From Hoylesella saccharolytica JCM 17484 (GTDB lineage Bacteria; Bacteroidota; Bacteroidia; Bacteroidales; Bacteroidaceae): a stretch of DNA of 64,000 nucleotides. How positions within the stretch are numbered: position 1 is the first letter of the stretch; each line of letters opens with the position of its first letter. The stretch lies in assembly GCF_000614205.1 (NCBI RefSeq), contig NZ_BAKN01000001.1:310001-374000 (forward strand). The letters run 5' to 3'. Below are positions 1 through 64,000 of the stretch, in pieces. The translations under genes and the position numbers were made by a program. The notes under the pieces are model-generated. The model was not told the DNA's origin. It did no database searches and worked only from the letters and a program-made list of their open reading frames with translations.

Positions 1-587
1 AAATTTGCCGACAGCTACCCCAAGGTGCGGAACGTTGACGAAACCCACCTATTCAAGAAAAAAATGAATACGCCCTCGGCTCTTGTTACAATTCTTTACA
101 CCTTTCCCCGCCCCTACACCGCTAAGAGCATCTTGCCCTTGACGTATTCAAGCGCGTGCTTAGTATTGCTTACACCGACTCGGTACGTGAAGAAAAAGGC
201 GGAACCTACGGTGTAAGCATCGATGCCGAGCTCGATAAAAACACTACACCCAATACTGTGGTGCGCATCTCTTTCCGCACCGACCCCACCAAATATGCCG
301 AGCTCATCCCCATCATTTACCGCCAAATTGCTCACATTGCGCAACAAGGACCGGTAGCATCGAGCCTCGATAAAGTGAAAAAGTATCTGTTGAAGAATTA
401 TCAGCAAAATACCATCAACAACGGATATTGGGATTACGTGTTATACAACGATCTGCGCAACGGCGTCGATTTTCACACCGGATACGACCAAATGGTTAAG
501 ACCCTCGCGCCTTCCGATGTGCAACAAGTGGCGAAAGACCTTTTAAATGCTCGCCGTCGCATCGAAGTAACGATGTTGTCTGAGTAA
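1..587 (+). CDS. M16 (insulinase/pitrilysin-type) zinc peptidase, C-terminal part, frameshifted as sequenced
   Basis: Only the C-terminal part of the gene lies in the window. The reading frame starting at base 1 gives a segment ending in a FPRPYTAKSIL-like stretch and would stop at 216. The continuation (LDVFKRVLSIAYTDSVREEK, then GGTYGVS) is in another frame from about 138 to the stop at 587. Restoring one G in TTG-CCC near 135 joins the two as ILALDVFKRV. The segment VREEKGGTYGVS is the conserved R/Y region of the C-terminal inactive half of M16 peptidases, which closes the chamber around the zinc-binding half. The HxxEH zinc site would lie upstream, outside the window. A strong terminator follows at 621. 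Family assignment is good; whether the frameshift is real is doubtful. Confidence 0.8.
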
Positions 588-620
588 AACCACGCGCTTA
601 TCGCAGCATTTTTCTCATGC

Positions 621-662
621 AGGCAGGAGTTGTTGGTATATCTACAACTCCTGCCTCTTTTT
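621..662 (+). terminator. Rho-independent terminator of the M16 peptidase gene
   Basis: A perfect 13-bp stem (AGGCAGGAGTTGT at 621-633 with ACAACTCCTGCCT at 644-656) is followed by CTTTTTAT. It starts 34 bases after the M16 stop codon. Confidence 0.9.
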
Positions 663-792
663 ATACTACCTTTCGTCCTGTGGATGTAATCTTTCGGGGG
701 GGAGCGGATTGGCGAAATGCGACAATCGGGAGTTTCGCCATCGTCACCACCTCTGCCTGGCGCCCGCCGCCTCTTCGAGGCTACTTTTCACG

Positions 793-1300
793 TTCAGAGT
801 GCCCCATTCCTATACTTTATTAAACCTTTTACTTTCAGAGTGAACTATTCCTGTACTTTATTTAGCCTTTTACTTTCAGAGTGAACTATTCCTGTACTTT
901 ATTTAGCCTTTTACTTCCAGAGTGACCCATTCCTATACTTTATTTAATTTTTTGCTTTCAGAGTGACCCATTCCTATACTTTATTTAACTTTTTACTCTC
1001 AGAGTGACCTATTTCTATACTTTATTTAACTTTCTACTTTCAGAGTGACCCATTCTTATACTTTATTTAACCTTTTGCTTTCAGAGTGACCCACTCTTAT
1101 ACTTTATTTAACTTTTTACTTTCAGAGTGACCCATTCCTATACTTTATTTAATTTTTTACTTTCAGAGTGACCCACTCTGGAGCTTTTTTGAGTTGTTTT
1201 ACTGCAAGAGTGCCGCACTCTTATACTTCCTTTAAACTTTTAGCTTCAGAGTGCCGCACTCTGCAGCCTTTTGGATTGCTGCACGCCAAGAGTACGCCAG
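793..1300. repeat. 41-bp tandem repeat array, about 12-13 units
   Basis: Units start with CAGAGTG at 795, 836, 877, 918, 959, 1000, 1041, 1082, 1123, 1164 and 1205, exactly 41 bases apart. Two or three diverged units follow near 1247 and 1287 (spacing 42 and 40). Each unit has a G+C-containing word AGAGTGACCCATTC and an A+T-rich word TATACTTTATTTAA. In several units the first word is a perfect dyad AGAGTG-ACC-CACTCT or AGAGTG-CCG-CACTCT. The array lies between the convergent M16 and pnp genes. No open frame runs through it. Function unknown. Confidence 0.95.
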
Positions 1301-1367
1301 TTCGGGTTGAGCTAACAATAAAGGTTGCATGAAGGAGGGAAAAATACGTGGGAATGGGTTATGAAAC

Positions 1368-1404
1368 AAAAGGTGGACCATCCTAATCGGATGACCCACC
1401 TTTT
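1368..1404 (-). terminator. Terminator of pnp
   Basis: AAAAGGTGG (1368-1376) pairs with CCACCTTTT (1396-1404), extended inward by CATCC/GGATG. It sits about 20 bases after the pnp stop. Because the arms carry A and T runs it could act in both directions. Confidence 0.85.
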
Positions 1405-1424
1405 CTATAAGTGAAAATCACGTA

Positions 1425-3740
1425 TTAATCGCGATCGAGGCTGTCGTTAAAATCTTTTGGCTCGTGTTGGGCCAATGGATCATGAAAGTCCTGATTATGA
1501 TTGTCGTAGTGTTCGCGGTGTCCTTCACGACGCTCACCACGCTCGGGGCGTGGGCGGCGTTCACCTCTTTCGCCTCGCGGACGACGTTCGCGCTCTACAT
1601 ACCCTTCAGGTTTTTCGAGCAATACACGGCGAGAAAGCTTGTATTTGCCCGTTTTCGGGTCGATGTCAAGTAGTTTTACCTGCAGCTTGTCACCTTCTTT
1701 GATACCGGCTTCTTCAACCGTTTCAAGCCGTTTCCAGTCGATTTCAGAGATGTGCAGCAATCCGTCTTTGCCAGGCATGATTTCAACGAAACAGCCGTAG
1801 GGCATCACCGAACGCACTGTTCCTTCGTAGATTTCTCCTACTTCAGGCACAGCCACAATGGCTCTAATTTTAGAAAGGGCTGCATCGATGCTGGCTTTGT
1901 CGGGTGCGCTGACCTGGACCTTACCCTTACCGTCAATTTCGTCGATGGTAATGGTGGCTCCGGTGTCTTCCTGCATCTGCTGGATAATCTTTCCGCCCGG
2001 ACCGATAACGGCACCGATAAATTCTTTGGGAATTTCGATTTGCACGATGCGCGGAACCTGTGGTTTCAATTCGGCACGCGGCTCGGCAATCGTTTCGGTG
2101 AGTTTGCCAAGGATGTGTTCGCGACCAGCCTTGGCTTGCATCAGGGCCTTTTCAAGTATTTCGAAGCTCAGCCCGTCACACTTGATGTCCATCTGTGTAG
2201 CTGTCAGTCCGTCTTTCGTTCCCGTTGTCTTGAAGTCCATATCGCCCAAATGGTCCTCATCGCCAAGAATATCGCTGAGGATGGCATACTTGTCTTCGCC
2301 CGGATTCTTAATCAATCCCATCGCAATGCCGCTTACAGGCTTCTTCATCGGTACACCGGCATCCATCAACGCCAATGTTCCAGCGCAAACGGTGGCCATA
2401 GATGACGAGCCGTTACTTTCGAGAATCTGGCTTACGACGCGTACGGTGTAAGGATAATCTTCGGGTATCTGACCTTTCAGACCGCGCCAAGCAAGGTGTC
2501 CGTGTCCTATTTCGCGACGACCAACACCGCGTTGTGCTTTGGCTTCACCCGTACAGAACGGGGGAAAATTGTAGTGAAGCAGAAAGCGCATGTAACTTTT
2601 ATCAAGCACATCGTCTACCATCTTTTCGTCCATTTTGGTACCCAACGTACATGTGGTGAGGCTCTGTGTCTCGCCGCGTGTGAAGATAGAGCTGCCGTGA
2701 GGCATGGGTAGCGGACTTATTTCACACCAGATGGGACGAATTTCATCGGTCTTGCGACCATCGAGGCGCTTGCCTTCGTCAAGAATACAACGGCGCATAG
2801 CATCGCGTAATACGTCGTCATAATAGCGTACAGCCATGGCATGCTTTTCTTCTAACTCTTCAGTAGAGAGTGTGTCGGCATGTGCTGCATCATATTTTTC
2901 GAGGAAGTCGGCCACAATTTTATCAAATGCGTCATGACGTTCCTGTTTAGGCAGTGCCTGTTTGGTGACGTCATACACCAGTTGATATAGTTCGTCGTTC
3001 ATCTGCTTGCGCAAATCTTCGTCGTTCACCTCGTGATCGTATTCGCGTTTAACATCTTTGCCCAGTTCCTTGGCCAATTGTTCCTGCATTTCGCACATTG
3101 GTTTGATGGCCGCATGTGCTACTTTGAGGGCTTCAATAAGATCTTGTTCGGTAACCTCGTCCATTTCTCCTTCCACCATCATGATGTTGTCTTTCGTGGC
3201 GCCTACCATGATATCCATGTCAGCTTCCTTCATTTGTTCGAAGGTGGGATTAACAACATACGTGCCGTTGACACGTGCAACGCGCACTTCGCTGATATAG
3301 AAATCGAAAGGAATATCTGAACATGCCATTGCGGTAGAGGCGGCAAAACCTGCCAATGCGTCAGGTTGGTCAACCCCGTCAGCCGACAACAGCATCACAT
3401 TTACAAATACTTCAGCGTGGTAGTTGGATGGAAACAGTGGGCGCAATACACGGTCTACGAGGCGCGAGGTAAGAATCTCATTGTCGCCCGACTTTCCTTC
3501 GCGTTTGGTAAAACCGCCCGGAAACCGCCCGGCAGCAGCATACTGCTCTCTATAATCTACCTGTAAGGGCATAAAATCTGTTCCGGGAACTGCATCTTTT
3601 GCGGCACAAACAGTAGCAAGGAGCACGGTATTGCCCATCCGAACCACAGCCGAACCGTCGGCTTGTTTTGCCACTTTCCCGGTTTCAATGCTGATAGTTC
3701 TTCCATCAGGCAATGAAATGGTCTTTGTAATTACATTCAT
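1425..3740 (-). CDS. pnp: Polyribonucleotide nucleotidyltransferase (PNPase)
   Basis: Phosphorolytic 3'-5' exoribonuclease of mRNA decay; it also adds heteropolymeric tails. The 771 residues show the usual order: first RNase PH domain (about 1-230), helical domain, second RNase PH domain (about 330-560), a KH domain with the GxxG loop in VIGPGGKII (about 600), and an S1 domain with [15 protein letters not shown] (about 660-730). The last 50 residues are an Arg/Glu/His-rich tail ([13 protein letters not shown]), longer than in Escherichia coli and common in Bacteroidetes. A monocistronic unit: own promoter about 45 bases upstream and own terminator. Confidence 0.98.
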
Positions 3741-3781
3741 CTAAAAACTATTGTTTTAAAACATCTAAAAATTAATTCACG

Positions 3782-3789
3782 CAAAGATA
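3782..3789 (-). promoter_or_regulatory. Promoter -7 box of pnp
   Basis: On the minus strand this reads TATCTTTG, the Bacteroidetes TAnnTTTG box, 42 bases upstream of the pnp start codon. Confidence 0.75.
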
Positions 3790-3964
3790 GGTATTAAAAA
3801 GTTAATCCACGAATAAAAAACCGATAATTATCAATTCCTTACGTTAATTTGTAGATTATACCAGCAGCATGCACTTACTTATTTTTGCTTTGTGAATGTG
3901 GCTTTGACACCTTTCGCATGCAAGTTATTTTTCAGTCAATAGCCTTCTCAGCGTAGAGAATAAA

Positions 3965-3994
3965 AATAAGCGAGGAAGTAACTCCTCGCTTATT
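3965..3994 (-). terminator. Terminator of the secreted modular protein gene
   Basis: A 12-bp perfect stem (AATAAGCGAGGA / TCCTCGCTTATT) with a 6-base loop. On the minus strand it is followed by TTTATTC, and it lies 25 bases after the stop codon at 4019. Confidence 0.9.
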
Positions 3995-4018
3995 GTATAT
4001 ATAAGTATGTAAAGTTTC

Positions 4019-7000
4019 TTATCTCACGATAATTTTCTTTGTAACCTGTTTGCCGTTGTGCATGGTGTAGCGAACGATCTTCAAACCTCTTGAGTATGCG
4101 TTGGTCCGTGTACCATCGATGTTGAAGTATTCTGTGAAAATAATTTCACCATTTAGTTCTACTTCTTTGATGCCCGTTGTGTTCTCTTTCGAACTTTCGG
4201 TGCCTAGATAATAGAGTTTGAAGTTAGTGGCTGTTGTCCAGTCGTTGCTCTTATGATGTTTGTTGGCAAAGCCTATTCTCAACAACCCCGTAGCGTCAAC
4301 GTATGCATAAACGGTGTTTACATACAGTCCGCTTTCAAAGCGTTCGGCAGCCGTTGCACGGTCATTGGGATAATAATAAGTAGTTTTTACGCCTGCAACA
4401 CTCACACTATCGATGTATTCGCGCCAACTTCCGGTACCTGCTGTCTTGGCAATGTCATTAACAGCAACGATGCTCATTATGTTAGCGCTGTCGCGATTAG
4501 CGTATAGTTTGGCATTATATACGGTCGAGTCACCTTCGAAAGCCTTGTTGGCCAACTCGCTGCCGCCATAGCGGTAGAAACCATTGGCTACGATTTTGTA
4601 GGTTCCTTCGGGCAGATTGGTGATGTCTTGGTAAATGTCGAAGTCGCAGTTATAGCCTTCCATTACATTGTTGGCAACACCTGTAGAACCGTCTCCAGCT
4701 ATCTTTTTCACCGTCCAGCCTTTTTGTCCGTCTGTGAACCCGGGATTAATGAGCAGTGCCGTGTAATCCAACGGATTGTCGTCACTTGCTACACCGGCGG
4801 GTTTTTTCAAGTTATTGATAAGCACTTTTACTTCGTTCACCTTTGCAAGTGCCTCTGTTACGTTCAAAGTGCCTGCCGAAATAGCTGCCGTTAATGTATT
4901 TTGCATATCGTTGGCTTCATTGAGAGCAGTCGTAGAGGCCGTTGCCGAATAGGTATTGATGGCGTCGGTGAGTGCTGTTTTAGCAGAATCAAGTGATACA
5001 TACGCAGGAATGCTAGTATCTGCATCCTCCATTGCTTTTACCAATGCGGCATAAGCGGTGAACATAGCGTTGATATCGCTTCCTGTTGTGGCGTTCGTTG
5101 CGTTGGTAACAGCTGTGTTTAGGGCCAATTTGTGTGTGCCGTACATCGCCTTTTCTGCCAGCGTTTGCGCCGAAGCGGTAACGTTTTGAAGAACTGGAGT
5201 AATATCAGTGGCCTTTTTTCCAATGTAGGTTAGTTTCAAGGGAGACCAAAGTGTCCACTGTGCAACACCTGCATTCTTCTCGAAAGACTTGATACCTACG
5301 CGTAGTTTTCCTTCTACGGCGATACCGTAAACTTTGGTTTCGTAGTCGTTGCCGTTAGCAAAGTAGGCAGCGGCAGAAACCTTGTCGTTGGGGGTATATT
5401 TCCCGTCACCATCGAGAATTTGGCTTCCTTCGCCCAGCTTAGCAGGTAAGGCCCCCTCAAAGATATTGTGCATCAGTACCTCGTTACGACCCAGATAGAA
5501 AGCAGACTTAATCTCATTGTCACCCGTATTTTGTCCATTGGCTTCATGCCACCTCTTCCATGCATTACCACCGTTATCTCCACCATTGTCAAGCCGCTCA
5601 AAACCTTTTACTGTAAGTAGGTAAACACCATTCTGAACGCCCGTTAGATCTTGATAAATATTAAAGTCTGTATTCCATGCTTCAGCAACTCCATTTCCGA
5701 CATTTACCGTTCCGTTGTTACCTGTGTAGCTGGTTTCAACCTTCCATGAGCCAAATCCATAAGGCATTCCGTCTTCTGTAAAATTGGCATTTTTAATTAA
5801 AGCTGTTACATCACTATTGGGGGCTACGATGCTGCGGATGGCTGCTTCGAGAGCCTCTGCCATTTTTGTAATTTCAGCTTCCACTAATTCGGTGGTGGCA
5901 GTATGTGTGTCATATACTTGGCGAGCTGCTTCGATAGCAGTTCCAAGTGGAGGATAATGGCTGTATTTATCCCAATACAGGGCGTCTTTTGCGTCTATTT
6001 CAGTTTTCAACTTTGCGTAAGCTGCAATGTTTTTCTTCAACTCTGCCATTGCATTTGCTGCTTTTTTATAAGCCTTAAATGCATCATCTTTCGTGGTTGC
6101 ACTAGCTGCCGTAGCTGTTTGTGTGCGTACATCGTCGGCATAATTCTCAGCATATACATCGTCTGGATCGATGGCATTCAGTTCGGCATTTACCATCTGA
6201 GCCAGATACTGATAAGATACCAGTGAATTGCCGTAATACTTCAGAGTTACATTATCCAATCCCATCCATCTTGTAATGGTAGAATCTTGTGCTAAACCTA
6301 TTTCCAGGGTGTCGGCTTCTACTGATGTAAGAATGGTGTAAGCGGTAGGTTCGCCCTTGGTTAGATATGTTTTGTCATTGTTGGCATATACATATTGTTT
6401 TTTATTAGTAGCATTGTTCTTGTCGAATGTTTGAACGAATGCAGCAATACCCACCTGATATACGCCGTTGGGAAGTCTTTTAATTTTTTGGAACATCTTA
6501 CCTGTGTAGGGTTTGGGATTCCAGTTTTCGTAGTATCTTCCTGTGAAAGCACCTGCCTGATTCGTAGCTGTTCCATTGTTTTGAGCTTTTGTTGTGCTGG
6601 TCCAACCTTTGATACCCGTATCAAAGGTGGGGTTGGTAACAAGATTGGTTACATCCTCCGGATTGTCGGGTGTAACCAAGTCGGCCACAGCATTGTTTAA
6701 AGCGGTGGTTGCAGCTTCAACTTCAGCCACCGTACAGTTTGTATTATTGAATACAGTCACAGCCGAAGTAACATCCACCCCTTTAGCTTCAGCCTTCTCA
6801 AGGGCGATTTTCAATATTCCTTTTGCAGCAAAAACCTGGTATTGTTCTTTGCTGACAAAAGCCCATTGGCAATTAGTGGGATTATCGCTGTACCTTATAT
6901 CGTAGTACAAACCATAAGTAATACCTTCTTGTTTTTCCGTAGCAAAGTTCGAAGCATGGTTGAGTTGAACGCCGAGGAATTCGGTGGCCACATACTCATA

Positions 7001-7453
7001 GCCTGCTGCAGAAGAAGTAGACGGGGTTTGAATGGTGTACACTTTGTTACCCAGATCGACGATGTTCCATCTTCCTCTTTCGTCAACATTGCCATCTGTA
7101 AAGGTGGCTTTGGGTCCTGCAGTATTCTCAGAAGCAACACGGAAAAGTACTGAATTCGATTCTGGCTTTAGGGCATTTTTAGCTCCAGTAAAAATCTTGT
7201 AGGTGTCATCGGCCTGCTTATTAGCGATAATTAACAAGGCGCCTGAATAGGTGTGGTCTACCACAGCTTGTGTGCCGTAGGCTTCGCCTTTGTTGAAAAA
7301 CATCTTCTGACCTATATTATATAGGTAACAGGTGTCACCTGATGTCAACTCAGAGAATGTAGGAGTGGGGATAACATACGTTGTTGCCCATGCACTCACA
7401 CCGGTTAACGTCGATAGCAACACGACAGATAAAAAGCGGAAAGTTTTTTTCAT
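4019..7453 (-). CDS. Large secreted modular protein with a type IX-like C-terminal sorting domain
   Basis: 1144 residues with a signal peptide (MKKTFRFLSVVLLSTLTGVSAWA). Three similar modules begin with N-P-x-F...G-W: about residues 270 (NPTFDTGIKGW), 550 (NANFTEDGM...SW) and 895 (NPGFTDGQKGW). Each is followed by a Y/W-rich beta-type stretch resembling a carbohydrate-binding fold. Between them lie Ala-rich helical segments rich in A-x-x-A-L-x-x-A, like the FIVAR-type repeats of secreted Bacteroidetes proteins. The last 50 residues (TGIKEVELNGE, YFNIDGTRT, then KIIVR) resemble a T9SS type A sorting domain. No catalytic domain was recognised. A sigma-factor gene lies directly upstream on the same strand (73-base gap). 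A surface or released binding protein is inferred. Confidence 0.75.
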   Translation of the reverse strand: MKKTFRFLSVVLLSTLTGVSAWATTYVIPTPTFSELTSGDTCYLYNIGQKMFFNKGEAYGTQAVVDHTYSGALLIIANKQADDTYKIFTGAKNALKPESNSVLFRVASENTAGPKATFTDGNVDERGRWNIVDLGNKVYTIQTPSTSSAAGYEYVATEFLGVQLNHASNFATEKQEGITYGLYYDIRYSDNPTNCQWAFVSKEQYQVFAAKGILKIALEKAEAKGVDVTSAVTVFNNTNCTVAEVEAATTALNNAVADLVTPDNPEDVTNLVTNPTFDTGIKGWTSTTKAQNNGTATNQAGAFTGRYYENWNPKPYTGKMFQKIKRLPNGVYQVGIAAFVQTFDKNNATNKKQYVYANNDKTYLTKGEPTAYTILTSVEADTLEIGLAQDSTITRWMGLDNVTLKYYGNSLVSYQYLAQMVNAELNAIDPDDVYAENYADDVRTQTATAASATTKDDAFKAYKKAANAMAELKKNIAAYAKLKTEIDAKDALYWDKYSHYPPLGTAIEAARQVYDTHTATTELVEAEITKMAEALEAAIRSIVAPNSDVTALIKNANFTEDGMPYGFGSWKVETSYTGNNGTVNVGNGVAEAWNTDFNIYQDLTGVQNGVYLLTVKGFERLDNGGDNGGNAWKRWHEANGQNTGDNEIKSAFYLGRNEVLMHNIFEGALPAKLGEGSQILDGDGKYTPNDKVSAAAYFANGNDYETKVYGIAVEGKLRVGIKSFEKNAGVAQWTLWSPLKLTYIGKKATDITPVLQNVTASAQTLAEKAMYGTHKLALNTAVTNATNATTGSDINAMFTAYAALVKAMEDADTSIPAYVSLDSAKTALTDAINTYSATASTTALNEANDMQNTLTAAISAGTLNVTEALAKVNEVKVLINNLKKPAGVASDDNPLDYTALLINPGFTDGQKGWTVKKIAGDGSTGVANNVMEGYNCDFDIYQDITNLPEGTYKIVANGFYRYGGSELANKAFEGDSTVYNAKLYANRDSANIMSIVAVNDIAKTAGTGSWREYIDSVSVAGVKTTYYYPNDRATAAERFESGLYVNTVYAYVDATGLLRIGFANKHHKSNDWTTATNFKLYYLGTESSKENTTGIKEVELNGEIIFTEYFNIDGTRTNAYSRGLKIVRYTMHNGKQVTKKIIVR

Positions 7454-7526
7454 AAGCTTTGATACTTGTTGTTAGACATTAAATATAGTATTGTTTTGTG
7501 ATTTGATTTCTAACGACATTGAGGCT

Positions 7527-8045
7527 TTAAAGACAAGCAACACTGCGCAAGCGACTTCTTACTTCGTTGCGCGACCGATACAAACGCGATTCTACCGCCC
7601 GGTAGCTCATCTGCATTACTTCGGCAATTTCTTCATACGATTTCTCTTCAAAGCGGCTTAAAGAATAGATCTTACGATTTACTTCGCCCATTCCCGACAC
7701 AATTCGAATCTCTGCATCTCCCAGCTCTTTAGTTGCAAACGTAGTATCTTCGTACACCATGTTATATTGGTGCATGGCTTCCACCGCGCTGTATATTTTC
7801 CGAATGCAGGCCTTACGACGCAAATAGTCTATGCGCAGACGTAAAGCGATGGTGGCCGTGATACCTTTAATAGTTTCGGTGCGCAATGTATCTATCGATA
7901 AAAGTTTGACAAATACATCCTGAACCAGGTCTTCGCAATCTGCTTCGGGTATACCAACTTGTCGGAAAATAGAAAAAACAGAGAGCTTCATCTCTTTATA
8001 TACAGCGCTTATCGCCTGTATATGGTTTGTTTGTACAAGCCCCAT
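7527..8045 (-). CDS. ECF-type RNA polymerase sigma factor
   Basis: 172 residues, the normal ECF length. Region 2 carries the signature DCEDLVQDVFVKLL (about 35-50). Region 4 is a helix-turn-helix with the pattern FEEKSYEEIAEVMQMSYRAVESRLYRSR (conserved S-Y-x-E-I-A and V-x-x-x-L-x-R-x-R) near 130-162. Region 2 is somewhat shortened and contains TIALRLRIDYLRRK, the promoter-melting and -10 recognition segment. No anti-sigma gene is adjacent. The next gene on the same strand is the large secreted protein, which might be a target; this is only inferred from position. Confidence 0.88.
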   Translation of the reverse strand: MGLVQTNHIQAISAVYKEMKLSVFSIFRQVGIPEADCEDLVQDVFVKLLSIDTLRTETIKGITATIALRLRIDYLRRKACIRKIYSAVEAMHQYNMVYEDTTFATKELGDAEIRIVSGMGEVNRKIYSLSRFEEKSYEEIAEVMQMSYRAVESRLYRSRNEVRSRLRSVACL

Positions 8046-8156
8046 AGAATGTCATTAATTAGGGATAGATTGTCATCTGTTCGTTGTTAGCTGTGCACGA
8101 AAGGAAGATTTGTTTAGTAAGTTTAGGTAGATGTATCATTCCTTCCTATGATGTTG

Positions 8157-8188
8157 CAAACATACGAATAAAAAATTATCTGCACAAG
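8157..8188 (-). promoter_or_regulatory. Promoter of the sigma-factor gene
   Basis: Minus strand: TTG (-33) at 8187-8185, 20 bases, then TATGTTTG (-7) at 8164-8157. This matches the Bacteroidetes sigma-ABfr pattern. It predicts a leader of about 100 bases before the start at 8045. Confidence 0.75.
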
Positions 8189-8310
8189 AAAAAAATAAGA
8201 AAAAGTGTATTTTTAACATTTAATTTATAACTAAATGATATATAAGGAGATTTGTCAAGTCACTATAACTATAAGAGAAGGTGTTTTAGTCCAACCAGGG
8301 GGGTATAAAA

Positions 8311-8345
8311 AAGTCGCAAAACGCAATGATTGCGCTTTGCGACTT
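8311..8345 (-). terminator. Terminator of mdh
   Basis: AAGTCGCAAA (8311-8320) pairs with TTTGCGACTT (8336-8345), with an inner CGCAAT/ATTGCG stem. On the minus strand it runs into TTTTTTA. It lies 36 bases after the mdh stop. Confidence 0.92.
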
Positions 8346-8380
8346 CTAATTTAAATCTTCATTTTTTAAGTCATGGAAAT

Positions 8381-9382
8381 TTATTTCAAGTTTGGATTTA
8401 TTTCGCTCCACTTCTCAACAGGGGGTAATACACCAAGAGCAATAACCTCTTCTCGCATCTTTACCAAGTGGTCGTAGCTCTTTTTGAGAGCATCCATCTC
8501 TTCTGCGGTGCCTATAACCTCTTCGTAAGCCGAACCTTTCTCGGTGATGCTCACTTCCATTGCCATCATGATGTGGTCGATACCGGCAAAAGATACATAG
8601 CGCCCGGCGGGCCATGCAAACTCTTCTCCACCCATTGCAGCCTCTATCATTTTAACCGATACATAGGCAGGACTTTGGAACGAACTGCGACCGCGTAGCT
8701 TTATGATATTCGAACCTCCTTGAACAGTCTTCTGTTTGATGTCTTCCCACTGTGCGGCGGTCAGTTTCGGGGTACCGATAAGATCAAGCAACGGTGTTCC
8801 TTGTACCTTTGCTGTTGAGGCAAAAACTGCCATAGCTTCACCGTGTCCGCCGTAAGTGCGACAACCGGTAACCTCGCTTTGTTCTACGCCAAAATGTTTA
8901 GCCAATTCGCTTTGCAGACGAATAGAGTCGAGTGCAGCCAGTGTAGACACCTGTGAAGGTTTCAATCCTGACCATATCAGTGTTACCAATCCCGTAATAT
9001 CTGCAGGGTTAAAGATAATCACCACATGTTTTACATCGGGGCAATAAGCTTTGATATCTTTGCCCAACTGCTCTGCAACGCCTGCATTACCTTTAAGCAG
9101 ATCCTCGCGTGTCATACCTTCTTTACGCGGAGCACCACCCGAAGAGATGATGTATTTTGCATCTTTGAAAGCCTCTTTCACGTTGGTGGTGTAGGTAAAG
9201 TTCACCCCTTCGAAGCCGCAATGACGCATTTCTTCGGTAACTCCGGCCAGTCCCGGCTCATAAACGTCGTAAAGACAGATGTTGGGTGTTAAGCCCAGCA
9301 TGGCTGCAGTCTGTGCCATGTTAGAACCAATCATACCGGCAGCGCCGACAATGACCAGTTTCTCGTCAGTTAAAAATTCCAT
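8381..9382 (-). CDS. mdh: Malate dehydrogenase (NAD-dependent)
   Basis: 333-residue member of the lactate/malate dehydrogenase family; it interconverts malate and oxaloacetate, in anaerobic Bacteroidales as part of the reductive branch from oxaloacetate to succinate. The Rossmann glycine motif is VGAAGMIGS (about 12-20). The substrate Arg region is GGAPRKEG (about 82-89), the conserved Asn lies in FNPADI (125), and the catalytic His is in CRTYGGHGEAM (about 180). Length and motifs agree with the Bacteroidales form. Monocistronic with its own promoter and terminator. Confidence 0.95.
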   Translation of the reverse strand: MEFLTDEKLVIVGAAGMIGSNMAQTAAMLGLTPNICLYDVYEPGLAGVTEEMRHCGFEGVNFTYTTNVKEAFKDAKYIISSGGAPRKEGMTREDLLKGNAGVAEQLGKDIKAYCPDVKHVVIIFNPADITGLVTLIWSGLKPSQVSTLAALDSIRLQSELAKHFGVEQSEVTGCRTYGGHGEAMAVFASTAKVQGTPLLDLIGTPKLTAAQWEDIKQKTVQGGSNIIKLRGRSSFQSPAYVSVKMIEAAMGGEEFAWPAGRYVSFAGIDHIMMAMEVSITEKGSAYEEVIGTAEEMDALKKSYDHLVKMREEVIALGVLPPVEKWSEINPNLK

Positions 9383-9430
9383 AGTTGTGCTTTATTTATT
9401 TGTTAAATAATCTCCGATAGAAGCTATCCG

Positions 9431-9438
9431 CAAAGGTA
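9431..9438 (-). promoter_or_regulatory. Promoter -7 box of mdh
   Basis: Reads TACCTTTG on the minus strand (TAnnTTTG consensus), 49 bases upstream of the mdh start codon. Confidence 0.7.
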
Positions 9439-9634
9439 ACAAAAAAAAGTCAGCCTTGTGTCTTCTGGCTTCTTTAATGTGTTATATTTTATAAAAAGGT
9501 AATGGTATTGTAATGTGGGGGTTGCAAAACCGTTATTCTCATTGGCTTGTTGTTTGGGCTTTTCGTTTTTATTGACTATCTTAGCCATGTAAATTTAACA
9601 AAATACGGTATTCTGTTTAAGCAATTAAAAGTAT

Positions 9635-11423
9635 ATGAAAGCAATTAACGAGCGACTGGCTGCATTGCGCGAGGTGATGCGCAGAGAACATTTAGGGGCT
9701 TTTATTTTCCCCTCTACCGACCCGCATAGTGGTGAATATGTGCCCGATTATTGGAAAGGACGTGAGTGGATAACCGGCTTTGACGGGTCGGCAGGAACGG
9801 CAGTGGTAACGATGAACAGTGCGGCGATGTGGACAGACTCGCGCTATTTCATTGCAGCGGCAGAACAATTAGCGGGTACGGAGTTTGAACTGATGAAACT
9901 GCGGGTGCCCGGAACGCAACCATTGCCGAATGGTTGGCGGGCGAACTGCGTGAGAGCAGTACCACAGAGGTGGCACTTGATGGAATGGTAAACACGTATA
10001 ATGAGGTGAATAGTCTGAAAACCGAACTGAGAAAGGTGGGTGGATTCACCTTAAGAACTAATTTCGACCCCCTTAAAGAGATCTGGAAAGACCGTCCGGA
10101 GATACCTGTTGATGCCGTAAAAATACAGCCATCGGAACTGGCAGGCGAAGAAACAATCAATAAATTGGTTCGAATCAGGCGGGCATTGCGTGCACTTCAT
10201 GCTGATGGAACACTGCTTTCTACCCTCGACGATATAGCGTGGACGCTCAACCTGCGCGGAACGGATGTACGTTGTAATCCTGTTTTCGTAGCTTACTTGT
10301 TGATTTCAGATACCCAAACTACTCTATATATAAATAAGGTAAAACTTACCCGTGAGGTGTCGGCTTATCTTTCGGCGCAGGGAATAACCGTAGATGATTA
10401 CGAAAATGTATCGAAAGGACTGAAAAACTATGCCGAATATAATATTCTGCTCGACCCTGATACCACCAATTATACACTGGCCCGACAGGTTTCTTGTCCT
10501 GAAGTGCTGTTTGAAACATCGCCTGTTCCGGCGCTAAAAGCTGTGAAAAATGAGGCAGAGATACGGGGATTTCACAGCGCAATGCTGAAAGACGGTATCG
10601 CGATGGTCAAGTTTTTGAAGTGGTTACGTCCTGCTGTAGAAGCTGGTGGACAAACAGAGATAAGCCTGAACGAACGCCTTACCGCCCTGCGAGCAGAACA
10701 ACCGCTGTTTCGCGGTGTTTCGTTCGATAGCATTGTAGGCTACGAAGCGCACGGTGCGATTGTGCATTATGAAGCAACGCCTGCAACTGATGCTCCGATA
10801 AAACCTTGCGGACTGGTGCTCATCGATAGTGGGGCACAGTATGAAGATGGTACAACCGACATCACGCGGACCATTGCTTTGGGTGAGATTACGCCCGAAC
10901 AACGACATGTTTACACGTTGGTATTGAAGGGACATATACAGCTTTCGATGTGTAAATTTCCTGAAGGAACCACCGGAACACAGCTTGATATAATGGCTCG
11001 GCAGGCAATGTGGCGTGAGGGATATAACTATTTTCATGGAACGGGGCATGGTGTTGGAGCTTACCTCAACGTACACGAGGGGCCGCAACAAGTTCGGATG
11101 GAGTGGAGGTCTGCACCTTTCAGGGAAGGAATGACCATTACCGACGAGCCGGGACTGTATTTGGAGGAGCAATTTGGCGTGCGGATAGAAAACACGTTAT
11201 TAACCATTCCTTATCGTTCTACTGAATTTGGCGTTTTTCTTCAATTCATCCCGCTCACTCTTTGTCCCATCGACACTGCTCCCATCGACGTTACCCTGCT
11301 TACCGACGAAGAACTATCGTGCTCAATGCCTATCACGATACAGTTTGCGCAACGCTTGCTCCGCATCTTGATGCAGCCGAAAAGGTATGGTTAGAAGCAG
11401 CAACAAAGCCTATAAAGCGCTGA
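9635..11423 (+). CDS. pepP: X-Pro aminopeptidase (aminopeptidase P, M24B), two frameshifts as sequenced
   Basis: Cytoplasmic metallo-aminopeptidase that removes an N-terminal residue preceding proline. The gene is read in three frames. The first runs from ATG 9635 to about 9917. The second covers about 9918-11314. The third carries the C-terminus (IVLNAYHDTVCATLAPHLDA) to the stop at 11421-11423. Restoring one C near 9918 gives RVPGTPTIAEWLAGEL, and one base near 11314 restores the C-terminus; the product is then about 596 residues, normal for this three-domain family. The metal ligands are all visible in the middle frame: Asp in IDSGAQYEDGTTDITRT, His in FHGTGHGVG, Glu in ITDEPGLYLE and Glu in GVRIEN. 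Probably functional if the deletions are sequence errors. Confidence 0.9.
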
Positions 11424-11696
11424 TATAGGCAGCAGAAAAATCGTTTTTTAGTCTAAGTTCAGCATAAGTCATCTCTTTACTATCTTCTCTTCCAAAAGAA
11501 GAAAGGTGCGTTGTATAACTACTGAATCAATCGTAAAGGAGAACCTCAACACCTTGAAAGGAAGAGGCAAAGCATTGCATATTGGAATGTGAGGTTACAT
11601 TTTTTGAGCACACGATTTGTGTATTCAAAAGGTGATGTTTTGGTTATTTGTTGATAGAAATAACAAGAAAAGAAGCCGTCAAAAAGCTTACTCGTT

Positions 11697-12338
11697 CTAT
11701 AATTGGCCTGCTTCTACTTGCAAAACGATGCGTTCGGTAAGCCGGTCTACACCTTCGGGCTGGTATTCTTTCTTCAAACTGGCACCGAAAACCCATGCAA
11801 AAGCCTGATAAAAGCCTGCACGCATAGGACCAAGAAATGCGTGTATGAGGTCGTAAGACGATGAACTGCTTTCGCGATAAATCAGTTTGATAAGCAATTT
11901 ACCCTGTGCGTAGGTTAGCTTCTTCATTCTCGGCGTATATTCTTTCTTAATACTCGCCTCTACAACTTTCATGTGTGCGTCTCTCGCTTTTTTGTTCGGA
12001 AGGGTTTGCAGATATTCGTAGGTTTCGATAATCATGCGGTTACACTCTTTGGCAATGGGCAAAACCTTCTTTACATTATATACCAATCGGTTATAAGCAG
12101 CCCTTTGTCGCTCGTTGGCAAATTCCATCGGAGGGTACACATAAATATTATTCAGCTCTACATATTGTATGCTGTCACCCCCCTCGAGTACTTTTCCTAC
12201 GCGTACCATCGGTACGAATGTGGGGTTGTTCATGTCTACTTCCACTTCTTCGGGATTGACACGAACACCTGCTTGCTTTTGTGCTGACAATTCAACAACA
12301 AAAAACGCGAGTACGAATATGGTCCAAATTCTTTGCAT
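11697..12338 (-). CDS. DUF4294 family exported protein
   Basis: About 213 residues from the chosen start MQRIWTIFVLAFFVVELSAQ, which is a clear signal peptide; the longer frame from 12401 adds 21 residues that fit nothing and overlap the promoter. The core (NRLVYNVKKVLPIAKECNR, KKLTYAQGKLLIKLIYRE, GPMRAGFYQAFAWVFG, LKKEYQP) matches the Bacteroidetes-specific DUF4294 family, whose function is unknown. The TYAQGKLLIKLI block is the family hallmark. It has its own promoter and lies downstream of the S46 peptidase gene on the same strand. Confidence 0.82.
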   Translation of the reverse strand: MQRIWTIFVLAFFVVELSAQKQAGVRVNPEEVEVDMNNPTFVPMVRVGKVLEGGDSIQYVELNNIYVYPPMEFANERQRAAYNRLVYNVKKVLPIAKECNRMIIETYEYLQTLPNKKARDAHMKVVEASIKKEYTPRMKKLTYAQGKLLIKLIYRESSSSSYDLIHAFLGPMRAGFYQAFAWVFGASLKKEYQPEGVDRLTERIVLQVEAGQL

Positions 12339-12389
12339 TATCTGATTGCCGCAGACAGCGTTCTGTTTATACAGCCCGCTGTCTTTCGG

Positions 12390-12397
12390 CAAAAATA
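12390..12397 (-). promoter_or_regulatory. Promoter -7 box of the DUF4294 gene
   Basis: Reads TATTTTTG on the minus strand, about 50 bases upstream of the chosen start at 12338. Its position argues against the longer start at 12401. Confidence 0.65.
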
Positions 12398-12468
12398 GCA
12401 ATATTTTTCTTATTGTGAGAAACGAATTTCTTTTTATCTGCTCAATTAACGCATACTGAACAGAAACA

Positions 12469-14581
12469 TTATTTTATCTTCATCTCTTTCAGCAGACGGT
12501 CAGCGTGGCCCCATTTATCCATCATAAAGAGCACGTAACGAATATCTACACCGATGCAGCGAGCCAATCGTGCATCGAAATTGATGTCGCTCGATAAACT
12601 ATCCCAATTGCCATCAAAGGCCAATCCGATTAGTTCGCCCTTACCATTGAACATCGGCGAGCCGCTGTTTCCGCCCGTTATGTCGTTATTGGTAAGAAAA
12701 CAGAGATGCAGTTTACCCGTCTTTTTGTCGGTATATGGCCCGAAGTTACCACTTGCCAACAGCTCTTTCATAATTGGTTCAGCCTCGTAATCGATGATGT
12801 CTTTTGCTTTATTCATCTTTTCAACCATACTTTCGGCAACGGTATAATAGCCCGATGCTTGCCGCCGAGTTCGAAACCGGTAACCTGTCCGTAGCTTAAA
12901 CGCATTGTAAAGTTGGCATCCGAGTAATGGGGAAGGTCTTCTTCCATACGTAATTTGGCATCGCAGAGGTAGCGTTCTTGCAGTTCGATGGAGTCGTTAA
13001 CTGGTCCGACATTCTCTTTCAGGTCGTAATAAATATCCATAATATCCTGTCCGAAGTTCACACCAACATCTTTTTTATAGGCTTTAGAATTGAAAAACAA
13101 CTTCTTTCCTTTCTTCATCAGCATCGATTTGGCGTATAGATGGTCTACAAACTTGGTATAATTGCCTCCGAAACGTGTATCGATGGTTTTGTAAAAAGCA
13201 GGCAGATACTTGGCATCTACATGTTCGCGATAGTTTTTTAGCAGAACGGCAAGTACCTCTTTATCCAATGCTGCATCCCACTCTTTACTGTTATCGGCAA
13301 ACTGATGATATTGCTTTTTTACATTATCTTTCGGTCCTTTTACCTCCATTCCGTTGATTAGCTTCAGTGCACGCGTAGCCAATTCGTTGGTTCTACGGAA
13401 CGTTTCTGTCCAGAACATCATTGTGCGCACCCCGTTCAGGCGTTGTGCATAGAATTGTTGCAGTGTATCGAGGTTGAGTTTTCCTTTCAAGTAGCCGGTA
13501 GAATCTTGCCAACGACGCAACCGCTGTTCGTAAGCCTGTTTCTGTTGAACCAGTCCGATGGAGTCGATACACTTGTTCATACCGATAGAATTTTTCCAAT
13601 AGTTGGCACTTTGCGCAAACTTCGAATCGTATTTAATGCGCACAGCCTCATCTGCACGCATGTGTTTTTTCATCACTTCCTGCTTAATACCCCTTACTTG
13701 AGCCCTCGGTGTGTTCCTTGCATCACGTCGTTCAATAATGCCGTAACTGGATATGTAACGGCTTGTACTGCCCGGATAGCCCATTGTCATTGAGAAATCG
13801 CCTTCCTGATAACCGTTTAACGATATCGGTGCCCAGTGCTCCGGACGGTAGGGAACATTCTCTTGGGCATACGCTGCAGGTCCGTTGGTCTTGGGATCGG
13901 CGTAAATACGGAATACGGAAAAGTCGCAAGTTTGACGCGGCCACATCCAGTTGTCGGTCTCTCCACCAAATTTTCCCATCGACTTAGGTACAGTAAAGAC
14001 CAGCCGAAGGTCGGTAAAGTTGCGGTAAACAGTAGCATAATACTTGTTGCTTCATAGAAAGCAGCGATGTCTACATGTAACGTGGCATCTGTTTTCTTCA
14101 CCGAGTCGGTCATGGCATTCTGCAATGAATCGATAAGTGCTGCCTGTTTGCTTTTGCTTAGTTGGTGAAGTCCCAGTTTTTCTAAGCGTGATGTAACATC
14201 CTGCTGCGATAACATAAAACTTACAAACGTATCTTTACAGGGCAGTTCATCGGCAAACGACTGTGCTACAAAGCCGTTCAGCATATAGTCGTGCTCAACT
14301 GTCGAGTGACTTCTGATGGCTTCAAAGCCGCAATGATGATTGGTAAAGACCAGTCCGTCGGGCGAAACCACTACGCCTGAGCAAAACCCGGAGAAGTTCA
14401 CCACTGCATTTTTAACAGCATCTTTACTTTTGTAGAGGTCGTCGTAAGGCAGCTGAAAGCCTTCGAGTTTCATTTGTTGGTACACCGCCTGTGGCAGATT
14501 GTACAGTGTCCACATACCTTCGTCGGCCTTAGCAATGCCAAAAGCCGCCATCAAAGCAATACCTAAAATTGTTTTCTTCAT
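12469..14581 (-). CDS. S46 family dipeptidyl-peptidase (Dpp7-like), two frameshifts as sequenced
   Basis: Secreted or periplasmic serine exopeptidase that releases dipeptides, feeding peptide-using Bacteroidales. It is read as three frames: 14581 to about 14051 (signal peptide MKKTILGIALMAAFGIAKA; catalytic His in FTNHHCGFEAI), about 14050 to 12856 (GKFGGETDNWMWPRQTCDF with the catalytic Asp region) and about 12855 to 12469 (catalytic Ser in GGNSGSPMF). Restoring one G in each of GAAG-CAAC and CGG-GCTAT gives YEGNKYYATVYRNF and GKHRGYYTVAESM and a total of about 704 residues, the usual S46 length. The residue after FD in LAFDGNWDS is Gly, as in Dpp7 (broad or hydrophobic P1), not Arg as in the Asp/Glu-specific Dpp11; this subtype call rests on memory of the family. 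The start is 15 bases after the flippase stop, so they may be co-transcribed. Confidence 0.88.
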
Positions 14582-14596
14582 ATCATTTATAGTCTT

Positions 14597-16090
14597 TTAT
14601 TTCTTAAAATATTTCCCGATAAGGGGCAAGCTGTGTAATGGAAAATCCCATCGAATGATGTGTGCAACGAATAAAATTAGTACAATTGTATTGCACAGCA
14701 AGGCCCAACCGGTTGAAAAATGGTTGTTGGCATAGGTCATTACAGCATAGAAAAGTGCGGTAATGGCTACATATATCGCCATGCTGCCCAGCGGATAAGC
14801 AATGGGATACTTTTTCTGACCTATGATATAACTTAATATCATCGCAGTGGCGTAACCTGCAAAGCCCGCCCATGCGCAGGCCATATATCCGTATCGGGGT
14901 ACAAAGATAATGTTAATGGCAACGAGAACGATGCACCCTATGCCTGAGAAATAAGCTCCCCAAATGGTTTTATCGATGAGCTTATACCAAAACGAAAGAT
15001 TGAAATAAACCCCCATCATAATTTCGGCAGCCATCACAATGGGTACAACTTGCAGACCCTCCCAATAATCGCGATGAATGATATAACGCAGAATGTCCAT
15101 ATATCCTACCACTACAAGGAAAGCCAGCAGTGTAAAAATAAGAAAATATTTCATGGCTTTGGCATACGTTTCACGGTTGTTTTTGTCTTCTGCCTTACCG
15201 AAAACGAAAGGCTCGTAAGCATAGCGAAAGGCCTGTGTTATCATTGCCATAATCATTGCTATTTTGCTGGCAGCCCCATAAATGCCCAGTTGCGCATGCG
15301 CATCGTTACCTTTATATATATAGGGGAACATGATTTTATCGGCTGTTTGATTTAAAATACCGGCAATACCGAGCACCAAAATAGGCCAACTATATCTCAT
15401 CATACGGCGCATCAGTTGTTTGTCGAAGGTATATTTAAAGCCCGTTAGTTCTTTATAAAAAAAGAAAGTGATGGGTGCCGTACAAGCCAAATTGATGTAA
15501 AAGGCATATCCTGCGCCCACCGATGGGTCATAAATATGCCCGATAACATCAGGGTAGGTTTTGTATAAAGCGGGCAGCAAGAGGAAGAATACTAAATTAA
15601 GTGTGATGTTCAGCACAACAAACAAAAGTTTAAGTGCTGCAAATTTGATGGGTCGTTTTTGATAACGCAGATACGCAAAAGGGATACATTGAAAGGCATC
15701 AATAGCTACCACCATCGCCATAACCCATATATACGAGGGATGATCAGCGTATCCCATGGCCGATGAGATGGGCGAAAGGAAGATAAAAACGAATATAACA
15801 AAGAGCAACGATGTGGTTCCCACCGACAGTAAGATGGTAGCATACACCTTCTTTGGGTCTTCTTCGCTTTTGTTAGCAAAGCGGAAAAAGGTTGTTTCCA
15901 TTCCGTATGTCAGGATAACGAGCAGTAAAGCGGTGTAAGCATATATGTTAGTGATAACGCCATAGCCACCGCTTGCTTTCGTAATAGCATCGGTATAGAG
16001 CGGTACCAACAAGTAATTAAGAAACCGTCCGATAATACTGCTCAGTCCGTAAATAGCAGTATCTTTTGTTAGTGATTTTAAATTGGCCAT
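14597..16090 (-). CDS. Polysaccharide flippase (Wzx/MATE-like oligosaccharide exporter)
   Basis: 497 residues with about 12-14 hydrophobic segments across the whole length and few charged loops. The N-terminus (TKDTAIYGLSSIIGRFLNYLLVPLYT) is the typical first segment of polysaccharide biosynthesis/Wzx proteins of the MOP superfamily. These flip lipid-linked glycans across the inner membrane. No glycosyltransferase cluster is next to it, so the substrate cannot be told; orphan copies of this subfamily are common in Bacteroidetes. Its start codon lies four bases from the inner end of the left inverted-repeat arm, so its leader includes that repeat. Confidence 0.85.
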   Translation of the reverse strand: MANLKSLTKDTAIYGLSSIIGRFLNYLLVPLYTDAITKASGGYGVITNIYAYTALLLVILTYGMETTFFRFANKSEEDPKKVYATILLSVGTTSLLFVIFVFIFLSPISSAMGYADHPSYIWVMAMVVAIDAFQCIPFAYLRYQKRPIKFAALKLLFVVLNITLNLVFFLLLPALYKTYPDVIGHIYDPSVGAGYAFYINLACTAPITFFFYKELTGFKYTFDKQLMRRMMRYSWPILVLGIAGILNQTADKIMFPYIYKGNDAHAQLGIYGAASKIAMIMAMITQAFRYAYEPFVFGKAEDKNNRETYAKAMKYFLIFTLLAFLVVVGYMDILRYIIHRDYWEGLQVVPIVMAAEIMMGVYFNLSFWYKLIDKTIWGAYFSGIGCIVLVAINIIFVPRYGYMACAWAGFAGYATAMILSYIIGQKKYPIAYPLGSMAIYVAITALFYAVMTYANNHFSTGWALLCNTIVLILFVAHIIRWDFPLHSLPLIGKYFKK

Positions 16091-16093
16091 CGT

Positions 16094-16148
16094 TTAAAGA
16101 TGAAAGGGTGAAAAAGTGAAAAGGTGAAAAGATGCAGACGCCACATAA
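16094..16148. repeat. Left arm of a 55-bp inverted repeat flanking the four-helix-bundle gene
   Basis: These 55 bases are the reverse complement of 16640-16694 with a single mismatch (position 16100). The arm is made of 8-9 base sub-repeats of the type GTGAAAAA or GTGAAAGG and ends in GATGCAGACGCCACATAA. A shorter imperfect copy (GATGCAGATACCGCAT) follows at about 16173-16190. Confidence 0.97.
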
Positions 16149-16208
16149 TCAGCGGGCAAATAAACTGATAAAAAGATGCAGATACCGCATACTTAAACTC
16201 CATTGTCT

Positions 16209-16571
16209 TTATATTTCCTTTTTAGCTTTTAATTTATTGATAATGTTGATTAATGTTCCTATTATTGTTTTCAAATCATTTACGATAGAGTGAAACTCTT
16301 CTTTAGTAATTGTATCCGATTCATACAGCAGTTCTAACCAATATTCTGTTTCATCAGCTTCTTTTAAAGCTATGCTTAATTTATTAATAAAGTCAGCTGT
16401 ACTTTGCGCATTTCTGCTTTCAGCCACATTTGCACCAATACTTGTTCCGCAGCGATATACCTGTTTAGACATCACATACTCATGCTGTTCCTCTATCAAA
16501 TGCTTATATAATTTGATTATTCTTAGAGCAAAACTTTTGGTTAAGCCAGCTATAACATTCGGCTTATACAT
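16209..16571 (-). CDS. Four-helix-bundle protein (S23/IVP-like family)
   Basis: 120 residues, almost all predicted helical. The conserved patterns of the four-helix-bundle / 23S rRNA intervening-sequence protein family are visible: RIIKLYKHLIEE in helix 1, QVYRCGTSIGANVAESRNA in helix 2, FINKLSIALKEADETEYWLELL in helix 3 and a last Ile/Leu-rich helix. Relatives are encoded inside intervening sequences of 23S rRNA genes or, as Avd, beside diversity-generating retroelements; neither rRNA nor a reverse transcriptase is near here. The gene lies inside a pair of nearly perfect 55-bp inverted repeats, between the SpmAB and flippase genes, which suggests an inserted cassette. Molecular role unknown; nucleic-acid binding is a guess from the family. 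Confidence 0.88.
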   Translation of the reverse strand: MYKPNVIAGLTKSFALRIIKLYKHLIEEQHEYVMSKQVYRCGTSIGANVAESRNAQSTADFINKLSIALKEADETEYWLELLYESDTITKEEFHSIVNDLKTIIGTLINIINKLKAKKEI

Positions 16572-16639
16572 ATTTCCTATAAGTTTAGTCAGAATTTATG
16601 TGGTTATCTATCAGCACTTATGTCAGTATTTATCAGAGC

Positions 16640-16694
16640 TTATGTGGCGTCTGCATCTTTTCACCTTTTCACTTTTTCACCCTTTCACCTTTAA
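16640..16694. repeat. Right arm of the 55-bp inverted repeat
   Basis: Reverse complement of 16094-16148 with one mismatch. It begins TTATGTGGCGTCTGCATC and continues with TTTTCACC-type sub-repeats. Its outer end (TTAA) contains the stop codon of the SpmAB gene at 16691-16693, so the repeat abuts or supplies that gene's end. Confidence 0.97.
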
Positions 16695-17923
16695 GAGAAG
16701 AATAGATATGCGATGCCTATCGCGGCAATGACGCCTGCCAAATCGGCGAGCAAACCACATACAACGGCATGACGGGTGTAACGCACACCGATGCTGCCGA
16801 AGTAGACGGCAAGGATGTAAAACGTAGTGTCGGTGCTGCCTTGAAAGATACAACTCAACCTGCCCACAAACGAATCGGCACCGTAAGTTGTCATAGTGTC
16901 AACCATAATGCCGCGTGCTCCTGCGCCGGATAACGGTTTCATCAATGCCGTAGGCAAAGCACCGGCAAAGTCGGTGTTACCCCCACACAGTTCCACAAAC
17001 CATCTGACGCCGGCTATCAGCATATCCATTGCACCCGAAGCACGAAAAACAGCCACGCCGACAAGTATCGCTACAAGGTACGGAATAATGCGAACCGCCG
17101 TATGAAATCCCTCTTTCGCCCCCTCGATAAACACGTCGTAGACATTGACTTTTTTTCTGACACCTGCCCAGATAAATGCAATGATAATCGACATTAACAG
17201 AATATTGGCCACACTTGTGCTCACAAGGTTCATTTGTTCCTTATCCATCCGGTCGAATCCCCATATAATACCCGCCACCATAACACAAGCCCCGAGCAGT
17301 GTCAGCAGTATTCCTTTGTTCAGTAAGTTGGTTTTCTGATACAACGACGTTACCACAATGCCGGCTAAGGTCGAAAAGAACGTAGCCAAAAGGATCGGAA
17401 TAAACACATCGGTAGGTTGTGCTGCGCCCAGCTGTGCCCGATAAGCCATGATGCTGACCGGTATCAACGTGAGCCCCGATGTATTGAGAACCAGAAACAT
17501 AATCATCGAGTTGGTGGCCGTATCTTTCTTCTCGTTCAGTGCTTGTAGTTGCTCCATCGCTTTCAAACCCAAGGGTGTGGCGGCATTATCCAGTCCTAAC
17601 ATATTGGCTGAGATATTCATAAAGATGCTGCCCGTTACGGGATGGCCCTTCGGAATATCGGGAAACAGCTTCGTAAAAACAGGACTCAGCATTCGTGCCA
17701 ATGCGTTGACAACACCTCCACGCTCGCCAATCTTCATGATACCGAGCCATAAAGACAGCACGCCCGTTAGTCCTAACGATATTTCAAACGCTGTTTTCGA
17801 CATCTCGAAAGTACTGTTCATCATAGCAGGAAACACGGCTGTGTCGCCCATGAAAATAAGTTTCATCAGTGCCACAACAAAGGCAATGATGAAAAAGGCT
17901 ATCCAAATATAATTCAACACCAT
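16691..17923 (-). CDS. Fused SpmA/SpmB-like nucleoside-recognition (Gate) membrane protein
   Basis: 410 residues, two nucleoside-recognition (Gate) domains in tandem. The N-half resembles SpmA (ISLGLTGVLSLWLGIMKIGE; then NMLGLDNAATPLGLKAM), the C-half SpmB (PYLVAILVGVAVFRASGAM; LPTALMKPLSGAGARG; IFQGSTDTTFYILAVYFG). In Bacillus the two are separate spore maturation proteins; in Bacteroidetes, which do not sporulate, the fused form is common and its transport function is not established. About 10 membrane segments. The C-terminal stop lies in the outer end of the right inverted-repeat arm. Confidence 0.88.
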   Translation of the reverse strand: MVLNYIWIAFFIIAFVVALMKLIFMGDTAVFPAMMNSTFEMSKTAFEISLGLTGVLSLWLGIMKIGERGGVVNALARMLSPVFTKLFPDIPKGHPVTGSIFMNISANMLGLDNAATPLGLKAMEQLQALNEKKDTATNSMIMFLVLNTSGLTLIPVSIMAYRAQLGAAQPTDVFIPILLATFFSTLAGIVVTSLYQKTNLLNKGILLTLLGACVMVAGIIWGFDRMDKEQMNLVSTSVANILLMSIIIAFIWAGVRKKVNVYDVFIEGAKEGFHTAVRIIPYLVAILVGVAVFRASGAMDMLIAGVRWFVELCGGNTDFAGALPTALMKPLSGAGARGIMVDTMTTYGADSFVGRLSCIFQGSTDTTFYILAVYFGSIGVRYTRHAVVCGLLADLAGVIAAIGIAYLFFS

Positions 17924-17935
17924 AGTTAGTGCAAA

Positions 17936-18176
17936 ATTAAAACAATTTATCCAAGTTTTCGGTTCTCGTCTGCTGTTTTTAAAACCGTCTCTTGTTTTTT
18001 GCCTCTTTTATAGATTTTCTCCTCTTCTTATTCATCAATCGCCCTACCTTTTCTCCTTATTCTCTTCTTTTGCATCCTATAAGTAATTCTTCATTAACCC
18101 ACATTCTGCCAAGTCCTCTTTCTTTTAGGAAAGGCTGAGCGAAGTATTTTGACCCCTACTTATCCTTATATTGGTC
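17936..18176. other. Intergenic pyrimidine-rich stretch, no gene seen
   Basis: Between the divergent SpmAB gene and element A. Bases 17950-18115 are strongly C+T-rich on the plus strand (many CTCTTTT and TCTTCTT words). No open frame, tRNA or clear hairpin was found. The promoter of SpmAB should be here but no good TAnnTTTG box was recognised. Confidence 0.5.
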
Positions 18177-18615
18177 TACCTCATCTACTTACAAATCGTA
18201 ACTTTTTTAACCTTTGGTTACACTTTCAATTTTCTCTTTTTATTACAAATCACTTTTCCAATCTAGCAAAATATTTTCGTTTATTTGGTCAAAAATCAGC
18301 GTTAAAAATCCAAAAGCATAGGTTTTAAGTGGCAAAAGTATAACTTTTAGGATGCAAAACATCATCTTTTAGCGCCTAAAACCTATGCTTTTACAGTCCG
18401 AAAAACACGGTTTTAGGGCGTTTGAAGAGGGAGAAAAGAAGCGAAAAGTTAATGTGTTTTATGCAAGTTGCTCATTATTAATGATATATGTAATCGTAAA
18501 ATTCTTGCGATTTTGCGAGCTAATAACAAGTTGGTGACTTCGATTGACACTCTCGCGAAGTACCTTCCGATTTCTTGACAAGGCGAAAAGTAACAAATTG
18601 TAAGTAGATGGGGTA
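18177..18615 (+). mobile_element. Interspersed element copy A (full length, MITE-like, with terminal inverted repeats)
   Basis: 439 bp. The left end TACCTCATCTACTTACAA and the reverse complement of the right end, TACCCCATCTACTTACAA, begin 30-base terminal inverted repeats that agree at 26 positions. Inside, in order: a conserved 5' part (CTTTTCCAATCTAGC...CGTTTATTTGGTC), about four 22-bp units (18303-18420), the word GGTTTTAGGGCG, a hairpin (GTAAAATTCTTGCGATTTTGC from 18496) and the core CACTCTCGCGAAG (18549-18561) with TTCCGATTTCTTGACAA. No protein is encoded. It lies in the divergent region between SpmAB and the CHAP amidase gene. Copies B, C and D are in the same orientation. Confidence 0.85.
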
Positions 18616-18648
18616 GGGGGAAGAAGGGGATGTATAAAGTAATTTTTA

Positions 18649-18656
18649 TAACTTTG
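18649..18656 (+). promoter_or_regulatory. Promoter -7 box of the CHAP amidase gene
   Basis: TAACTTTG, matching TAnnTTTG, starting 34 bases beyond the right end of element A, so the upstream promoter region abuts the element. Leader about 65 bases. Confidence 0.65.
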
Positions 18657-18727
18657 TTGCAGGGTTTGCATAGATGTGCAACTGGTATTGATTGTTTTTC
18701 TTGAAATATATAGCATTTTAAAAGGTG

Positions 18728-19351
18728 ATGGTAAAAAAGATAATAGGGGTGGCCGTTTTGTTGGCGGTTGTCTTATTGGCTTCCTATTGGGTTGTTACAC
18801 ACTTCAATTTAAACACGAAAATCGGTAGAGGTGAGGTAACAGACAGTATCAATGGGGTGTACGTATACCATAACGGAGGGGTTAATCAAAGTTCAGGTCG
18901 CAACCTTGTCAAGGGTTATAATGTGGGTATTAAATATCAGTGCGTAGAGTTTGTTAAACGTTATTATTTGCAATTTTATCACCACAAAATGCCCGATGCA
19001 TACGGGCATGCCAAAGATTTCTTTGACAAGACACTACTGAACGGCAGGTTAAATGCGAAAAGAGGGTTGATACAATATCGCAACGGTGAAGGGGTGCAGC
19101 CGCAAACAGGCGACTTGCTGGTGTTCGGACCTTCCTTATTGAATCCTTACGGGCATGTTGCCATTGTATCAAAGGCTGACCATAACCAAGTGGAAATGAT
19201 TCAACAAAATAGTGGTCCGTGGGGAAAAAGCCGAGAAGAAATGAACTTAACGCACATAAAAACAGGCTGGAAGATAGAAAACGAACGGGTGCTGGGTTGG
19301 CTAAGAATGCCGGAAAAGGAAGCTGCCAACAGCAATACATATACAGAATAA
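18728..19351 (+). CDS. CHAP-domain amidase, membrane-anchored or exported
   Basis: 207 residues from ATG at 18728 (a GTG at 18725 is possible). An N-terminal hydrophobic segment (IIGVAVLLAVVLLASYWVV) anchors or exports it. The CHAP domain follows: catalytic Cys in GIKYQCVEFVKRYY (about 75), His in NPYGHVAIVSKA (about 143), and an acidic/Asn partner in the following VEMIQQNSG. Such domains cleave amide bonds in peptidoglycan or glutathionylspermidine; the CVEFVKRYY form resembles the glutathionylspermidine-amidase type. It may be co-transcribed with the two following plus-strand genes. Confidence 0.85.
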   Translation: MVKKIIGVAVLLAVVLLASYWVVTHFNLNTKIGRGEVTDSINGVYVYHNGGVNQSSGRNLVKGYNVGIKYQCVEFVKRYYLQFYHHKMPDAYGHAKDFFDKTLLNGRLNAKRGLIQYRNGEGVQPQTGDLLVFGPSLLNPYGHVAIVSKADHNQVEMIQQNSGPWGKSREEMNLTHIKTGWKIENERVLGWLRMPEKEAANSNTYTE

Positions 19352-19414
19352 ACGAATGAAATAGAGACGATATACGGTTGATACATATTATTTTATTTAA
19401 TAAAATAGAGTAGA

Positions 19415-19894
19415 ATGAGAAAAATGATGTTTTTACTTGCTGTCAGTGGGTTGCTGTTTGCGAACTGTGATGGGTGCAGGCAATGTGTTGACGTAGTCAA
19501 GATGGATAGTGTTAAACTGTGGTATGGCCCCGGAATGATTATGCCGAAAGAACGACATACATGGGTTGTTTATAGCGACGGTCGGGTAAAAGAGTATATT
19601 GAAAAGACCATGCGGTTGATGGATGAACCAGATTCGACACGCGTAAGGATACCTGATAAAGCGAAACAAGAAGAAATGAGCAGTCTTGTTAAGAAGTTGT
19701 TTGTTGAGCGTTCGCAGCCCGACCTTCTTTCAGCGGTGCATAAACAGTATGCCACCGACTTTCCATCGTTAGAAGTACGCGTATATAGCGGTCCGCGAAC
19801 AGTGATGTACTCTTATTATATGGGGTGTCTGGATGCCGTGTATTCGCCACCCTTTAAGCGTTTGAAAGAACTTATGAGTGAAGACAAGAAGTGA
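19415..19894 (+). CDS. Putative lipoprotein of unknown function
   Basis: 159 residues. The N-terminus MRKMMFLLAVSGLLFANC is a lipoprotein signal with a lipobox-like LFANC and Cys at 18. The mature part is mixed alpha/beta (WVVYSDGRVKEYIEK and SSLVKKLFVERSQPD) and recalls small Bacteroidales lipoproteins with no known role. Two more Cys (21, 24) follow the acylated one closely. No named family was recognised. Between the CHAP gene and a membrane protein on the same strand. Confidence 0.7.
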   Translation: MRKMMFLLAVSGLLFANCDGCRQCVDVVKMDSVKLWYGPGMIMPKERHTWVVYSDGRVKEYIEKTMRLMDEPDSTRVRIPDKAKQEEMSSLVKKLFVERSQPDLLSAVHKQYATDFPSLEVRVYSGPRTVMYSYYMGCLDAVYSPPFKRLKELMSEDKK

Positions 19895-19959
19895 GCATCG
19901 TAGAGCCGGCGCTCTTGATGAGCACATCAACAGTTACTAACTTTTAACAGCTTTTGAAG

Positions 19960-20889
19960 ATGATAGCCTTTTTATCGTTTTTGATTCTTTTTATTCTGCT
20001 TTGCTTCATCGCATCGTGGTGGATCGTAAAACGCAGTACATGGATAAAGAATGATGGTCTGCCGGAGAATACAACCGCATGGGGGCGGATAGGTTTTCTT
20101 GCTCTGCGATTGGTGTCGGTTTTTGTGGTAACGGGTGTTTTGCTGTTTACTGCATTCGTACTTGATAGGTCTGAAGATCCCAATGACGAACTGTTTTGGC
20201 TCTTTGTGATTGTCGTCGTATTTTGTTATATCGCCATCCCCGTTGCTTGCATTTATGTTTACTCGTTTTTTAAATGCCTGTTTGACCGGAAAGGCGTGGA
20301 AAAACTCTTTTTGATTTTACACGCTATTGGTATCATGGCCATTTTGTATATTGCTTATCTTTGCATTGTCGACCCCGACCACTGTGATGTCCGCATCATG
20401 GAAAAACATTATCACACGCATCAAAAAGAGCTGACGGCAGTGGTGAATAAGGTTGAAGGGTGGCTTCCGGACAGTGTAAACGTTGACTTAACATTTGATA
20501 AACGTGGCGACATTACCGATTTTGAAACTAATATTCGAGGATTGAACCTCAACGAAATGACTGATAAAGAATGGGGAAAAATAGGATTAAGCACGGCAAA
20601 ACTGGATACGCTTTACCGTGCATTAGAAAAGATAGGTTGCAAAGGGATAAACATTGCCCCGACCCTTTATCCTTATTCGGAAATTAATTTTCGAAGAGGT
20701 TACAGCTTTAGGCTGTACAAACAGGCGCTAACCGATGAAGAAATGAATAATCTGAATGCAAGTTCTTGCTTTTTGGTAGTGAATCGACACACCGTGTTTG
20801 CACTTGACGGTACTTGTACAAAGAGAGAATTTGAAGGGAAAGAGAAGTATCTGCAAGAACAAAAACTGCTCCAACGAGGTCTCGAATAA
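19960..20889 (+). CDS. Membrane protein of unknown function
   Basis: 309 residues from ATG 19960 (a TTG two codons earlier is also open). Four hydrophobic segments fill the first 150 residues (FLSFLILFILLCFIASWWIV; LVSVFVVTGVLLFTAFVL; LFVIVVVFCYIAIPVACIY; AIGIMAILYIAYLCIV). The C-terminal 160 residues are soluble (HQKELTAVVNKVEGWLPD..., with an IGCKGINIAP segment). No known domain recognised. The neighbouring lipoprotein and amidase genes suggest an envelope role, without further support. Confidence 0.7.
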   Translation: MIAFLSFLILFILLCFIASWWIVKRSTWIKNDGLPENTTAWGRIGFLALRLVSVFVVTGVLLFTAFVLDRSEDPNDELFWLFVIVVVFCYIAIPVACIYVYSFFKCLFDRKGVEKLFLILHAIGIMAILYIAYLCIVDPDHCDVRIMEKHYHTHQKELTAVVNKVEGWLPDSVNVDLTFDKRGDITDFETNIRGLNLNEMTDKEWGKIGLSTAKLDTLYRALEKIGCKGINIAPTLYPYSEINFRRGYSFRLYKQALTDEEMNNLNASSCFLVVNRHTVFALDGTCTKREFEGKEKYLQEQKLLQRGLE

Positions 20890-20942
20890 GAAAAATAGCC
20901 TTTATCTTTTATATCTCTCTTTATCTTTGACTTTATGATAAA

Positions 20943-20985
20943 AATAAGGTGAAAAAATGCTATCGACACATCTTTTCACCTTATT
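20943..20985. terminator. Bidirectional terminator between convergent genes
   Basis: AATAAGGTGAAAA (20943-20955) pairs perfectly with TTTTCACCTTATT (20973-20985), loop 17 bases. It serves the plus-strand membrane protein gene and, through A/T runs on both arms, probably also the 7TM-HD gene ending at 21000. Confidence 0.85.
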
Positions 20986-21008
20986 GTTTGTGCACCCTTT
21001 CATCTTTG
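20966..21008. repeat. Diverged copy of the 16094/16640 inverted-repeat arm
   Basis: ACATCTTTTCACC at the left and CACCCTTTCATCTTT at the right match the two ends of the arm sequence next to the flippase start, with the same spacing; only the middle differs. It overlaps the terminator above and the stop codon of the 7TM-HD gene. Confidence 0.7.
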
Positions 21009-23069
21009 AGTGGGTGTGGGCGTGTTGAGTTCGGGGTAAGAAATACGTGTGTGGTAAATGGATTTGAGGCGTTCGAGCATTACAGCCTTAGCTTGCGCGA
21101 TGTCGCGGAAGGTGATGGGGCAGTTGTGGAAGTGCCCTTCGCTTACTTGACGGTCGATAAGGCGATTGATAAGGGCAGAGATGCTCTCTTCGGTGTATTC
21201 GGTAAGCGATCGTGAAGCGGCTTCAACGGTGTCGGCCATCATAAGAATGGCTTGCTCGCGGGTGAAGGGATCTGGTCCGGGATAGGAGAAATCTGCGGGC
21301 GAAACTTCTTCATCGGGGTGCTCGTTTTGATAGTTAACGTAGAAGTATCGTGCTACGCCGGTACCGTGATGAGTAAGAATGAATTCGCGGATGATGGCGG
21401 GTAGGTTTTCTTTCTCGGCCATTTTGATGCCATCAGTAACATGACTGATGATGATTCGGGCACCTTCTTTGTAAGGCATTCCTTTGAGGGGGTTGACACC
21501 GGCTTGGTTTTCAGTAAAGAATACGGGGTTAACCATTTTGCCGATATCGTGGTAAAGGGCTCCGGTACGTACAAGCAGACTATTGGCTCCGATACGATTG
21601 GCTATCTCGGCGGCGAGATTTCCGACGGTGATAGAATGCTGGAAGGTTCCGGGTGCTACTTCGCTCATTCGCCGTAACAATCCTTTATTAGTGTTCGAGA
21701 GTTCGATAAGGGTTACACTGGAAACGAATCCGAAGGTGCGTTCGATAACGTACATCAGTGGATAGGCCAACAGAAGGAGCACACCGTTGGCAATAAAGTG
21801 GCTGTACATGCTACCGTCGAAGTTGCTGATGTCACCGGTTTGCATGAGCTGGAGGGAGAAGAAGATGACGAAATTGCCAAGGGTGACAAAGAGTGCGGTC
21901 TTAAATACTTGGGCTCGACCGGTGAGTTCGCGTAGTGAATAGATGGCAACGAGTCCGCCGGCGAGCTGAATAATGATGAATTCGTATTGATATTTTACGG
22001 CAATAGCGCAGATAAGAATAGTTACAACATGAGTAGTGAAAGCTGTGCGCGAGTCCATGAAGACGCGAATGAACATCGGTCCGATTGCGAAGGGGATGAT
22101 ATAGACGCTGAGAATGCTGTGAGTCATAAAAAGGGATACGAGCACAGGGAAGATCGTTATTATGGCATAGAGCATTACAACGCTACGTATTTTGCTGAAA
22201 TAGTCGCTGCGGAAGAGCCAGATATAAACGGTAAAGAGCACTATCATCAGGGTTACAAAGATGATTTGACCCATAATAGTGGATGTGATTTCTCCTTTTG
22301 ATGCGTTCTGTCGCTGGGTTTCTTTCTCGAAAGAAGCCAGTACACGGTAGGTGTGTTCATTGACGATGTCACCCCGGTCTATAATCTTTTGTCCGGTGAG
22401 TACCATTCCACTGGCCAGCGGAATACCGCTAAGAATATCGTTTCGTTCGGTGGTGCTGCGCTTTTCGTCGTAAATAAGGTTGGGCTGAATATAGGTCACG
22501 ATATCTGATTGTTGCAAAGCCGACTTGTAGGTAGCTAATACCTCGTCGGTCAACAGCTTTTCGTAGGCTGCCATTGTGCTGTATATACAGTTGACAGGAA
22601 TGCTTTGTGCCAGTTTCCCATTGATGATACGAACCATCTTCGTCGAGTCTTTGAAGATATCATTATACTGTGGTGTACTCATGATACCTGCCTGATAGAG
22701 ACGGTGAAGGCGGTCGCGTAGGATGTGCATATAGCCTGCCGGCAGTGTTGGAATGCCTTTTGGGTAATCGGTATGCAACTTCGTTAGTTGCACGTGTTCA
22801 ATGTTTTTCCTATAATTATAATAGGGTTGAAATGCTCCGAGCAAGGAGTCTTGCTCGCTTTTAATCACATCGTCGGTTTTATATACGGGGAAATCGAACT
22901 GAGCAATCAGTGAACCGTACATCCACGGTTTGCCAATATCGTAGCGCATCTGTGGTCCGCTGTTGCGGGGAAGAAACCATACGATGAGCGTTACTGCAAT
23001 AAAGATAAAACCAATTAAGGGAAGTAGTCGGCCCAGCCAACGTTTTTTTAGTGTTTCAAATCTATCCAT
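21000..23069 (-). CDS. 7TM receptor with HD phosphohydrolase domain (PgpH family)
   Basis: 689 residues from ATG at 23069 (MDRFETLKKRWLGRL); the frame is open 35 codons further, but that part overlaps the gltX upstream region and is not conserved in the family. Order: one N-terminal membrane segment, an extracytoplasmic 7TMR-HDED domain (about 60-280), seven membrane segments (about 300-480), and a cytoplasmic HD domain with ALYHDIGKM (metal-binding HD) and LTHHGTG. PgpH-type proteins hydrolyse cyclic di-AMP in Firmicutes; the Bacteroidetes homologues are assumed to do the same. Divergent from gltX. Confidence 0.92.
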   Translation of the reverse strand: MDRFETLKKRWLGRLLPLIGFIFIAVTLIVWFLPRNSGPQMRYDIGKPWMYGSLIAQFDFPVYKTDDVIKSEQDSLLGAFQPYYNYRKNIEHVQLTKLHTDYPKGIPTLPAGYMHILRDRLHRLYQAGIMSTPQYNDIFKDSTKMVRIINGKLAQSIPVNCIYSTMAAYEKLLTDEVLATYKSALQQSDIVTYIQPNLIYDEKRSTTERNDILSGIPLASGMVLTGQKIIDRGDIVNEHTYRVLASFEKETQRQNASKGEITSTIMGQIIFVTLMIVLFTVYIWLFRSDYFSKIRSVVMLYAIITIFPVLVSLFMTHSILSVYIIPFAIGPMFIRVFMDSRTAFTTHVVTILICAIAVKYQYEFIIIQLAGGLVAIYSLRELTGRAQVFKTALFVTLGNFVIFFSLQLMQTGDISNFDGSMYSHFIANGVLLLLAYPLMYVIERTFGFVSSVTLIELSNTNKGLLRRMSEVAPGTFQHSITVGNLAAEIANRIGANSLLVRTGALYHDIGKMVNPVFFTENQAGVNPLKGMPYKEGARIIISHVTDGIKMAEKENLPAIIREFILTHHGTGVARYFYVNYQNEHPDEEVSPADFSYPGPDPFTREQAILMMADTVEAASRSLTEYTEESISALINRLIDRQVSEGHFHNCPITFRDIAQAKAVMLERLKSIYHTRISYPELNTPTPTQR

Positions 23070-23141
23070 GAATAACCTTTCTGCTGTTGTTACACCCCGC
23101 GAAAATACGAAAAAAAGAGGCAATAGTTGGAAAAAAAGCAT

Positions 23142-23149
23142 TAATTTTG
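23142..23149 (+). promoter_or_regulatory. Promoter -7 box of gltX
   Basis: TAATTTTG, 34 bases upstream of the gltX start codon. No -33 TTTG at the usual spacing was seen. Confidence 0.55.
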
Positions 23150-23183
23150 CCGAAAATATAAATCTTACCATCACTTTTCAACG

Positions 23184-24701
23184 ATGACAGAAAGAAAAAT
23201 CCGTGTGCGATTTGCTCCTAGTCCGACGGGGCCTTTACATATTGGCGGTGTGCGTACTGCACTCTACAACTATCTCTTCGCTCGTCAGCATGGTGGCGAT
23301 TTCGTTTTTAGAATTGAAGATACCGACTCGCAACGCTTTGTTCCGGGTGCCGAAGAGTATATCATCGAATCGTTCAGATGGCTGGGTATCAAGTTTGATG
23401 AGGGGGTGAGTTTTGGTGGGTCGCATGGTCCTTATCGCCAAAGTGAACGCAAGGAGATATACCGCGAATATGTGGATAAACTTCTCGAAGCAGGTAAAGC
23501 CTACGTTGCTTTCGATACACCTGATGAATTGGAGGCGAAAAGAAACACCATAGAAAACTTTCAATACGATACACACACACGCGGTATAATGCGTAATTCG
23601 CTTACCTTATCAAAAGAAGAGACCAACCAACTGATTAAAGACGGCACACAATATGTGGTGCGTTTTAAGGTAATACCGGGCGAAGAGGTTCACATTAATG
23701 ATATGATTCGCGGTGAAGTCGTTATCAAGAGCGATATTCTTGATGATAAAGTGCTTTACAAAAGCGCTGACGGACTGCCCACCTATCACCTTGCCAACAT
23801 TGTAGACGACCATCTTATGGAAATCACTCACGTTATTCGCGGTGAAGAATGGTTGCCCAGTGCACCCCTGCACGTTCTCCTTTATAAGGCTTTCGGATGG
23901 CAAGATACGATGCCGCAGTTTGCCCATTTGCCCTTGTTGCTTAAACCGGAGGGCAAAGGAAAACTGTCGAAACGCGATGGAGATAGGCTCGGTTTTCCTG
24001 TATTTCCGCTCGAATGGCACGACCCTAAAACAGGTGAAGTGTCGTCGGGATATAAAGAAAGTGGATATTTTCCTGAAGCAGTAGTCAACTTTCTTGCGCT
24101 TTTGGGCTGGAATCCTGGTACCGAACAAGAGCTCTTTTCGCTTGAACGACTCGTTGAAGCCTTTGACATCAGTCGTTGTTCTAAGTCAGGAGCCAAGTTT
24201 GATTATCAAAAAGGAATCTGGTTTAACCACGAATACATCCTGCAGAAAAGCAACGAAGAGATTGCCGAACTTTTCGCACCGACAGTCGCCAATAATGGTA
24301 TCGACGAACCCATGGAACGCATTGTGCAAGTGGTTGCGATGATGAAAGACCGGGTAAACTTTGTAAAAGAACTTTGGGATCTTTGCTCATTCTTCTTCAT
24401 AGCACCTCTCGAATATGATGAAAAAACGGTGAAAAAACGCTGGAAAGAGAATTCTGCCGAAGTAATGGCACAGCTGGCAGAAGTACTTAGAGGGCTTGAT
24501 GACTTTTCTATTGAAAACCAAGAGCATGTTGTTTTTGCATGGATGGAAGCGAAAGGCTACAAGCCGGGCGATGTGATGAATGCTTTCCGGCTCGCCTTAG
24601 TAGGCATCGGAAAAGGTCCCGGAATGTTTGATATCACCGCTTTCTTAGGAAAAGAAGAAACGTTAAGGCGTCTTGAGCGGGCCATCGAAGTATTAAAGTA
24701 A
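23184..24701 (+). CDS. gltX: Glutamyl-tRNA synthetase
   Basis: 505 residues, class I synthetase charging tRNA-Glu. The HIGH motif is PLHIGG (about 18-22) within [20 protein letters not shown]; the KMSKS motif is KLSKRDG (about 260). FRIEDTD (about 42) and the anticodon-binding helical C-terminus are present. The gene is intact. It is followed after 24 bases by the Kdo transferase gene and is probably co-transcribed with it. Confidence 0.98.
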
Positions 24702-24725
24702 AAGCCAAAAACAAGCAACAACAAC

Positions 24726-25946
24726 GTGTATAATCTTATTATCTATCTCTATCTATTAGGTGTGGCGATAGCTTCGCTCTTCAATGCCAAAGTAAGAAAA
24801 ATGTGGCGGGGAGAGAGAAAGGCATTCGACATCCTCAAAGAAAAAGTTGACAAAGACGCGCATTACATATGGTTTCATGCCGCTTCCTTAGGAGAGTTTG
24901 AGCAAGGACGGCCCTTAATAGAGCGTATTCGTCACGATTATCCCACGTATAAAATTCTTCTCACTTTCTTTTCTCCCTCTGGCTACGAGGTAAGAAAAGA
25001 TTATGATCAAGCCGATATTATTTGTTATCTGCCGTTAGATACCCCTTTTAATGCCCGCCGTTTCCTGCGCATGGTGCGTCCCGAAGCAGTTTTCTTCATT
25101 AAATACGAGTTTTGGTACAATTATCTTCACATTCTGAAACATCGCGGTATTCCCACTTATAGTGTTAGTAGTATCTTCCGTCCCGAGCAGGTTTTCTTTA
25201 AATGGTACGGCCGACGCTATGGAAAGGTATTGGCATGTTTTACCCATTTTTTTGTACAAAACGACCTCAGTAAAGTCCTTTTGGCAAACTTGGGGCTGCA
25301 TAACGTCACTGTTGTGGGCGACACTCGTTTCGATAGGGTGCTTCAGATCAAGGAGTCGGGTAAACACCTGCCTATTATAGAGGCATTCAAACAAGGAAAA
25401 AAGATATTTGTTGCAGGAAGTAGTTGGTTACCCGACGAAGATATTTTTATTCCATTTTTCAATCAACACCGTGATTGGAAACTGATTATTGCACCACATG
25501 TTATTGATGAAGACCGGCTCGAAAGCTTGCTTTCGCAGCCCCATCGCAAAACTGTACGTTACACACAGACTACACCCGAAGAGGCAGCACAAGCTGATTG
25601 TTTGGTGATAGATTGTTTTGGACTTCTTTCCAGCATTTATCATTATAGCGATGTTGCTTACGTTGGCGGTGGGTTCGGTGTCGGAATACACAATCTTCTC
25701 GAAGCTGCCGTATGGGGAGTTCCCGTTATTTTCGGACCCAACAACAAACGTTTTGAAGAGGCGCAGGGCTTATTAGCTGCTCGCGGCGGGTTTGAAATCA
25801 CCTCTCAAACCGACTTTTTGCAATTAATGGAAGGCTTTATCAATGACGAAAACAGCTTAAAAGCTGCCGGCGAAAGGGCTGAAGAATTTGTCGAAAAGCT
25901 TTCCGGAGCCACCGATAAAGTGTTGTCTGCCATCAGCCTATCGTAA
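24726..25946 (+). CDS. kdtA: 3-deoxy-D-manno-octulosonic acid transferase
   Basis: 406 residues, beginning at GTG 24726 (MYNLIIYLYLLGVAIASLF), a membrane anchor typical of WaaA/KdtA; no ATG gives a complete anchor. It transfers Kdo to lipid A precursor on the inner face of the inner membrane. Seen: HAASLGEFEQGRPLI (N-domain, general base Glu region), TFFSPSGYEVRK, GDTRFDRV between domains, and the GT-B donor-site segment YVGGGFGVGIHNLLEAAVWG in the C-domain. Length is normal. Confidence 0.95.
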   Translation: MYNLIIYLYLLGVAIASLFNAKVRKMWRGERKAFDILKEKVDKDAHYIWFHAASLGEFEQGRPLIERIRHDYPTYKILLTFFSPSGYEVRKDYDQADIICYLPLDTPFNARRFLRMVRPEAVFFIKYEFWYNYLHILKHRGIPTYSVSSIFRPEQVFFKWYGRRYGKVLACFTHFFVQNDLSKVLLANLGLHNVTVVGDTRFDRVLQIKESGKHLPIIEAFKQGKKIFVAGSSWLPDEDIFIPFFNQHRDWKLIIAPHVIDEDRLESLLSQPHRKTVRYTQTTPEEAAQADCLVIDCFGLLSSIYHYSDVAYVGGGFGVGIHNLLEAAVWGVPVIFGPNNKRFEEAQGLLAARGGFEITSQTDFLQLMEGFINDENSLKAAGERAEEFVEKLSGATDKVLSAISLS

Positions 25947-25954
25947 AACTATTT

Positions 25955-26340
25955 TCTAAAATCTATTCTTTTGCAACCTAAAAGCTATGCTTTTGGAAGC
26001 TAAAACATCATCTTTTACTCTGCAAAACCTATGCTTTTACATCTCAAAACATCATCTTTTAGGAGGTAAAACATCATCTTTTAGGAGGTAAAAACATTAT
26101 CTTTTGTATGCCCAAAGCTATGTTTTTGCAACCCGAAAAGCATGGTTTTAGAGTGTTTAGGAGGGATAAATAACAAGAAAAATATAGTTATAAGTATGTA
26201 AAGTTTTAATTATCAAATATATACATAATAGTAAAATCCTTGCATTCTTATGAGCTTATAACAGGTTAATGGCTTCGATGAGCACTCTCGCGAAGCACCA
26301 GCCCATTTTTTGACAACTATAAAACTTACGATTTAAAACT
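25955..26340 (+). mobile_element. Interspersed element copy B (5' part missing, longest 22-bp array)
   Basis: Begins directly after kdtA inside the 22-bp array: about eight units from 25962 to 26150, each CTATGCTTTT or ATCATCTTTT, a 7-base linker and AAAAC or AAAAG. Then CATGGTTTTAGAGTG, a region matching the hairpin part of A and D (GTAAAATCCTTGCATTC), the core GCACTCTCGCGAAGCACC (26282-26299), TTTTTTGACAA and AAAACTTACGATTT. The 5' terminal repeat seen in A and D was not found. It lies between convergent genes. Confidence 0.8.
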
Positions 26341-26414
26341 CTTTTACTTCATTGCTTACAGGCCAATGAGCGTTGGAGCAGACTGAAAAATGGGAAGTAA
26401 AAGGGGGAAAAATA

Positions 26415-26458
26415 AAACCGCAACCTTGTTTACGAATGGGCAAACGAGGTTGCGGTTT
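26415..26458 (-). terminator. Terminator of the AspT-like transporter gene
   Basis: AAACCGCAACCT (26415-26426) pairs with AGGTTGCGGTTT (26447-26458); an inner TTGTTT/CAAACGA stem adds to it. On the minus strand it runs into TTTTATTTTT. 48 bases after the stop. Confidence 0.93.
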
Positions 26459-26505
26459 AAGGCGAAAGGCATTGGTATAAACTGCTGTTGATGTACCGGC
26501 GCAGG

Positions 26506-28203
26506 CTATCCGCAGAAGAACAGCACAATTAATTGGGCTGTGAATATTCTGAGAAACATACTTAATGGGTAAACCGTAGAATAGCCGATGCCCGGTGCTT
26601 CACGCGAACAAATCTGGTTGGCGTAGGCTAATGCGGGTGGATCGGTACAGGTTCCGGCCAGCATTCCCATAATTGTAAAATAGTTGAACTTATAAACTAT
26701 GCGAGCTATCGTGCCGATAATAAGGATGGGAATAACGGTTATCAAAAAACCTGTGTACACATATTTGATACCATCTCCTTGTACTACCGTGTCCCAGAAA
26801 CCTGCTCCGGCCTTTATTCCAACGCTGGCAAGGAAGAGGGCAAGACCTATTTCACGCAGCATCAGATTGGCTGATGTGGTGGTATAAGTAACGAGTCGGA
26901 AACGATAACCAAAGCGACCGATGAGGATGGCGATAACCAACGGACCGCCGGCGATGCCCAATTTGAGTGCAGCAGGAATGCCATGAATGGTAACAGGAAT
27001 GCTTCCGAAAAGTATTCCGAGAATAATACCGATAAAAATGGTGGCAATATTGGGTGCATCCAAGCGTTTGACAGAGTTACCCAGCACGTCTGCTACCCGG
27101 TTAACGTGATCTTCAGGCCCTACGACCATTACGCGGTCGCCTATCTGAAAACGGTGGTTGCGACTAGCAAAGAGGTCCATTCCCTGGCGGGTTATGCGGG
27201 TTATGTTAACCCCGTAAACGCTTGAAAAGTGCATTTCGCTCAACAGCTTACCGTTGATGGCAGGTCGTGTAACCACAATTCGTCTAGATACCAGCGGTTG
27301 CTCTTTATCTTCGTAACTCCATTCGTCTTTCATTTCTTCACCGATAAAGGCCTGAATGGCTTCGGCATCTCCTTCTGCACAAACCACCAACATTTCGTCG
27401 CCCAGCGCGAAAACAGTGTCTCTTTTCGGGATGGTTACTTTGCCATCGTGCAGCAGACGCGTACATACCATATCACGATTAAGAAACTCGGATATTTGTT
27501 TGAGTGTTCTTCCTGCCAGGTAAGAGTTGTTAACTCGGAGGTGCATAATGTGCGGTTTGGCATGCGGATTGGCTTCTTCTTCGGCAGCCAATTGTTTTTC
27601 TTCTTCTTGTAAGTCAACCCGGCAAATGTATCTGATGGCTATTGTGGCTCCGATAATGCCCAAAACACCTAGCGGATAAGCACAAGCGTAACCCGATGCA
27701 ATTTGTGGAAGACCGTTGGGGAACGAGCTTGAAAGACTTGTAAGGGCTTCGCTTGCCGCACCTAAACCCGGCGTATTGGTAATGGCACCATAGAGTGTAC
27801 CCACCATCATGGGCAGATTGTTGGGGTTATTGGTATCGAAAAAGATGAAATAACAAGCGAACATCACAAGGATATTCAGAAGAATCATACTTGTAGAAAG
27901 CAGATTCAGCTTGATACCTCCTTTGCGAAAACTCTCGAAAAAACCCGGTCCGACCTGCAAGCCGATGCAGAAAACGAAGAGGATAAGTCCGAAATCTTGC
28001 ATAAAAGTAAGAATGTTGGTAGGCGCGGTAAAGTGGATATGTCCTGCCAAAATACCGACAAACAGGACGAATGTAACGCCCAATGAGATGCCGCCGATTT
28101 TGATTTTTCCAAGCAGAACACCGCCTGCGATAACGATAGCATATAGCAATGCAATGTGCGCTACTGAATCGTCTGTGCAAAAAAGATTGATTAACCAGTC
28201 CAT
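26506..28203 (-). CDS. AspT/YidE-type transporter with two TrkA-C domains
   Basis: 565 residues: two five-segment membrane halves (about 10-195 and 395-560) of the AspT/YidE duplication type, separated by two RCK_C (TrkA-C) domains (about 220-390; [16 protein letters not shown] and [20 protein letters not shown], each with a DxVMVVG or DEMLVV strand). Family members exchange amino or dicarboxylic acids (aspartate:alanine in Tetragenococcus); the substrate here is unknown. The motif [16 protein letters not shown] in half 1 and [16 protein letters not shown] in half 2 are the duplicated signature. Monocistronic. Confidence 0.9.
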
Positions 28204-28223
28204 AAGATTTTAATAAAACGATG

Positions 28224-28231
28224 CAAAAGTA
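28224..28231 (-). promoter_or_regulatory. Promoter -7 box of the AspT-like gene
   Basis: Reads TACTTTTG on the minus strand, 21 bases upstream of the start codon. Confidence 0.65.
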
Positions 28232-28300
28232 AGTATTTTTGTAAACATAAGTTATGACTTTATCGGAATAATTGGCTTTTCAGGGCTTATTCAGATACTT

Positions 28301-29812
28301 TTATCGGGTTGTTCTGAAGCCTTCCATATTGTCGTACCGACGCTGCATAAACCTGCGATAGATGTTTTGAAGCCACCAGGGGGCGCTTAAAACAAAGGTC
28401 AGACCAATGCCTCCGAGTAGAAGAAAAGCTGTGGTTTCGCTGAAAAGACGAACAACAACAGAGGCTAATAAATAAGGAATGGCGAGCGACACAATTTTTA
28501 TAAGCAGCTGAATATAATTTTGTTCACTGGCCCGTCTGCCTGTTAATCGAGTGTTGAGACTGAGGGTGCGCTTGTTGTAAACAGCCAATTGAAACAGCAA
28601 AAAATGTTGAAATCCGGCGGTGAAAAAGATAAAGCAAACCAGCATCAGTAAGCTCCATTTACCCATCAACACAGGAGGAAGCATCAAAAGAAAGGGCCAT
28701 AATAGTAGCAAACTGTAAAAAATATACTTTGCTTTGAACAATTGATAAATGTTTTCTTTATGTACCATTAACCCGTCTATATAGTTTCCTTCAACGCACA
28801 TCAAGTTACTCAGCCAAATAATTCCATAGAAATTAAAATTGTAAAGACACCAAAACAGGGCTTTCGAATCGTCGTCGTAGATGGCAGAAAAGGTAATGAT
28901 AAGACTGAAAAAGACGATAATGGCTGTGGCATAGATAAAAGTAGTGCGGACATTTCGGTTGCGATGTAGCATTTTGAGCTCGAGTTTGAGATACTCGCCA
29001 ACTACGCCGAAGCGGCTTAAAAAGCTTAAATGATTGCTGTTGGTAATGCTGATGTCTTTGTCTGTGTGGGTCAGTTCGCACCAAACAGCTTTATTTTGCA
29101 ACTGCAAATTGATCGTAATCAGTACCGCCAACACAAGCAAAGCGATGATAATCGGCCACACATGGCCTTCGGAGAGGAGAATTCCGGGCTGCGAATAAAT
29201 ATGAAAAAAGTGTACAATTCCCCTATCTACCCCTACATAAAGCGGACATGCCATAAGGGCATAGATAGCTAAGGGAAGGAGCCAATAAGCTAAAGAAGAG
29301 GTTAACAGGGTGCGAATAATGATGTACCATTGGCTATTTATCAGGATTAAAACAGTGAGAAAGAGCAGTAATAACAGGGTGGAAAAAAGTCCGTACGAAG
29401 TTATTACCGACATGATACAATAGGGAATAAACAGCACAAGCCATGTTAAATTACCCCAACTGAAGAGTGAAATGCCCACGAAACACTCAATACAGGCACG
29501 TCGGGGCATAGGCAAAAGCATGTAGGGCTTGATGATTTGGGCGGGCGTTTGCTGTGCAAGAAAACGCAAAAGAAAATCTATCAGAAGGATAAAGGGCATT
29601 CCGCTGACCAAAACGGCTATGGGGTTGAGGTACGGACTGTCGTTAACAGCCAGCGATAAGGCGATAGCCATGCCTGCGAGATATAGCAGCATAAAGGCGT
29701 AACCTGCATAAAGGATGTAGCGAGCAACCTTATTTTGTGATGCATCGACCGCCCGTTTAACGGCCAATGAACGATGTCGATACAGCTGTTTGTATAGCCA
29801 CAGTCTGTTCAT
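28301..29812 (-). CDS. DUF5687-like multi-pass membrane protein
   Basis: 503 residues with about 12 hydrophobic segments. The N-terminus (LWLYKQLYRHRSLAVKRAVD) and FLLRFLAQQTPAQIIKPYMLLP match what I recall of the Bacteroidetes DUF5687 family, thought to be ABC-2 permease-like. The usual partner, an ABC ATPase gene, is not adjacent. It starts 12 bases after the LolA-like gene stop and is the last gene of the ftsK-lolA unit, suggesting a link to envelope biogenesis. The family call is moderately certain; function unknown. Confidence 0.7.
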   Translation of the reverse strand: MNRLWLYKQLYRHRSLAVKRAVDASQNKVARYILYAGYAFMLLYLAGMAIALSLAVNDSPYLNPIAVLVSGMPFILLIDFLLRFLAQQTPAQIIKPYMLLPMPRRACIECFVGISLFSWGNLTWLVLFIPYCIMSVITSYGLFSTLLLLLFLTVLILINSQWYIIIRTLLTSSLAYWLLPLAIYALMACPLYVGVDRGIVHFFHIYSQPGILLSEGHVWPIIIALLVLAVLITINLQLQNKAVWCELTHTDKDISITNSNHLSFLSRFGVVGEYLKLELKMLHRNRNVRTTFIYATAIIVFFSLIITFSAIYDDDSKALFWCLYNFNFYGIIWLSNLMCVEGNYIDGLMVHKENIYQLFKAKYIFYSLLLLWPFLLMLPPVLMGKWSLLMLVCFIFFTAGFQHFLLFQLAVYNKRTLSLNTRLTGRRASEQNYIQLLIKIVSLAIPYLLASVVVRLFSETTAFLLLGGIGLTFVLSAPWWLQNIYRRFMQRRYDNMEGFRTTR

Positions 29813-29823
29813 AGTCGGTTGGT

Positions 29824-30435
29824 TTACCGCAGGTCTACTACTTCAGCAGTTGGAAAATCTTTAGATTGAAAGGTAAAAATACGGTCGGCCAACTTTTGGT
29901 TTTTAAAATTAGACACTGTAATGGTGGTCCATTCGCCACCCCGTTTCATTTTTACCTGTTTGGGTTTATAAGTCGACCGGTTAATCAATATATATACTTC
30001 GGCAATCGATTGCTTAGTGCTTTGAGCCTTCATATGTACCTGATAATCGGCTCCAACGGTCTTTAATGCAAGGTTATAACCGCTTTTATACAGATTGATA
30101 AAGGTGTAAGGGTTCATCGCCATCTGCTGTGCGGGGTTGGGCGTACTGATGTTTACCTCGTTGGTAGATGTGAGATAGCTCCATTGGGTTTTGCCGTTGT
30201 ACCACATAATGGCCTTAGAAGTGTGTGCATAAAACTTGTTCCCTTTAATGGATAAAGTGCCGCTTGTAGTGCCCAACTTCTTATTTGATATTTTAAAATC
30301 GGCCGTGGCACCATTTTTACTACCCACAATGGCAGCCGTTTTGTCTAATACTTTGCGCGCATTGGTGGCTGTTTGTGCGTTACATACAATAGCGATGCAC
30401 AGCAAAAGAGCTGTTATAAAAAAAGTCTTTTTCAT
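29824..30435 (-). CDS. LolA-like outer-membrane lipoprotein carrier
   Basis: 203 residues from the second Met (MKKTFFITALLLCIAIVCNAQ), which gives a clean signal peptide. The mature part is the LolA beta fold: GATADFKISNKKLGTTSGTLSIKGNKFYAHT and MWYNGKTQWSYLTSTNEVNIS, followed by YKPKQVKMKRGGEWTTITVSNFKNQK. LolA carries lipoproteins across the periplasm to the outer membrane. It lies directly downstream of ftsK, an arrangement also seen in Gammaproteobacteria, which supports the assignment. Confidence 0.88.
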   Translation of the reverse strand: MKKTFFITALLLCIAIVCNAQTATNARKVLDKTAAIVGSKNGATADFKISNKKLGTTSGTLSIKGNKFYAHTSKAIMWYNGKTQWSYLTSTNEVNISTPNPAQQMAMNPYTFINLYKSGYNLALKTVGADYQVHMKAQSTKQSIAEVYILINRSTYKPKQVKMKRGGEWTTITVSNFKNQKLADRIFTFQSKDFPTAEVVDLR

Positions 30436-30462
30436 CATTGTAATAGTCAGCTATGCCTTTAT

Positions 30463-32907
30463 TTAATTCCTGTTGCGCAGTTGTGACAATAGCACATTCA
30501 GCGAATTCTCGTCTGTAATCAATACGTCGCGAGGTTTACTTCCCTGTGCAACCCCCACGATACCTGCCATTTCGAGCTGGTCCATCAATCGTCCCGCGCG
30601 GTTATAACCTATCGAAAAGCGGCGCTGAATCATACTTGTAGAGCCTTGTTGTGTGGTAACAATGGCGTGAGCAGCCTCTTCAAAGAACGGATCCAGGTTG
30701 TTCAGGTCGGTTGAACCGTTACCTATCATGCCGCTATCATCTGGCGTAGGCTCGGGCAAAGGCATTGGTTCAATAGGGCCGGGCTGATTGGCAATGTAGT
30801 GATTGATGTCTTCTACCTCCGGTGTATCTACGAAAGCGCATTGTACACGCACAGGTTCGTTGCCGTTAAGAAACAGCATATCGCCTCTACCAATAAGCTG
30901 ATTAGCACCGGGACGGTCGAGAATGGTACGCGAATCAATCATTGCGCTGACCTTAAAGGCCATTCTACCGGGGAAGTTGGCTTTGATATTACCTGTGATA
31001 ATCGTTGTTGTGGGGCGCTGAGTAGCTATCACCATGTGAATACCTACTGCACGTGCCAACTGTGCAATACGTGCAATGGGCAGCTCAATTTCTTTTCCTG
31101 CGGTCATAATTAAATCGCCAAATTCGTCGATAATCACAACGATGTAAGGCATATATTCGTGCCCTTTGGTAAGATTAAGCTTATGGTTGATATACTTTTC
31201 GTTATATTCCTTGACGTTTCTTGCGCCTGCAGCTTTCAATAAGTCATAGCGACTGTCCATCAATTTACAAAGACTGTTCAGCGTTCGTACCACCTTTGTT
31301 ACATCGGTTATGATGGGTTCTTCATCGTCATCGGGAACTTTTGCGAGGAAATGATTGGCTATCGGTGCGTAAATACTAAACTCAACCTTCTTCGGGTCGA
31401 TAAGAACGAGCTTCAGTTCGTTAGGATGTTTCTTGTAAAGTAACGAGGTAATAATGGCGTTAAGACCAACAGATTTACCCTGACCGGTTGCACCGGCAAC
31501 AAGCAAGTGAGGTATTTTTGCCAAGTCAACCATAAATACTTCGTTGGTAATTGTTTTGCCCAGAGCAATGGGTAAATCCATTTTTGTTTCCTGAAATTTT
31601 CTCGAATTGAGAATACTTTCCATCGAAACAATGTTCGGTTTGTTGTTCGGAACCTCAATGCCGATAGTTCCTTTGCCCGGAATAGGTGCTATAATACGTA
31701 TTCCCAGTGCAGCCAAACTGAGCGCAATGTCGTCTTCCAAGTTCCTGATTTTATTGATACGAACCCCCTCTGCAGGTGTTATTTCGTATAAAGTAATGGT
31801 CGGACCGACAGTTGCTTTTATCTCGCGAATCTCTACTCCGAAACTGTTTAATACCTCAACGATGCGTTTATTGTTAGCTTTTATTTCGTCCATGTCCACA
31901 TACGGCTTACCGTCTGTGTCATATTTTTTCAACAAATCGAGCGTGGGATATTTGTAAGAGAGAAACGGTTCCAATGGGTTGATAGGCGTATTGAGCACCT
32001 CTGCCGCTGTAAGCATTGAGTTGGTTGCCGTTTCTTCTTCGTCAGGCACTTCCACAGTTAGGGTATCTTCGGGTTGATGCGAAAGATTTGGGCCACCCGG
32101 AGCTAAAGAATGAAGTGGGTTTTGTTGTGTATGGAGGTCGTCTTTAGCTGAGTTGAAAGGGCTTTCTTCATTCGGTTGAGCAGCCGTTATCGGTTCGTGT
32201 ACAATCTCAATATCATCCTCATCGGTGGCGGGAGTAATCTTTGCATCGGTGTTGGTAATGCTAAACTTTATCTTGCTGGTGAGGTATTTCAGCGGATTTA
32301 GTGCTTTGCGAACAATCACTATTGTTTCTGCACTAAGATAGGTAAGGTATGCCAAGGCTACAAAAAACAGCAAAACAACAAGTCCAGGAGGACCGATGAT
32401 GTTCTCGATACGTTGTACACAGTACAGTCCATGATAGCCACCGGGATTAAATATCTTATCGCTCATCAGCGGTGAAAGAAACTTTGCGAAAGTAATCGAT
32501 GTCCATATCATAATTAAGGACATAGAAAAGAAATACTTCCATAAGTTTAGTTTGTAGGTGCGCATCAGTTGCAGACCAACCATAAAGATAAAAGGAGGAA
32601 TGAGAAAAGCCGATAAACCGAAGTTAATCGTGATGAGCTGATAAGCCAATAAAGCGCCTATTGACCCGCAATAATTGGCAAATTCCTTATCGGTATTTAT
32701 CCATTCGCCCGGTCTGAGGTCTTCCAATATACTTTGATCTGCTTGTCCTGTATTGAAAAAAGAAACCATAGCTATGACCAGATACACAGCTATGAATAAC
32801 AGAACTAAACCGAGAAGAAAGTTTATTTTTTCGTTACTGAATATGTTTTTAAAACCAATCGCTTCGCCGATAGTTTTCGGTTTGCGCTCTGATTTCTTTC
32901 TAACCAT
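30463..32907 (-). CDS. ftsK: DNA translocase FtsK/SpoIIIE
   Basis: 814 residues. Four N-terminal membrane segments (about 28-200) are followed by an acidic linker (about 225-330), then the alpha/beta motor domain. Walker A is GATGQGKSVGLNA (about 475), Walker B YIVVIIDEFGD (about 600). The C-terminal winged-helix gamma domain (QRRFSIGYNRAGRLMDQLE) recognises polar KOPS-type sequences and meets XerC/D at dif. A xer gene is at 52070. First gene of a ftsK-lolA-DUF5687 unit. Confidence 0.97.
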   Translation of the reverse strand: MVRKKSERKPKTIGEAIGFKNIFSNEKINFLLGLVLLFIAVYLVIAMVSFFNTGQADQSILEDLRPGEWINTDKEFANYCGSIGALLAYQLITINFGLSAFLIPPFIFMVGLQLMRTYKLNLWKYFFSMSLIMIWTSITFAKFLSPLMSDKIFNPGGYHGLYCVQRIENIIGPPGLVVLLFFVALAYLTYLSAETIVIVRKALNPLKYLTSKIKFSITNTDAKITPATDEDDIEIVHEPITAAQPNEESPFNSAKDDLHTQQNPLHSLAPGGPNLSHQPEDTLTVEVPDEEETATNSMLTAAEVLNTPINPLEPFLSYKYPTLDLLKKYDTDGKPYVDMDEIKANNKRIVEVLNSFGVEIREIKATVGPTITLYEITPAEGVRINKIRNLEDDIALSLAALGIRIIAPIPGKGTIGIEVPNNKPNIVSMESILNSRKFQETKMDLPIALGKTITNEVFMVDLAKIPHLLVAGATGQGKSVGLNAIITSLLYKKHPNELKLVLIDPKKVEFSIYAPIANHFLAKVPDDDEEPIITDVTKVVRTLNSLCKLMDSRYDLLKAAGARNVKEYNEKYINHKLNLTKGHEYMPYIVVIIDEFGDLIMTAGKEIELPIARIAQLARAVGIHMVIATQRPTTTIITGNIKANFPGRMAFKVSAMIDSRTILDRPGANQLIGRGDMLFLNGNEPVRVQCAFVDTPEVEDINHYIANQPGPIEPMPLPEPTPDDSGMIGNGSTDLNNLDPFFEEAAHAIVTTQQGSTSMIQRRFSIGYNRAGRLMDQLEMAGIVGVAQGSKPRDVLITDENSLNVLLSQLRNRN

Positions 32908-32933
32908 CTGTTTCTTTCTCTTATAATAAACTG

Positions 32934-32941
32934 CAAAATTA
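32934..32941 (-). promoter_or_regulatory. Promoter -7 box of ftsK
   Basis: Reads TAATTTTG on the minus strand, 26 bases upstream of the start codon. Confidence 0.65.
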
Positions 32942-32984
32942 GCGTAAAAAACTAAGAACGACCTACAAAGTCGTAACTTTTTTC

Positions 32985-32992
32985 TAATTTTG
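32985..32992 (+). promoter_or_regulatory. Promoter -7 box of the DEDD exonuclease gene
   Basis: TAATTTTG followed by CAACATG, 22 bases upstream of the start at 33015; divergent from the ftsK promoter. Confidence 0.65.
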
Positions 32993-33014
32993 CAACATGT
33001 TATAACAAGTCAAA

Positions 33015-33653
33015 ATGAAAAAGATTATTTATAATAAATTTGACAAAAAAGCCATAACAGAATTACCTCTTTTAAACTTTCCAGGAAAGATTATTGTCAT
33101 CGTAAGCGAAGGAGAAGCAGAAAGAGCTGTCGATTACCTTCTTTCAAGTGATATTTTAGGCATTGATACTGAAACCAGACCCTCATTCAGAAAAGGCGAA
33201 ACGCATAAAGTTTCACTGTTGCAAGTTGCTACACGAACAACCTGTTTCTTGTTCCGTTTAAATTATATAGGCATCACCCCCGCCATACTTCGATTGTTAG
33301 AAAACCGCGAAGTGCCTATGGTGGGACTCTCTTTGCACGATGATATCCTTTCGCTTCGCAAGCGAACGGAGTTTAAACCGGGAATGTTTATCGACCTGCA
33401 AAATATTGTTGGCGATATAGGCATCGAAGATTTAAGTCTTCAAAAGCTGTATGCCAACCTTTTTCATCAAAAAATCAGCAAGCGACAACGGCTTACCAAT
33501 TGGGACTCGGATGTGCTTAATGATAAGCAAAAGGCGTATGCGGCATTGGATGCGTGGGCTTGTATTAACCTGTACGAAGAGATATGCCGCCTCAAAAACA
33601 GTAAAGACTATTGTCTTACCATTAGCAAAGAAACTGAAAAAGACATTATATAA
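33015..33653 (+). CDS. 3'-5' exonuclease, DEDD (RNase D-like) family
   Basis: 212 residues, a single exonuclease domain. Exo I: ILGIDTETRPSF with the D-x-E pair (about 51-53). Exo II: GLSLHDDILSL with Asp (about 111). Exo III: YAALDAWACINLYE with Tyr and Asp of the DEDDy type (about 175-180). There is no HRDC domain, so it is not a full RNase D. Substrate (RNA or DNA) cannot be told from sequence. It is followed after 11 bases by the methyltransferase gene and probably co-transcribed. Confidence 0.88.
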   Translation: MKKIIYNKFDKKAITELPLLNFPGKIIVIVSEGEAERAVDYLLSSDILGIDTETRPSFRKGETHKVSLLQVATRTTCFLFRLNYIGITPAILRLLENREVPMVGLSLHDDILSLRKRTEFKPGMFIDLQNIVGDIGIEDLSLQKLYANLFHQKISKRQRLTNWDSDVLNDKQKAYAALDAWACINLYEEICRLKNSKDYCLTISKETEKDII

Positions 33654-33664
33654 ACATCTGTTAT

Positions 33665-34852
33665 ATGTATAGAAAGGTTTACCTAAAGCAGGGTAAAGAA
33701 GAAAGTTTAAAGCGTTTTCATCCGTGGATATTCTCCGGAGCGATACAAACCATTGAAGGAAAGGATGATATAGAAGAAGGAGAGACGGTAAGAGTGTTGA
33801 CCTCCGGAGGCGAATTTATTGCTGTTGGGCATTATCAAATAGGCTCTATCGCTATCCGGGTTTTATCTTTCGACGATGTGGAAATCGATGAAAGCTTTTG
33901 GGAAAACAGAATATTATCGGCACTTCAGGTACGTATTTCCATCGGTATAGCAGATAATTTGCAGAATGATACCTACCGTTTAATACACGGCGAGGGCGAT
34001 AATCTGCCGGGATTAATTGTTGATTGTTATGGAAAAACAGCTGTTATGCAGGCACATAGCGTAGGAATGCACGTGGTGCGAATGGCTGTTTGCCATGCGC
34101 TTGTCAAGGTGATGGGGGCGCGAATTGAGCATATTTACTATAAAAGTGATACTACACTGCCCTTTAAAGCTGAACTTGGACAAGAAAACGGCTTTATTTT
34201 TGGTGGCAGCGAGGATAATATTGGCAAAGAGAATAATCTGCTTTTCCATGTTGATTGGTTAAAGGGGCAGAAGACAGGGTTCTTCATCGACCAACGCGAT
34301 AACCGCTCTTTGCTCGAGAAATACGCACGGGGCAGAAGCGTGCTGAATATGTTTTGCTATACGGGAGGCTTCTCTGTGTATGCCATGAGAGGGCAAGCTG
34401 CATTGGTACATTCGGTAGATAGCAGTGCAAAAGCCATCGAACTGACCAATCGAAACATAGCACTTAACTTTCCTGATGACAGCCGTCACGAGGCATTTTG
34501 TGAAGATGCGTTCAAGTTTCTCGATGCCAACGAGAACAAATACGACCTCATTGTGCTTGATCCACCTGCGTTTGCAAAGCATAGAAGTGCCCTTCACAAC
34601 GCTCTAAAAGGTTACACCCGGCTTAATATCAAAGGCTTTTCGTGCATCAAGTCGGGTGGTATTCTCTTTACTTTCAGTTGCAGTCAGATTGTTACCAAAG
34701 AGCATTTTCGCAATGCTGTCTTTACTGCGGCAGCGCAAGCAGGACGTAAAGTGCGCATTCTTCATCAGCTTCACCAGCCTGCCGACCATCCTATTAACAT
34801 CTATCATCCTGAGGGAGAGTATCTAAAAGGATTGGTTTTATACGTTGAATAG
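33665..34852 (+). CDS. Class I SAM-dependent rRNA methyltransferase (RlmI-like)
   Basis: 395 residues. N-terminal PUA domain (YLKQGKEESLKRFHPWIFSGAI; GHYQIGSIAIRVLS), a central beta domain (LPGLIVDCYGKTAVMQ), then a Rossmann methyltransferase domain: KTGFFIDQRDNR, motif I VLNMFCYTGGFSVYAM (about 225), motif IV LDPPAFAKHR (about 300). In E. coli RlmI makes m5C1962 in 23S rRNA; the fold and length match, but the catalytic Cys region (FSCSQIVTKEHF) is the only further support. Second gene after the DEDD exonuclease. Confidence 0.9.
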   Translation: MYRKVYLKQGKEESLKRFHPWIFSGAIQTIEGKDDIEEGETVRVLTSGGEFIAVGHYQIGSIAIRVLSFDDVEIDESFWENRILSALQVRISIGIADNLQNDTYRLIHGEGDNLPGLIVDCYGKTAVMQAHSVGMHVVRMAVCHALVKVMGARIEHIYYKSDTTLPFKAELGQENGFIFGGSEDNIGKENNLLFHVDWLKGQKTGFFIDQRDNRSLLEKYARGRSVLNMFCYTGGFSVYAMRGQAALVHSVDSSAKAIELTNRNIALNFPDDSRHEAFCEDAFKFLDANENKYDLIVLDPPAFAKHRSALHNALKGYTRLNIKGFSCIKSGGILFTFSCSQIVTKEHFRNAVFTAAAQAGRKVRILHQLHQPADHPINIYHPEGEYLKGLVLYVE

Positions 34853-34882
34853 CGATATAAAACGACTTGTCGATAGACAAAC

Positions 34883-34908
34883 AACACTCCCTCGGGTGTT
34901 TATTTCTT
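34883..34908 (+). terminator. Weak terminator after the methyltransferase gene
   Basis: AACAC...GTGTT stem (34883-34900) with a CCCTCGGG centre, followed by TATTTCTTT. 30 bases after the stop. Confidence 0.5.
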
Positions 34909-34960
34909 TATATATTTAAGGTATAAAACAAATTCAATTCCGTCTTATCAATCCGAGAGC

Positions 34961-36330
34961 ATGAAGATAGAAACCATCGTAAAAGCCTTTATTGCCCAAC
35001 ACCGGTTGCTCGACCAGCGCAAAAAATACCTTGTGGCGTTGTCGGGTGGAGCCGATAGCGTGGCGTTGTTGCTGCTGCTTTCGGGTATGGGGTATGATGT
35101 TGAGGCGGCTCATTGCAATTTCAAACTGCGCGGAAAGGAGTCGGATCGTGACGAATTTTTCTGTCAATCGCTTTGCCAAAAGCTGCAAATCCCCTTTCAT
35201 ACCATTCATTTCGATACCCTTTCTTACGCCGAACTGCATAAAATAAGCATTGAGATGGCCGCCCGAGAGCTACGCTATCGTTATTTTGAAAACCTGCGCA
35301 AAGACCTCGATATGGAAGGTATCTGTGTGGCTCATCACAATGATGATAACGTCGAAACGCTCCTTATCAATCTTATTAGAGGAACCGGTTTCAACGGATT
35401 AACGGGAATGTTGCCTCAAAACAACCGCATATTGCGCCCTTTGCTATGTATCAACAGAAGCGATATTGAGCTTTATCTGGAGCGGAAAAAGCAGGATTAT
35501 GTTACCGACAGTACCAATTTAACGACAGATTTTACGCGAAATAAAATTCGATTAGAACTTATACCGTTGCTCCAACAAATCAATTCGGCGGCAGTGTGCA
35601 ATATTTCCAAGACGATAACCCGATTAAACGAGGCTTCAAAGCTGCTCAATATCACGCTCGAAACACTTTCGACGCAGCTTGTGAACCGTGTGCTTTTACA
35701 TGGAACACAACGCACATCCGTTTCCATCAACGCCCTTTTGCAAACCCCTTCGCCCGAGTATGTGCTCTTTTACATCATCCAACCGTTTGGGTTTACACCT
35801 GCGCAAGTAGAGCAAATTGCATCTCATCTGCACGCTCACACCGGTAAACACTGGGTGTCTGCTACGCATACGCTCGTCATTGATCGTGGAATGCTGCTCA
35901 TCGAACCCACGCTTACGCCTGAAGAGCTGAGCCGCGAGATGCGCATTCCTGAAGAAGGGGTTTATGTTTTTGCATCCCACAGAACCTTTCGGTTTACTTC
36001 GGGTATCATCGAAGCCGGCTTTGCGCCCGGCAAACAGCCTCATCTTGTTCATTTAGACAAAGCGAAAGTGGCCTTTCCGCTTATCCTTCGACATCTGCAC
36101 ACGGGCGATCGGTTTGTTCCTTTCGGCATGAATGCTCCCGATTAATCAGCGATTACCTCACCGACCGTAAACGTTCGTTCTTCGATAAGCAGCATCAGCT
36201 GGTGCTTACCGATGCCCACAACCGCATACTTTGGCTGGTTGGCGAGCGCACCGACAATCGTTTTCGCATTGAAAACAATAGTAAAGTCTATTTGCAAATA
36301 GAGGTTTCGCTCTCATCTGTTCAGTATTGA
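34961..36330 (+). CDS. tilS: tRNA(Ile)-lysidine synthase, one frameshift as sequenced
   Basis: Modifies C34 of tRNA-Ile(CAU) to lysidine with ATP and lysine; essential in bacteria. The PP-loop SGGADS is at residues 28-33 (VALSGGADSVALLLLLS); HHNDDNVETLLINL and RTKIRL-like FTRNKIRLELIPLL follow. As sequenced the frame stops at 36145 after PFGMNAPD. Restoring one G (GGC-TCC near 36135) gives GMNGSRLISDYLTDRKRSFF and the rest of the TilS C-terminal domain (LWLVGERTDNRFRI) to the stop at 36328-36330, about 456 residues, normal for the family. The corrected end overlaps the stop of hipT on the other strand by 18 bases. Loss of an essential gene's end points to sequence error. Confidence 0.92.
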
Positions 36331-37266
36331 CAAACGATTTTCCAGCAGTTTTATATACTCTTCCTGCAGATTGAGCGGCAGAAAACTCTTACGAATGAAA
36401 TGCTTCCATCGTTCTGCTGCATTTATAAAACGTGTGAATATATTTCCACAAACCTTCTGATTTAATCCCGATTGATACATAGCGCTTTGAAAATCGCTTT
36501 TTTTAATGTTGCGTTTTTTACCACATAAGGTTAAAGCCAGCTCTTCCGGGTCTGTCGGAATAATTAATAAGGTAGACAAAAGGTCGTAAGCCGGAGCCAG
36601 TGTATAGGTTACATCGTCTGTAGATAACAAAGAAAAATTTTTCAGATGCATATCCGAATTACCCACAATCCATGAGAAAACAACCCGTTCCCAATAGTTT
36701 ACCACATCGAGTTGGGGTACCGAACTGTATTGCGATATAAGCTTAGCTATTCGCTCGTACGAACTTTTATACTTATCCTCTGTTAAGCGTTCTGCCAATT
36801 GACACATATCTTCCATTGCCCATTTCTCGCCTTTTGCTGTTCGGTCTATGCGTCTGGTGATGTAGCAAAGTTCGCCATCGGCAAGAGGAATAAGCGCATG
36901 AGGAACGGTTTTTATTCTTACTTCTTCTGCCAAATGCATGGTTAGATCTTCCAATTCAGGCAGAAAATGGTAAGATGTTGTTTGTGGTTTTAAGATGTAT
37001 CTTCCCCAAAGTCCTACTATCGTAAAGCGTTTGGGCAACTCCTTTTTATTCTCAAAATCTATCGATAATTTAGACTGTACCCCCGTCAATGCTGTTTGAG
37101 CACGGATAACCTCAACAGCCAATTTGCTTATATCTGTGCACTTATAGGGCAATAAAGGTGCTTGTGCCGTACCAAACATCTTTTTACAACACGAGGCATG
37201 ATAATATTGTTCGCCCGCATTCAGCTCATTATAACAATACAAACATCTTTTACACATTTTCTTCAT
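36313..37266 (-). CDS. hipT: HipT-like serine/threonine kinase toxin (HipA C-terminal type)
   Basis: 317 residues. It has the HipA kinase core but lacks the N-terminal subdomain, which is encoded separately upstream. Seen: an N-terminal C-x2-C (residues 8, 11) with H23 and C26/C27, a small zinc-ribbon-like motif; the Gly-rich loop TALTGVQSKLS (58-68), whose T58/T61 occupy the place of the autophosphorylated Ser residues of HipA/HipT; the catalytic loop VGNSDMHLKNFSLL (N and D for catalysis and metal) and the metal-binding APAYDLLST. Such toxins phosphorylate aminoacyl-tRNA synthetases. It overlaps the preceding hipS gene by 17 bases. Target here unknown. Confidence 0.88.
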   Translation of the reverse strand: MKKMCKRCLYCYNELNAGEQYYHASCCKKMFGTAQAPLLPYKCTDISKLAVEVIRAQTALTGVQSKLSIDFENKKELPKRFTIVGLWGRYILKPQTTSYHFLPELEDLTMHLAEEVRIKTVPHALIPLADGELCYITRRIDRTAKGEKWAMEDMCQLAERLTEDKYKSSYERIAKLISQYSSVPQLDVVNYWERVVFSWIVGNSDMHLKNFSLLSTDDVTYTLAPAYDLLSTLLIIPTDPEELALTLCGKKRNIKKSDFQSAMYQSGLNQKVCGNIFTRFINAAERWKHFIRKSFLPLNLQEEYIKLLENRLSILNR

Positions 37267-37581
37267 CCTCCATTGATATGATGCTCACTGCACCAATACA
37301 GTCTTTACAACAAGCCAAAAGAAGCGACATTCGGTCTTTGTTGTTTATTTTCCAGTTTTGTTCAGCGATGTTCAACAGCCAACCTTCAGGTATCAATCCG
37401 TCAAAAAATGCAATCATTACACGGCTTTTATAAGGACGACGGGTTAGCGGTAGGGTTAAACTGACCGGCATAGCATCATGACTTTCAAGATATTTCCGGT
37501 CATACGCAAACGTGTATCCATCAGCATCTTCCTCAAGATGCCTGCAAACCGCTTTCTAAAATAAACCTTTGCCTGCTTCAT
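37250..37581 (-). CDS. hipS: HipS-like protein (HipA N-terminal subdomain), one frameshift as sequenced
   Basis: The start ATG at 37581 overlaps the hipB stop (ATGA). Reading from it gives MKQAKVYFRKRFAGIL, after which one base is missing (TTG-AGG near 37534, expected TTGGAGG). With it restored the protein continues EEDADGYTFAYDRKYLESHD, then MPVSLTLPL and DGLIPEGWLLNIAEQNWKI to the stop at 37250: 110 residues. This is the HipA N1 subdomain (pfam13657 type), which in three-gene HipBST systems is a separate protein that neutralises HipT. The initial part is hidden in a shorter open frame starting at 37471. Confidence 0.85.
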
Positions 37582-37799
37582 TCTTCACCCTCTTTTTGTG
37601 CTATTGCAACCGGTCCGCACTCTGTACCGAATAAATTCAGCACCTGATTGATTTTGTCTAAACGTAAGGTTTCCTTGCCTTGTTCCAACTCACGCACAAA
37701 GCGCAAGCCCACTCCCGACTTCTGCGACAAATCAATCTGCGTAAGATGATATTTCTTTCGCATCTCTTTCACATATCCGGCTATTACAGATGGTTTCAT
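37578..37799 (-). CDS. hipB: HipB-like XRE-family antitoxin/repressor
   Basis: 73 residues from ATG 37799 (MKPSVIAGYVKEMRKKYHLTQ). The frame is open to 37829, but that start overlaps the promoter box at 37827-37834 and is rejected. A single helix-turn-helix of XRE/Cro type covers residues 10-65: LTQIDLSQKSGVGLRFVRELEQGKETLRLDKI, with L-S-x-x-S-G-V and R-x-x-E-x-G-K, as in HipB. The C-terminus ends FGTECGPVAIAQKEG. First gene of the operon hipB-hipS-hipT; two dyad operators flank its promoter, so autoregulation is expected. Confidence 0.9.
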   Translation of the reverse strand: MKPSVIAGYVKEMRKKYHLTQIDLSQKSGVGLRFVRELEQGKETLRLDKINQVLNLFGTECGPVAIAQKEGEE

Positions 37800-37810
37800 A
37801 TAGACGTAAT

Positions 37811-37869
37811 TATACCTCTTCGGGTGCAAATATAAAGAATTTATTTTATATTACACCATTTCGGGTATA
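37811..37869 (-). promoter_or_regulatory. hipBST promoter with two dyad operators
   Basis: The -7 box TATATTTG (minus strand, 37834-37827) lies between two similar dyads: TATACC-TCTTC-GGGTGCA (37811-37827) at the start point, and TACACC-ATTTC-GGGTATA (37852-37869) over the -33 region. Both have the form TAyACC-N5-GGGTrnA with TTC in the centre. These are the likely HipB binding sites. Confidence 0.75.
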
Positions 37870-37982
37870 AAAAGCTGATACTTTGCGATACATATCCTGA
37901 TCGATGTACGAGTGAAGTTGAATTGAGGTGCAGGTATTTAAAATATAACGAGATAATCTGCGGTGAGACCAAAACAAATTAC

Positions 37983-37990
37983 TAAATTTG
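37983..37990 (+). promoter_or_regulatory. Promoter -7 box of the DUF6078-like gene
   Basis: TAAATTTG followed by CAACAATTTC, about 95 bases upstream of the start codon; no -33 element was recognised. Confidence 0.55.
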
Positions 37991-38083
37991 CAACAATTTC
38001 GGGCACTTATCTTACCCTCCTACCCTCTTCATCCGGCGAGGTTTTGCCCGGCGTAAACCTTATTAATAAATAAAAATACCATT

Positions 38084-38518
38084 ATGTACGAAAATTTTTC
38101 TTTCGATTTAGTGCCTGCCTGTTGGGCCGTTTGCTTCATTAACGAATGTCCGATGGCCGACCGTTGTCTGCGCCATCTGGCTGGATTACACATGCCCAAA
38201 GACACCCGTTTCGGCTTGGCAGTGTATCCAACAGCGTTGGTTGGAGGCCAATGTAGCGAGTTTAAGCAAATTCGTATCGTACACGCCGCCTACGGATTTA
38301 ATGCCCTTTTTACCGAAGTGAAGCAGAAACACGCTGCCTATTTGCGTCAAACCATAAAGAATTTTCTGGGCGGAAACGGCTCTTATTACCGCTATCATCA
38401 CGGGCAACTGTTGTTGATGCCCGAGCAACAGCAATGGATTCTCGATCTTTTTCACGAACTAGGATACACCGATAGCTTAGCGTTCGACGGCTACAAAGAC
38501 ATTTACGACTTTACCTGA
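38084..38518 (+). CDS. DUF6078-like protein
   Basis: 144 residues, no signal peptide. The N-terminal third has four Cys with spacing typical of the family as I recall it (ACWAVCFINECPMADRCLR; Cys 13, 17, 22, 28), followed by HLAGLHMPKD, FGLAVYPTAL and GGQCSEF (fifth Cys). The C-terminus has YYRYHHGQLLLMPEQQQWI. The Cys cluster could bind a metal or an Fe-S cluster. The family is Bacteroidetes-specific and unstudied. Own promoter upstream and a 22-bp dyad array downstream. Confidence 0.65.
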   Translation: MYENFSFDLVPACWAVCFINECPMADRCLRHLAGLHMPKDTRFGLAVYPTALVGGQCSEFKQIRIVHAAYGFNALFTEVKQKHAAYLRQTIKNFLGGNGSYYRYHHGQLLLMPEQQQWILDLFHELGYTDSLAFDGYKDIYDFT

Positions 38519-38567
38519 TACATTCTTTCTGCTCGCCCTTTCACATCCTTTTCTCCCCCATATCAAT

Positions 38568-38689
38568 TTACCAAAGATATTACCACTACTTGGTAATCGG
38601 TTTACCAATGGCTGGTAATCGAGTTACCGATAGTTGGTAATAAGATTACCAATGCGTGGTAATTGCGTTACCATTCGTTGGTAATTTGG
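38568..38689. repeat. 22-bp array of TTACCA-N5-TGGTAA dyads
   Basis: Five units start at 38580, 38602, 38624, 38646 and 38668, exactly 22 bases apart. Each is TTACCA (once TTACCG), five variable bases (CTACT, ATGGC, ATAGT, ATGCG, TTCGT), TGGTAA, and a five-base variable linker (TCGGT, TCGAG, TAAGA, TTGCG, TTTGG). An extra TTACCA half-site lies at 38568. The arms are conserved while the centres and linkers vary, which indicates selection on the dyad, as for a protein-binding site. Confidence 0.92.
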
Positions 38690-38848
38690 TAAACTGTGGT
38701 GAAATGCTTTGCCAACGCTTATCATATCCGTTCGAAAAGCTGTTATTCGGTGGGGTATCTTCAGTTTAGGGTGATACAATTTATATGAATAATGTAGAAT
38801 AAAATAAGTTTGTAGAGCCGTTGTTTTTATGGTTGTCTTACAAATAAC

Positions 38849-38879
38849 AGGTGCTCGTTCAAGGGTTGGAAGAGCACCT
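38849..38879. other. Hairpin in intergenic region
   Basis: AGGTGCTC (38849-38856) and GAGCACCT (38872-38879) form a perfect 8-bp stem with a TTC/GAA extension. No T run follows on either strand, so this is not an obvious terminator. Confidence 0.5.
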
Positions 38880-38922
38880 ATTATGGTTGAAACGCAAAGG
38901 CTTGGGTACAAAAAAGGATGTA

Positions 38923-38950
38923 GCGCAAGATTCTTTATTGAATGTTGCGC
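38923..38950 (-). terminator. Probable terminator of the outer-membrane barrel gene
   Basis: GCGCAA...TTGCGC with an inner ATTC/GAAT stem; on the minus strand TTTTTT follows after seven bases. A further short dyad (CACCGA/TCGGTG, 38953-38974) lies between it and the stop codon at 38980. Confidence 0.55.
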
Positions 38951-38979
38951 CACACCGAATGGGGTGAATCGGTGGAAGA

Positions 38980-39468
38980 TTAGATGTAAATACCAACGCC
39001 AATCTTTAAACCCACTGTTGAATAATCTTTCTGGCTTTTGAGCGAGAGGTCGTAGTATATCGAAGGCTCTATCGTTACCGTGCGACTGATAAAGAAAGCA
39101 TAACCCAGTTCCAAACCCGGCATAAAGTCGTTGTAGTTGTGATAGGTATGCACCAAATTGCAGTTGGCACCGAGAAAAAGACCGTTCTGAATGATGTAAT
39201 AACGTATGCCGGCGCCCACAGAATAATAGTCGGCAACGGTTTCATTACCTGAATGTAGTATTGAACCCTGCCCTAATAACAACCAATTGTCTTCAAAAAA
39301 GAATCCGGCACGTGCCTGAACACCGAAGTTAAAACCGTTTTTACCATTGTATTTCAGGTCCAGTCCGCTGAGCGAACCATTAACATAAACCTTTCTTTCT
39401 TCAAATTGTGCACTTGAAGTAAGGGTAAACAGTAGCGTCGTTAACAATAAAAATAACTTCTTTTTCAT
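38980..39468 (-). CDS. Small outer-membrane beta-barrel protein
   Basis: 162 residues with signal peptide MKKKLFLLLTTLLFTLTSSAQ. The mature 140 residues alternate hydrophobic and polar residues in about eight strands (FNFGVQARAGFFFEDNWLL; YYSVGAGIRYYI; FMPGLELGYAFFIS; VGLKIGVGIYI) and end in a hydrophobic, aromatic-type C-terminal strand, fitting an 8-stranded OmpA/OprF-like porin-type barrel without the periplasmic domain. The exact role is unknown. Divergent from the GH10-like gene. Confidence 0.82.
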   Translation of the reverse strand: MKKKLFLLLTTLLFTLTSSAQFEERKVYVNGSLSGLDLKYNGKNGFNFGVQARAGFFFEDNWLLLGQGSILHSGNETVADYYSVGAGIRYYIIQNGLFLGANCNLVHTYHNYNDFMPGLELGYAFFISRTVTIEPSIYYDLSLKSQKDYSTVGLKIGVGIYI

Positions 39469-39541
39469 TTCTTACCTTATTTAAATTAATACTCAAATAT
39501 TTGCTTTGTTTGGTCTTTGCAGCCGTGTATGGGCTACCGTG

Positions 39542-39549
39542 CAAAAGTA
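39542..39549 (-). promoter_or_regulatory. Promoter -7 box of the outer-membrane barrel gene
   Basis: Reads TACTTTTG on the minus strand, 73 bases upstream of the start codon. Confidence 0.6.
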
Positions 39550-39582
39550 AACAATAAATTCGACAAACAGGTAAAATATACT

Positions 39583-39590
39583 TAACTTTG
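39583..39590 (+). promoter_or_regulatory. Promoter -7 box of the GH10-like gene
   Basis: TAACTTTG followed by CAAAC, 37 bases upstream of the start at 39628; divergent from the barrel-gene promoter. Confidence 0.65.
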
Positions 39591-39627
39591 CAAACATCAT
39601 AAAAATCAATAATAAAGGCTTCTTTTA

Positions 39628-41340
39628 ATGAGTGCAATCTCACAACGCACGGTGCGATTTCTGGTATTATTAGTATGGTTATTCACGATAACGACGAGCA
39701 CAGCACAAACTTTTTCATTCTTTAAAACCGGTGACGGTGAGGCGTCAAAATTTCCCAAACACGAGGTAAGAGCCGTGTGGCTGACTACCATTGGAGGCTT
39801 GGATTGGCCCCGTTCGTATGCTCGAGACGCGGCGTCGGTTGCCCGACAGCAACGCGAACTTACCGATATTCTCGACCGTTTGCAGCGTTCAGGTATCAAC
39901 ACCGTGTTGCTGCAAGTGCGCATTAGAGGAACGGTGATCTATCCATCATTGTTCGAACCGGTGGACGGATGTCTTGCGGGCGTGCCGGGAAAGCAGCCGG
40001 GGTACGATGCTTTGCAGTTTGCCATAGACGAATGTCATCAACGCGGGATGGAGCTTCATGCGTGGGTGGTGACTATTCCGGTAGGAAAATGGAACGCTAC
40101 GGGCTGCAGGGAGTTACGGAAAAAGTATCCTTTGCTCATTAAAAAGATTGGCGATGAGGGATATATGGACCCCGAGAACAGGCAAACGGCAACTTATCTG
40201 GCGGATATTTGTGATGAAATTACACGCAATTATGATGTCGATGGCATTCATCTCGACTACATCCGCTATCCCGAAACGTGGCATCTTCGGGTGTCGAACG
40301 ATGAGGGGCGCCGCCACATTACAAACATTGTAGAAGCCATTGCGCGAAAGGTGAAGGCACGAAAGGCATGGGTAAAGATGAGCTGTGCACCGATTGGAAA
40401 GTTTGATAATTTGTCGCGCTACCACAGTTATGGCTGGAATGCTTATACCAAAGTGTGTCAAGATGCACAGGGATGGTTGCGTAACGGACTGATGGATGCG
40501 CTCTTTCCGATGATGTATTTTCAGGGAAACCACTTTTTCCCCTTTGCCATAGACTGGTCAGAACAAAGCTACGGCCGAATTGTTGTACCCGGATTGGGCA
40601 TTTATTTTATGTCGCCTGCCGAGAAAAACTGGGCTTTAGATGTTATCACACGCGAGATGTACGTGCTTCGACAATATGGTATGGGCTACGCTTTTTTTCG
40701 CAGTAAGTTCTTTACCGATGATTTAAAAGGCATTTATTCTTTTACAAAAAACGAGTTTTCGCGTTATCCTGCGCTCGTTCCGGCTATCACTTGGCAGTGG
40801 GCACAACGTCCTTTGCCTCCCCGACAGATGTCTGTGCATACAGTGAAGGGTGATGTTATGCTGTCGTGGAGCGGTGCTGTAGATCACAGCGATGCACCTT
40901 ATCTACTCTATAACGTGTATGCCGGGCGTACGTATCCTGTGGATGTGAAAGATGCGCGTAATCTGATTGCCGTAAGAAGACGGGCTACCGAGCTGCGTAT
41001 TCCTGCCGAACGAGCCGACAGATATTATGCCGTTACTGCCACAGACCGTTACGGAAACGAGAGCGAAGCCTTGCAAAGTATGGCTCCGCAGCATTCTGTG
41101 GAACGTCCGAAGATGTTGAAATGCGATGGCTATAAGGTACAGCTGCCCGCCAAGGGTAGTTTCTTGGATGCCGATGTAGTGGTTGTCGAGGGGGCGGACG
41201 GATGTATGGTGGCTACCTATCCCTATGTGGGTACAACATTGAATGTGGCCCGATTGGATAATGGTATTTATGTTTTGCGGTCGCTCAATCGCAAAGGCGT
41301 CAATCACCGACTGGGCTTTTTTATGATAAAAAGAAAGTAA
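39628..41340 (+). CDS. Secreted GHL10-type (glycosyl hydrolase-like 10, DUF187) protein
   Basis: 570 residues with signal peptide ending ITTSTAQ. The family start EVRAVWLTTIGGLDWP (about 44) leads a TIM barrel: ILDRLQRSGINTVLLQVR, ELHAWVVTIPVGKW, DVDGIHLDYIRYPE (conserved D-G-I-H-x-D-Y-x-R-Y-P) and DALFPMMYFQGNHF. GHL10 enzymes are thought to cleave peptidoglycan glycan strands after removal of stem peptides (YngK-type relatives), but few are characterised. The C-terminus (about 390-570) contains a fibronectin-III-like domain (MLSWSGAVDHSDAPYLLYNVYAG). Monocistronic. Confidence 0.9.
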   Translation: MSAISQRTVRFLVLLVWLFTITTSTAQTFSFFKTGDGEASKFPKHEVRAVWLTTIGGLDWPRSYARDAASVARQQRELTDILDRLQRSGINTVLLQVRIRGTVIYPSLFEPVDGCLAGVPGKQPGYDALQFAIDECHQRGMELHAWVVTIPVGKWNATGCRELRKKYPLLIKKIGDEGYMDPENRQTATYLADICDEITRNYDVDGIHLDYIRYPETWHLRVSNDEGRRHITNIVEAIARKVKARKAWVKMSCAPIGKFDNLSRYHSYGWNAYTKVCQDAQGWLRNGLMDALFPMMYFQGNHFFPFAIDWSEQSYGRIVVPGLGIYFMSPAEKNWALDVITREMYVLRQYGMGYAFFRSKFFTDDLKGIYSFTKNEFSRYPALVPAITWQWAQRPLPPRQMSVHTVKGDVMLSWSGAVDHSDAPYLLYNVYAGRTYPVDVKDARNLIAVRRRATELRIPAERADRYYAVTATDRYGNESEALQSMAPQHSVERPKMLKCDGYKVQLPAKGSFLDADVVVVEGADGCMVATYPYVGTTLNVARLDNGIYVLRSLNRKGVNHRLGFFMIKRK

Positions 41341-41432
41341 AAGCGAACAGAAAACAAACGATTTTGTGCGTCAAAATTTATTTTAAGCAGATAAAAAGTA
41401 TCATTCTCACAGATAAGAAAAGGTATTAACCC

Positions 41433-42518
41433 CTATTTTCTCATCTCTAATTCCTCATCAAAAAGGTCTTCATCTTTCATTCCTAACCTTTCGTCGCCCA
41501 TCGGCAGTTGCGAAAACAGCTTGCGCGCTTTGACATAATATTGCCAAAGCAAAGAGAAGTGACCATTGATATTTTTATCGGTGGTCTTTTTGTTTTGTTG
41601 TATTTGGCGTCTGTCTTCATCAAAGTTGTGGCGCCACCGACGAAAATCTCTGCGTGCTTTCCATATCGCCCGGCAGTCCGCCCAGTTGAAATTTACCAGT
41701 AAAGTTTGTGTTGCTGCCACATAGTCCAGCAACCAACGCACTCGCATCACATGTTTTAGTTCGTCGCGATGCAAGTTTTTATAGAGCATGGTTAAATTGT
41801 TTCTGAAGTTTAGATACGTTTTCATCGGGTTGGCTTTGGGTAGCGTTCCCCCGCCCACATGATATACCACACTATCGGGTTCGCAGTAAATCTTTCGACC
41901 AGCAAGCCGCAAACGCCAGCAAAGGTCTATTTCTTCGTTATGCGCAAAGAAACGTCCGTCGAGTCCGCCGACGCTCCAATAGTCTGCCGAACGTATCATT
42001 AAGCACGCACCTGTAGCCCAATGTACCTCTTGCATGTAGTCGTATTGAGCATTATCAGTCTCTATTGTGTTGAAGATTCGCCCCCTACAAAACGGATAAC
42101 CATATCGATCTAAGAACCCGCCACAGGCTCCTGCGTACTCAAAAGCATCTCTATTGGCTATCGAAAGCAACTTGGGTTGACAGGCTGCAACGTCCGGATA
42201 CATCTCCATCAGTTCGATAAGCGGGAGCAACCAGTTGTGCGTTACCTCCACATCCGAGTTTAACAGCACGTAATATTCGGCTTCAATGGTTGCCAGCGCC
42301 TTGTTGTAGCCTTCGGCAAAGCCATAATTTTTATCAAGAATAAGCGTTTTACAGTGTGGAAAATGTTGTGCAATGAACGCCATAGAGTCGTCTGTCGACG
42401 CGTTATCAGCGATGTAAATGGAGGCATCTTCACGCGAATATCTCACCACCGAAGGCAGATAACGCTGTAACATCTCGCGACCGTTCCAGTTTAAAATAAC
42501 GATGGCAACTTTATCCAT
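41433..42518 (-). CDS. Glycosyltransferase family 2
   Basis: 361 residues. The GT-A core begins VAIVILNWNGREMLQRYLPSV; the nucleotide-binding IYIADNASTDDS (about 35) and the D-x-D-like LLNSDVEV (about 87) are present, with FFAHNEEIDLCWRLRLAG (about 195; E-D/E-x-D-x-x-x-R motif) as acceptor side. Similar to rhamnosyl- and related transferases for surface glycans. A C-terminal basic segment (about 280-330) follows. Its start lies 23 bases after the mtaB stop, so they probably share the mtaB promoter. Confidence 0.9.
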   Translation of the reverse strand: MDKVAIVILNWNGREMLQRYLPSVVRYSREDASIYIADNASTDDSMAFIAQHFPHCKTLILDKNYGFAEGYNKALATIEAEYYVLLNSDVEVTHNWLLPLIELMEMYPDVAACQPKLLSIANRDAFEYAGACGGFLDRYGYPFCRGRIFNTIETDNAQYDYMQEVHWATGACLMIRSADYWSVGGLDGRFFAHNEEIDLCWRLRLAGRKIYCEPDSVVYHVGGGTLPKANPMKTYLNFRNNLTMLYKNLHRDELKHVMRVRWLLDYVAATQTLLVNFNWADCRAIWKARRDFRRWRHNFDEDRRQIQQNKKTTDKNINGHFSLLWQYYVKARKLFSQLPMGDERLGMKDEDLFDEELEMRK

Positions 42519-42541
42519 ACTTGTTTTTATTCCGTTTTTAT

Positions 42542-43882
42542 TTACGCCACAACCACTCGTAAGGCACTCTTGTCGTGGTTCAACTCACCCAGTTTTACCC
42601 GCATTAGCTGGTTATCATATTCCTCTTTTGCCAATGTGGCGGGCAGTTCTACACGGATATAATTGCGTGTAAAACCGTGCATTGCCTTTCCTCGAATGGC
42701 TTTTTCGAACAGTACTTCAGCCTCTTGACCGATGTGATGGGTGTAAAATGCCTCGAGTTTTTTATCCGATAAGTCGAGTAAACACTTGCTTCGCCTGCGC
42801 TTTTCGGCATCGGTCACCACGTAAGGTATGCGTAAAGCTGCCGTTCCGGGACGCTCGCTATAAGGAAAAACGTGCAGTTGTGTGATGTCAAGACCCTCAA
42901 GAAAACGTCGGCAATCTTCAAAAAACGCCGGCTCTTCACCGCGTGAACCCACCATGACATCTACCCCGATGAAGGCTTCAGGTATCTCTTTTTTGATGAG
43001 TTTGATTTTATGTGCAAACAAGTTGGTATCGTAACGGCGGCCCATTAGTTGTAAAACCTCATCGCTGCCGCTTTGCAAGGGGATGTGAAAATGAGGCATA
43101 AAAGCCCGACTTTGGGCACAAAAGGCGATGAGTTCGTCGGTTAAAAGGTTGGGTTCGATGCTGCTGATGCGAAACCGCTGAATGCCTTTCACCCCGTCAA
43201 GTGCCTGTACAAGATCGATAAAGCGCTCGTTGCCGTCACCCCGAAACTCACCGATGTTCACGCCGGTAAGTACAATTTCTTTGCCGCCTTCTGCTGCTGC
43301 AGCTTCAGCCTGTTGTACCAACGAGTCGATAGAGGGATTACGTGATAGACCACGTGCAAAGGGAATGGTGCAGTAAGTACAAAAATAGTCGCATCCGTCT
43401 TGCACCTTTAAGAAGTAGCGCGTACGGTTTCCGCGACTGCAACTGGGTGCAAATGTCTTAATGTCTTTGGTCTTTACCGAGAAATGTCGATGTTGCGCGC
43501 TACCGTCCTTACCATCTATCCAAGCGTCGTTAAGATATTGTATGAGGTTAGCCTTTTCGTTACTGCCCAGCACAAGGTCAACCCCTTCAATGGCACTTAC
43601 CCGTTCTGCCTCCAGCTGTGCATAACATCCCGTTACTACAACAAAAGCTCCGGGATTTTCGCGCACCATTCGATGGATAACCTGTCGGCATTTATGGTCG
43701 GCCACTTCGGTAACCGAGCACGTGTTAATCAGACATATATCCGCCCGTTCACCTTTGTTGGCAGTACGTACACCCATATCTTGCAGCATCTGTCCGAAGG
43801 TAGATGTTTCCGAAAAATTAAGTTTACAACCCAGTGTGTAATATGCGGCGGTTTTGCCTTGAAAGGCCGAACTGTCTATCAT
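42542..43882 (-). CDS. mtaB: tRNA t6A37 methylthiotransferase MtaB
   Basis: 446 residues. Radical-SAM methylthiotransferase that converts t6A37 to ms2t6A37 in tRNA. N-terminal UPF0004 domain with the first Fe-S ligands (YTLGCKLNFSE; INTCSVTEVADHKCRQ; VVTGCYAQ), then the radical-SAM motif C-x3-C-x2-C in DGCDYFCTYCTIPFARG (about 165). IPLQSGSDEVLQLMGRRYD and the C-terminal TRAM-like end follow. GCKLN (rather than GC(M/Q)MN) points to MtaB rather than MiaB or RimO. Confidence 0.93.
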   Translation of the reverse strand: MIDSSAFQGKTAAYYTLGCKLNFSETSTFGQMLQDMGVRTANKGERADICLINTCSVTEVADHKCRQVIHRMVRENPGAFVVVTGCYAQLEAERVSAIEGVDLVLGSNEKANLIQYLNDAWIDGKDGSAQHRHFSVKTKDIKTFAPSCSRGNRTRYFLKVQDGCDYFCTYCTIPFARGLSRNPSIDSLVQQAEAAAAEGGKEIVLTGVNIGEFRGDGNERFIDLVQALDGVKGIQRFRISSIEPNLLTDELIAFCAQSRAFMPHFHIPLQSGSDEVLQLMGRRYDTNLFAHKIKLIKKEIPEAFIGVDVMVGSRGEEPAFFEDCRRFLEGLDITQLHVFPYSERPGTAALRIPYVVTDAEKRRRSKCLLDLSDKKLEAFYTHHIGQEAEVLFEKAIRGKAMHGFTRNYIRVELPATLAKEEYDNQLMRVKLGELNHDKSALRVVVA

Positions 43883-43909
43883 TTATACCTTATTAATATA
43901 TTAGGGCTG

Positions 43910-43917
43910 CAAAGATA
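43910..43917 (-). promoter_or_regulatory. Promoter -7 box of mtaB-GT2
   Basis: Reads TATCTTTG on the minus strand, 27 bases upstream of the mtaB start. Confidence 0.7.
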
Positions 43918-44049
43918 CTAATTTTTAAGTAGCTGTTCAAAATTTATTTTCAAAGCCTTTGTTTGCACTTATCGTAATTATTGGTAAAGCAGAGAAACTT
44001 TTTTAGGCTGACTATATGGATAAGGGCTTTGCTGCAATAAGGTAAACGT

Positions 44050-44297
44050 GATATCTAAAACGATACTTTTACTTTCTGGAAAGCATGATTTTAGGGCGTT
44101 TCAGGCGAGTAAAAAGAGGATAAAGTCTATTCTTAAACGTGTAAGCTGCTAATTACCAGAATTATACGGAGCCACAAAGTTCTTGATTTTTTATGAATCA
44201 AGAACAAGTTGGAGGATTTTGTTGGTATTCTTGCGAAGTTGTTTCCGATTTCTTAATAAGGTCAAAAGTTAGGATTTGTAACTTCTATTGACCCTTC
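44050..44297 (+). mobile_element. Interspersed element copy C (diverged, shortest array)
   Basis: Only about one 22-bp unit (GATACTTTTACTTTCTGGAAAG) precedes CATGATTTTAGGGCGTTTCAGG. The distal part matches A, B and D: GTAAGCTGCTAATTA, a hairpin region TTCTTGATTTTTTATGAATC, AACAAGTTGGAGGATTTTGT, ATTCTTGCGAAGTTG (core, 44227-44241), TTCCGATTTCTTAATAA and AAAAGTTAGGATTTGTAACTT. Located between the divergent mtaB and susC-like genes; 43918-44049 next to it shows nothing else. Confidence 0.75.
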
Positions 44298-44407
44298 TAA
44301 AGGTGAAGAGGATATAACGGAATGCGAGCTAATCAAGATAAATTTACCGGATAAAGGAGACTTTACTTATTTGTTTTATTTTTAACCTTTTACCTTATAT
44401 GTTGCTG

Positions 44408-44455
44408 CCTGCATCTTTTTGTCCTTTTACATTTTTACTTTTTTACCCTTAAATC
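44408..44455. repeat. Diverged copy of the 16640 inverted-repeat arm
   Basis: CTGCATCTTTTT, then CCTTTTACATTTTTACTTT and ACCCTTAAATC follow the order of the right arm at 16650-16694 (CTGCATCTTTTCACC, CACTTTTTCACC, CCTTTCACCTTTAA), with about three quarters of the bases equal. No four-helix-bundle gene is near. Confidence 0.5.
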
Positions 44456-44564
44456 TCCGCATCCTTCATATTCTTCAGATAAAAGTATGATCTCTAAAAT
44501 GTAAGTTGAAAGGTTATTTCTATTGAAAATAAATAGAAATAACGCTAATTTAATTAAAAATTCA

Positions 44565-44572
44565 TACATTTG
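44565..44572 (+). promoter_or_regulatory. Promoter -7 box of the susC-like operon
   Basis: TACATTTG followed by TAGTTTC, 20 bases upstream of the susC-like start codon. Confidence 0.55.
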
Positions 44573-44592
44573 TAGTTTCAAATAATAATTGT

Positions 44593-47500
44593 ATGCGAAC
44601 AGTTTTAACTTTATTTCTTGCTTTTGCATTGGGACTTGGCTATGCTGAAACAACAAACTACAACAGTCGCACTGCACAGAGAGCCATCGGAGAAAATGAT
44701 GAAAATATAGTTTCAGGGGTGGTGCGCGACCCTGTGGGAGAGCCGTTGGCGGGTGTTACCGTGCTGCAAAAGGGAACGACAAACAAGGTGGTTACCGATA
44801 CCGACGGGCGTTATACGCTGCGCTTAAAACAGGGAGCGGCGCGCTCGCTGGTGCTGAGTTACATCGGAATGAAAACGCTTACAGTACCGGTGAACGGTAA
44901 TACAGCCGACCTAACGATGCAGGAGGATGCCAATCAGCTACAAGATGTTATTGTAAAAGGAGCCTACGGAACGGCACAAAAACGGTCGGATTTAGTGGGA
45001 AGTGCCTTTCAAGTAAACGCCGAACAATTGAAAAGTCTGCCTCAACAGCGGCTCGATGTGATGCTTGACGGACTTATTCCGGGTGTAAAAATTGCGCCTA
45101 ACACCGAAGAACCGGGGTCGCCCAGAACGCGTTTTAATGTACGTGTGCGTGGAGAAGCATCGCTCAATGCTTCTAACGAACCGTTATGGGTAATTGATGG
45201 AACGCCAATGTACACAGGAGATCGTACAAATATGATGCCGGGAACGAGTTATACGGTAAGTCCGTTGTCGTTTATCAATCCCGAAGATATTGAGTCGATA
45301 ACGGTGCTGAAAGATGCTACCGCCACCTCTATATATGGTGCCGATGGTGCCAACGGAGTGGTTTTGGTAACTACAAAGAAAGGACGCGATGGTAAATTGA
45401 ATGTCCGTGTGAATACACAATACGGTCTTGCCAATATCGATAAAAGCACTGAGCCGAAGGTAATGAATGCCCAACAGTGGCTCGACTTGGCGCGAACGGC
45501 TTACAAAAACGCAGGGTTGGATATGCGAGCGTTTCCTTATCAGGACAACGACATGAATTCTTACTCAACGACTGATACCAATTGGCGAGATGTTTTCTAT
45601 GGAACGGGAACAACATTCCTTACTAATGTGTCGCTCAACGGAGGTACACAGAAGTCGGATTATTATCTTTCGGGACAGTATTTTCTGAACAACGGAACGG
45701 TGAAAGGTAACACGCAGCAGCGTCTTTCATTGCGTTCTAATCTCGGTTTTCAACTCAATAAGAAACTCAAGTTAAGTGTCGATCTCTCTGCCAGCTATAA
45801 CGACAACGACCTTTTTGCACTTGGTCGCGAGTATTATCAGCTGTTGCCCATTTTCAGTCCCTATAATGCCGACGGTACATACCGTTTATATAATAAGGTG
45901 GTAGATGGTATTGACGGTTCTGGAAACCCTATTTGGCGCACGCAACGGTTTACCAAAAACTCGGTGATGGAGCGCGACCAGAACCTCAATAACCAGAAGG
46001 CGTGGTTTCTGCACAGTAATTTTATGCTGGCTTACGACGTGTTGAAGGGATTAAAATATACCGCCCAGCTAGCTTACGACTATCAAAGCACCCTCGAGGA
46101 AACGTACAATTCGCAGAAAAACTGGTCGGGAATGAGCACCGAAGGCAACGCTGTGGGCTACTCGCGACGTTCGTCTGCCGATATCATTAACCTCACCACC
46201 ATTCATCGATTGAATTATAACAGAACCTTCGGAAAGCATTCTGTAGGCGGCGTTGTGGGTTTTGAGGCAGGCGCACGCAATTATACAACGATGTATGTAA
46301 CAGGTTCGGGCTTCATCAACGACAACATTCAGGATGTCAGTCAAGCCAATACACGTAACGGTTACAATTCGAGCAACAAGAATAGAAAGGCTTCTTTCCT
46401 CGGTCAGCTAAGCTATTCGTTCGATCATCGCTATTATCTTACCGTCAATGCACGAAAAGACGGCAATTCGCAATTCGGTTCCGATGTGCGCTGGGCTAAC
46501 TTTGCATCGGCGGGTGTATCGTGGAATGTACATAACGAGAAGTGGTTTAAGTTGCCTTGGATGAATGTTTTGAAGTTGAAAGCCAGCTACGGAGCTAACG
46601 GAAATTCGCGTATCGGAGCGCAAGAGTCGCTTGGAACCTATCAGTATGGTGACAGTTATGCCTATAACGGCGTAGCGGCGGAGTGCAAGGGCAATCGCCC
46701 AACTCGCGCTTAAGTTGGGAAACAACCTACATGACCAATCTCGGCATACGCATTGCGGTGCTCAATCGGATTGATTTGGAAGTAGAAGTCTACAACAATC
46801 AGACGCAAAACCTGCTCAGTCAGCTCCCTGTTTCATTACTCACCGGTGATACTCGCGTGTATCGAAACATAGGCGAGATACGCAATCGAGGCATCGAAGC
46901 CACCCTGACTACCCGTAACTTCGTGGGCAAAAAAGAAGGCGACTTTACATGGACAACCGACTTTAACATCGCGCACAATACCAACAAGCTGGTTAAATCT
47001 TATCGCGGCACGCAGGTAAACTTTACCGACGGCTACTCGTGGATGGAGGGCGAAGATACACGAACCTATTATCTGGTAAGGTGGGCAGGCGTAGATCCCT
47101 ACGACGGAAGCCCACTTTGGTACGATGCCGAAGGCAACATCACCAAGACATACGATAGTGTACGGAACCGTGTTCGTGGTAAAACATCGAATTCAACCGT
47201 TACGGGTGGACTGACGAACACGATGAGTTACAAAGGCTTTTCGTTGCGTTTTATGCTCAACTATCAGTTTGGCGGCTACACATACGGTTCGTTTGCCGCC
47301 ATCGGAAATACCGATGGATACAACGTTATGGATACCAATCAGGCGATAGAACAACAATATTACTGGCAAAGTCCGGGTAACATAGCTCGTAATCCCAAGC
47401 CTCTTGCCGGCGTAAGTACGGGCTCTGCGCGTCAGTCTACCCGCTTTTTGTACCACAAAGACCTAATTAGGTTGCAGAATGTAGTGCTGAGTTATGAGCT

Positions 47501-47675
47501 ACCCAAGCATCTGATGCGACATTGGAAACTAACCGGTTGCACTGTTTCGCTTATCGGCGATAACCTGATGGCTTATTCGCCATATGCCCGAAGCGACTGA
47601 AACTCTTATAAAACGATGATGAACGGCTATCCTTTAGAACGCACTTTTTCGCTCTCGCTCAATGTAGGTTTTTAA
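44593..47675 (+). CDS. SusC-like TonB-dependent outer-membrane transporter, frameshift plus internal stop as sequenced
   Basis: About 1027 residues after repair. Signal peptide MRTVLTLFLAFALGLGYA, then a carboxypeptidase-regulatory-like domain (VSGVVRDPVGEPLAGVTVLQKGT, about 40-115), the plug (GSAFQVNAEQLKSLPQQRL; SINGADGANGVVLVTTKKG-type SIYGADGANGVVLVTT) and a 22-strand barrel. One base is missing near 46675 (GCGGCGG-AG), joining the frame ending at 46713 to MQGQSPNSRLSWETTYM. A TGA at 47598-47600 interrupts ARSD-x-NSYKTMMNGYPLER; the same frame continues to TAA at 47673 and ends in SLSLNVGF, the expected C-terminal strand with final Phe. The pair with SusD imports oligosaccharides or peptides; substrate unknown. 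Confidence 0.92.
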
Positions 47676-47696
47676 TTAAAGACGAATATCACAGAT

Positions 47697-49096
47697 ATGA
47701 AAACAAATATAATCAGATACGGTTGCTGGGCTCTATTGGCTTTTGTAACCGCCGGATGCAACGATTTTCTTAACGTAGAACAAAAAGGAAGAACAACCAT
47801 TCCCGCCTTTTTATCCACTCCCCGAGGTTTAAAAGCGGGTTTGGCAGGCACGTATAACACGCTTTACGCTTACTACGACAACGAGTTTTTGAAGTATCCT
47901 GAGGTTACAGGCAATATGAGCAGTATAAATTTGTCGTCCGGTTCGTCAATGCTCGAGCAGTATAACTTCACCCCCAACCCCGGGGATGGTACCACCTCCT
48001 ATTATATATGGAAACGAATGGCAGAAGCCATGACCAACGCCAATAATCTCATTCAATACGAACCGGCAGTAGAAAGTGCATATCCGGCACAGGCTGCAGA
48101 ATGCAAACAGATATTGGGGCAGGCCTTATTAATACGTGCATGGTGCATTTTGACATGGTAAGAGTATATGCACAGCCCTATAACTATACTGCCGACGCAT
48201 CGCATATTGGTATTCCCGTGCAGATAAAATCACCCGGACCCGATGATAATCTGGCACGAAACACGGTGAAAGAGGTGTACGACCAGATTTTATCCGATCT
48301 CAATCAAGCGGCTCAAATCCTAACCGATGAGGCTGCAACTGATGTACATTATGGTTCGTTGCAAGCCGTTAACGCCCAGCTTTCGCGCGTTTATCTCTAC
48401 ATGGAGAATTGGCAACAGGCGTTAACTTACGCCCAACGTGCCATCGGAACGCAAACACTGGCACAGGCCGATGATTACATCAATATGTTTATGAACCTGA
48501 ACACGCGGGGCGAAACCATTTTACGATTAAGCGGAAAAGACATTAACGGCAAGCTGAAAGGTTTTTACGAGTCGGAATGTTTGCCGGCAGACACCCTGCT
48601 GACGCTGTTTGATACCGATGACATCCGGTTGCGTTTGCTCCGTTCCGGAGGTGAAAAGAAGTGCATGAAATACACTGCAACGACTATCCCCGATAATCAA
48701 GATAAGCGTGAAGACCCCATTCTCTTCCGTCTTTCAGAGATGTATCTCACCGCTGCCGAAGCTGCTTGGCACCTCAATAACTACACCGAGGCGCGCTTGC
48801 ATATCAAAGCAGTGATGGAAAGAGCAGTAGGAACAGTAAAAGCCGACGCTGCATTGACCGCTTGTACCGATGCCGAACTGCTCGAGTTGATTTTGAAAGA
48901 GCGAGTGAAAGAACTGTGTTTCGAGGGGCATAACTTCTTCGACTTGACTCGCCGCAAGCAAAGTATTGTGCGAGAAGCGGCTAGCAATGCTACTGTAAAG
49001 CGCATTAATTATCCCAGCAAATATTTTGTTCTGCCTATTCCCAGATACGAATTGAATGCCAATGGCCGTATGCAACCCAACGAAAATAACGACTAA
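47697..49096 (+). CDS. SusD-like surface lipoprotein (RagB/SusD), one frameshift as sequenced
   Basis: About 466 residues after repair. Lipoprotein signal with FVTAGC (Cys near 20: CWALLAFVTAGCNDFLNVEQKG). The first frame ends at 48161; restoring one C near 48145 (TGC-CAT) gives RAWCHFDMVRVYAQPYNYTADASHIGIPV, the hallmark SusD segment before the TPR helices. The C-terminus has PILFRLSEMYLTAAEAAWHLNN, ERVKELCFEGHNFFDLTRRKQS and FVLPIPRYELNANGRMQPNE, all typical. It binds the nutrient and caps the SusC channel. Starts 21 bases after the SusC stop. Confidence 0.93.
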
Positions 49097-49100
49097 AGAG

Positions 49101-49559
49101 ATGAAAAATATATGGCTTTTAGGGTTTGCCATCGCTTTGATGACAGCCTGCAACAAAGAAGAATTCAACGGATACGATATGCCTTTCGTGCGTATCTCCA
49201 CAGAAACGGGTGCTTCGTCGACAACAGTTTTGTCGAATGTTCGTAACATCAATACGTATGTTGTTACGCTAAGTTCGCGCCCATTAACCACCCCGCTTGT
49301 CGTAAACTACGAGATAAAGGTGGGTGACGGCTTACAAACGGGCGTGGATTACGAGCTGGTTACCACCGGTAACACGCTTACTTTTGAGCCCGGCGTGTAT
49401 GATATGCCTATTCGTATTAAGTGGCTGCCGCATACAGTAGATGCGCAAAAAGACAATACGCTGACCATTACGCTTACCGGAAACAATCAGAATTTGCTGC
49501 TCGGATTACCCGGAAACGCTGCTCGGCAAAGGGTTTTAACTATCACTAAACAGAATTGA
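49101..49559 (+). CDS. Surface lipoprotein, DUF1735/BT_3044-like
   Basis: 152 residues from ATG 49101 (MKNIWLLGFAIALMTACNK), the lipobox being LMTAC with Cys 17; the open frame reaches 49056 inside SusD and is not the start. One beta domain of about 120 residues: ISTETGASSTTVLSNVRNIN, VVTLSSRPLTTPLVVNYEI, LTFEPGVYDMPIRIKWLP, NTLTITLTGNN. This pattern fits the N-terminal immunoglobulin-like domain of DUF1735-type lipoproteins found beside SusCD pairs. A glycan- or protein-binding accessory is likely; function not shown. Confidence 0.78.
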   Translation: MKNIWLLGFAIALMTACNKEEFNGYDMPFVRISTETGASSTTVLSNVRNINTYVVTLSSRPLTTPLVVNYEIKVGDGLQTGVDYELVTTGNTLTFEPGVYDMPIRIKWLPHTVDAQKDNTLTITLTGNNQNLLLGLPGNAARQRVLTITKQN

Positions 49560-49560
49560 T

Positions 49561-51075
49561 ATGAAGAAAACAATGCAAATATACGCTTATGTAGCAGGTT
49601 GGTTGCTGGCTGTGTGTATGTCGGCCTGTTCAGATAAAGATAACTTTTCGCACGGTAATGTTGATGCTCCGCGCTTTACGAGCTTCGGTTTTTATCAGGA
49701 AGATAACCCCGGTGTGCTTGCTGCCGACTATGTAGCAGACCTTACAGCCATTGAAACGGCGGGCACGTCTACCGTAAAATTGAACGTACCGATGCCTGCT
49801 ACTGTTGATAAATCGAATCTAATTGCCCGCTTTACAACCGCCGAAGGCACTACCGTGCGTGTGAATGGAACTGTTCAAACCAGTCGAACCACTGCTAATA
49901 ACTTCACCGTTCCGGTAGATTATATCGTTGGTTTGGGAGCACTGAACGTGCGTTATGCCGTAACTGTTGTAAAGGTAACGAACATGAAATGGACAGAAAT
50001 AACACCATTTTCAGACCTTGCCGTGTACGGCGATGCTGTGATGAAAATCAACCCGCAAGATGGTTTGCCCTACATTGGGTTTAAAGTTCGCACCGCCGAC
50101 GACAACCGCTCGGCTGTTATCAAGCTGACCAACAGTGGCTGGGCGTATGTAGGCGAGGGTGCGTTCGGTCATAAAATCAGCGGTTCTTACTTTGATATGG
50201 CGTTCTCGACAGATGGTGTTCCCTACGTAGCTTACTCGGATAACGAGGCCGCAGAGAAAGGGGCGATGAGTGTTCAGTATTTTGATGGCTCGACGTGGAC
50301 ATATACCGGAGGCACGGCGGGCATACTCAAGGCACAGTCTAATTACGTTTCGCTGGCGGTGTTGGCAAACGGACAGGTAGTTGGTGCACAAATCAATAAC
50401 AGCCGTCGTGCCGATTATCCGCAGCGCAAACTTGTGGTTTCAGTGTATAAAAACGGAATATGGAGCAGCGAAATACCCTCCATGCTGACCAACGATGTAG
50501 CTATGGTGAGTGCCGCCGGTGGAACAAATGCTGCCTATCTTATCTCTATCAATCGCGGCAAAGTGAACGGTGTAGACTACGGCTATAATGTTTTGAAATA
50601 CGAAAACAACACGTGGAATTCCCTCTTGCTAAATCATCCGGAGTCAGGCTATACGCAACATAACATCCGTACCATCGGTATTTATGTGGCACCCGACCAA
50701 ACGCCCTATATCTGGACGATGGATAAAGTGTCGGGCGAAACTGGTATTCGACTGAAGTATTATGATACGGCGACCAATAATTGGATAACGGTGGGTGGTA
50801 ACATTTTGCCCTTAGGCTTCACCCCCGACCGCCACACCGACATAGCTTTGGCTGTTACTGCCAACGGAACACCCTTCATTGCCTACAATAATGCTGCCGA
50901 TCAGAACCGTCCTTACTTTATGTATCTCGAACCTGATACGCGCCAATGGAGCACGCCTGCTAAGCTTTCCGACACACCCGCCAGTGGGTTGCGCATTGCA
51001 TTTACGCACTCTGGCGTAGGTTATGTTACATTTGCCGATAGTAAAAATCTTTTACATACCTTTAAATACGAGTAA
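49561..51075 (+). CDS. Surface lipoprotein with Ig-like N-domain and beta-propeller-like repeats
   Basis: 504 residues, lipoprotein signal with CMSAC (Cys about 22). Residues 35-140 form an immunoglobulin-like domain similar to DUF5018 domains (TSFGFYQEDNPGVLAADYVADL; VDKSNLIARFTTAEG). The rest has repeated blades of the type G-x-P-Y-I/V-A/G-Y: DGLPYIGFKV, DGVPYVAYSDN, QTPYIWTMD, GTPFIAYNNA, GVGYVTFAD, spaced about 60-80 residues, as in six- or seven-bladed propellers. No catalytic residues recognised. The last gene of the SusCD operon; it could be a substrate-binding partner. Confidence 0.72.
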   Translation: MKKTMQIYAYVAGWLLAVCMSACSDKDNFSHGNVDAPRFTSFGFYQEDNPGVLAADYVADLTAIETAGTSTVKLNVPMPATVDKSNLIARFTTAEGTTVRVNGTVQTSRTTANNFTVPVDYIVGLGALNVRYAVTVVKVTNMKWTEITPFSDLAVYGDAVMKINPQDGLPYIGFKVRTADDNRSAVIKLTNSGWAYVGEGAFGHKISGSYFDMAFSTDGVPYVAYSDNEAAEKGAMSVQYFDGSTWTYTGGTAGILKAQSNYVSLAVLANGQVVGAQINNSRRADYPQRKLVVSVYKNGIWSSEIPSMLTNDVAMVSAAGGTNAAYLISINRGKVNGVDYGYNVLKYENNTWNSLLLNHPESGYTQHNIRTIGIYVAPDQTPYIWTMDKVSGETGIRLKYYDTATNNWITVGGNILPLGFTPDRHTDIALAVTANGTPFIAYNNAADQNRPYFMYLEPDTRQWSTPAKLSDTPASGLRIAFTHSGVGYVTFADSKNLLHTFKYE

Positions 51076-51096
51076 AAAGAGGAACGTCTTTTAGTG

Positions 51097-51125
51097 ATGC
51101 GGATATACGATTTGTATATCCGCAT
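51097..51125 (+). terminator. Terminator of the SusCD operon
   Basis: ATGCGGATATAC (51097-51108) and GTATATCCGCAT (51114-51125) form a perfect 12-bp stem with a 5-base loop, followed by TGCATTTATTT; 22 bases after the stop. Confidence 0.9.
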
Positions 51126-51171
51126 TGCATTTATTTATAGTTTTGTATAAACTTTAAACCACTATTCTATC

Positions 51172-51640
51172 TACCCCCTTTACTTACAAATTGTTATTTT
51201 TTTAACATTTTATTACGGTTTTGTTTTTCTCTTTTTGTTACAATTCACTTTTCCAATCTAGCGAAATATTCTCGTTTATTTGGTCAAAAAATAGGTTTGA
51301 TTTTCCAAAAATATAGCTTTTGAGTTGCAAAAACATAGCTTTTAGCTTGCAAAAACATAGCTTTTAGCTTGCAAAACATCATCTTTTGTATACTCAAACC
51401 TATGCTTTCACCACCCCCAAACCACGGTTTTAGGGCGTTGCGGAGGGGTAAATAATAGGTAAAATTTATATAGAAATGTGCAAGTTACTAATTATCAATA
51501 ACATATATAGCTGTAAAATTCTTGCAATTTTACGAGCCGAGAATAAATTAGAAGATTTTGTTGGCACTCTCGCGAGGTTGCTTCCGATTTCTTGACAATA
51601 CCAAAACTTACAATTCGTAAGTTTTCGTCGTCATCTGGTA
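51172..51640 (+). mobile_element. Interspersed element copy D (full length, MITE-like)
   Basis: 469 bp, from TACCCCCTTTACTTACAAA to TCATCTGGTA; the outer TACC...GGTA matches copy A. The 5' part (CTTTTCCAATCTAGCG, then CGTTTATTTGGTC) is nearly identical to A. The array (51303-51430) has about five 22-bp units, two of them perfectly repeated (CATAGCTTTTAGCTTGCAAAAA). Then CACGGTTTTAGGGCGTTG, a perfect hairpin GTAAAATT-CTTGC-AATTTTAC (51513-51533), the core GGCACTCTCGCGAGG (51562-51576), TTCCGATTTCTTGACAA, and a second hairpin AAAACTTAC-AATTC-GTAAGTTTT (51603-51625). Lies between the SusCD terminator and rpsU. Confidence 0.85.
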
Positions 51641-51710
51641 TATATTGAATTTTAATCTTTTGAAAATAAGCTGGATGGAAAAGAGGACTGTGTTGAAATT
51701 TTCGTAAATA

Positions 51711-51742
51711 TTTGTTTGTTCAAAAAATAAGATGTAATTTTG
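51711..51742 (+). promoter_or_regulatory. Promoter of rpsU
   Basis: TTTG at 51711-51714, 20 bases, then TAATTTTG at 51735-51742, an almost ideal Bacteroidetes promoter; leader about 58 bases. Confidence 0.8.
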
Positions 51743-51806
51743 CACCCGCAATTAATAATAACGATATTAAAAATTGAATAAGTTAAACATTAATATAAAA
51801 TAAAAC

Positions 51807-51998
51807 ATGATTATTGTACCCGTAAAAGATGGTGAAAACATTGAGAGAGCTCTCAAGAAATTTAAGAGAAAATTTGAGAAAACAGGTATTGTTAAAGAGC
51901 TTCGTGCCCGTCAACAATATGACAAACCGTCTGTTCTGAAGCGTCTCAAAATGGAACACGCCATTTACGTACAGAAACTTCGTAGCATAGAAGAATAA
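51807..51998 (+). CDS. rpsU: 30S ribosomal protein S21
   Basis: 63 residues, the usual Bacteroidetes length. MIIVPVKDGENIERALKKFKRKFEK and LRARQQYDKPSVLKRLKME are the S21 signature. S21 sits next to the anti-Shine-Dalgarno end of 16S rRNA; in this phylum it is one of the proteins that sequester the anti-SD sequence, which fits the near absence of SD motifs in this window. Followed after 71 bases by the xer gene. Confidence 0.97.
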   Translation: MIIVPVKDGENIERALKKFKRKFEKTGIVKELRARQQYDKPSVLKRLKMEHAIYVQKLRSIEE

Positions 51999-52069
51999 TT
52001 TGTATTTGAAAATTTGGTAGTTTAAATAAATCTCTGTATATTCGTTGCCGAATATGTAGTATGTAGGCA

Positions 52070-52957
52070 ATGGGTATAACGATAGAGAATTTTCTAAACT
52101 ATCTGCAATTTGAACTGAATCGTTCAGCGTTAACCGTAAGTAGCTACGGTGACGATTTGCATGCCTTTGAGGTATATTTCAAAGCTAAAGATATAGAACT
52201 CTCTTGGGAGGCGATAGATTCCGACATCATCCGAGATTGGATGGAGAGTATGATGGATAAAGGAAACAGTGCCACTTCAATCAATAGAAGATTGAGTGCG
52301 TTGCGTTCCTTTTATCGTTATGCGCTTGTTCGAGATCTTGTTTCTAAAGATCCTGTGCGTGGCATAACCGGTCCCAAACGCAGCAAACCGCTTCCGCAGT
52401 TTTTAAGAGAGGCCGAAATGGATCGGTTACTGGATGATATTCCGCGTGGTGAAACTTATAAAGAGGTACGCAATTATACCATTATAATGATGTTTTACCA
52501 GACCGGAATGCGGTTAGGAGAACTGATTGGGCTGGATGATGCGCATGTAGATTTTGATAATAAACAGGTAAAGGTGACGGGAAAAGGGAATAAACAACGT
52601 ATAATTCCGTTTGCCGATGAGTTGTTTGGCGTATTACAGAAGTATCTGCAACTGCGTAATCAAGAGGTAGAATGTAAGTCTGCCGCTTTCTTCCTAACAG
52701 ATAAAGGCGAGCGTATGACGCGTTCCGGCGTGCGTTATATTGTGAAGAAAGGTCTTTCAAAGGTCAGTACTTTGAAGAAAAGAAGTCCGCATGTGTTGCG
52801 TCATACTTTTGCAACGGCAATGCTGAACAATAGTGCCGGTTTGGAGAGTGTTAAGAAACTACTGGGCCATGAAAGTCTTTCGACAACTGAAATCTATACG
52901 CATACTACGTTTGAACAATTGAAAAAAGTTTATGAAGACGCCCATCCACGGGCTTAA
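52070..52957 (+). CDS. xerC: Tyrosine recombinase XerC/XerD
   Basis: 295 residues, normal for Xer. N-terminal SAM-like domain (FLNYLQFELNRSALTVSSYGDDLHAF), C-terminal catalytic domain with the Arg in TGMRLGELIGLD (about 145), Lys in VTGKGNKQRIIPF, H-x-x-R in HVLRHTFATAML (about 245), H/W in LLGHESLSTTEIYTHT with the Tyr nucleophile (about 279). It resolves chromosome dimers at dif together with FtsK (30463). XerC versus XerD cannot be settled from the sequence alone; the position between rpsU and hpf is the common xerC place in Bacteroidetes. Confidence 0.93.
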   Translation: MGITIENFLNYLQFELNRSALTVSSYGDDLHAFEVYFKAKDIELSWEAIDSDIIRDWMESMMDKGNSATSINRRLSALRSFYRYALVRDLVSKDPVRGITGPKRSKPLPQFLREAEMDRLLDDIPRGETYKEVRNYTIIMMFYQTGMRLGELIGLDDAHVDFDNKQVKVTGKGNKQRIIPFADELFGVLQKYLQLRNQEVECKSAAFFLTDKGERMTRSGVRYIVKKGLSKVSTLKKRSPHVLRHTFATAMLNNSAGLESVKKLLGHESLSTTEIYTHTTFEQLKKVYEDAHPRA

Positions 52958-52982
52958 CCTTTAAATATAGGAGATAAGTATT

Positions 52983-53282
52983 ATGGAGATTAAAGTTCAA
53001 TCTATTCATTTCGATGCAACGGAACAGTTGCATATGTTTATCGAGAAGAAAGTTGTTAAGCTCGAAAAATCCTATGAACATATTCAAAAAGTAGATGTTT
53101 TATTGAAGGTTGTTAAGCCCGCAACAGTCATGAACAAAGCCGTCAGCCTTACAATTACAGTTCCCGGCAACAAGCTTTTTGTGGAAAAAACTTGTGATAC
53201 CTTTGAGGAGAGTATTGATCAGTGTGTGGACGCTATGCGAATGCAGCTTACCAAATTTAAGGAAAAACAGCGTGAGCATTAA
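52983..53282 (+). CDS. hpf: Ribosome hibernation-promoting factor (short HPF/RaiA)
   Basis: 99 residues, only the N-terminal HPF/YfiA domain: MEIKVQSIHFDATEQLHMFIEKKVVKLEKSY-type start, VDVLLKVVKPATVMNKAVSLTI strand, and DTFEESIDQCVDAMRMQLTKFKEKQ helix. It blocks the decoding centre of resting ribosomes. It starts 25 bases after xerC and is followed by the tRNA operon promoter, so it closes the rpsU-xerC-hpf unit. Confidence 0.95.
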   Translation: MEIKVQSIHFDATEQLHMFIEKKVVKLEKSYEHIQKVDVLLKVVKPATVMNKAVSLTITVPGNKLFVEKTCDTFEESIDQCVDAMRMQLTKFKEKQREH

Positions 53283-53297
53283 AAAAAAATAGAAAAG

Positions 53298-53329
53298 TTT
53301 TGGCGATTAAAAAATAATGTCTATCTTTG
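53298..53329 (+). promoter_or_regulatory. Promoter of the tRNA-tuf operon
   Basis: TTTTG at 53298-53302, 19 bases, then TATCTTTG at 53322-53329: a textbook Bacteroidetes promoter, placed 50 bases before tRNA-Thr. Confidence 0.88.
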
Positions 53330-53379
53330 CAGCCGTTTTACAATACGTCCTAATGCGTGCTTGACGGCTGCAAGGATTT

Positions 53380-53453
53380 GCCTCTTTAGCTCAGTTGGCC
53401 AGAGCACGTGATTTGTAATCTCGGGGTCGTTGGTTCGAATCCGACAAGAGGCT
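53380..53453 (+). tRNA. tRNA-Thr (UGU)
   Basis: 74 bases; acceptor GCCTCTT/AAGAGGC, anticodon loop with TGT (GATTTGTAATC), T arm GGTTCGAATCC; CCA not encoded. First of four tRNAs before tuf. Confidence 0.95.
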
Positions 53454-53481
53454 CAGAGAAAGGGCGTTAGTAAAGATGTAA

Positions 53482-53564
53482 GGGTGGTTACCAGAGCGGT
53501 CAAATGGGGCAGACTGTAAATCTGCTGTCTTTCGACTTCGGTGGTTCGAATCCATCACCACCCA
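53482..53564 (+). tRNA. tRNA-Tyr (GUA)
   Basis: 83 bases; acceptor GGGTGGT/ACCACCC, anticodon GTA in GACTGTAAATC, long variable arm typical of tRNA-Tyr; T arm GGTTCGAATCC. Confidence 0.95.
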
Positions 53565-53646
53565 CTTCAGTAGAAGTTTAAAGGGATCTTACGTTTATTG
53601 AGCATAGATGTTTGTTTGTGTGAGAGGTCGTTGAAGATACCTATTT

Positions 53647-53719
53647 GCGGAAATAGCTCAGTTGATAGAGCACTAGCCTTCCAAGCTGGGGGTCGCGGGT
53701 TTGAGCCCCGTTTTCCGCT
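53647..53719 (+). tRNA. tRNA-Gly (UCC)
   Basis: 73 bases; acceptor GCGGAAA/TTTCCGC, anticodon TCC in GCCTTCCAAGC. Confidence 0.95.
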
Positions 53720-53728
53720 CTAACCAAT

Positions 53729-53800
<72 letters not shown>

Positions 53801-53871
53801 CTATCGCAGTTCTTTCTATGTGTATTGGAAAACCAATTGATAATTCATTAAATAAATAAAAAAGAAAAGCT

Positions 53872-55062
53872 ATGGCTAAAGAGACATTTGTGCGTACCAA
53901 ACCGCATGTTAACATTGGTACAATTGGTCACGTTGACCACGGTAAGACTACTTTGACAGCTGCCATTTCTAAGGTTCTCCATGAGAAGGGCTTCGGTTCA
54001 GAGGATATTAAGTCTTTTGATCAGATTGATAACGCTCCTGAAGAGAAAGAGCGTGGTATTACTATTAACACTTCTCACATCGAGTATGAAACAGCTAATC
54101 GTCACTATGCACACGTTGACTGTCCGGGTCACGCCGACTATGTGAAGAACATGGTAACTGGTGCTGCTCAGATGGACGGTGCTATTATCGTAGTTGCTGC
54201 TACAGACGGTCCAATGCCGCAGACTCGTGAGCACGTACTTCTCGCTCGTCAGGTAAACGTTCCGAAGTTGGTTGTTTTCTTGAACAAGTGCGATATGGTT
54301 GAAGATGAGGAAATGCTTGAACTCGTTGAGATGGAAATGCGCGAGCTTTTGGATCAATATGAGTATGATGGCGAGAATACTCCTATCATTCGTGGTTCTG
54401 CACTGGGTGCTTTGAACGGTGTTGATAAGTGGGTTGACTCTGTTATGCAACTGATGGATGCTGTTGATACTTGGATTCCGTTGCCTCCTCGTGAAGTTGA
54501 CAAACCTTTCTTGATGCCTGTTGAGGACGTGTTCTCAATTACTGGTCGTGGTACTGTTGCTACAGGTCGTATCGAAACCGGTAAGGTAAAAGTAGGTGAT
54601 GAAGTTGAACTTCTTGGACTTGGTGAAGACAAGAAATGTGTTGTTACTGGTGTGGAAATGTTCCGCAAGCTCCTTGAAGAAGGTGAAGCCGGTGATAACG
54701 TAGGTCTGTTGCTCCGTGGTATTGACAAAAATGAAATCAAACGTGGTATGGTGCTTTGCCATCCGGGACAGATTAAGCCTCACAAGAAATTTAAGGCTTC
54801 TGTATACGTTCTGAAGAAAGAAGAGGGTGGACGTCACACTCCGTTCGGCAACAAATATCGTCCTCAGTTCTATCTTCGTACAATGGACTGTACAGGTGAA
54901 ATTACGCTTCCCGAAGGTGTTGAAATGGTAATGCCCGGTGATAACGTGGAAATTACTGTAGAGTTGATCTACGCTGTTGCATTGAATGTGGGTCTACGTT
55001 TCGCTATTCGTGAAGGTGGTCGTACAGTAGGTGCAGGCCAGATTACTGAAATTGTTGAATAA
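53872..55062 (+). CDS. tuf: Elongation factor Tu
   Basis: 396 residues. GTPase motifs [10 protein letters not shown] (about 19-28), DCPGHADYV, and NKCD are intact; the C-terminal domains end in [17 protein letters not shown]. Delivers aminoacyl-tRNA to the ribosome. It is preceded by four tRNA genes on the same transcript and followed by tRNA-Trp. Codon choice is strongly biased (GGT, GTT, CGT), as expected for a highly expressed gene. Confidence 0.99.
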
Positions 55063-55089
55063 TAATAGCTACAAGCTAGATTCAATATC

Positions 55090-55122
55090 AAAGGTTCCCG
55101 CGATTATTTTACGGGAACCTTT
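55090..55122 (+). terminator. Terminator or processing hairpin after tuf
   Basis: AAAGGTTCCCG (55090-55100) pairs with CGGGAACCTTT (55112-55122), 11 bp; the T run is short (CCTTTCC), and tRNA-Trp starts four bases later, so partial read-through or RNA processing is likely. Confidence 0.65.
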
Positions 55123-55125
55123 CCT

Positions 55126-55198
55126 ACGGGAATAGCTCAGTTGGTAGAGCATCGGTCTCCAAAACCGAGGGTCGTGGGTTCGAGTCCTCCTTCCCGTG
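55126..55198 (+). tRNA. tRNA-Trp (CCA)
   Basis: 73 bases; acceptor ACGGGAA/TTCCCGT, anticodon CCA in GTCTCCAAAAC, T arm GGTTCGAGTCC. The tuf-trnW-secE order is conserved in many bacteria. Confidence 0.95.
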
Positions 55199-55216
55199 CT
55201 AAAATAAGAAGATGAT

Positions 55217-55429
55217 ATGTTTAAGAAGATAGGAAACTTCTGTAAAAAGATAGTAAACTACTGCAAGTCGTGTTATAACGAACTTGTGCATAATACTACT
55301 TGGCCAACGCGTGCCGAACTTACTCATAGTGCAATGGTTGTATTATCTGCTTCCCTAGTCATTGCAGTTGTGGTATTCATTATGGATAGCGCGTTTAAGT
55401 TTGTTATGGGTGCAATCTATCCCAACTAA
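55217..55429 (+). CDS. secE: Preprotein translocase subunit SecE
   Basis: 70 residues, one C-terminal membrane segment (MVVLSASLVIAVVVFIMDSAF) preceded by the conserved amphipathic helix with the SecE signature NELVHNTTWPTRAEL (W-P-T/S). Minimal SecE form. Partner of SecY in the translocation channel. 18 bases after tRNA-Trp. Confidence 0.95.
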   Translation: MFKKIGNFCKKIVNYCKSCYNELVHNTTWPTRAELTHSAMVVLSASLVIAVVVFIMDSAFKFVMGAIYPN

Positions 55430-55445
55430 TTTATTTGAAAGGAAG

Positions 55446-55991
55446 ATGGCAGAGACATCGAAAAATTGGTATGTGCTTCGTGCGGTTAGTGGAAAGGAAG
55501 CTAAGGTAAAGGAATATATTGAGGCTGAATTGAAACATGACGCATTGCTTCGTTCGCATGTTTTTCAGGTATTAATACCGATGGAAAAGCAGGCAATGTT
55601 GCGTAATGGCAAAAGGGTAGAAAAAGAGAAGATCAGTCTGCCTGGTTATGTCTTTATTGAAGCTGACTTAAAGGGTGAGATTGCTCACGCTCTTCGGTTT
55701 ATGCCTAATGTCTTGGGCTTTCTTGGTGGTTTAGATAACCCATCACCCGTACCGCAGTCTGATATCAATCGAATGTTAGGTGCTGCTGAAAATACAGAAT
55801 TGGTTAACGATGTAGACATTCCGTATTCGGTAGACGAAACAGTGAAAGTGACAGACGGACCATTCAGTGGCTTTAGTGGAGTCATCGAAGAGGTGAATAC
55901 CGAGAAGCATAAACTGAAGGTTATGGTCAAGATCTTTGGACGTAAAACTCCATTAGAGTTAGGTTTTATGCAAGTAGAGAAAGAAGGTTAG
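55446..55991 (+). CDS. nusG: Transcription termination/antitermination protein NusG
   Basis: 181 residues from ATG 55446 (MAETSKNWYVLRAVSGKEAKV); the frame is open upstream into secE but the preceding residues are not NusG-like. NGN domain: WYVLRAVSGKEAKVKEYIE and PGYVFIEADLKG; KOW domain: VTDGPFSGFSGVIEEVNTEK. Links RNA polymerase to Rho or ribosomes. 16 bases after secE. Confidence 0.97.
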   Translation: MAETSKNWYVLRAVSGKEAKVKEYIEAELKHDALLRSHVFQVLIPMEKQAMLRNGKRVEKEKISLPGYVFIEADLKGEIAHALRFMPNVLGFLGGLDNPSPVPQSDINRMLGAAENTELVNDVDIPYSVDETVKVTDGPFSGFSGVIEEVNTEKHKLKVMVKIFGRKTPLELGFMQVEKEG

Positions 55992-56048
55992 TACGTTGTG
56001 TTACGAGCGGAAAGCTTTCAATAATTCCAAATTTTAATATTAACAAAA

Positions 56049-56489
56049 ATGGCTAAAGAAGTTGCTGGATTAATCAAATTACAGATTAAAGGTGGCGCTG
56101 CGAATCCTTCACCTCCCGTAGGTCCCGCTTTGGGTTCTAAGGGTATTAATATTATGGGATTCTGCAAAGAGTTCAACGCCAGGACCCAGGATAAAGCAGG
56201 GAAAGTTATTCCTGTTGTTATCACTTACTATACTGATAAGTCATTCAGCTTTGAGCTTAAAACTCCTCCCGCAGCAGTTCAATTAAAAGAGATTGCCAAA
56301 GTGAAGAGCGGATCTGCTCAGCCTAACCGACAGAAAGTTGCTTCGGTTACATGGGATCAGATTAAAGTGATTGCTGAAGATAAGATGAAGGACTTAAACT
56401 GTTTTACGGTAGAGTCTGCCATGCGACTTATTGCAGGTACAGCAAGAAGTATGGGTATCACTGTAAATGGGGACTTCCCTGGTAAATAA
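56049..56489 (+). CDS. rplK: 50S ribosomal protein L11
   Basis: 146 residues: [25 protein letters not shown]-terminal signature, [11 protein letters not shown], and the rRNA-binding C-terminal domain [25 protein letters not shown]. First ribosomal gene of the rplKAJL cluster. Confidence 0.99.
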
Positions 56490-56510
56490 TTAAAAACTTC
56501 AATTAAGAAA

Positions 56511-57203
56511 ATGAGTAAGCTGACAAAAAAACAGAAATCAGTAGCTGATAAGATTGAAGCAGGGAAAGCCTATACTTTGAAAGAGGCTTCAGAATTGGTA
56601 AAAGAAATTACGACAACCCAATTTGATGCTTCACTTGACATTGATGTGCGTTTGGGCGTTGACCCGCGTAAGGCTAACCAAATGGTTCGTGGTGTGGTAA
56701 CATTACCTAACGGAACTGGAAAGGTTACGCGTGTGCTTGTCTTATGTACACCCGATGCTGAGGCTGCTGCAAAAGAAGCTGGTGCTGATTACGTAGGTCT
56801 TGATGAATATATCGAAAAGATCAAAGGTGGATGGACTGATATAGATGTAATTATTACGATGCCTTCTGTAATGGGTAAGGTGGGTTCCGTTGGTCGTATT
56901 CTCGGCCCCCGCGGTTTGATGCCTAATCCTAAAAGTGGTACCGTAACAATGGATGTTGCTAAGGCTGTTAAGGACATTAAGTCGGGTAAAATCGACTTTA
57001 AGGTAGATAAGGCTGGAATCATTCATACTTCTATAGGTAAGGTTTCTTTTACACCTGAGCAGATTTATCAGAATGCCAAGGAATTTGTGGCTACTGTAAT
57101 CAAACTGAAACCTGCTGCTGCTAAAGGTACATACATCAAGAGTATCTTTATTTCAAGCACAATGAGTAAGGGTATCAAGATTGATCCGAAATCAGTTGAA
57201 TAA
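56511..57203 (+). CDS. rplA: 50S ribosomal protein L1
   Basis: 230 residues. [55 protein letters not shown] and [18 protein letters not shown] are the L1 hallmarks. In many bacteria L1 represses its own operon by binding the leader; no clear L1 site was identified here. 21 bases after rplK. Confidence 0.99.
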
Positions 57204-57221
57204 CTCTAAAAGTTTTGTAAA

Positions 57222-57740
57222 ATGAAGAAAGAAGTAAAAGATACTATTATTGTAGAACTTGGTCAGAAGCTTAAGGAGTATCCTCATTTCTACCTTGTAG
57301 ACCTTGCTGGTCTGAATGCAGAGGCAACAAGCAAGTTGCGCGAGGCATGTTTCAAGAAGGAAATAAAGCTGACTGTAGTGAAGAATACTCTTCTGCACAA
57401 GGCTTTCGAGGCTTCTGATATTGATTTTGAACCTTTATATGGCACATTGAAGGGAACTACCGCAATCATGTTTACAACGGTTGCAAATGATCCCGCAAAA
57501 TTGCTGAAGGACTATAAAAAGGATGGAATTCCTGCTCTTAAAGCTGCATATGCAGAAGAAAGTTTCTATGTTGGTGCAGACAAACTAGATGAACTTGCTT
57601 CTCTTAAGAGTAAGAACGAGGTTATCGCAGAAATTGTTGCTTTGCTGCAATCACCTGCAAAGAATGTCGTTTCAGCTCTCCAATCCAGTTCAAGCACTAT
57701 TCATGGTGTGCTTAAAACTTTGGGTGAGCGTCCTGAATAA
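57222..57740 (+). CDS. rplJ: 50S ribosomal protein L10
   Basis: 172 residues: KLKEYPHFYLVDLAGLNAEATSKLRE, KNTLLHKAFE, and the C-terminal helix binding L7/L12. Only 18 bases separate it from rplA, so no long L10 leader with a regulatory fold is present before it. Confidence 0.98.
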   Translation: MKKEVKDTIIVELGQKLKEYPHFYLVDLAGLNAEATSKLREACFKKEIKLTVVKNTLLHKAFEASDIDFEPLYGTLKGTTAIMFTTVANDPAKLLKDYKKDGIPALKAAYAEESFYVGADKLDELASLKSKNEVIAEIVALLQSPAKNVVSALQSSSSTIHGVLKTLGERPE

Positions 57741-57751
57741 TCAATTGAGTC

Positions 57752-57785
57752 TTCCTTATGCTGTGTATTGCGGTAGATAAGGGAA
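57752..57785 (+). other. Hairpin between rplJ and rplL
   Basis: TTCCTTAT (57752-57759) can pair with ATAAGGGAA (57777-57785) with one bulge, loop 17 bases. It lies in the 100-base gap between rplJ and rplL and might be a processing or stability element. Confidence 0.35.
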
Positions 57786-57842
57786 ACCCAATAAAAGTCA
57801 ATCAACAAAAATAATATTAAAACAATTAAATTTTAGAATAAA

Positions 57843-58223
57843 ATGGCAGATATTAAAGCTATTGCTGAAGAATTAGTAAATTTGACAGTTAAAGAAGTAA
57901 ACGAGTTGGCAACGGTCCTCAAGGACGAGTATGGTATTGAGCCCGCAGCTGCAGCTGTTGCTGTTGCAGCAGGTCCTGTTGCAGCAGGTGCAGCAGGTGG
58001 CGGTGACGAGAAGTCGTCTTTCGATGTGGTTCTCGTTGATGCAGGAGCAGCTAAGCTTCAAGTTGTTAAGGCTGTTAAGGAAGCTTGTGGCTTAGGTTTG
58101 AAAGAGGCTAAAGATCTTGTAGACGGTGTTCCTTCTACTTTGAAAGAAGGTATGTCTAAGGATGAAGCTGAAAACCTGAAGAAAGCTATCGAAGAGGCTG
58201 GTGCTAAGGTTGAGCTGAAATAA
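57843..58223 (+). CDS. rplL: 50S ribosomal protein L7/L12
   Basis: 126 residues: N-terminal dimerisation helices ([24 protein letters not shown]), Ala/Gly hinge ([18 protein letters not shown]), C-terminal domain with [23 protein letters not shown]. The stalk protein that recruits translation factors. Confidence 0.99.
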
Positions 58224-58247
58224 GCTGACTATAGAATTTTAAAATAC

Positions 58248-58290
58248 GGTTAGGATTTACCCGGTAGGTAAGTCCTAACCTTTTGTGTCT
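58248..58290 (+). terminator. Attenuator-like terminator between rplL and rpoB
   Basis: GGTTAGGATTTA (58248-58259) and TAAGTCCTAACC (58269-58280) form a 12-bp stem with one G-T pair and a 9-base loop, followed by TTTTGTGTCTT. It lies 25 bases after rplL and 53 before rpoB; partial termination would lower rpoBC expression relative to ribosomal proteins, as known in E. coli. Confidence 0.8.
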
Positions 58291-58342
58291 TATTATAGAT
58301 CTTAAGCATATTTGCTTAATTGAATGTATAAAATATTAATGA

Positions 58343-61300
58343 ATGGCTCCAAAAATTGTTGATAACAGAGTAAATTTTGCCAGCGTCCATAATCCGATGC
58401 CTTATCCGGATTTTCTCGATGTGCAGTTAAAGTCTTTCAAGGATTTCTTACAGTTGGATACTCCACCTGAAGAACGCAAGAATGACGGTTTATACAAGGT
58501 CTTTGCAGAGAACTTTCCTATTACCGATACACGCAATAATTTCGTTCTTGAGTTCCTGGATTACTATATTGATCCGCCTCGTTATACCATTGATGAATGT
58601 TTGGAACGTGGGCTGACTTATAGTGTACCTTTGAAAGCAAAGATGAAACTGTATTGTACGGACCCTGATCATGAGGATTTCGGTACATTTATTCAAGATG
58701 TTTTCCTCGGAACCATTCCTTACATGACAACTAACGGTACCTTTATTATTAATGGTGCTGAACGTGTTGTGGTATCGCAGTTGCATCGCTCGCCCGGTGT
58801 ATTCTTCGGACAAGGTGTACATGCGAATGGCACGATGTTATATTCTGCTCGTATCATACCTTTCAAGGGTTCGTGGATTGAATTTGCTACCGACATCAAT
58901 AATGTGATGTATGCCTATATTGACCGTAAAAAGAAATTACCTGTTACAACTCTTTTACGTGCCATTGGCTACGAAAACGACCGTGATATCTTGCAAATCT
59001 TTGACCTCGCTGAAGAGGTGAAAGTAAACAAAAAGAACATGAAGGAGGCTTTGGGTAAGAGGCTTGCGGCGCGTGTATTGAAGAGTTGGAGTGAAGATTT
59101 CGTAGATGAAGATACTGGTGAGGTTGTTTCTATTGAGCGTAATGAGGTCATCATGGAACGTGAAACAGAGATAACGGCAGATAATGTAAGTGAGATCCTT
59201 GATAGTGGGGTTTCTACGATTCTGCTTCACAAGGATGCCGATGCGGCCAATAAGTATTCTATCATCTTTAATACTTTGGCTAAAGATCCGAGTAATTCTG
59301 AGAAGGAAGCCGTACTTTATATCTATCGCCAATTGCGTAATGCAGATCCTGCAGATGATGCTAGCGCACGAGAAGTATTCCAGAATCTGTTCTTTTCAGA
59401 TAAGCGTTATGATCTAGGTGAAGTTGGTCGTTACCGAATCAATAAAAAACTCGGGCTAGATACCGATATGGATACTCGTGTTTTGACGAAAGATGATATT
59501 ATTGAAATTATTAAGTATCTCATACAGTTGGTAAACTCTAATGCTACGGTAGACGACATTGACCATCTGAGTAATCGTCGTGTACGTACTGTCGGTGAGC
59601 AGTTGGCTAATCAATTCTCTATTGGTTTAGCACGTATGAGCCGTACCATTCGTGAACGTATGAACGTGCGTGACAATGAAGTCTTTACACCGACAGACTT
59701 AATTAACGCCAAGACCATTTCGAGTGTTATTAATTCTTTCTTTGGCACAAATCCTTTGTCGCAGTTTATGGATCAAACTAATCCTTTGGCTGAAGTAACA
59801 CATAAACGCCGTTTATCTGCTTTAGGCCCTGGAGGTTTGTCTCGTGAACGTGCAGGATTTGAGGTGCGTGACGTGCACTATACACATTATGGTCGTCTTT
59901 GTCCTATTGAAAGTCCGGAAGGTCCTAACATCGGTTTGATTTCTTCTCTTTGTGTATATGCTAATATTAACGAACTTGGATTTATCGAAACTCCTTATAG
60001 AAAAGTTTCTGAAGGTGTAGTAGATCTTGATAATAAGAACTTAGTTTATCTTACAGCTGAAGAAGAAGAAGATCATATCATCGGCCAGGGTAATGCGCCA
60101 TTGCGTGAAAATGGTACGTTTATTCGCGATGTAGTAAAATGTCGACAAGATGCAGACTTCCCCGTAGTAGAGCCTGAACGTGTCAATCTGATGGACGTTT
60201 CTCCTCAGCAGATAGCATCTGTTTCTGCCAGTCTTATTCCTTTCCTTGAGCATGATGATGGGCACCGTGCATTGATGGGATGTAACATGATGCGTCAAGC
60301 AGTTCCATTGCTTCACAATGATGCGCCCATTGTCGGAACAGGATTGGAAAAACAATTGTGTGAAGATTCGCGTACGATGATTACAGCAGAAGGGAATGGT
60401 GTTATTGATTATGTGGATGCAACAACCATTCGTATTCTTTATGATCGTACTGAAGATGAAGAATTTGTCAGCTTTGAACCGGCATTAAAAGAATATCGTA
60501 TTCCTAAGTTCCGTCGTACAAACCAGAATATGACTATCGACTTGCGACCTATATGTGTGAAAGGACAACGGGTAAAGACAGGTGATATTCTGACCGAAGG
60601 TTATGCTACCGAAAATGGTGAGTTGGCTTTAGGACGTAATCTTCTTGTGGCTTATATGCCTTGGAAGGGCTATAACTACGAGGATGCTATTGTGCTTTCC
60701 GAGCGTCTTGTCAGAGATGATGTGCTCACTTCTGTGCATGTTGATGAATATTCGCTTGACGTTCGTGAAACAAAACGTGGTGTAGAAGAATTTACAAGTG
60801 ATATTCCTAACGTGAGTGAGGAGGCAACAAAAGATCTGGACGATAATGGTATTGTTCGTATTGGAGCCCGCATCGAACCGGGTGATATTCTCATCGGTAA
60901 GATTTCACCTAAGGGAGAAAGCGATCCTTCACCCGAAGAAAAGTTGCTTCGTGCCATCTTTGGAGATAAAGCCGGTGATGTGAAAGACTCTTCTCTCAAA
61001 GCTAATCCTTCGCTTAGCGGTGTTGTTATTGATAAGAAACTCTTCTCACGTGCTATTAAAACTCGTGAATCGAAGAAATTGGATAAGGCTGTTCTCGCTA
61101 AAATTGACGAAGAGTATCAAGCTAAGAATGATGATTTAAAAGATATCTTGGTAGATAAACTCCTTGAACTGACAGCTAAGAAAGTTTCTCAGGGTGTGAA
61201 AGACTATACCGGAGTTGAGGTTATTAATAAAGGTAGTAAATTTACTGCAGCTGCATTGAAAAATCTTGAGTATGATGGAATACAATCGAATGATTGGACT

Positions 61301-62155
61301 AACGACGAGCATACCAATACCCTCATTCAGCGGTTGATAATGAATTATATTCGCAAGTACAAGCTTCTTGATGCAGAATTGAAGCGTCGTAAGTTTGCTA
61401 TTACGATTGGTGATGAGCTACCCTCAGGAATTCTTCAGATGGCTAAAGTATATATTGCGAAGAAACGTAAAATAGGTGTGGGCGATAAACTTGCAGGTCG
61501 ACATGGAAATAAAGGCATCGTATCGAAAGTGGTGCGTATGGAAGATATGCCATTCCTTGAAGATGGCCGTCCTGTAGACCTTGTTTTAAACCCACTGGGT
61601 GTACCTTCACGTATGAATCTTGGTCAGATTTTCGAGGCAATCCTTGGTGCAGCCGGTAAAAATCTTGGTGTGAAATTTGCGACACCCATCTTTGACGGTG
61701 CTAAATTGGAAGATCTTTCGGAGTGGACAGATAAAGCAGGACTTCCTCATCTTTGCTCTACCTATCTTTATGATGGTGAAACAGGTGAGAAGTTTGACCA
61801 GCCCGCTACTGTCGGTGTTACTTACTTCCTTAAACTTGGACACATGGTTGAAGATAAGATGCACTCACGTTCCATTGGTCCGTACTCTCTCATCACGCAG
61901 CAGCCGCTTGGTGGAAAAGCCCAGTTTGGTGGACAACGTTTTGGAGAGATGGAGGTTTGGGCCATCGAAGCATTTGGTGCCAGCCACATTTTGCAAGAAA
62001 TCCTTACCATCAAATCAGACGATGTGGTAGGTCGTTCTAAGGCTTACGAAGCCATTGTCAAAGGTGAACCGATGCCTACGCCTGGTATTCCAGAATCGCT
62101 CAATGTGTTGTTGCACGAGCTTCGCGGTCTTGGTTTGAGCATTAAGATGGATTAA
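58343..62155 (+). CDS. rpoB: RNA polymerase subunit beta
   Basis: 1270 residues, the usual Bacteroidetes length. The rifampicin pocket shows the drug-susceptible residues: [10 protein letters not shown] (Asp of position 516), [15 protein letters not shown] (His 526 and Ser 531 by E. coli numbering). Further marks: [56 protein letters not shown], and the C-terminal [21 protein letters not shown]. Intact. Confidence 0.99.
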
Positions 62156-62193
62156 ATTGAGGAATAAAAAAGAACGCTTAATTAAAAAGTAAA

Positions 62194-64000
62194 ATGGCTT
62201 TTAAAAGAGATATAAAGGTTAAGAATAATTTTACGAAGATTACCATAGGTCTTGCTTCTCCTGAAGAGATCTTGGAAAATTCGTTTGGCGAGGTGACCAA
62301 ACCCGAAACTATCAACTATCGTACGTATAAACCCGAACGTGACGGACTTTTCTGTGAGCGCATATTCGGTCCAACTAAAGATTACGAATGTGCCTGTGGA
62401 AAATACAAACGTATCCGTTATAAAGGTATTGTTTGTGATCGATGCGGAGTTGAAGTAACAGAGAAGAAAGTTCGTCGCGAACGTTCCGGACATATCGAAC
62501 TGGTGGTACCTGTTGCTCATATATGGTATTTTCGTTCCTTACCCAATAAGATGGGATATTTGTTGGGACTACCTACAAAGAAGCTGGATAGTGTGGTGTA
62601 TTACGAACGTTACATCGTTATCAAGCCTGGTCTTATGGAAGGTAAGAAAGATAGCGAAGGTGCAGATGTAAACGGATCGCATAAGATGGATCTGTTAACA
62701 GAGGACGAGTATCTCAATATCCTTGAAACCCAAGTTGATCCAAATAACGATCAGTTGGATGATAATGATCCCAACAAGTTCATTGCAAAAATGGGAGCTG
62801 AGGCAGTCTATGATTTGCTGGCAGGTCTCGACCTTGACGCGCTGTCTTATGAACTGCGCGATCGCGCCAGCAATGATTCTAGTCAGCAGCGTAAAACAGA
62901 AGCATTGAAACGTTTGCAGGTGGTGGAGGCATTTCGTGCCAGCAAGGATATCAACCGTCCTGAATGGATGATATTAAAGATAGTCCCTGTTATTCCACCC
63001 GAATTACGTCCGCTTGTACCTCTGGATGGTGGTCGTTTTGCCACCTCCGACTTAAATGATCTTTACCGTAGGGTTATTATTCGTAACAACCGACTCAAAC
63101 GATTGGTTGAGATTAAGGCGCCTGAAGTAATCCTCCGTAATGAGAAACGTATGTTGCAAGAGGCTGTAGACAGCCTTTTCGATAACTCACGTAAGAGCTC
63201 CGCGGTGAAAAGTGAAAGCAACCGTCCGCTCAAATCTCTCTCTGATTCACTGAAAGGTAAGGCAGGACGGTTCCGCCAAAACTTACTTGGTAAGCGTGTT
63301 GACTACTCTGCACGTTCAGTAATTGTTGTCGGTCCCGAGTTGAAGATGGGCGAATGCGGTCTACCCAAACTTATGGCAGCCGAACTTTACAAGCCGTTTA
63401 TCATCCGCAAGCTTATTGAGCGTGGAATTGTTAAGACGGTGAAGAGTGCCAAGAAGATAGTCGATCGTCGCGAACCCGTTATCTGGGATATTCTTGAGAA
63501 TGTAATGAAAGGCCATCCTGTATTACTCAACCGTGCACCTACATTGCACCGTTTGGGTATCCAAGCATTCCAACCTAAACTCATTGAGGGAAAGGCTATT
63601 CAGTTACACCCGTTGGCTTGTACGGCATTTAATGCCGACTTTGACGGTGACCAGATGGCTGTTCACCTTCCGTTGAGCAACGAGGCAATTCTTGAAGCAC
63701 AAATTTTAATGCTACAAAGTCACAATATCTTAAACCCTGCGAATGGTGCGCCTATCACTGTTCCTTCACAAGATATGGTACTCGGACTTTATTACATCAC
63801 CAAGATTCGTCCCGGAGCAAAGGGGTCTGGTCTTACATTCTATGGTCCGGAAGAGGCAATTATTGCCAATAATGAAGGTCGATGTGATTTACATGCGCCG
63901 GTTAAGGTGGTGGTAAATGACTTGGTTGATGGAAAATTGCAAAAGCGCATGGTTGAAACTTCTGTCGGACGAGTGATTGTTAATGGTATCATTCCTGAGG
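62194..64000 (+). CDS. rpoC: RNA polymerase subunit beta', N-terminal part (runs off the window)
   Basis: 602 codons are present from ATG 62194, 38 bases after rpoB. The zinc-ribbon of the N-terminus is [20 protein letters not shown] (C-x-C...C-x2-C). The active-site NADFDGDQM is at residues 480-488 with the three Mg-binding Asp; [17 protein letters not shown] and [18 protein letters not shown] precede it. The frame is open to the window end. Confidence 0.99.

What the first reader, a model, noticed from the sequence alone, without database searches (positions are those of the whole stretch)
18177..51640. A new-looking interspersed element family (copies A 18177-18615, B 25955-26340, C 44050-44297, D 51172-51640)
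Four intergenic stretches share the same order of words: a 22-bp unit array, (C/A)(A/C)(T/C)GGTTTTAGGGCG, a hairpin GTAAAATT-N5-AATTTTAC, CACTCTCGCGAAG, TTCCGATTTCTTGACAA and a terminal ACTTAC word. Copies A and D are full length: both begin TACC and end GGTA, and A has 30-base terminal inverted repeats with 26 matches. This fits a non-autonomous MITE with TA target duplication. All four lie in the same orientation, in divergent, convergent and tandem gene contexts, so they are not terminators or promoters of one gene class. No transposase is visible in the window.
Basis: partly seen in the sequence, partly recalled or inferred. Interest (0 to 1): 0.8.

Follow-up and report, generated by a model that had tools for sequence, protein, structure and literature searches.

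The report
Phase-locked curved-DNA repeat in Prevotella
This bacterium carries dozens of copies, between its genes, of a 417-base DNA block in which short runs of A or T recur every 11 bases; such DNA is predicted to be strongly bent, neighbouring copies lie at least about 5,700 bases apart in the DNA examined, and they likely help to fold the chromosome, although this has not been tested in cells.

Summary
The repeat family is real and all four window copies belong to it. In 1.08 Mb plus 18 further loci of this genome there are 81 family loci, 50 of them full; the 71 with called neighbours lie between genes. Length is fixed: 36 of 49 two-ended copies are exactly 417 bp, although the 34 that align without gaps are only 77% identical.

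The MITE reading is only partly supported: there is a 19-bp terminal inverted repeat, but no target duplication, no conserved TACC/GGTA ends (2 of 49), and no transposase-bearing relative was found.

What stands out is physical. A/T runs recur every 11.0 bp along the block in all 34 copies tested, and each is predicted to be strongly curved. Families in three other genomes of the genus share this; one sits behind tnaA like the published repeat PINSR. None of 58 intervals between copies is under 5.7 kb, where about 14 under 5 kb are expected. Intergenic arrays in Prevotella favour a 22-bp period.

Most likely it is a curved-DNA architectural element that spread like a small mobile repeat; function is inferred.

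The parts
18188..18604 (+). copy A, full length, 417 bp
   Evidence: both ends present; A/T-run power at 11 bp 7.24 (0 of 500 shuffles as high), curvature 0.357 (0 of 100)
18188..18206 (+). copy A 5' terminal inverted repeat (19 bp)
18586..18604 (-). copy A 3' terminal inverted repeat (19 bp)
18312..18421 (+). copy A array of five 22-bp units (A run, 7-8 bp, T run, spacer)
18422..18604 (+). copy A 3' module with the 3' end
25953..26339 (+). copy B, 5' end missing, array enlarged by 22-bp units
   Evidence: A/T-run power at 11 bp 13.3 (0 of 500 shuffles, measured on 25955-26340)
44057..44283 (+). copy C, 3' part only (profile 195-421)
   Evidence: phasing p 0.006, curvature not above shuffles (p 0.28, measured on 44050-44290)
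51183..51621 (+). copy D, full length, 439 bp = 417 + one 22-bp unit
   Evidence: power 7.17 (0 of 500), curvature 0.386 (0 of 100)
51183..51201 (+). copy D 5' terminal inverted repeat
51603..51621 (-). copy D 3' terminal inverted repeat
51307..51438 (+). copy D array of six 22-bp units

Best explanation
Each full copy is an intergenic block, usually 417 bp, in which runs of A or T recur every 11 bp along its length, so it is predicted to be strongly curved DNA and likely works as a spaced architectural site that pins supercoils or is bound by a nucleoid protein such as HU. Shown here: the fixed length, the phasing in every exact-length copy, the site/spacer pattern of conservation in the array, the intergenic position in both orientations with an excess in divergent gaps, and the minimum spacing between copies. 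Predicted: the curvature, from a wedge model. Inferred: that the family spread as a small mobile repeat (terminal inverted repeats, ends private to this genome among those searched), that selection keeps length and phase, and that the function is architectural (shaping or insulating stretches of roughly 10 kb) rather than RNA or protein.
For: Length: 36 of 49 two-ended copies are 417 bp and 8 more are within 1 bp; the 34 align without gaps at 77% mean identity (63-93%). D differs by exactly one 22-bp unit. Phasing: power of A/T runs at 11.0 bp is 6.80 against 0.51 in dinucleotide shuffles, 1.08 in 71 non-element intergenic windows and 0.70 in 300 coding windows; 34 of 34 copies exceed the 99.9th percentile of shuffles, and so do 36 of 36 in the recount. 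All three modules show it. 31 of 38 consensus A/T runs lie within a quarter turn of one 11-bp lattice (phase taken from the same data; about 19 would by chance), and run columns are more conserved than other A/T columns (1.65 against 1.38 bits, p 7e-7). In the three array units at positions 147-212, sites hold 1.69-1.82 bits and 7-bp spacers 0.90-1.12. Curvature over 120 bp: 0.364 (lowest copy 0.279) against 0.144 shuffled (95th percentile 0.230) and 0.139 intergenic (0.234). Other species: G253 (11 copies) and G302 (8 of 9 aligned copies measured) have locked 3'-part lengths (177-179 and 195-196 bp), phasing and curvature; G124 has 37 of 38 copies at exactly 183 bp and 37 of 37 curved above the 95th percentile of shuffles. 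Spacing: 58 intervals in 1.08 Mb, none under 5.7 kb; random intergenic placement gives 13.7-15.1 under 5 kb and never zero in 2000 runs. Divergent gaps, the sites expected to be negatively supercoiled (recalled), hold 30 of 71 copies (p 6e-5 against their share of intergenic DNA). Seven HU-family genes over cut-off in the genome.
Against: No experiment. 11-bp A/T periodicity is a common feature of bacterial intergenic DNA (PMC516772, PMC4132750, abstract starts in the listing), and this genome's own non-element intergenic DNA shows it weakly (1.08; one window reached 4.86). Copy C is not predicted to be curved; the lowest G302 copy (0.192) is below its shuffle threshold (0.204). In G124 the spectral peak is broad (3.1 at 10.5, 2.6 at 11, 2.8 at 11.5 bp). 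The spacing rule could be target immunity of an unknown transposase, or loss of close copies by recombination. Terminal inverted repeats suggest selfish DNA that needs no function. The divergent excess would also fit insertion preference for promoter regions. 22-bp arrays of unrelated sequence elsewhere in Prevotella do not generally show 11-bp A/T phasing inside the unit (mean p 0.44 over 54 arrays). Five of the 49 two-ended copies depart from 417 by more than 1 bp (392, 405, 419, 439, 460). A near-10-kb rhythm of spacing is not significant (p 0.14).
Confidence: 0.5

Rival explanations
1. It is an ordinary non-autonomous mobile repeat (MITE-like) whose transposase has been lost or lies in the missing part of the draft genome; target immunity of that transposase keeps copies apart, and the sequence has no role for the host.
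For: 19-bp terminal inverted repeats; end sequence nearly private to this genome, 90 sites against 0-5 in 59 other genomes; no preferred transcription direction; the genome is a draft of 82 contigs, 93.75% complete.
Against: No target duplication; the 16 loci read around end sites lacking a partner at exactly 417 bp all proved to be copies, with no gene-sized ORF between ends; length is locked although sequence has drifted by 23%; the 11-bp lattice runs through the whole block and recurs in families of other species.
Confidence: 0.35
2. The arrays are operator arrays: a sequence-specific dimeric DNA-binding protein covers about 15 bp of each 22-bp unit, all on one face of the helix, and builds a filament; curvature is a by-product of A/T-rich half sites.
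For: Conserved 15-bp sites with freer 7-bp spacers at an exact 22-bp step; near-palindromic units whose cores occur in both orientations; the 22-bp step is kept by unrelated units in Prevotella.
Against: Phasing extends over the 5' and 3' modules outside the array; palindromy of 22-bp units is weak overall (4 of 23 and 2 of 13 units at p 0.05 or less); no candidate protein.
Confidence: 0.25
3. It is a promoter-upstream bend: copies sit in divergent regions because bent DNA there tunes the flanking promoters.
For: 30 of 71 copies in divergent gaps against 8 in convergent ones (p 6e-5 and 0.008 against intergenic length).
Against: 33 of 71 are in tandem gaps without preferred orientation (18 against 15) and 8 in convergent gaps; no gene-class link was tested.
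Confidence: 0.15
4. It is a structured RNA or a small-protein gene.
For: One frame of the 3' module is open in most copies and shows a synonymous bias (ratio 0.58 of expectation); a hairpin GTAAAATT/AATTTTAC exists in D.
Against: An antisense frame shows the same ratio (0.57); no conserved start and in-frame stops in 16 of the 54 matches in this genome; consensus fold of only -7.2 kcal/mol over 475 columns; hairpin covariation not above shuffles; no Rfam match besides tRNAs in the window at gathering thresholds.
Confidence: 0.05

Closest known systems
[quoted passage not shown] 2015, PMC4755523; abstract, section 3.4 in full and other passages read)
   Same: Intergenic, non-coding, high copy number, lineage-specific amplification in Prevotella. 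A two-replicon tnaA-bearing genome (G124, name withheld) has a repeat behind tnaA, where PINSR is reported; that repeat holds the same kind of 22-bp array and matches the profile (best E 4e-14).
   Different: PINSR is reported as 188 bp, without terminal inverted repeats and distinct from MITEs; the present block is 417 bp and has 19-bp inverted ends. The printed PINSR consensus is in a figure and could not be compared.
BrickBuilt MITE of Porphyromonas gingivalis (Klein et al. 2015, PMC4596501; passages read)
   Same: MITE-like element with an internal tandem array (23 nt) and small inverted ends, intergenic, in Bacteroidales.
   Different: BrickBuilt ends (GAGACC...) match IS5-family elements of its host; present ends match no element found. 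Unit is 22 bp. Variable target duplications in some BrickBuilt copies, none found here.
REP/BIME and REPIN families (PMC2817692, PMC3116915; search listing only)
   Same: Dispersed repeats, often palindrome-bearing mosaics reported to bind several proteins.
   Different: No REP-type tag or RAYT gene was looked for here; the length lock and 11-bp lattice were not seen described in those listings.
Phased A-tract, intrinsically curved DNA in prokaryotes (PMC3940949 and PMC4060949 passages; PMC3431218 and PMC516772 listing)
   Same: A/T runs at the helical step, tied to curvature and possibly nucleoid structure.
   Different: What I saw of those works treats genome-wide signal; here it is concentrated in a discrete, fixed-length, repeated and spaced block.

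Membership tests
MITE | short non-coding element with terminal inverted repeats | tested here: met
   417 bp; 19-bp ends, mean 15.6 of 19 matching in 34 copies and in 36
MITE | target-site duplication | tested here: not met
   44 and 49 copies, lengths 2-10, offsets -6 to +24: no excess at the boundary
MITE | related autonomous element with matching ends | tested here: not met
   90 end sites in the genome; 16 loci around sites without an exact-417 partner read, no gene-sized ORF between ends, though a 117-codon stop-to-stop frame overlaps one end in L222; 0-5 sites in 59 relatives; the one cluster, in G045, lies about 50 bp inside another repeat. Draft genome, so absence is not complete
MITE | empty sites in relatives | tested here: inconclusive
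   In 80 named Prevotellaceae loci no profile hit at E 1e-3 or better lies within 1.2 kb upstream of xerC, where D lies; one weak hit in L118, E 0.066. Upstream DNA held ranged from 0.7 to 10 kb, and no junction was aligned
PINSR | sequence homology to the P. intermedia repeat | tested here: inconclusive
   Profile matches the repeat behind tnaA in G124; the genome's name is withheld and the PINSR consensus was not readable
PINSR | 188-bp unit without terminal inverted repeats | tested here: not met
   417 bp with inverted ends
PINSR | intergenic, high copy number | tested here: met
   71 copies with both neighbours called, 3 of them overlap an ORF call of negligible score
BrickBuilt | 23-nt units and GAGACC-type ends shared with IS5-family elements | tested here: not met
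   22-bp units, CTTACAA-type ends
Phased A-tract curved DNA | A/T runs at a 10-11 bp step | tested here: met
   34 of 34 and 36 of 36 exact-length copies above the 99.9th percentile of shuffles
Phased A-tract curved DNA | predicted curvature | tested here: met
   all 34 copies above the 95th percentile of shuffles and of intergenic windows (wedge values recalled); copy C not
Phased A-tract curved DNA | anomalous gel mobility | not testable with these tools
   needs the bench
Structured RNA | covarying conserved fold | tested here: not met

The most novel reading that the evidence does not exclude
Prevotella chromosomes carry a sequence-encoded ruler: species-specific families of length-locked, 11-bp-phased curved-DNA blocks, kept at least about 6 kb apart and typically about 10 kb, that set or anchor supercoil domains; PINSR and the 22-bp intergenic arrays found across Prevotella are parts of the same system.
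Probability: 0.25. Interest if true: 0.85.

Novelty: new variant of a known kind. Interest (0 to 1): 0.65.

Why it matters
The 2015 paper on PINSR left its function open. The traits found here give such repeats a testable one: DNA shape. If the spacing and phase are selected, this would be a discrete, repeated, sequence-defined candidate for supercoil-domain sites in a bacterial genus. It also names a simple rule that anyone can check in public genomes: intergenic tandem arrays in Prevotella favour 22 bp.

Tried and rejected
Structured RNA: consensus fold of -7.2 kcal/mol over 475 columns, hairpin covariation not above shuffles. Small protein: one frame with N/S about 0.58 of expectation, but an antisense frame has 0.57, there is no conserved start, and stops occur in 16 of 54 matches. 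Autonomous parent: the 16 loci read around end sites without an exact-417 partner are all copies; the five identical end-like sites in G045 lie about 50 bp inside another repeat at contig ends. TA or other target duplication: none. An early impression from a cruder gene map that the 3' end points at genes vanished with the better map and more copies. The context count (59 copies) could hold duplicates because loci were merged by sequence signature; it was replaced (71 copies, merged by place), which makes the divergent excess stronger than I first had it. Palindromy as the general feature of 22-bp arrays: weak. 11-bp A/T phasing as a general feature of all 22-bp arrays: not supported. Spacing in multiples of 10 kb: not significant (p 0.14). 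Phage and plasmid records: no match. Literature searches for an earlier description; only PINSR and BrickBuilt came close among what I looked at.
Full report
What was checked. The window is C82:310001-374000 of an unnamed 2.98-Mb draft genome in 82 contigs. Its XerC is at most 71% identical to the 80 named Prevotellaceae loci returned. A profile of 32 genome copies finds all four stretches of the finding.

Size and ends. A pattern for the ends, CTTWCAAWYTGTWASTTTT with up to one mismatch, has 90 sites in the genome (43 forward, 47 reverse) against 0 and 1 for the reversed control, and 0-5 in 59 other genomes. A recount over five whole contigs (1.08 Mb) and 18 further loci, merged by place, gives 81 family loci: 50 full, 22 partial, 9 array-only. 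Of the 50 full ones, 49 have both ends recognised; lengths are 417 (36 copies), 416 (5), 418 (3), and 392, 405, 419, 439 (D) and 460 (one each). An earlier count gave 34 of 44 (D was missed there because its hit is split). Those 34 align without gaps at 77% mean identity, range 63-93%. Among the 36 of the recount some pairs fall to 37% without gaps, so at least one copy keeps 417 bp through offsetting indels. Bacterial non-coding DNA normally collects roughly one indel per 5-20 substitutions (recalled, not tested here), so a locked length at 23% divergence is unusual.

Not a standard MITE. No convincing direct repeat of 2-10 bp flanks the copies at any offset tested. The outer flanks fall into recurring classes, mostly octamer-like arrays (CTTTTTCACC or CTACTTACC types), found in mixed combinations at the two ends. 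TACC and GGTA at the offsets of copy A occur together in 2 of 49 copies. Sixteen loci around end sites without a partner at exactly 417 bp were read; all are copies, diverged, truncated or slightly off in length, and none has a gene-sized ORF between ends, though a 117-codon stop-to-stop frame overlaps one end in L222. The genome is 93.75% complete, so a parent in the missing part is not excluded.

Context. With a codon-based gene map trained on this genome, 71 full or partial copies have a called gene on each side: 33 tandem (18 co-oriented, 15 anti-oriented), 30 divergent, 8 convergent; three overlap a called ORF of negligible score. Divergent gaps are over-represented against their share of intergenic DNA (p 6e-5; divergent against convergent p 0.008). 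No transcription direction is preferred.

The 11-bp lattice. In the 34 exact-length copies, runs of three or more A or T have a sharp spectral peak at 11.0 bp: mean power 6.80, against 0.51 for dinucleotide shuffles, 1.08 for 71 intergenic windows of C82 without the element and 0.70 for 300 coding windows. Neighbouring periods are near background (0.23 at 10.5, 1.01 at 11.5). Every copy exceeds the 99.9th percentile of shuffles, as do all 36 in the recount. The 5' module, the array and the 3' module each show it (1.42, 5.87 and 2.12 against 0.45-0.60 shuffled), nearly in phase at 6.0, 4.6 and 4.4 bp, although the last 100 bp are weak and 1-2 bp off. Of 38 runs in the consensus, 31 lie within a quarter turn of one lattice whose phase was taken from the same data. 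Ten two-ended copies of other length also show the signal, 3.2-9.2. In the array units at 125, 147, 169 and 191, the 15-bp sites hold 1.66-1.82 bits and the 7-bp spacers 0.90-1.20; the fifth unit has a conserved spacer (1.80). A wedge model, with parameters from memory, predicts curvature of 0.364 over 120 bp against 0.144 for shuffles and 0.139 for intergenic controls; the weakest copy, 0.279, is above the 95th percentile of both. In the window, A, B and D are phased and curved, C is phased (p 0.006) but not curved.

Relatives. A profile of the 3' module finds matches in 26 of 398 genomes of the genus, own included, with strict filters and 6 candidates scored per genome. G253 and G302 hold large families of their own (40 candidates scored in each, of 71 and 88). 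In the copies measured (11 of 11 and 8 of 9 aligned) the part from the last array unit to the end is 177-179 and 195-196 bp. A/T phasing exceeds the 99th percentile of shuffles in 8 of 11 and 7 of 8. Mean curvature is 0.34 in both, with a shuffled 95th percentile of 0.20-0.21; the lowest G302 copy, 0.192, is below it.

The known repeat. Naito et al. 2015 (PMC4755523, section 3.4 read in full) describe PINSR: 188 bp, 177-184 copies, intergenic, no terminal inverted repeats, function left open, found behind tnaA in P. intermedia ATCC 25611. It has 303 candidates, 40 of them scored. Of 38 copies extracted, 37 are exactly 183 bp within the query used, at 84% identity. 28 of 37 exceed the 99th percentile of shuffles for phasing, with a broad peak (3.1 at 10.5, 2.6 at 11, 2.8 at 11.5 bp), and 37 of 37 the 95th for curvature. 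It holds four 22-bp units of the same kind and matches the own-genome profile at best E 4e-14. That G124 is P. intermedia or a near relative, and that this repeat is PINSR, is inference from these traits.

Spacing. In five contigs of the own genome (1.08 Mb) there are 63 family loci (36 full, 20 partial, 7 array-only; hits within 500 bp merged) and 58 intervals. None is under 5 kb; the smallest is 5.7 kb and 32 lie between 5.7 and 12.5 kb. Random placement in the same intergenic gaps gives 13.7-15.1 intervals under 5 kb and never zero in 2000 runs. For full copies alone the smallest is 7.4 kb (at most 1 of 2000 runs as high; no interval under 5 kb, p 0.0015-0.007). Overall variation of intervals is lower than random only when array-only loci are included (0.71 against 0.94-0.95, p about 0.01; 0.96 without them, not different). 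In 220 kb of G124, 1 of 22 intervals is under 2.5 kb against 6.3 expected for a Poisson process (no gene-map null there).

A wider rule. In 80 named Prevotellaceae loci (109 kb intergenic) repeated similarity at lag 22 occurs 16 times, at 44 eight times, at 66 four times, at 11 five times, and at any other lag from 9 to 99 at most three times. In 400 kb from G016, G040 and G162, 25 of 45 intergenic tandem arrays have periods that are multiples of 22 and none has 21 or 23. In the named loci it is 24 of 95; in own C82 outside the element 7 of 35, where multiples of 8 are commoner (14 of 35); in 20 loci of other Bacteroidales families 3 of 17, with 3 at 21. Most units look unrelated in sequence. 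Eight of the 80 named loci have such an array just upstream of xerC, the intergenic region where D lies.

Reading. The block is best explained as phased, predicted-curved DNA whose length and phase are kept, spread by an unknown route and used architecturally. Mobility by an unknown transposase with target immunity explains ends and spacing without function, but not the lattice, the length lock or their recurrence in families of other species. The divergent excess fits a supercoil role, a promoter-bend role or an insertion preference alike. I put the architectural reading at 0.5.

Noticed in passing
window 38580-38685, 16589-16647: Other 22-bp or 44-bp intergenic arrays with unrelated units (TTACCAATAGTTGGTAA type; TCAGAACTTATGTGGGTATCTA). 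Prevotella intergenic arrays as a class favour 22 bp.
   Followed up: partly
window 783-1253: A 41-bp array of about 10 units; 41- and 42-bp arrays recur on this contig, and 41-nt arrays are also described in Porphyromonas gingivalis (PMC4596501, passages).
   Followed up: no
array units of copies, e.g. L006 and L026 against L005: Unit cores occur in both orientations between copies at the same place (AAAAGCATAGCTTTT and AAAAGCTATGCTTTT; AAAACATCATCTTTT and AAAAGATGATGTTTT), as if hairpin loops had inverted; length is kept.
   Followed up: no
flanks of many copies, e.g. L017, L005, L018: Octamer-like arrays (CTTTTTCACC) and, next to some, a GGCTAACGCC palindrome with a T-run, terminator-like, lie beside copies on either side.
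   Followed up: partly
window 51476-51595 and the same place in other copies: A frame ending ...KILAFLRAKNKLDDFVGTLARLLPIS* (consensus) is open in most copies, with N/S about 0.58 of expectation (an antisense frame 0.57), but no conserved start; perhaps a relic of an older coding sequence.
   Followed up: partly
G045 contig ends (L295-L299): A repeat ending CGTGGACAGTAGTG lies at five contig ends; it looks like an insertion-sequence end.
   Followed up: no
named loci L080, L086, L091, L094, L128, L129, L135, L153, about 9.2-9.6 kb: 22-bp arrays of different sequence in the region upstream of xerC, the same region as copy D.
   Followed up: partly
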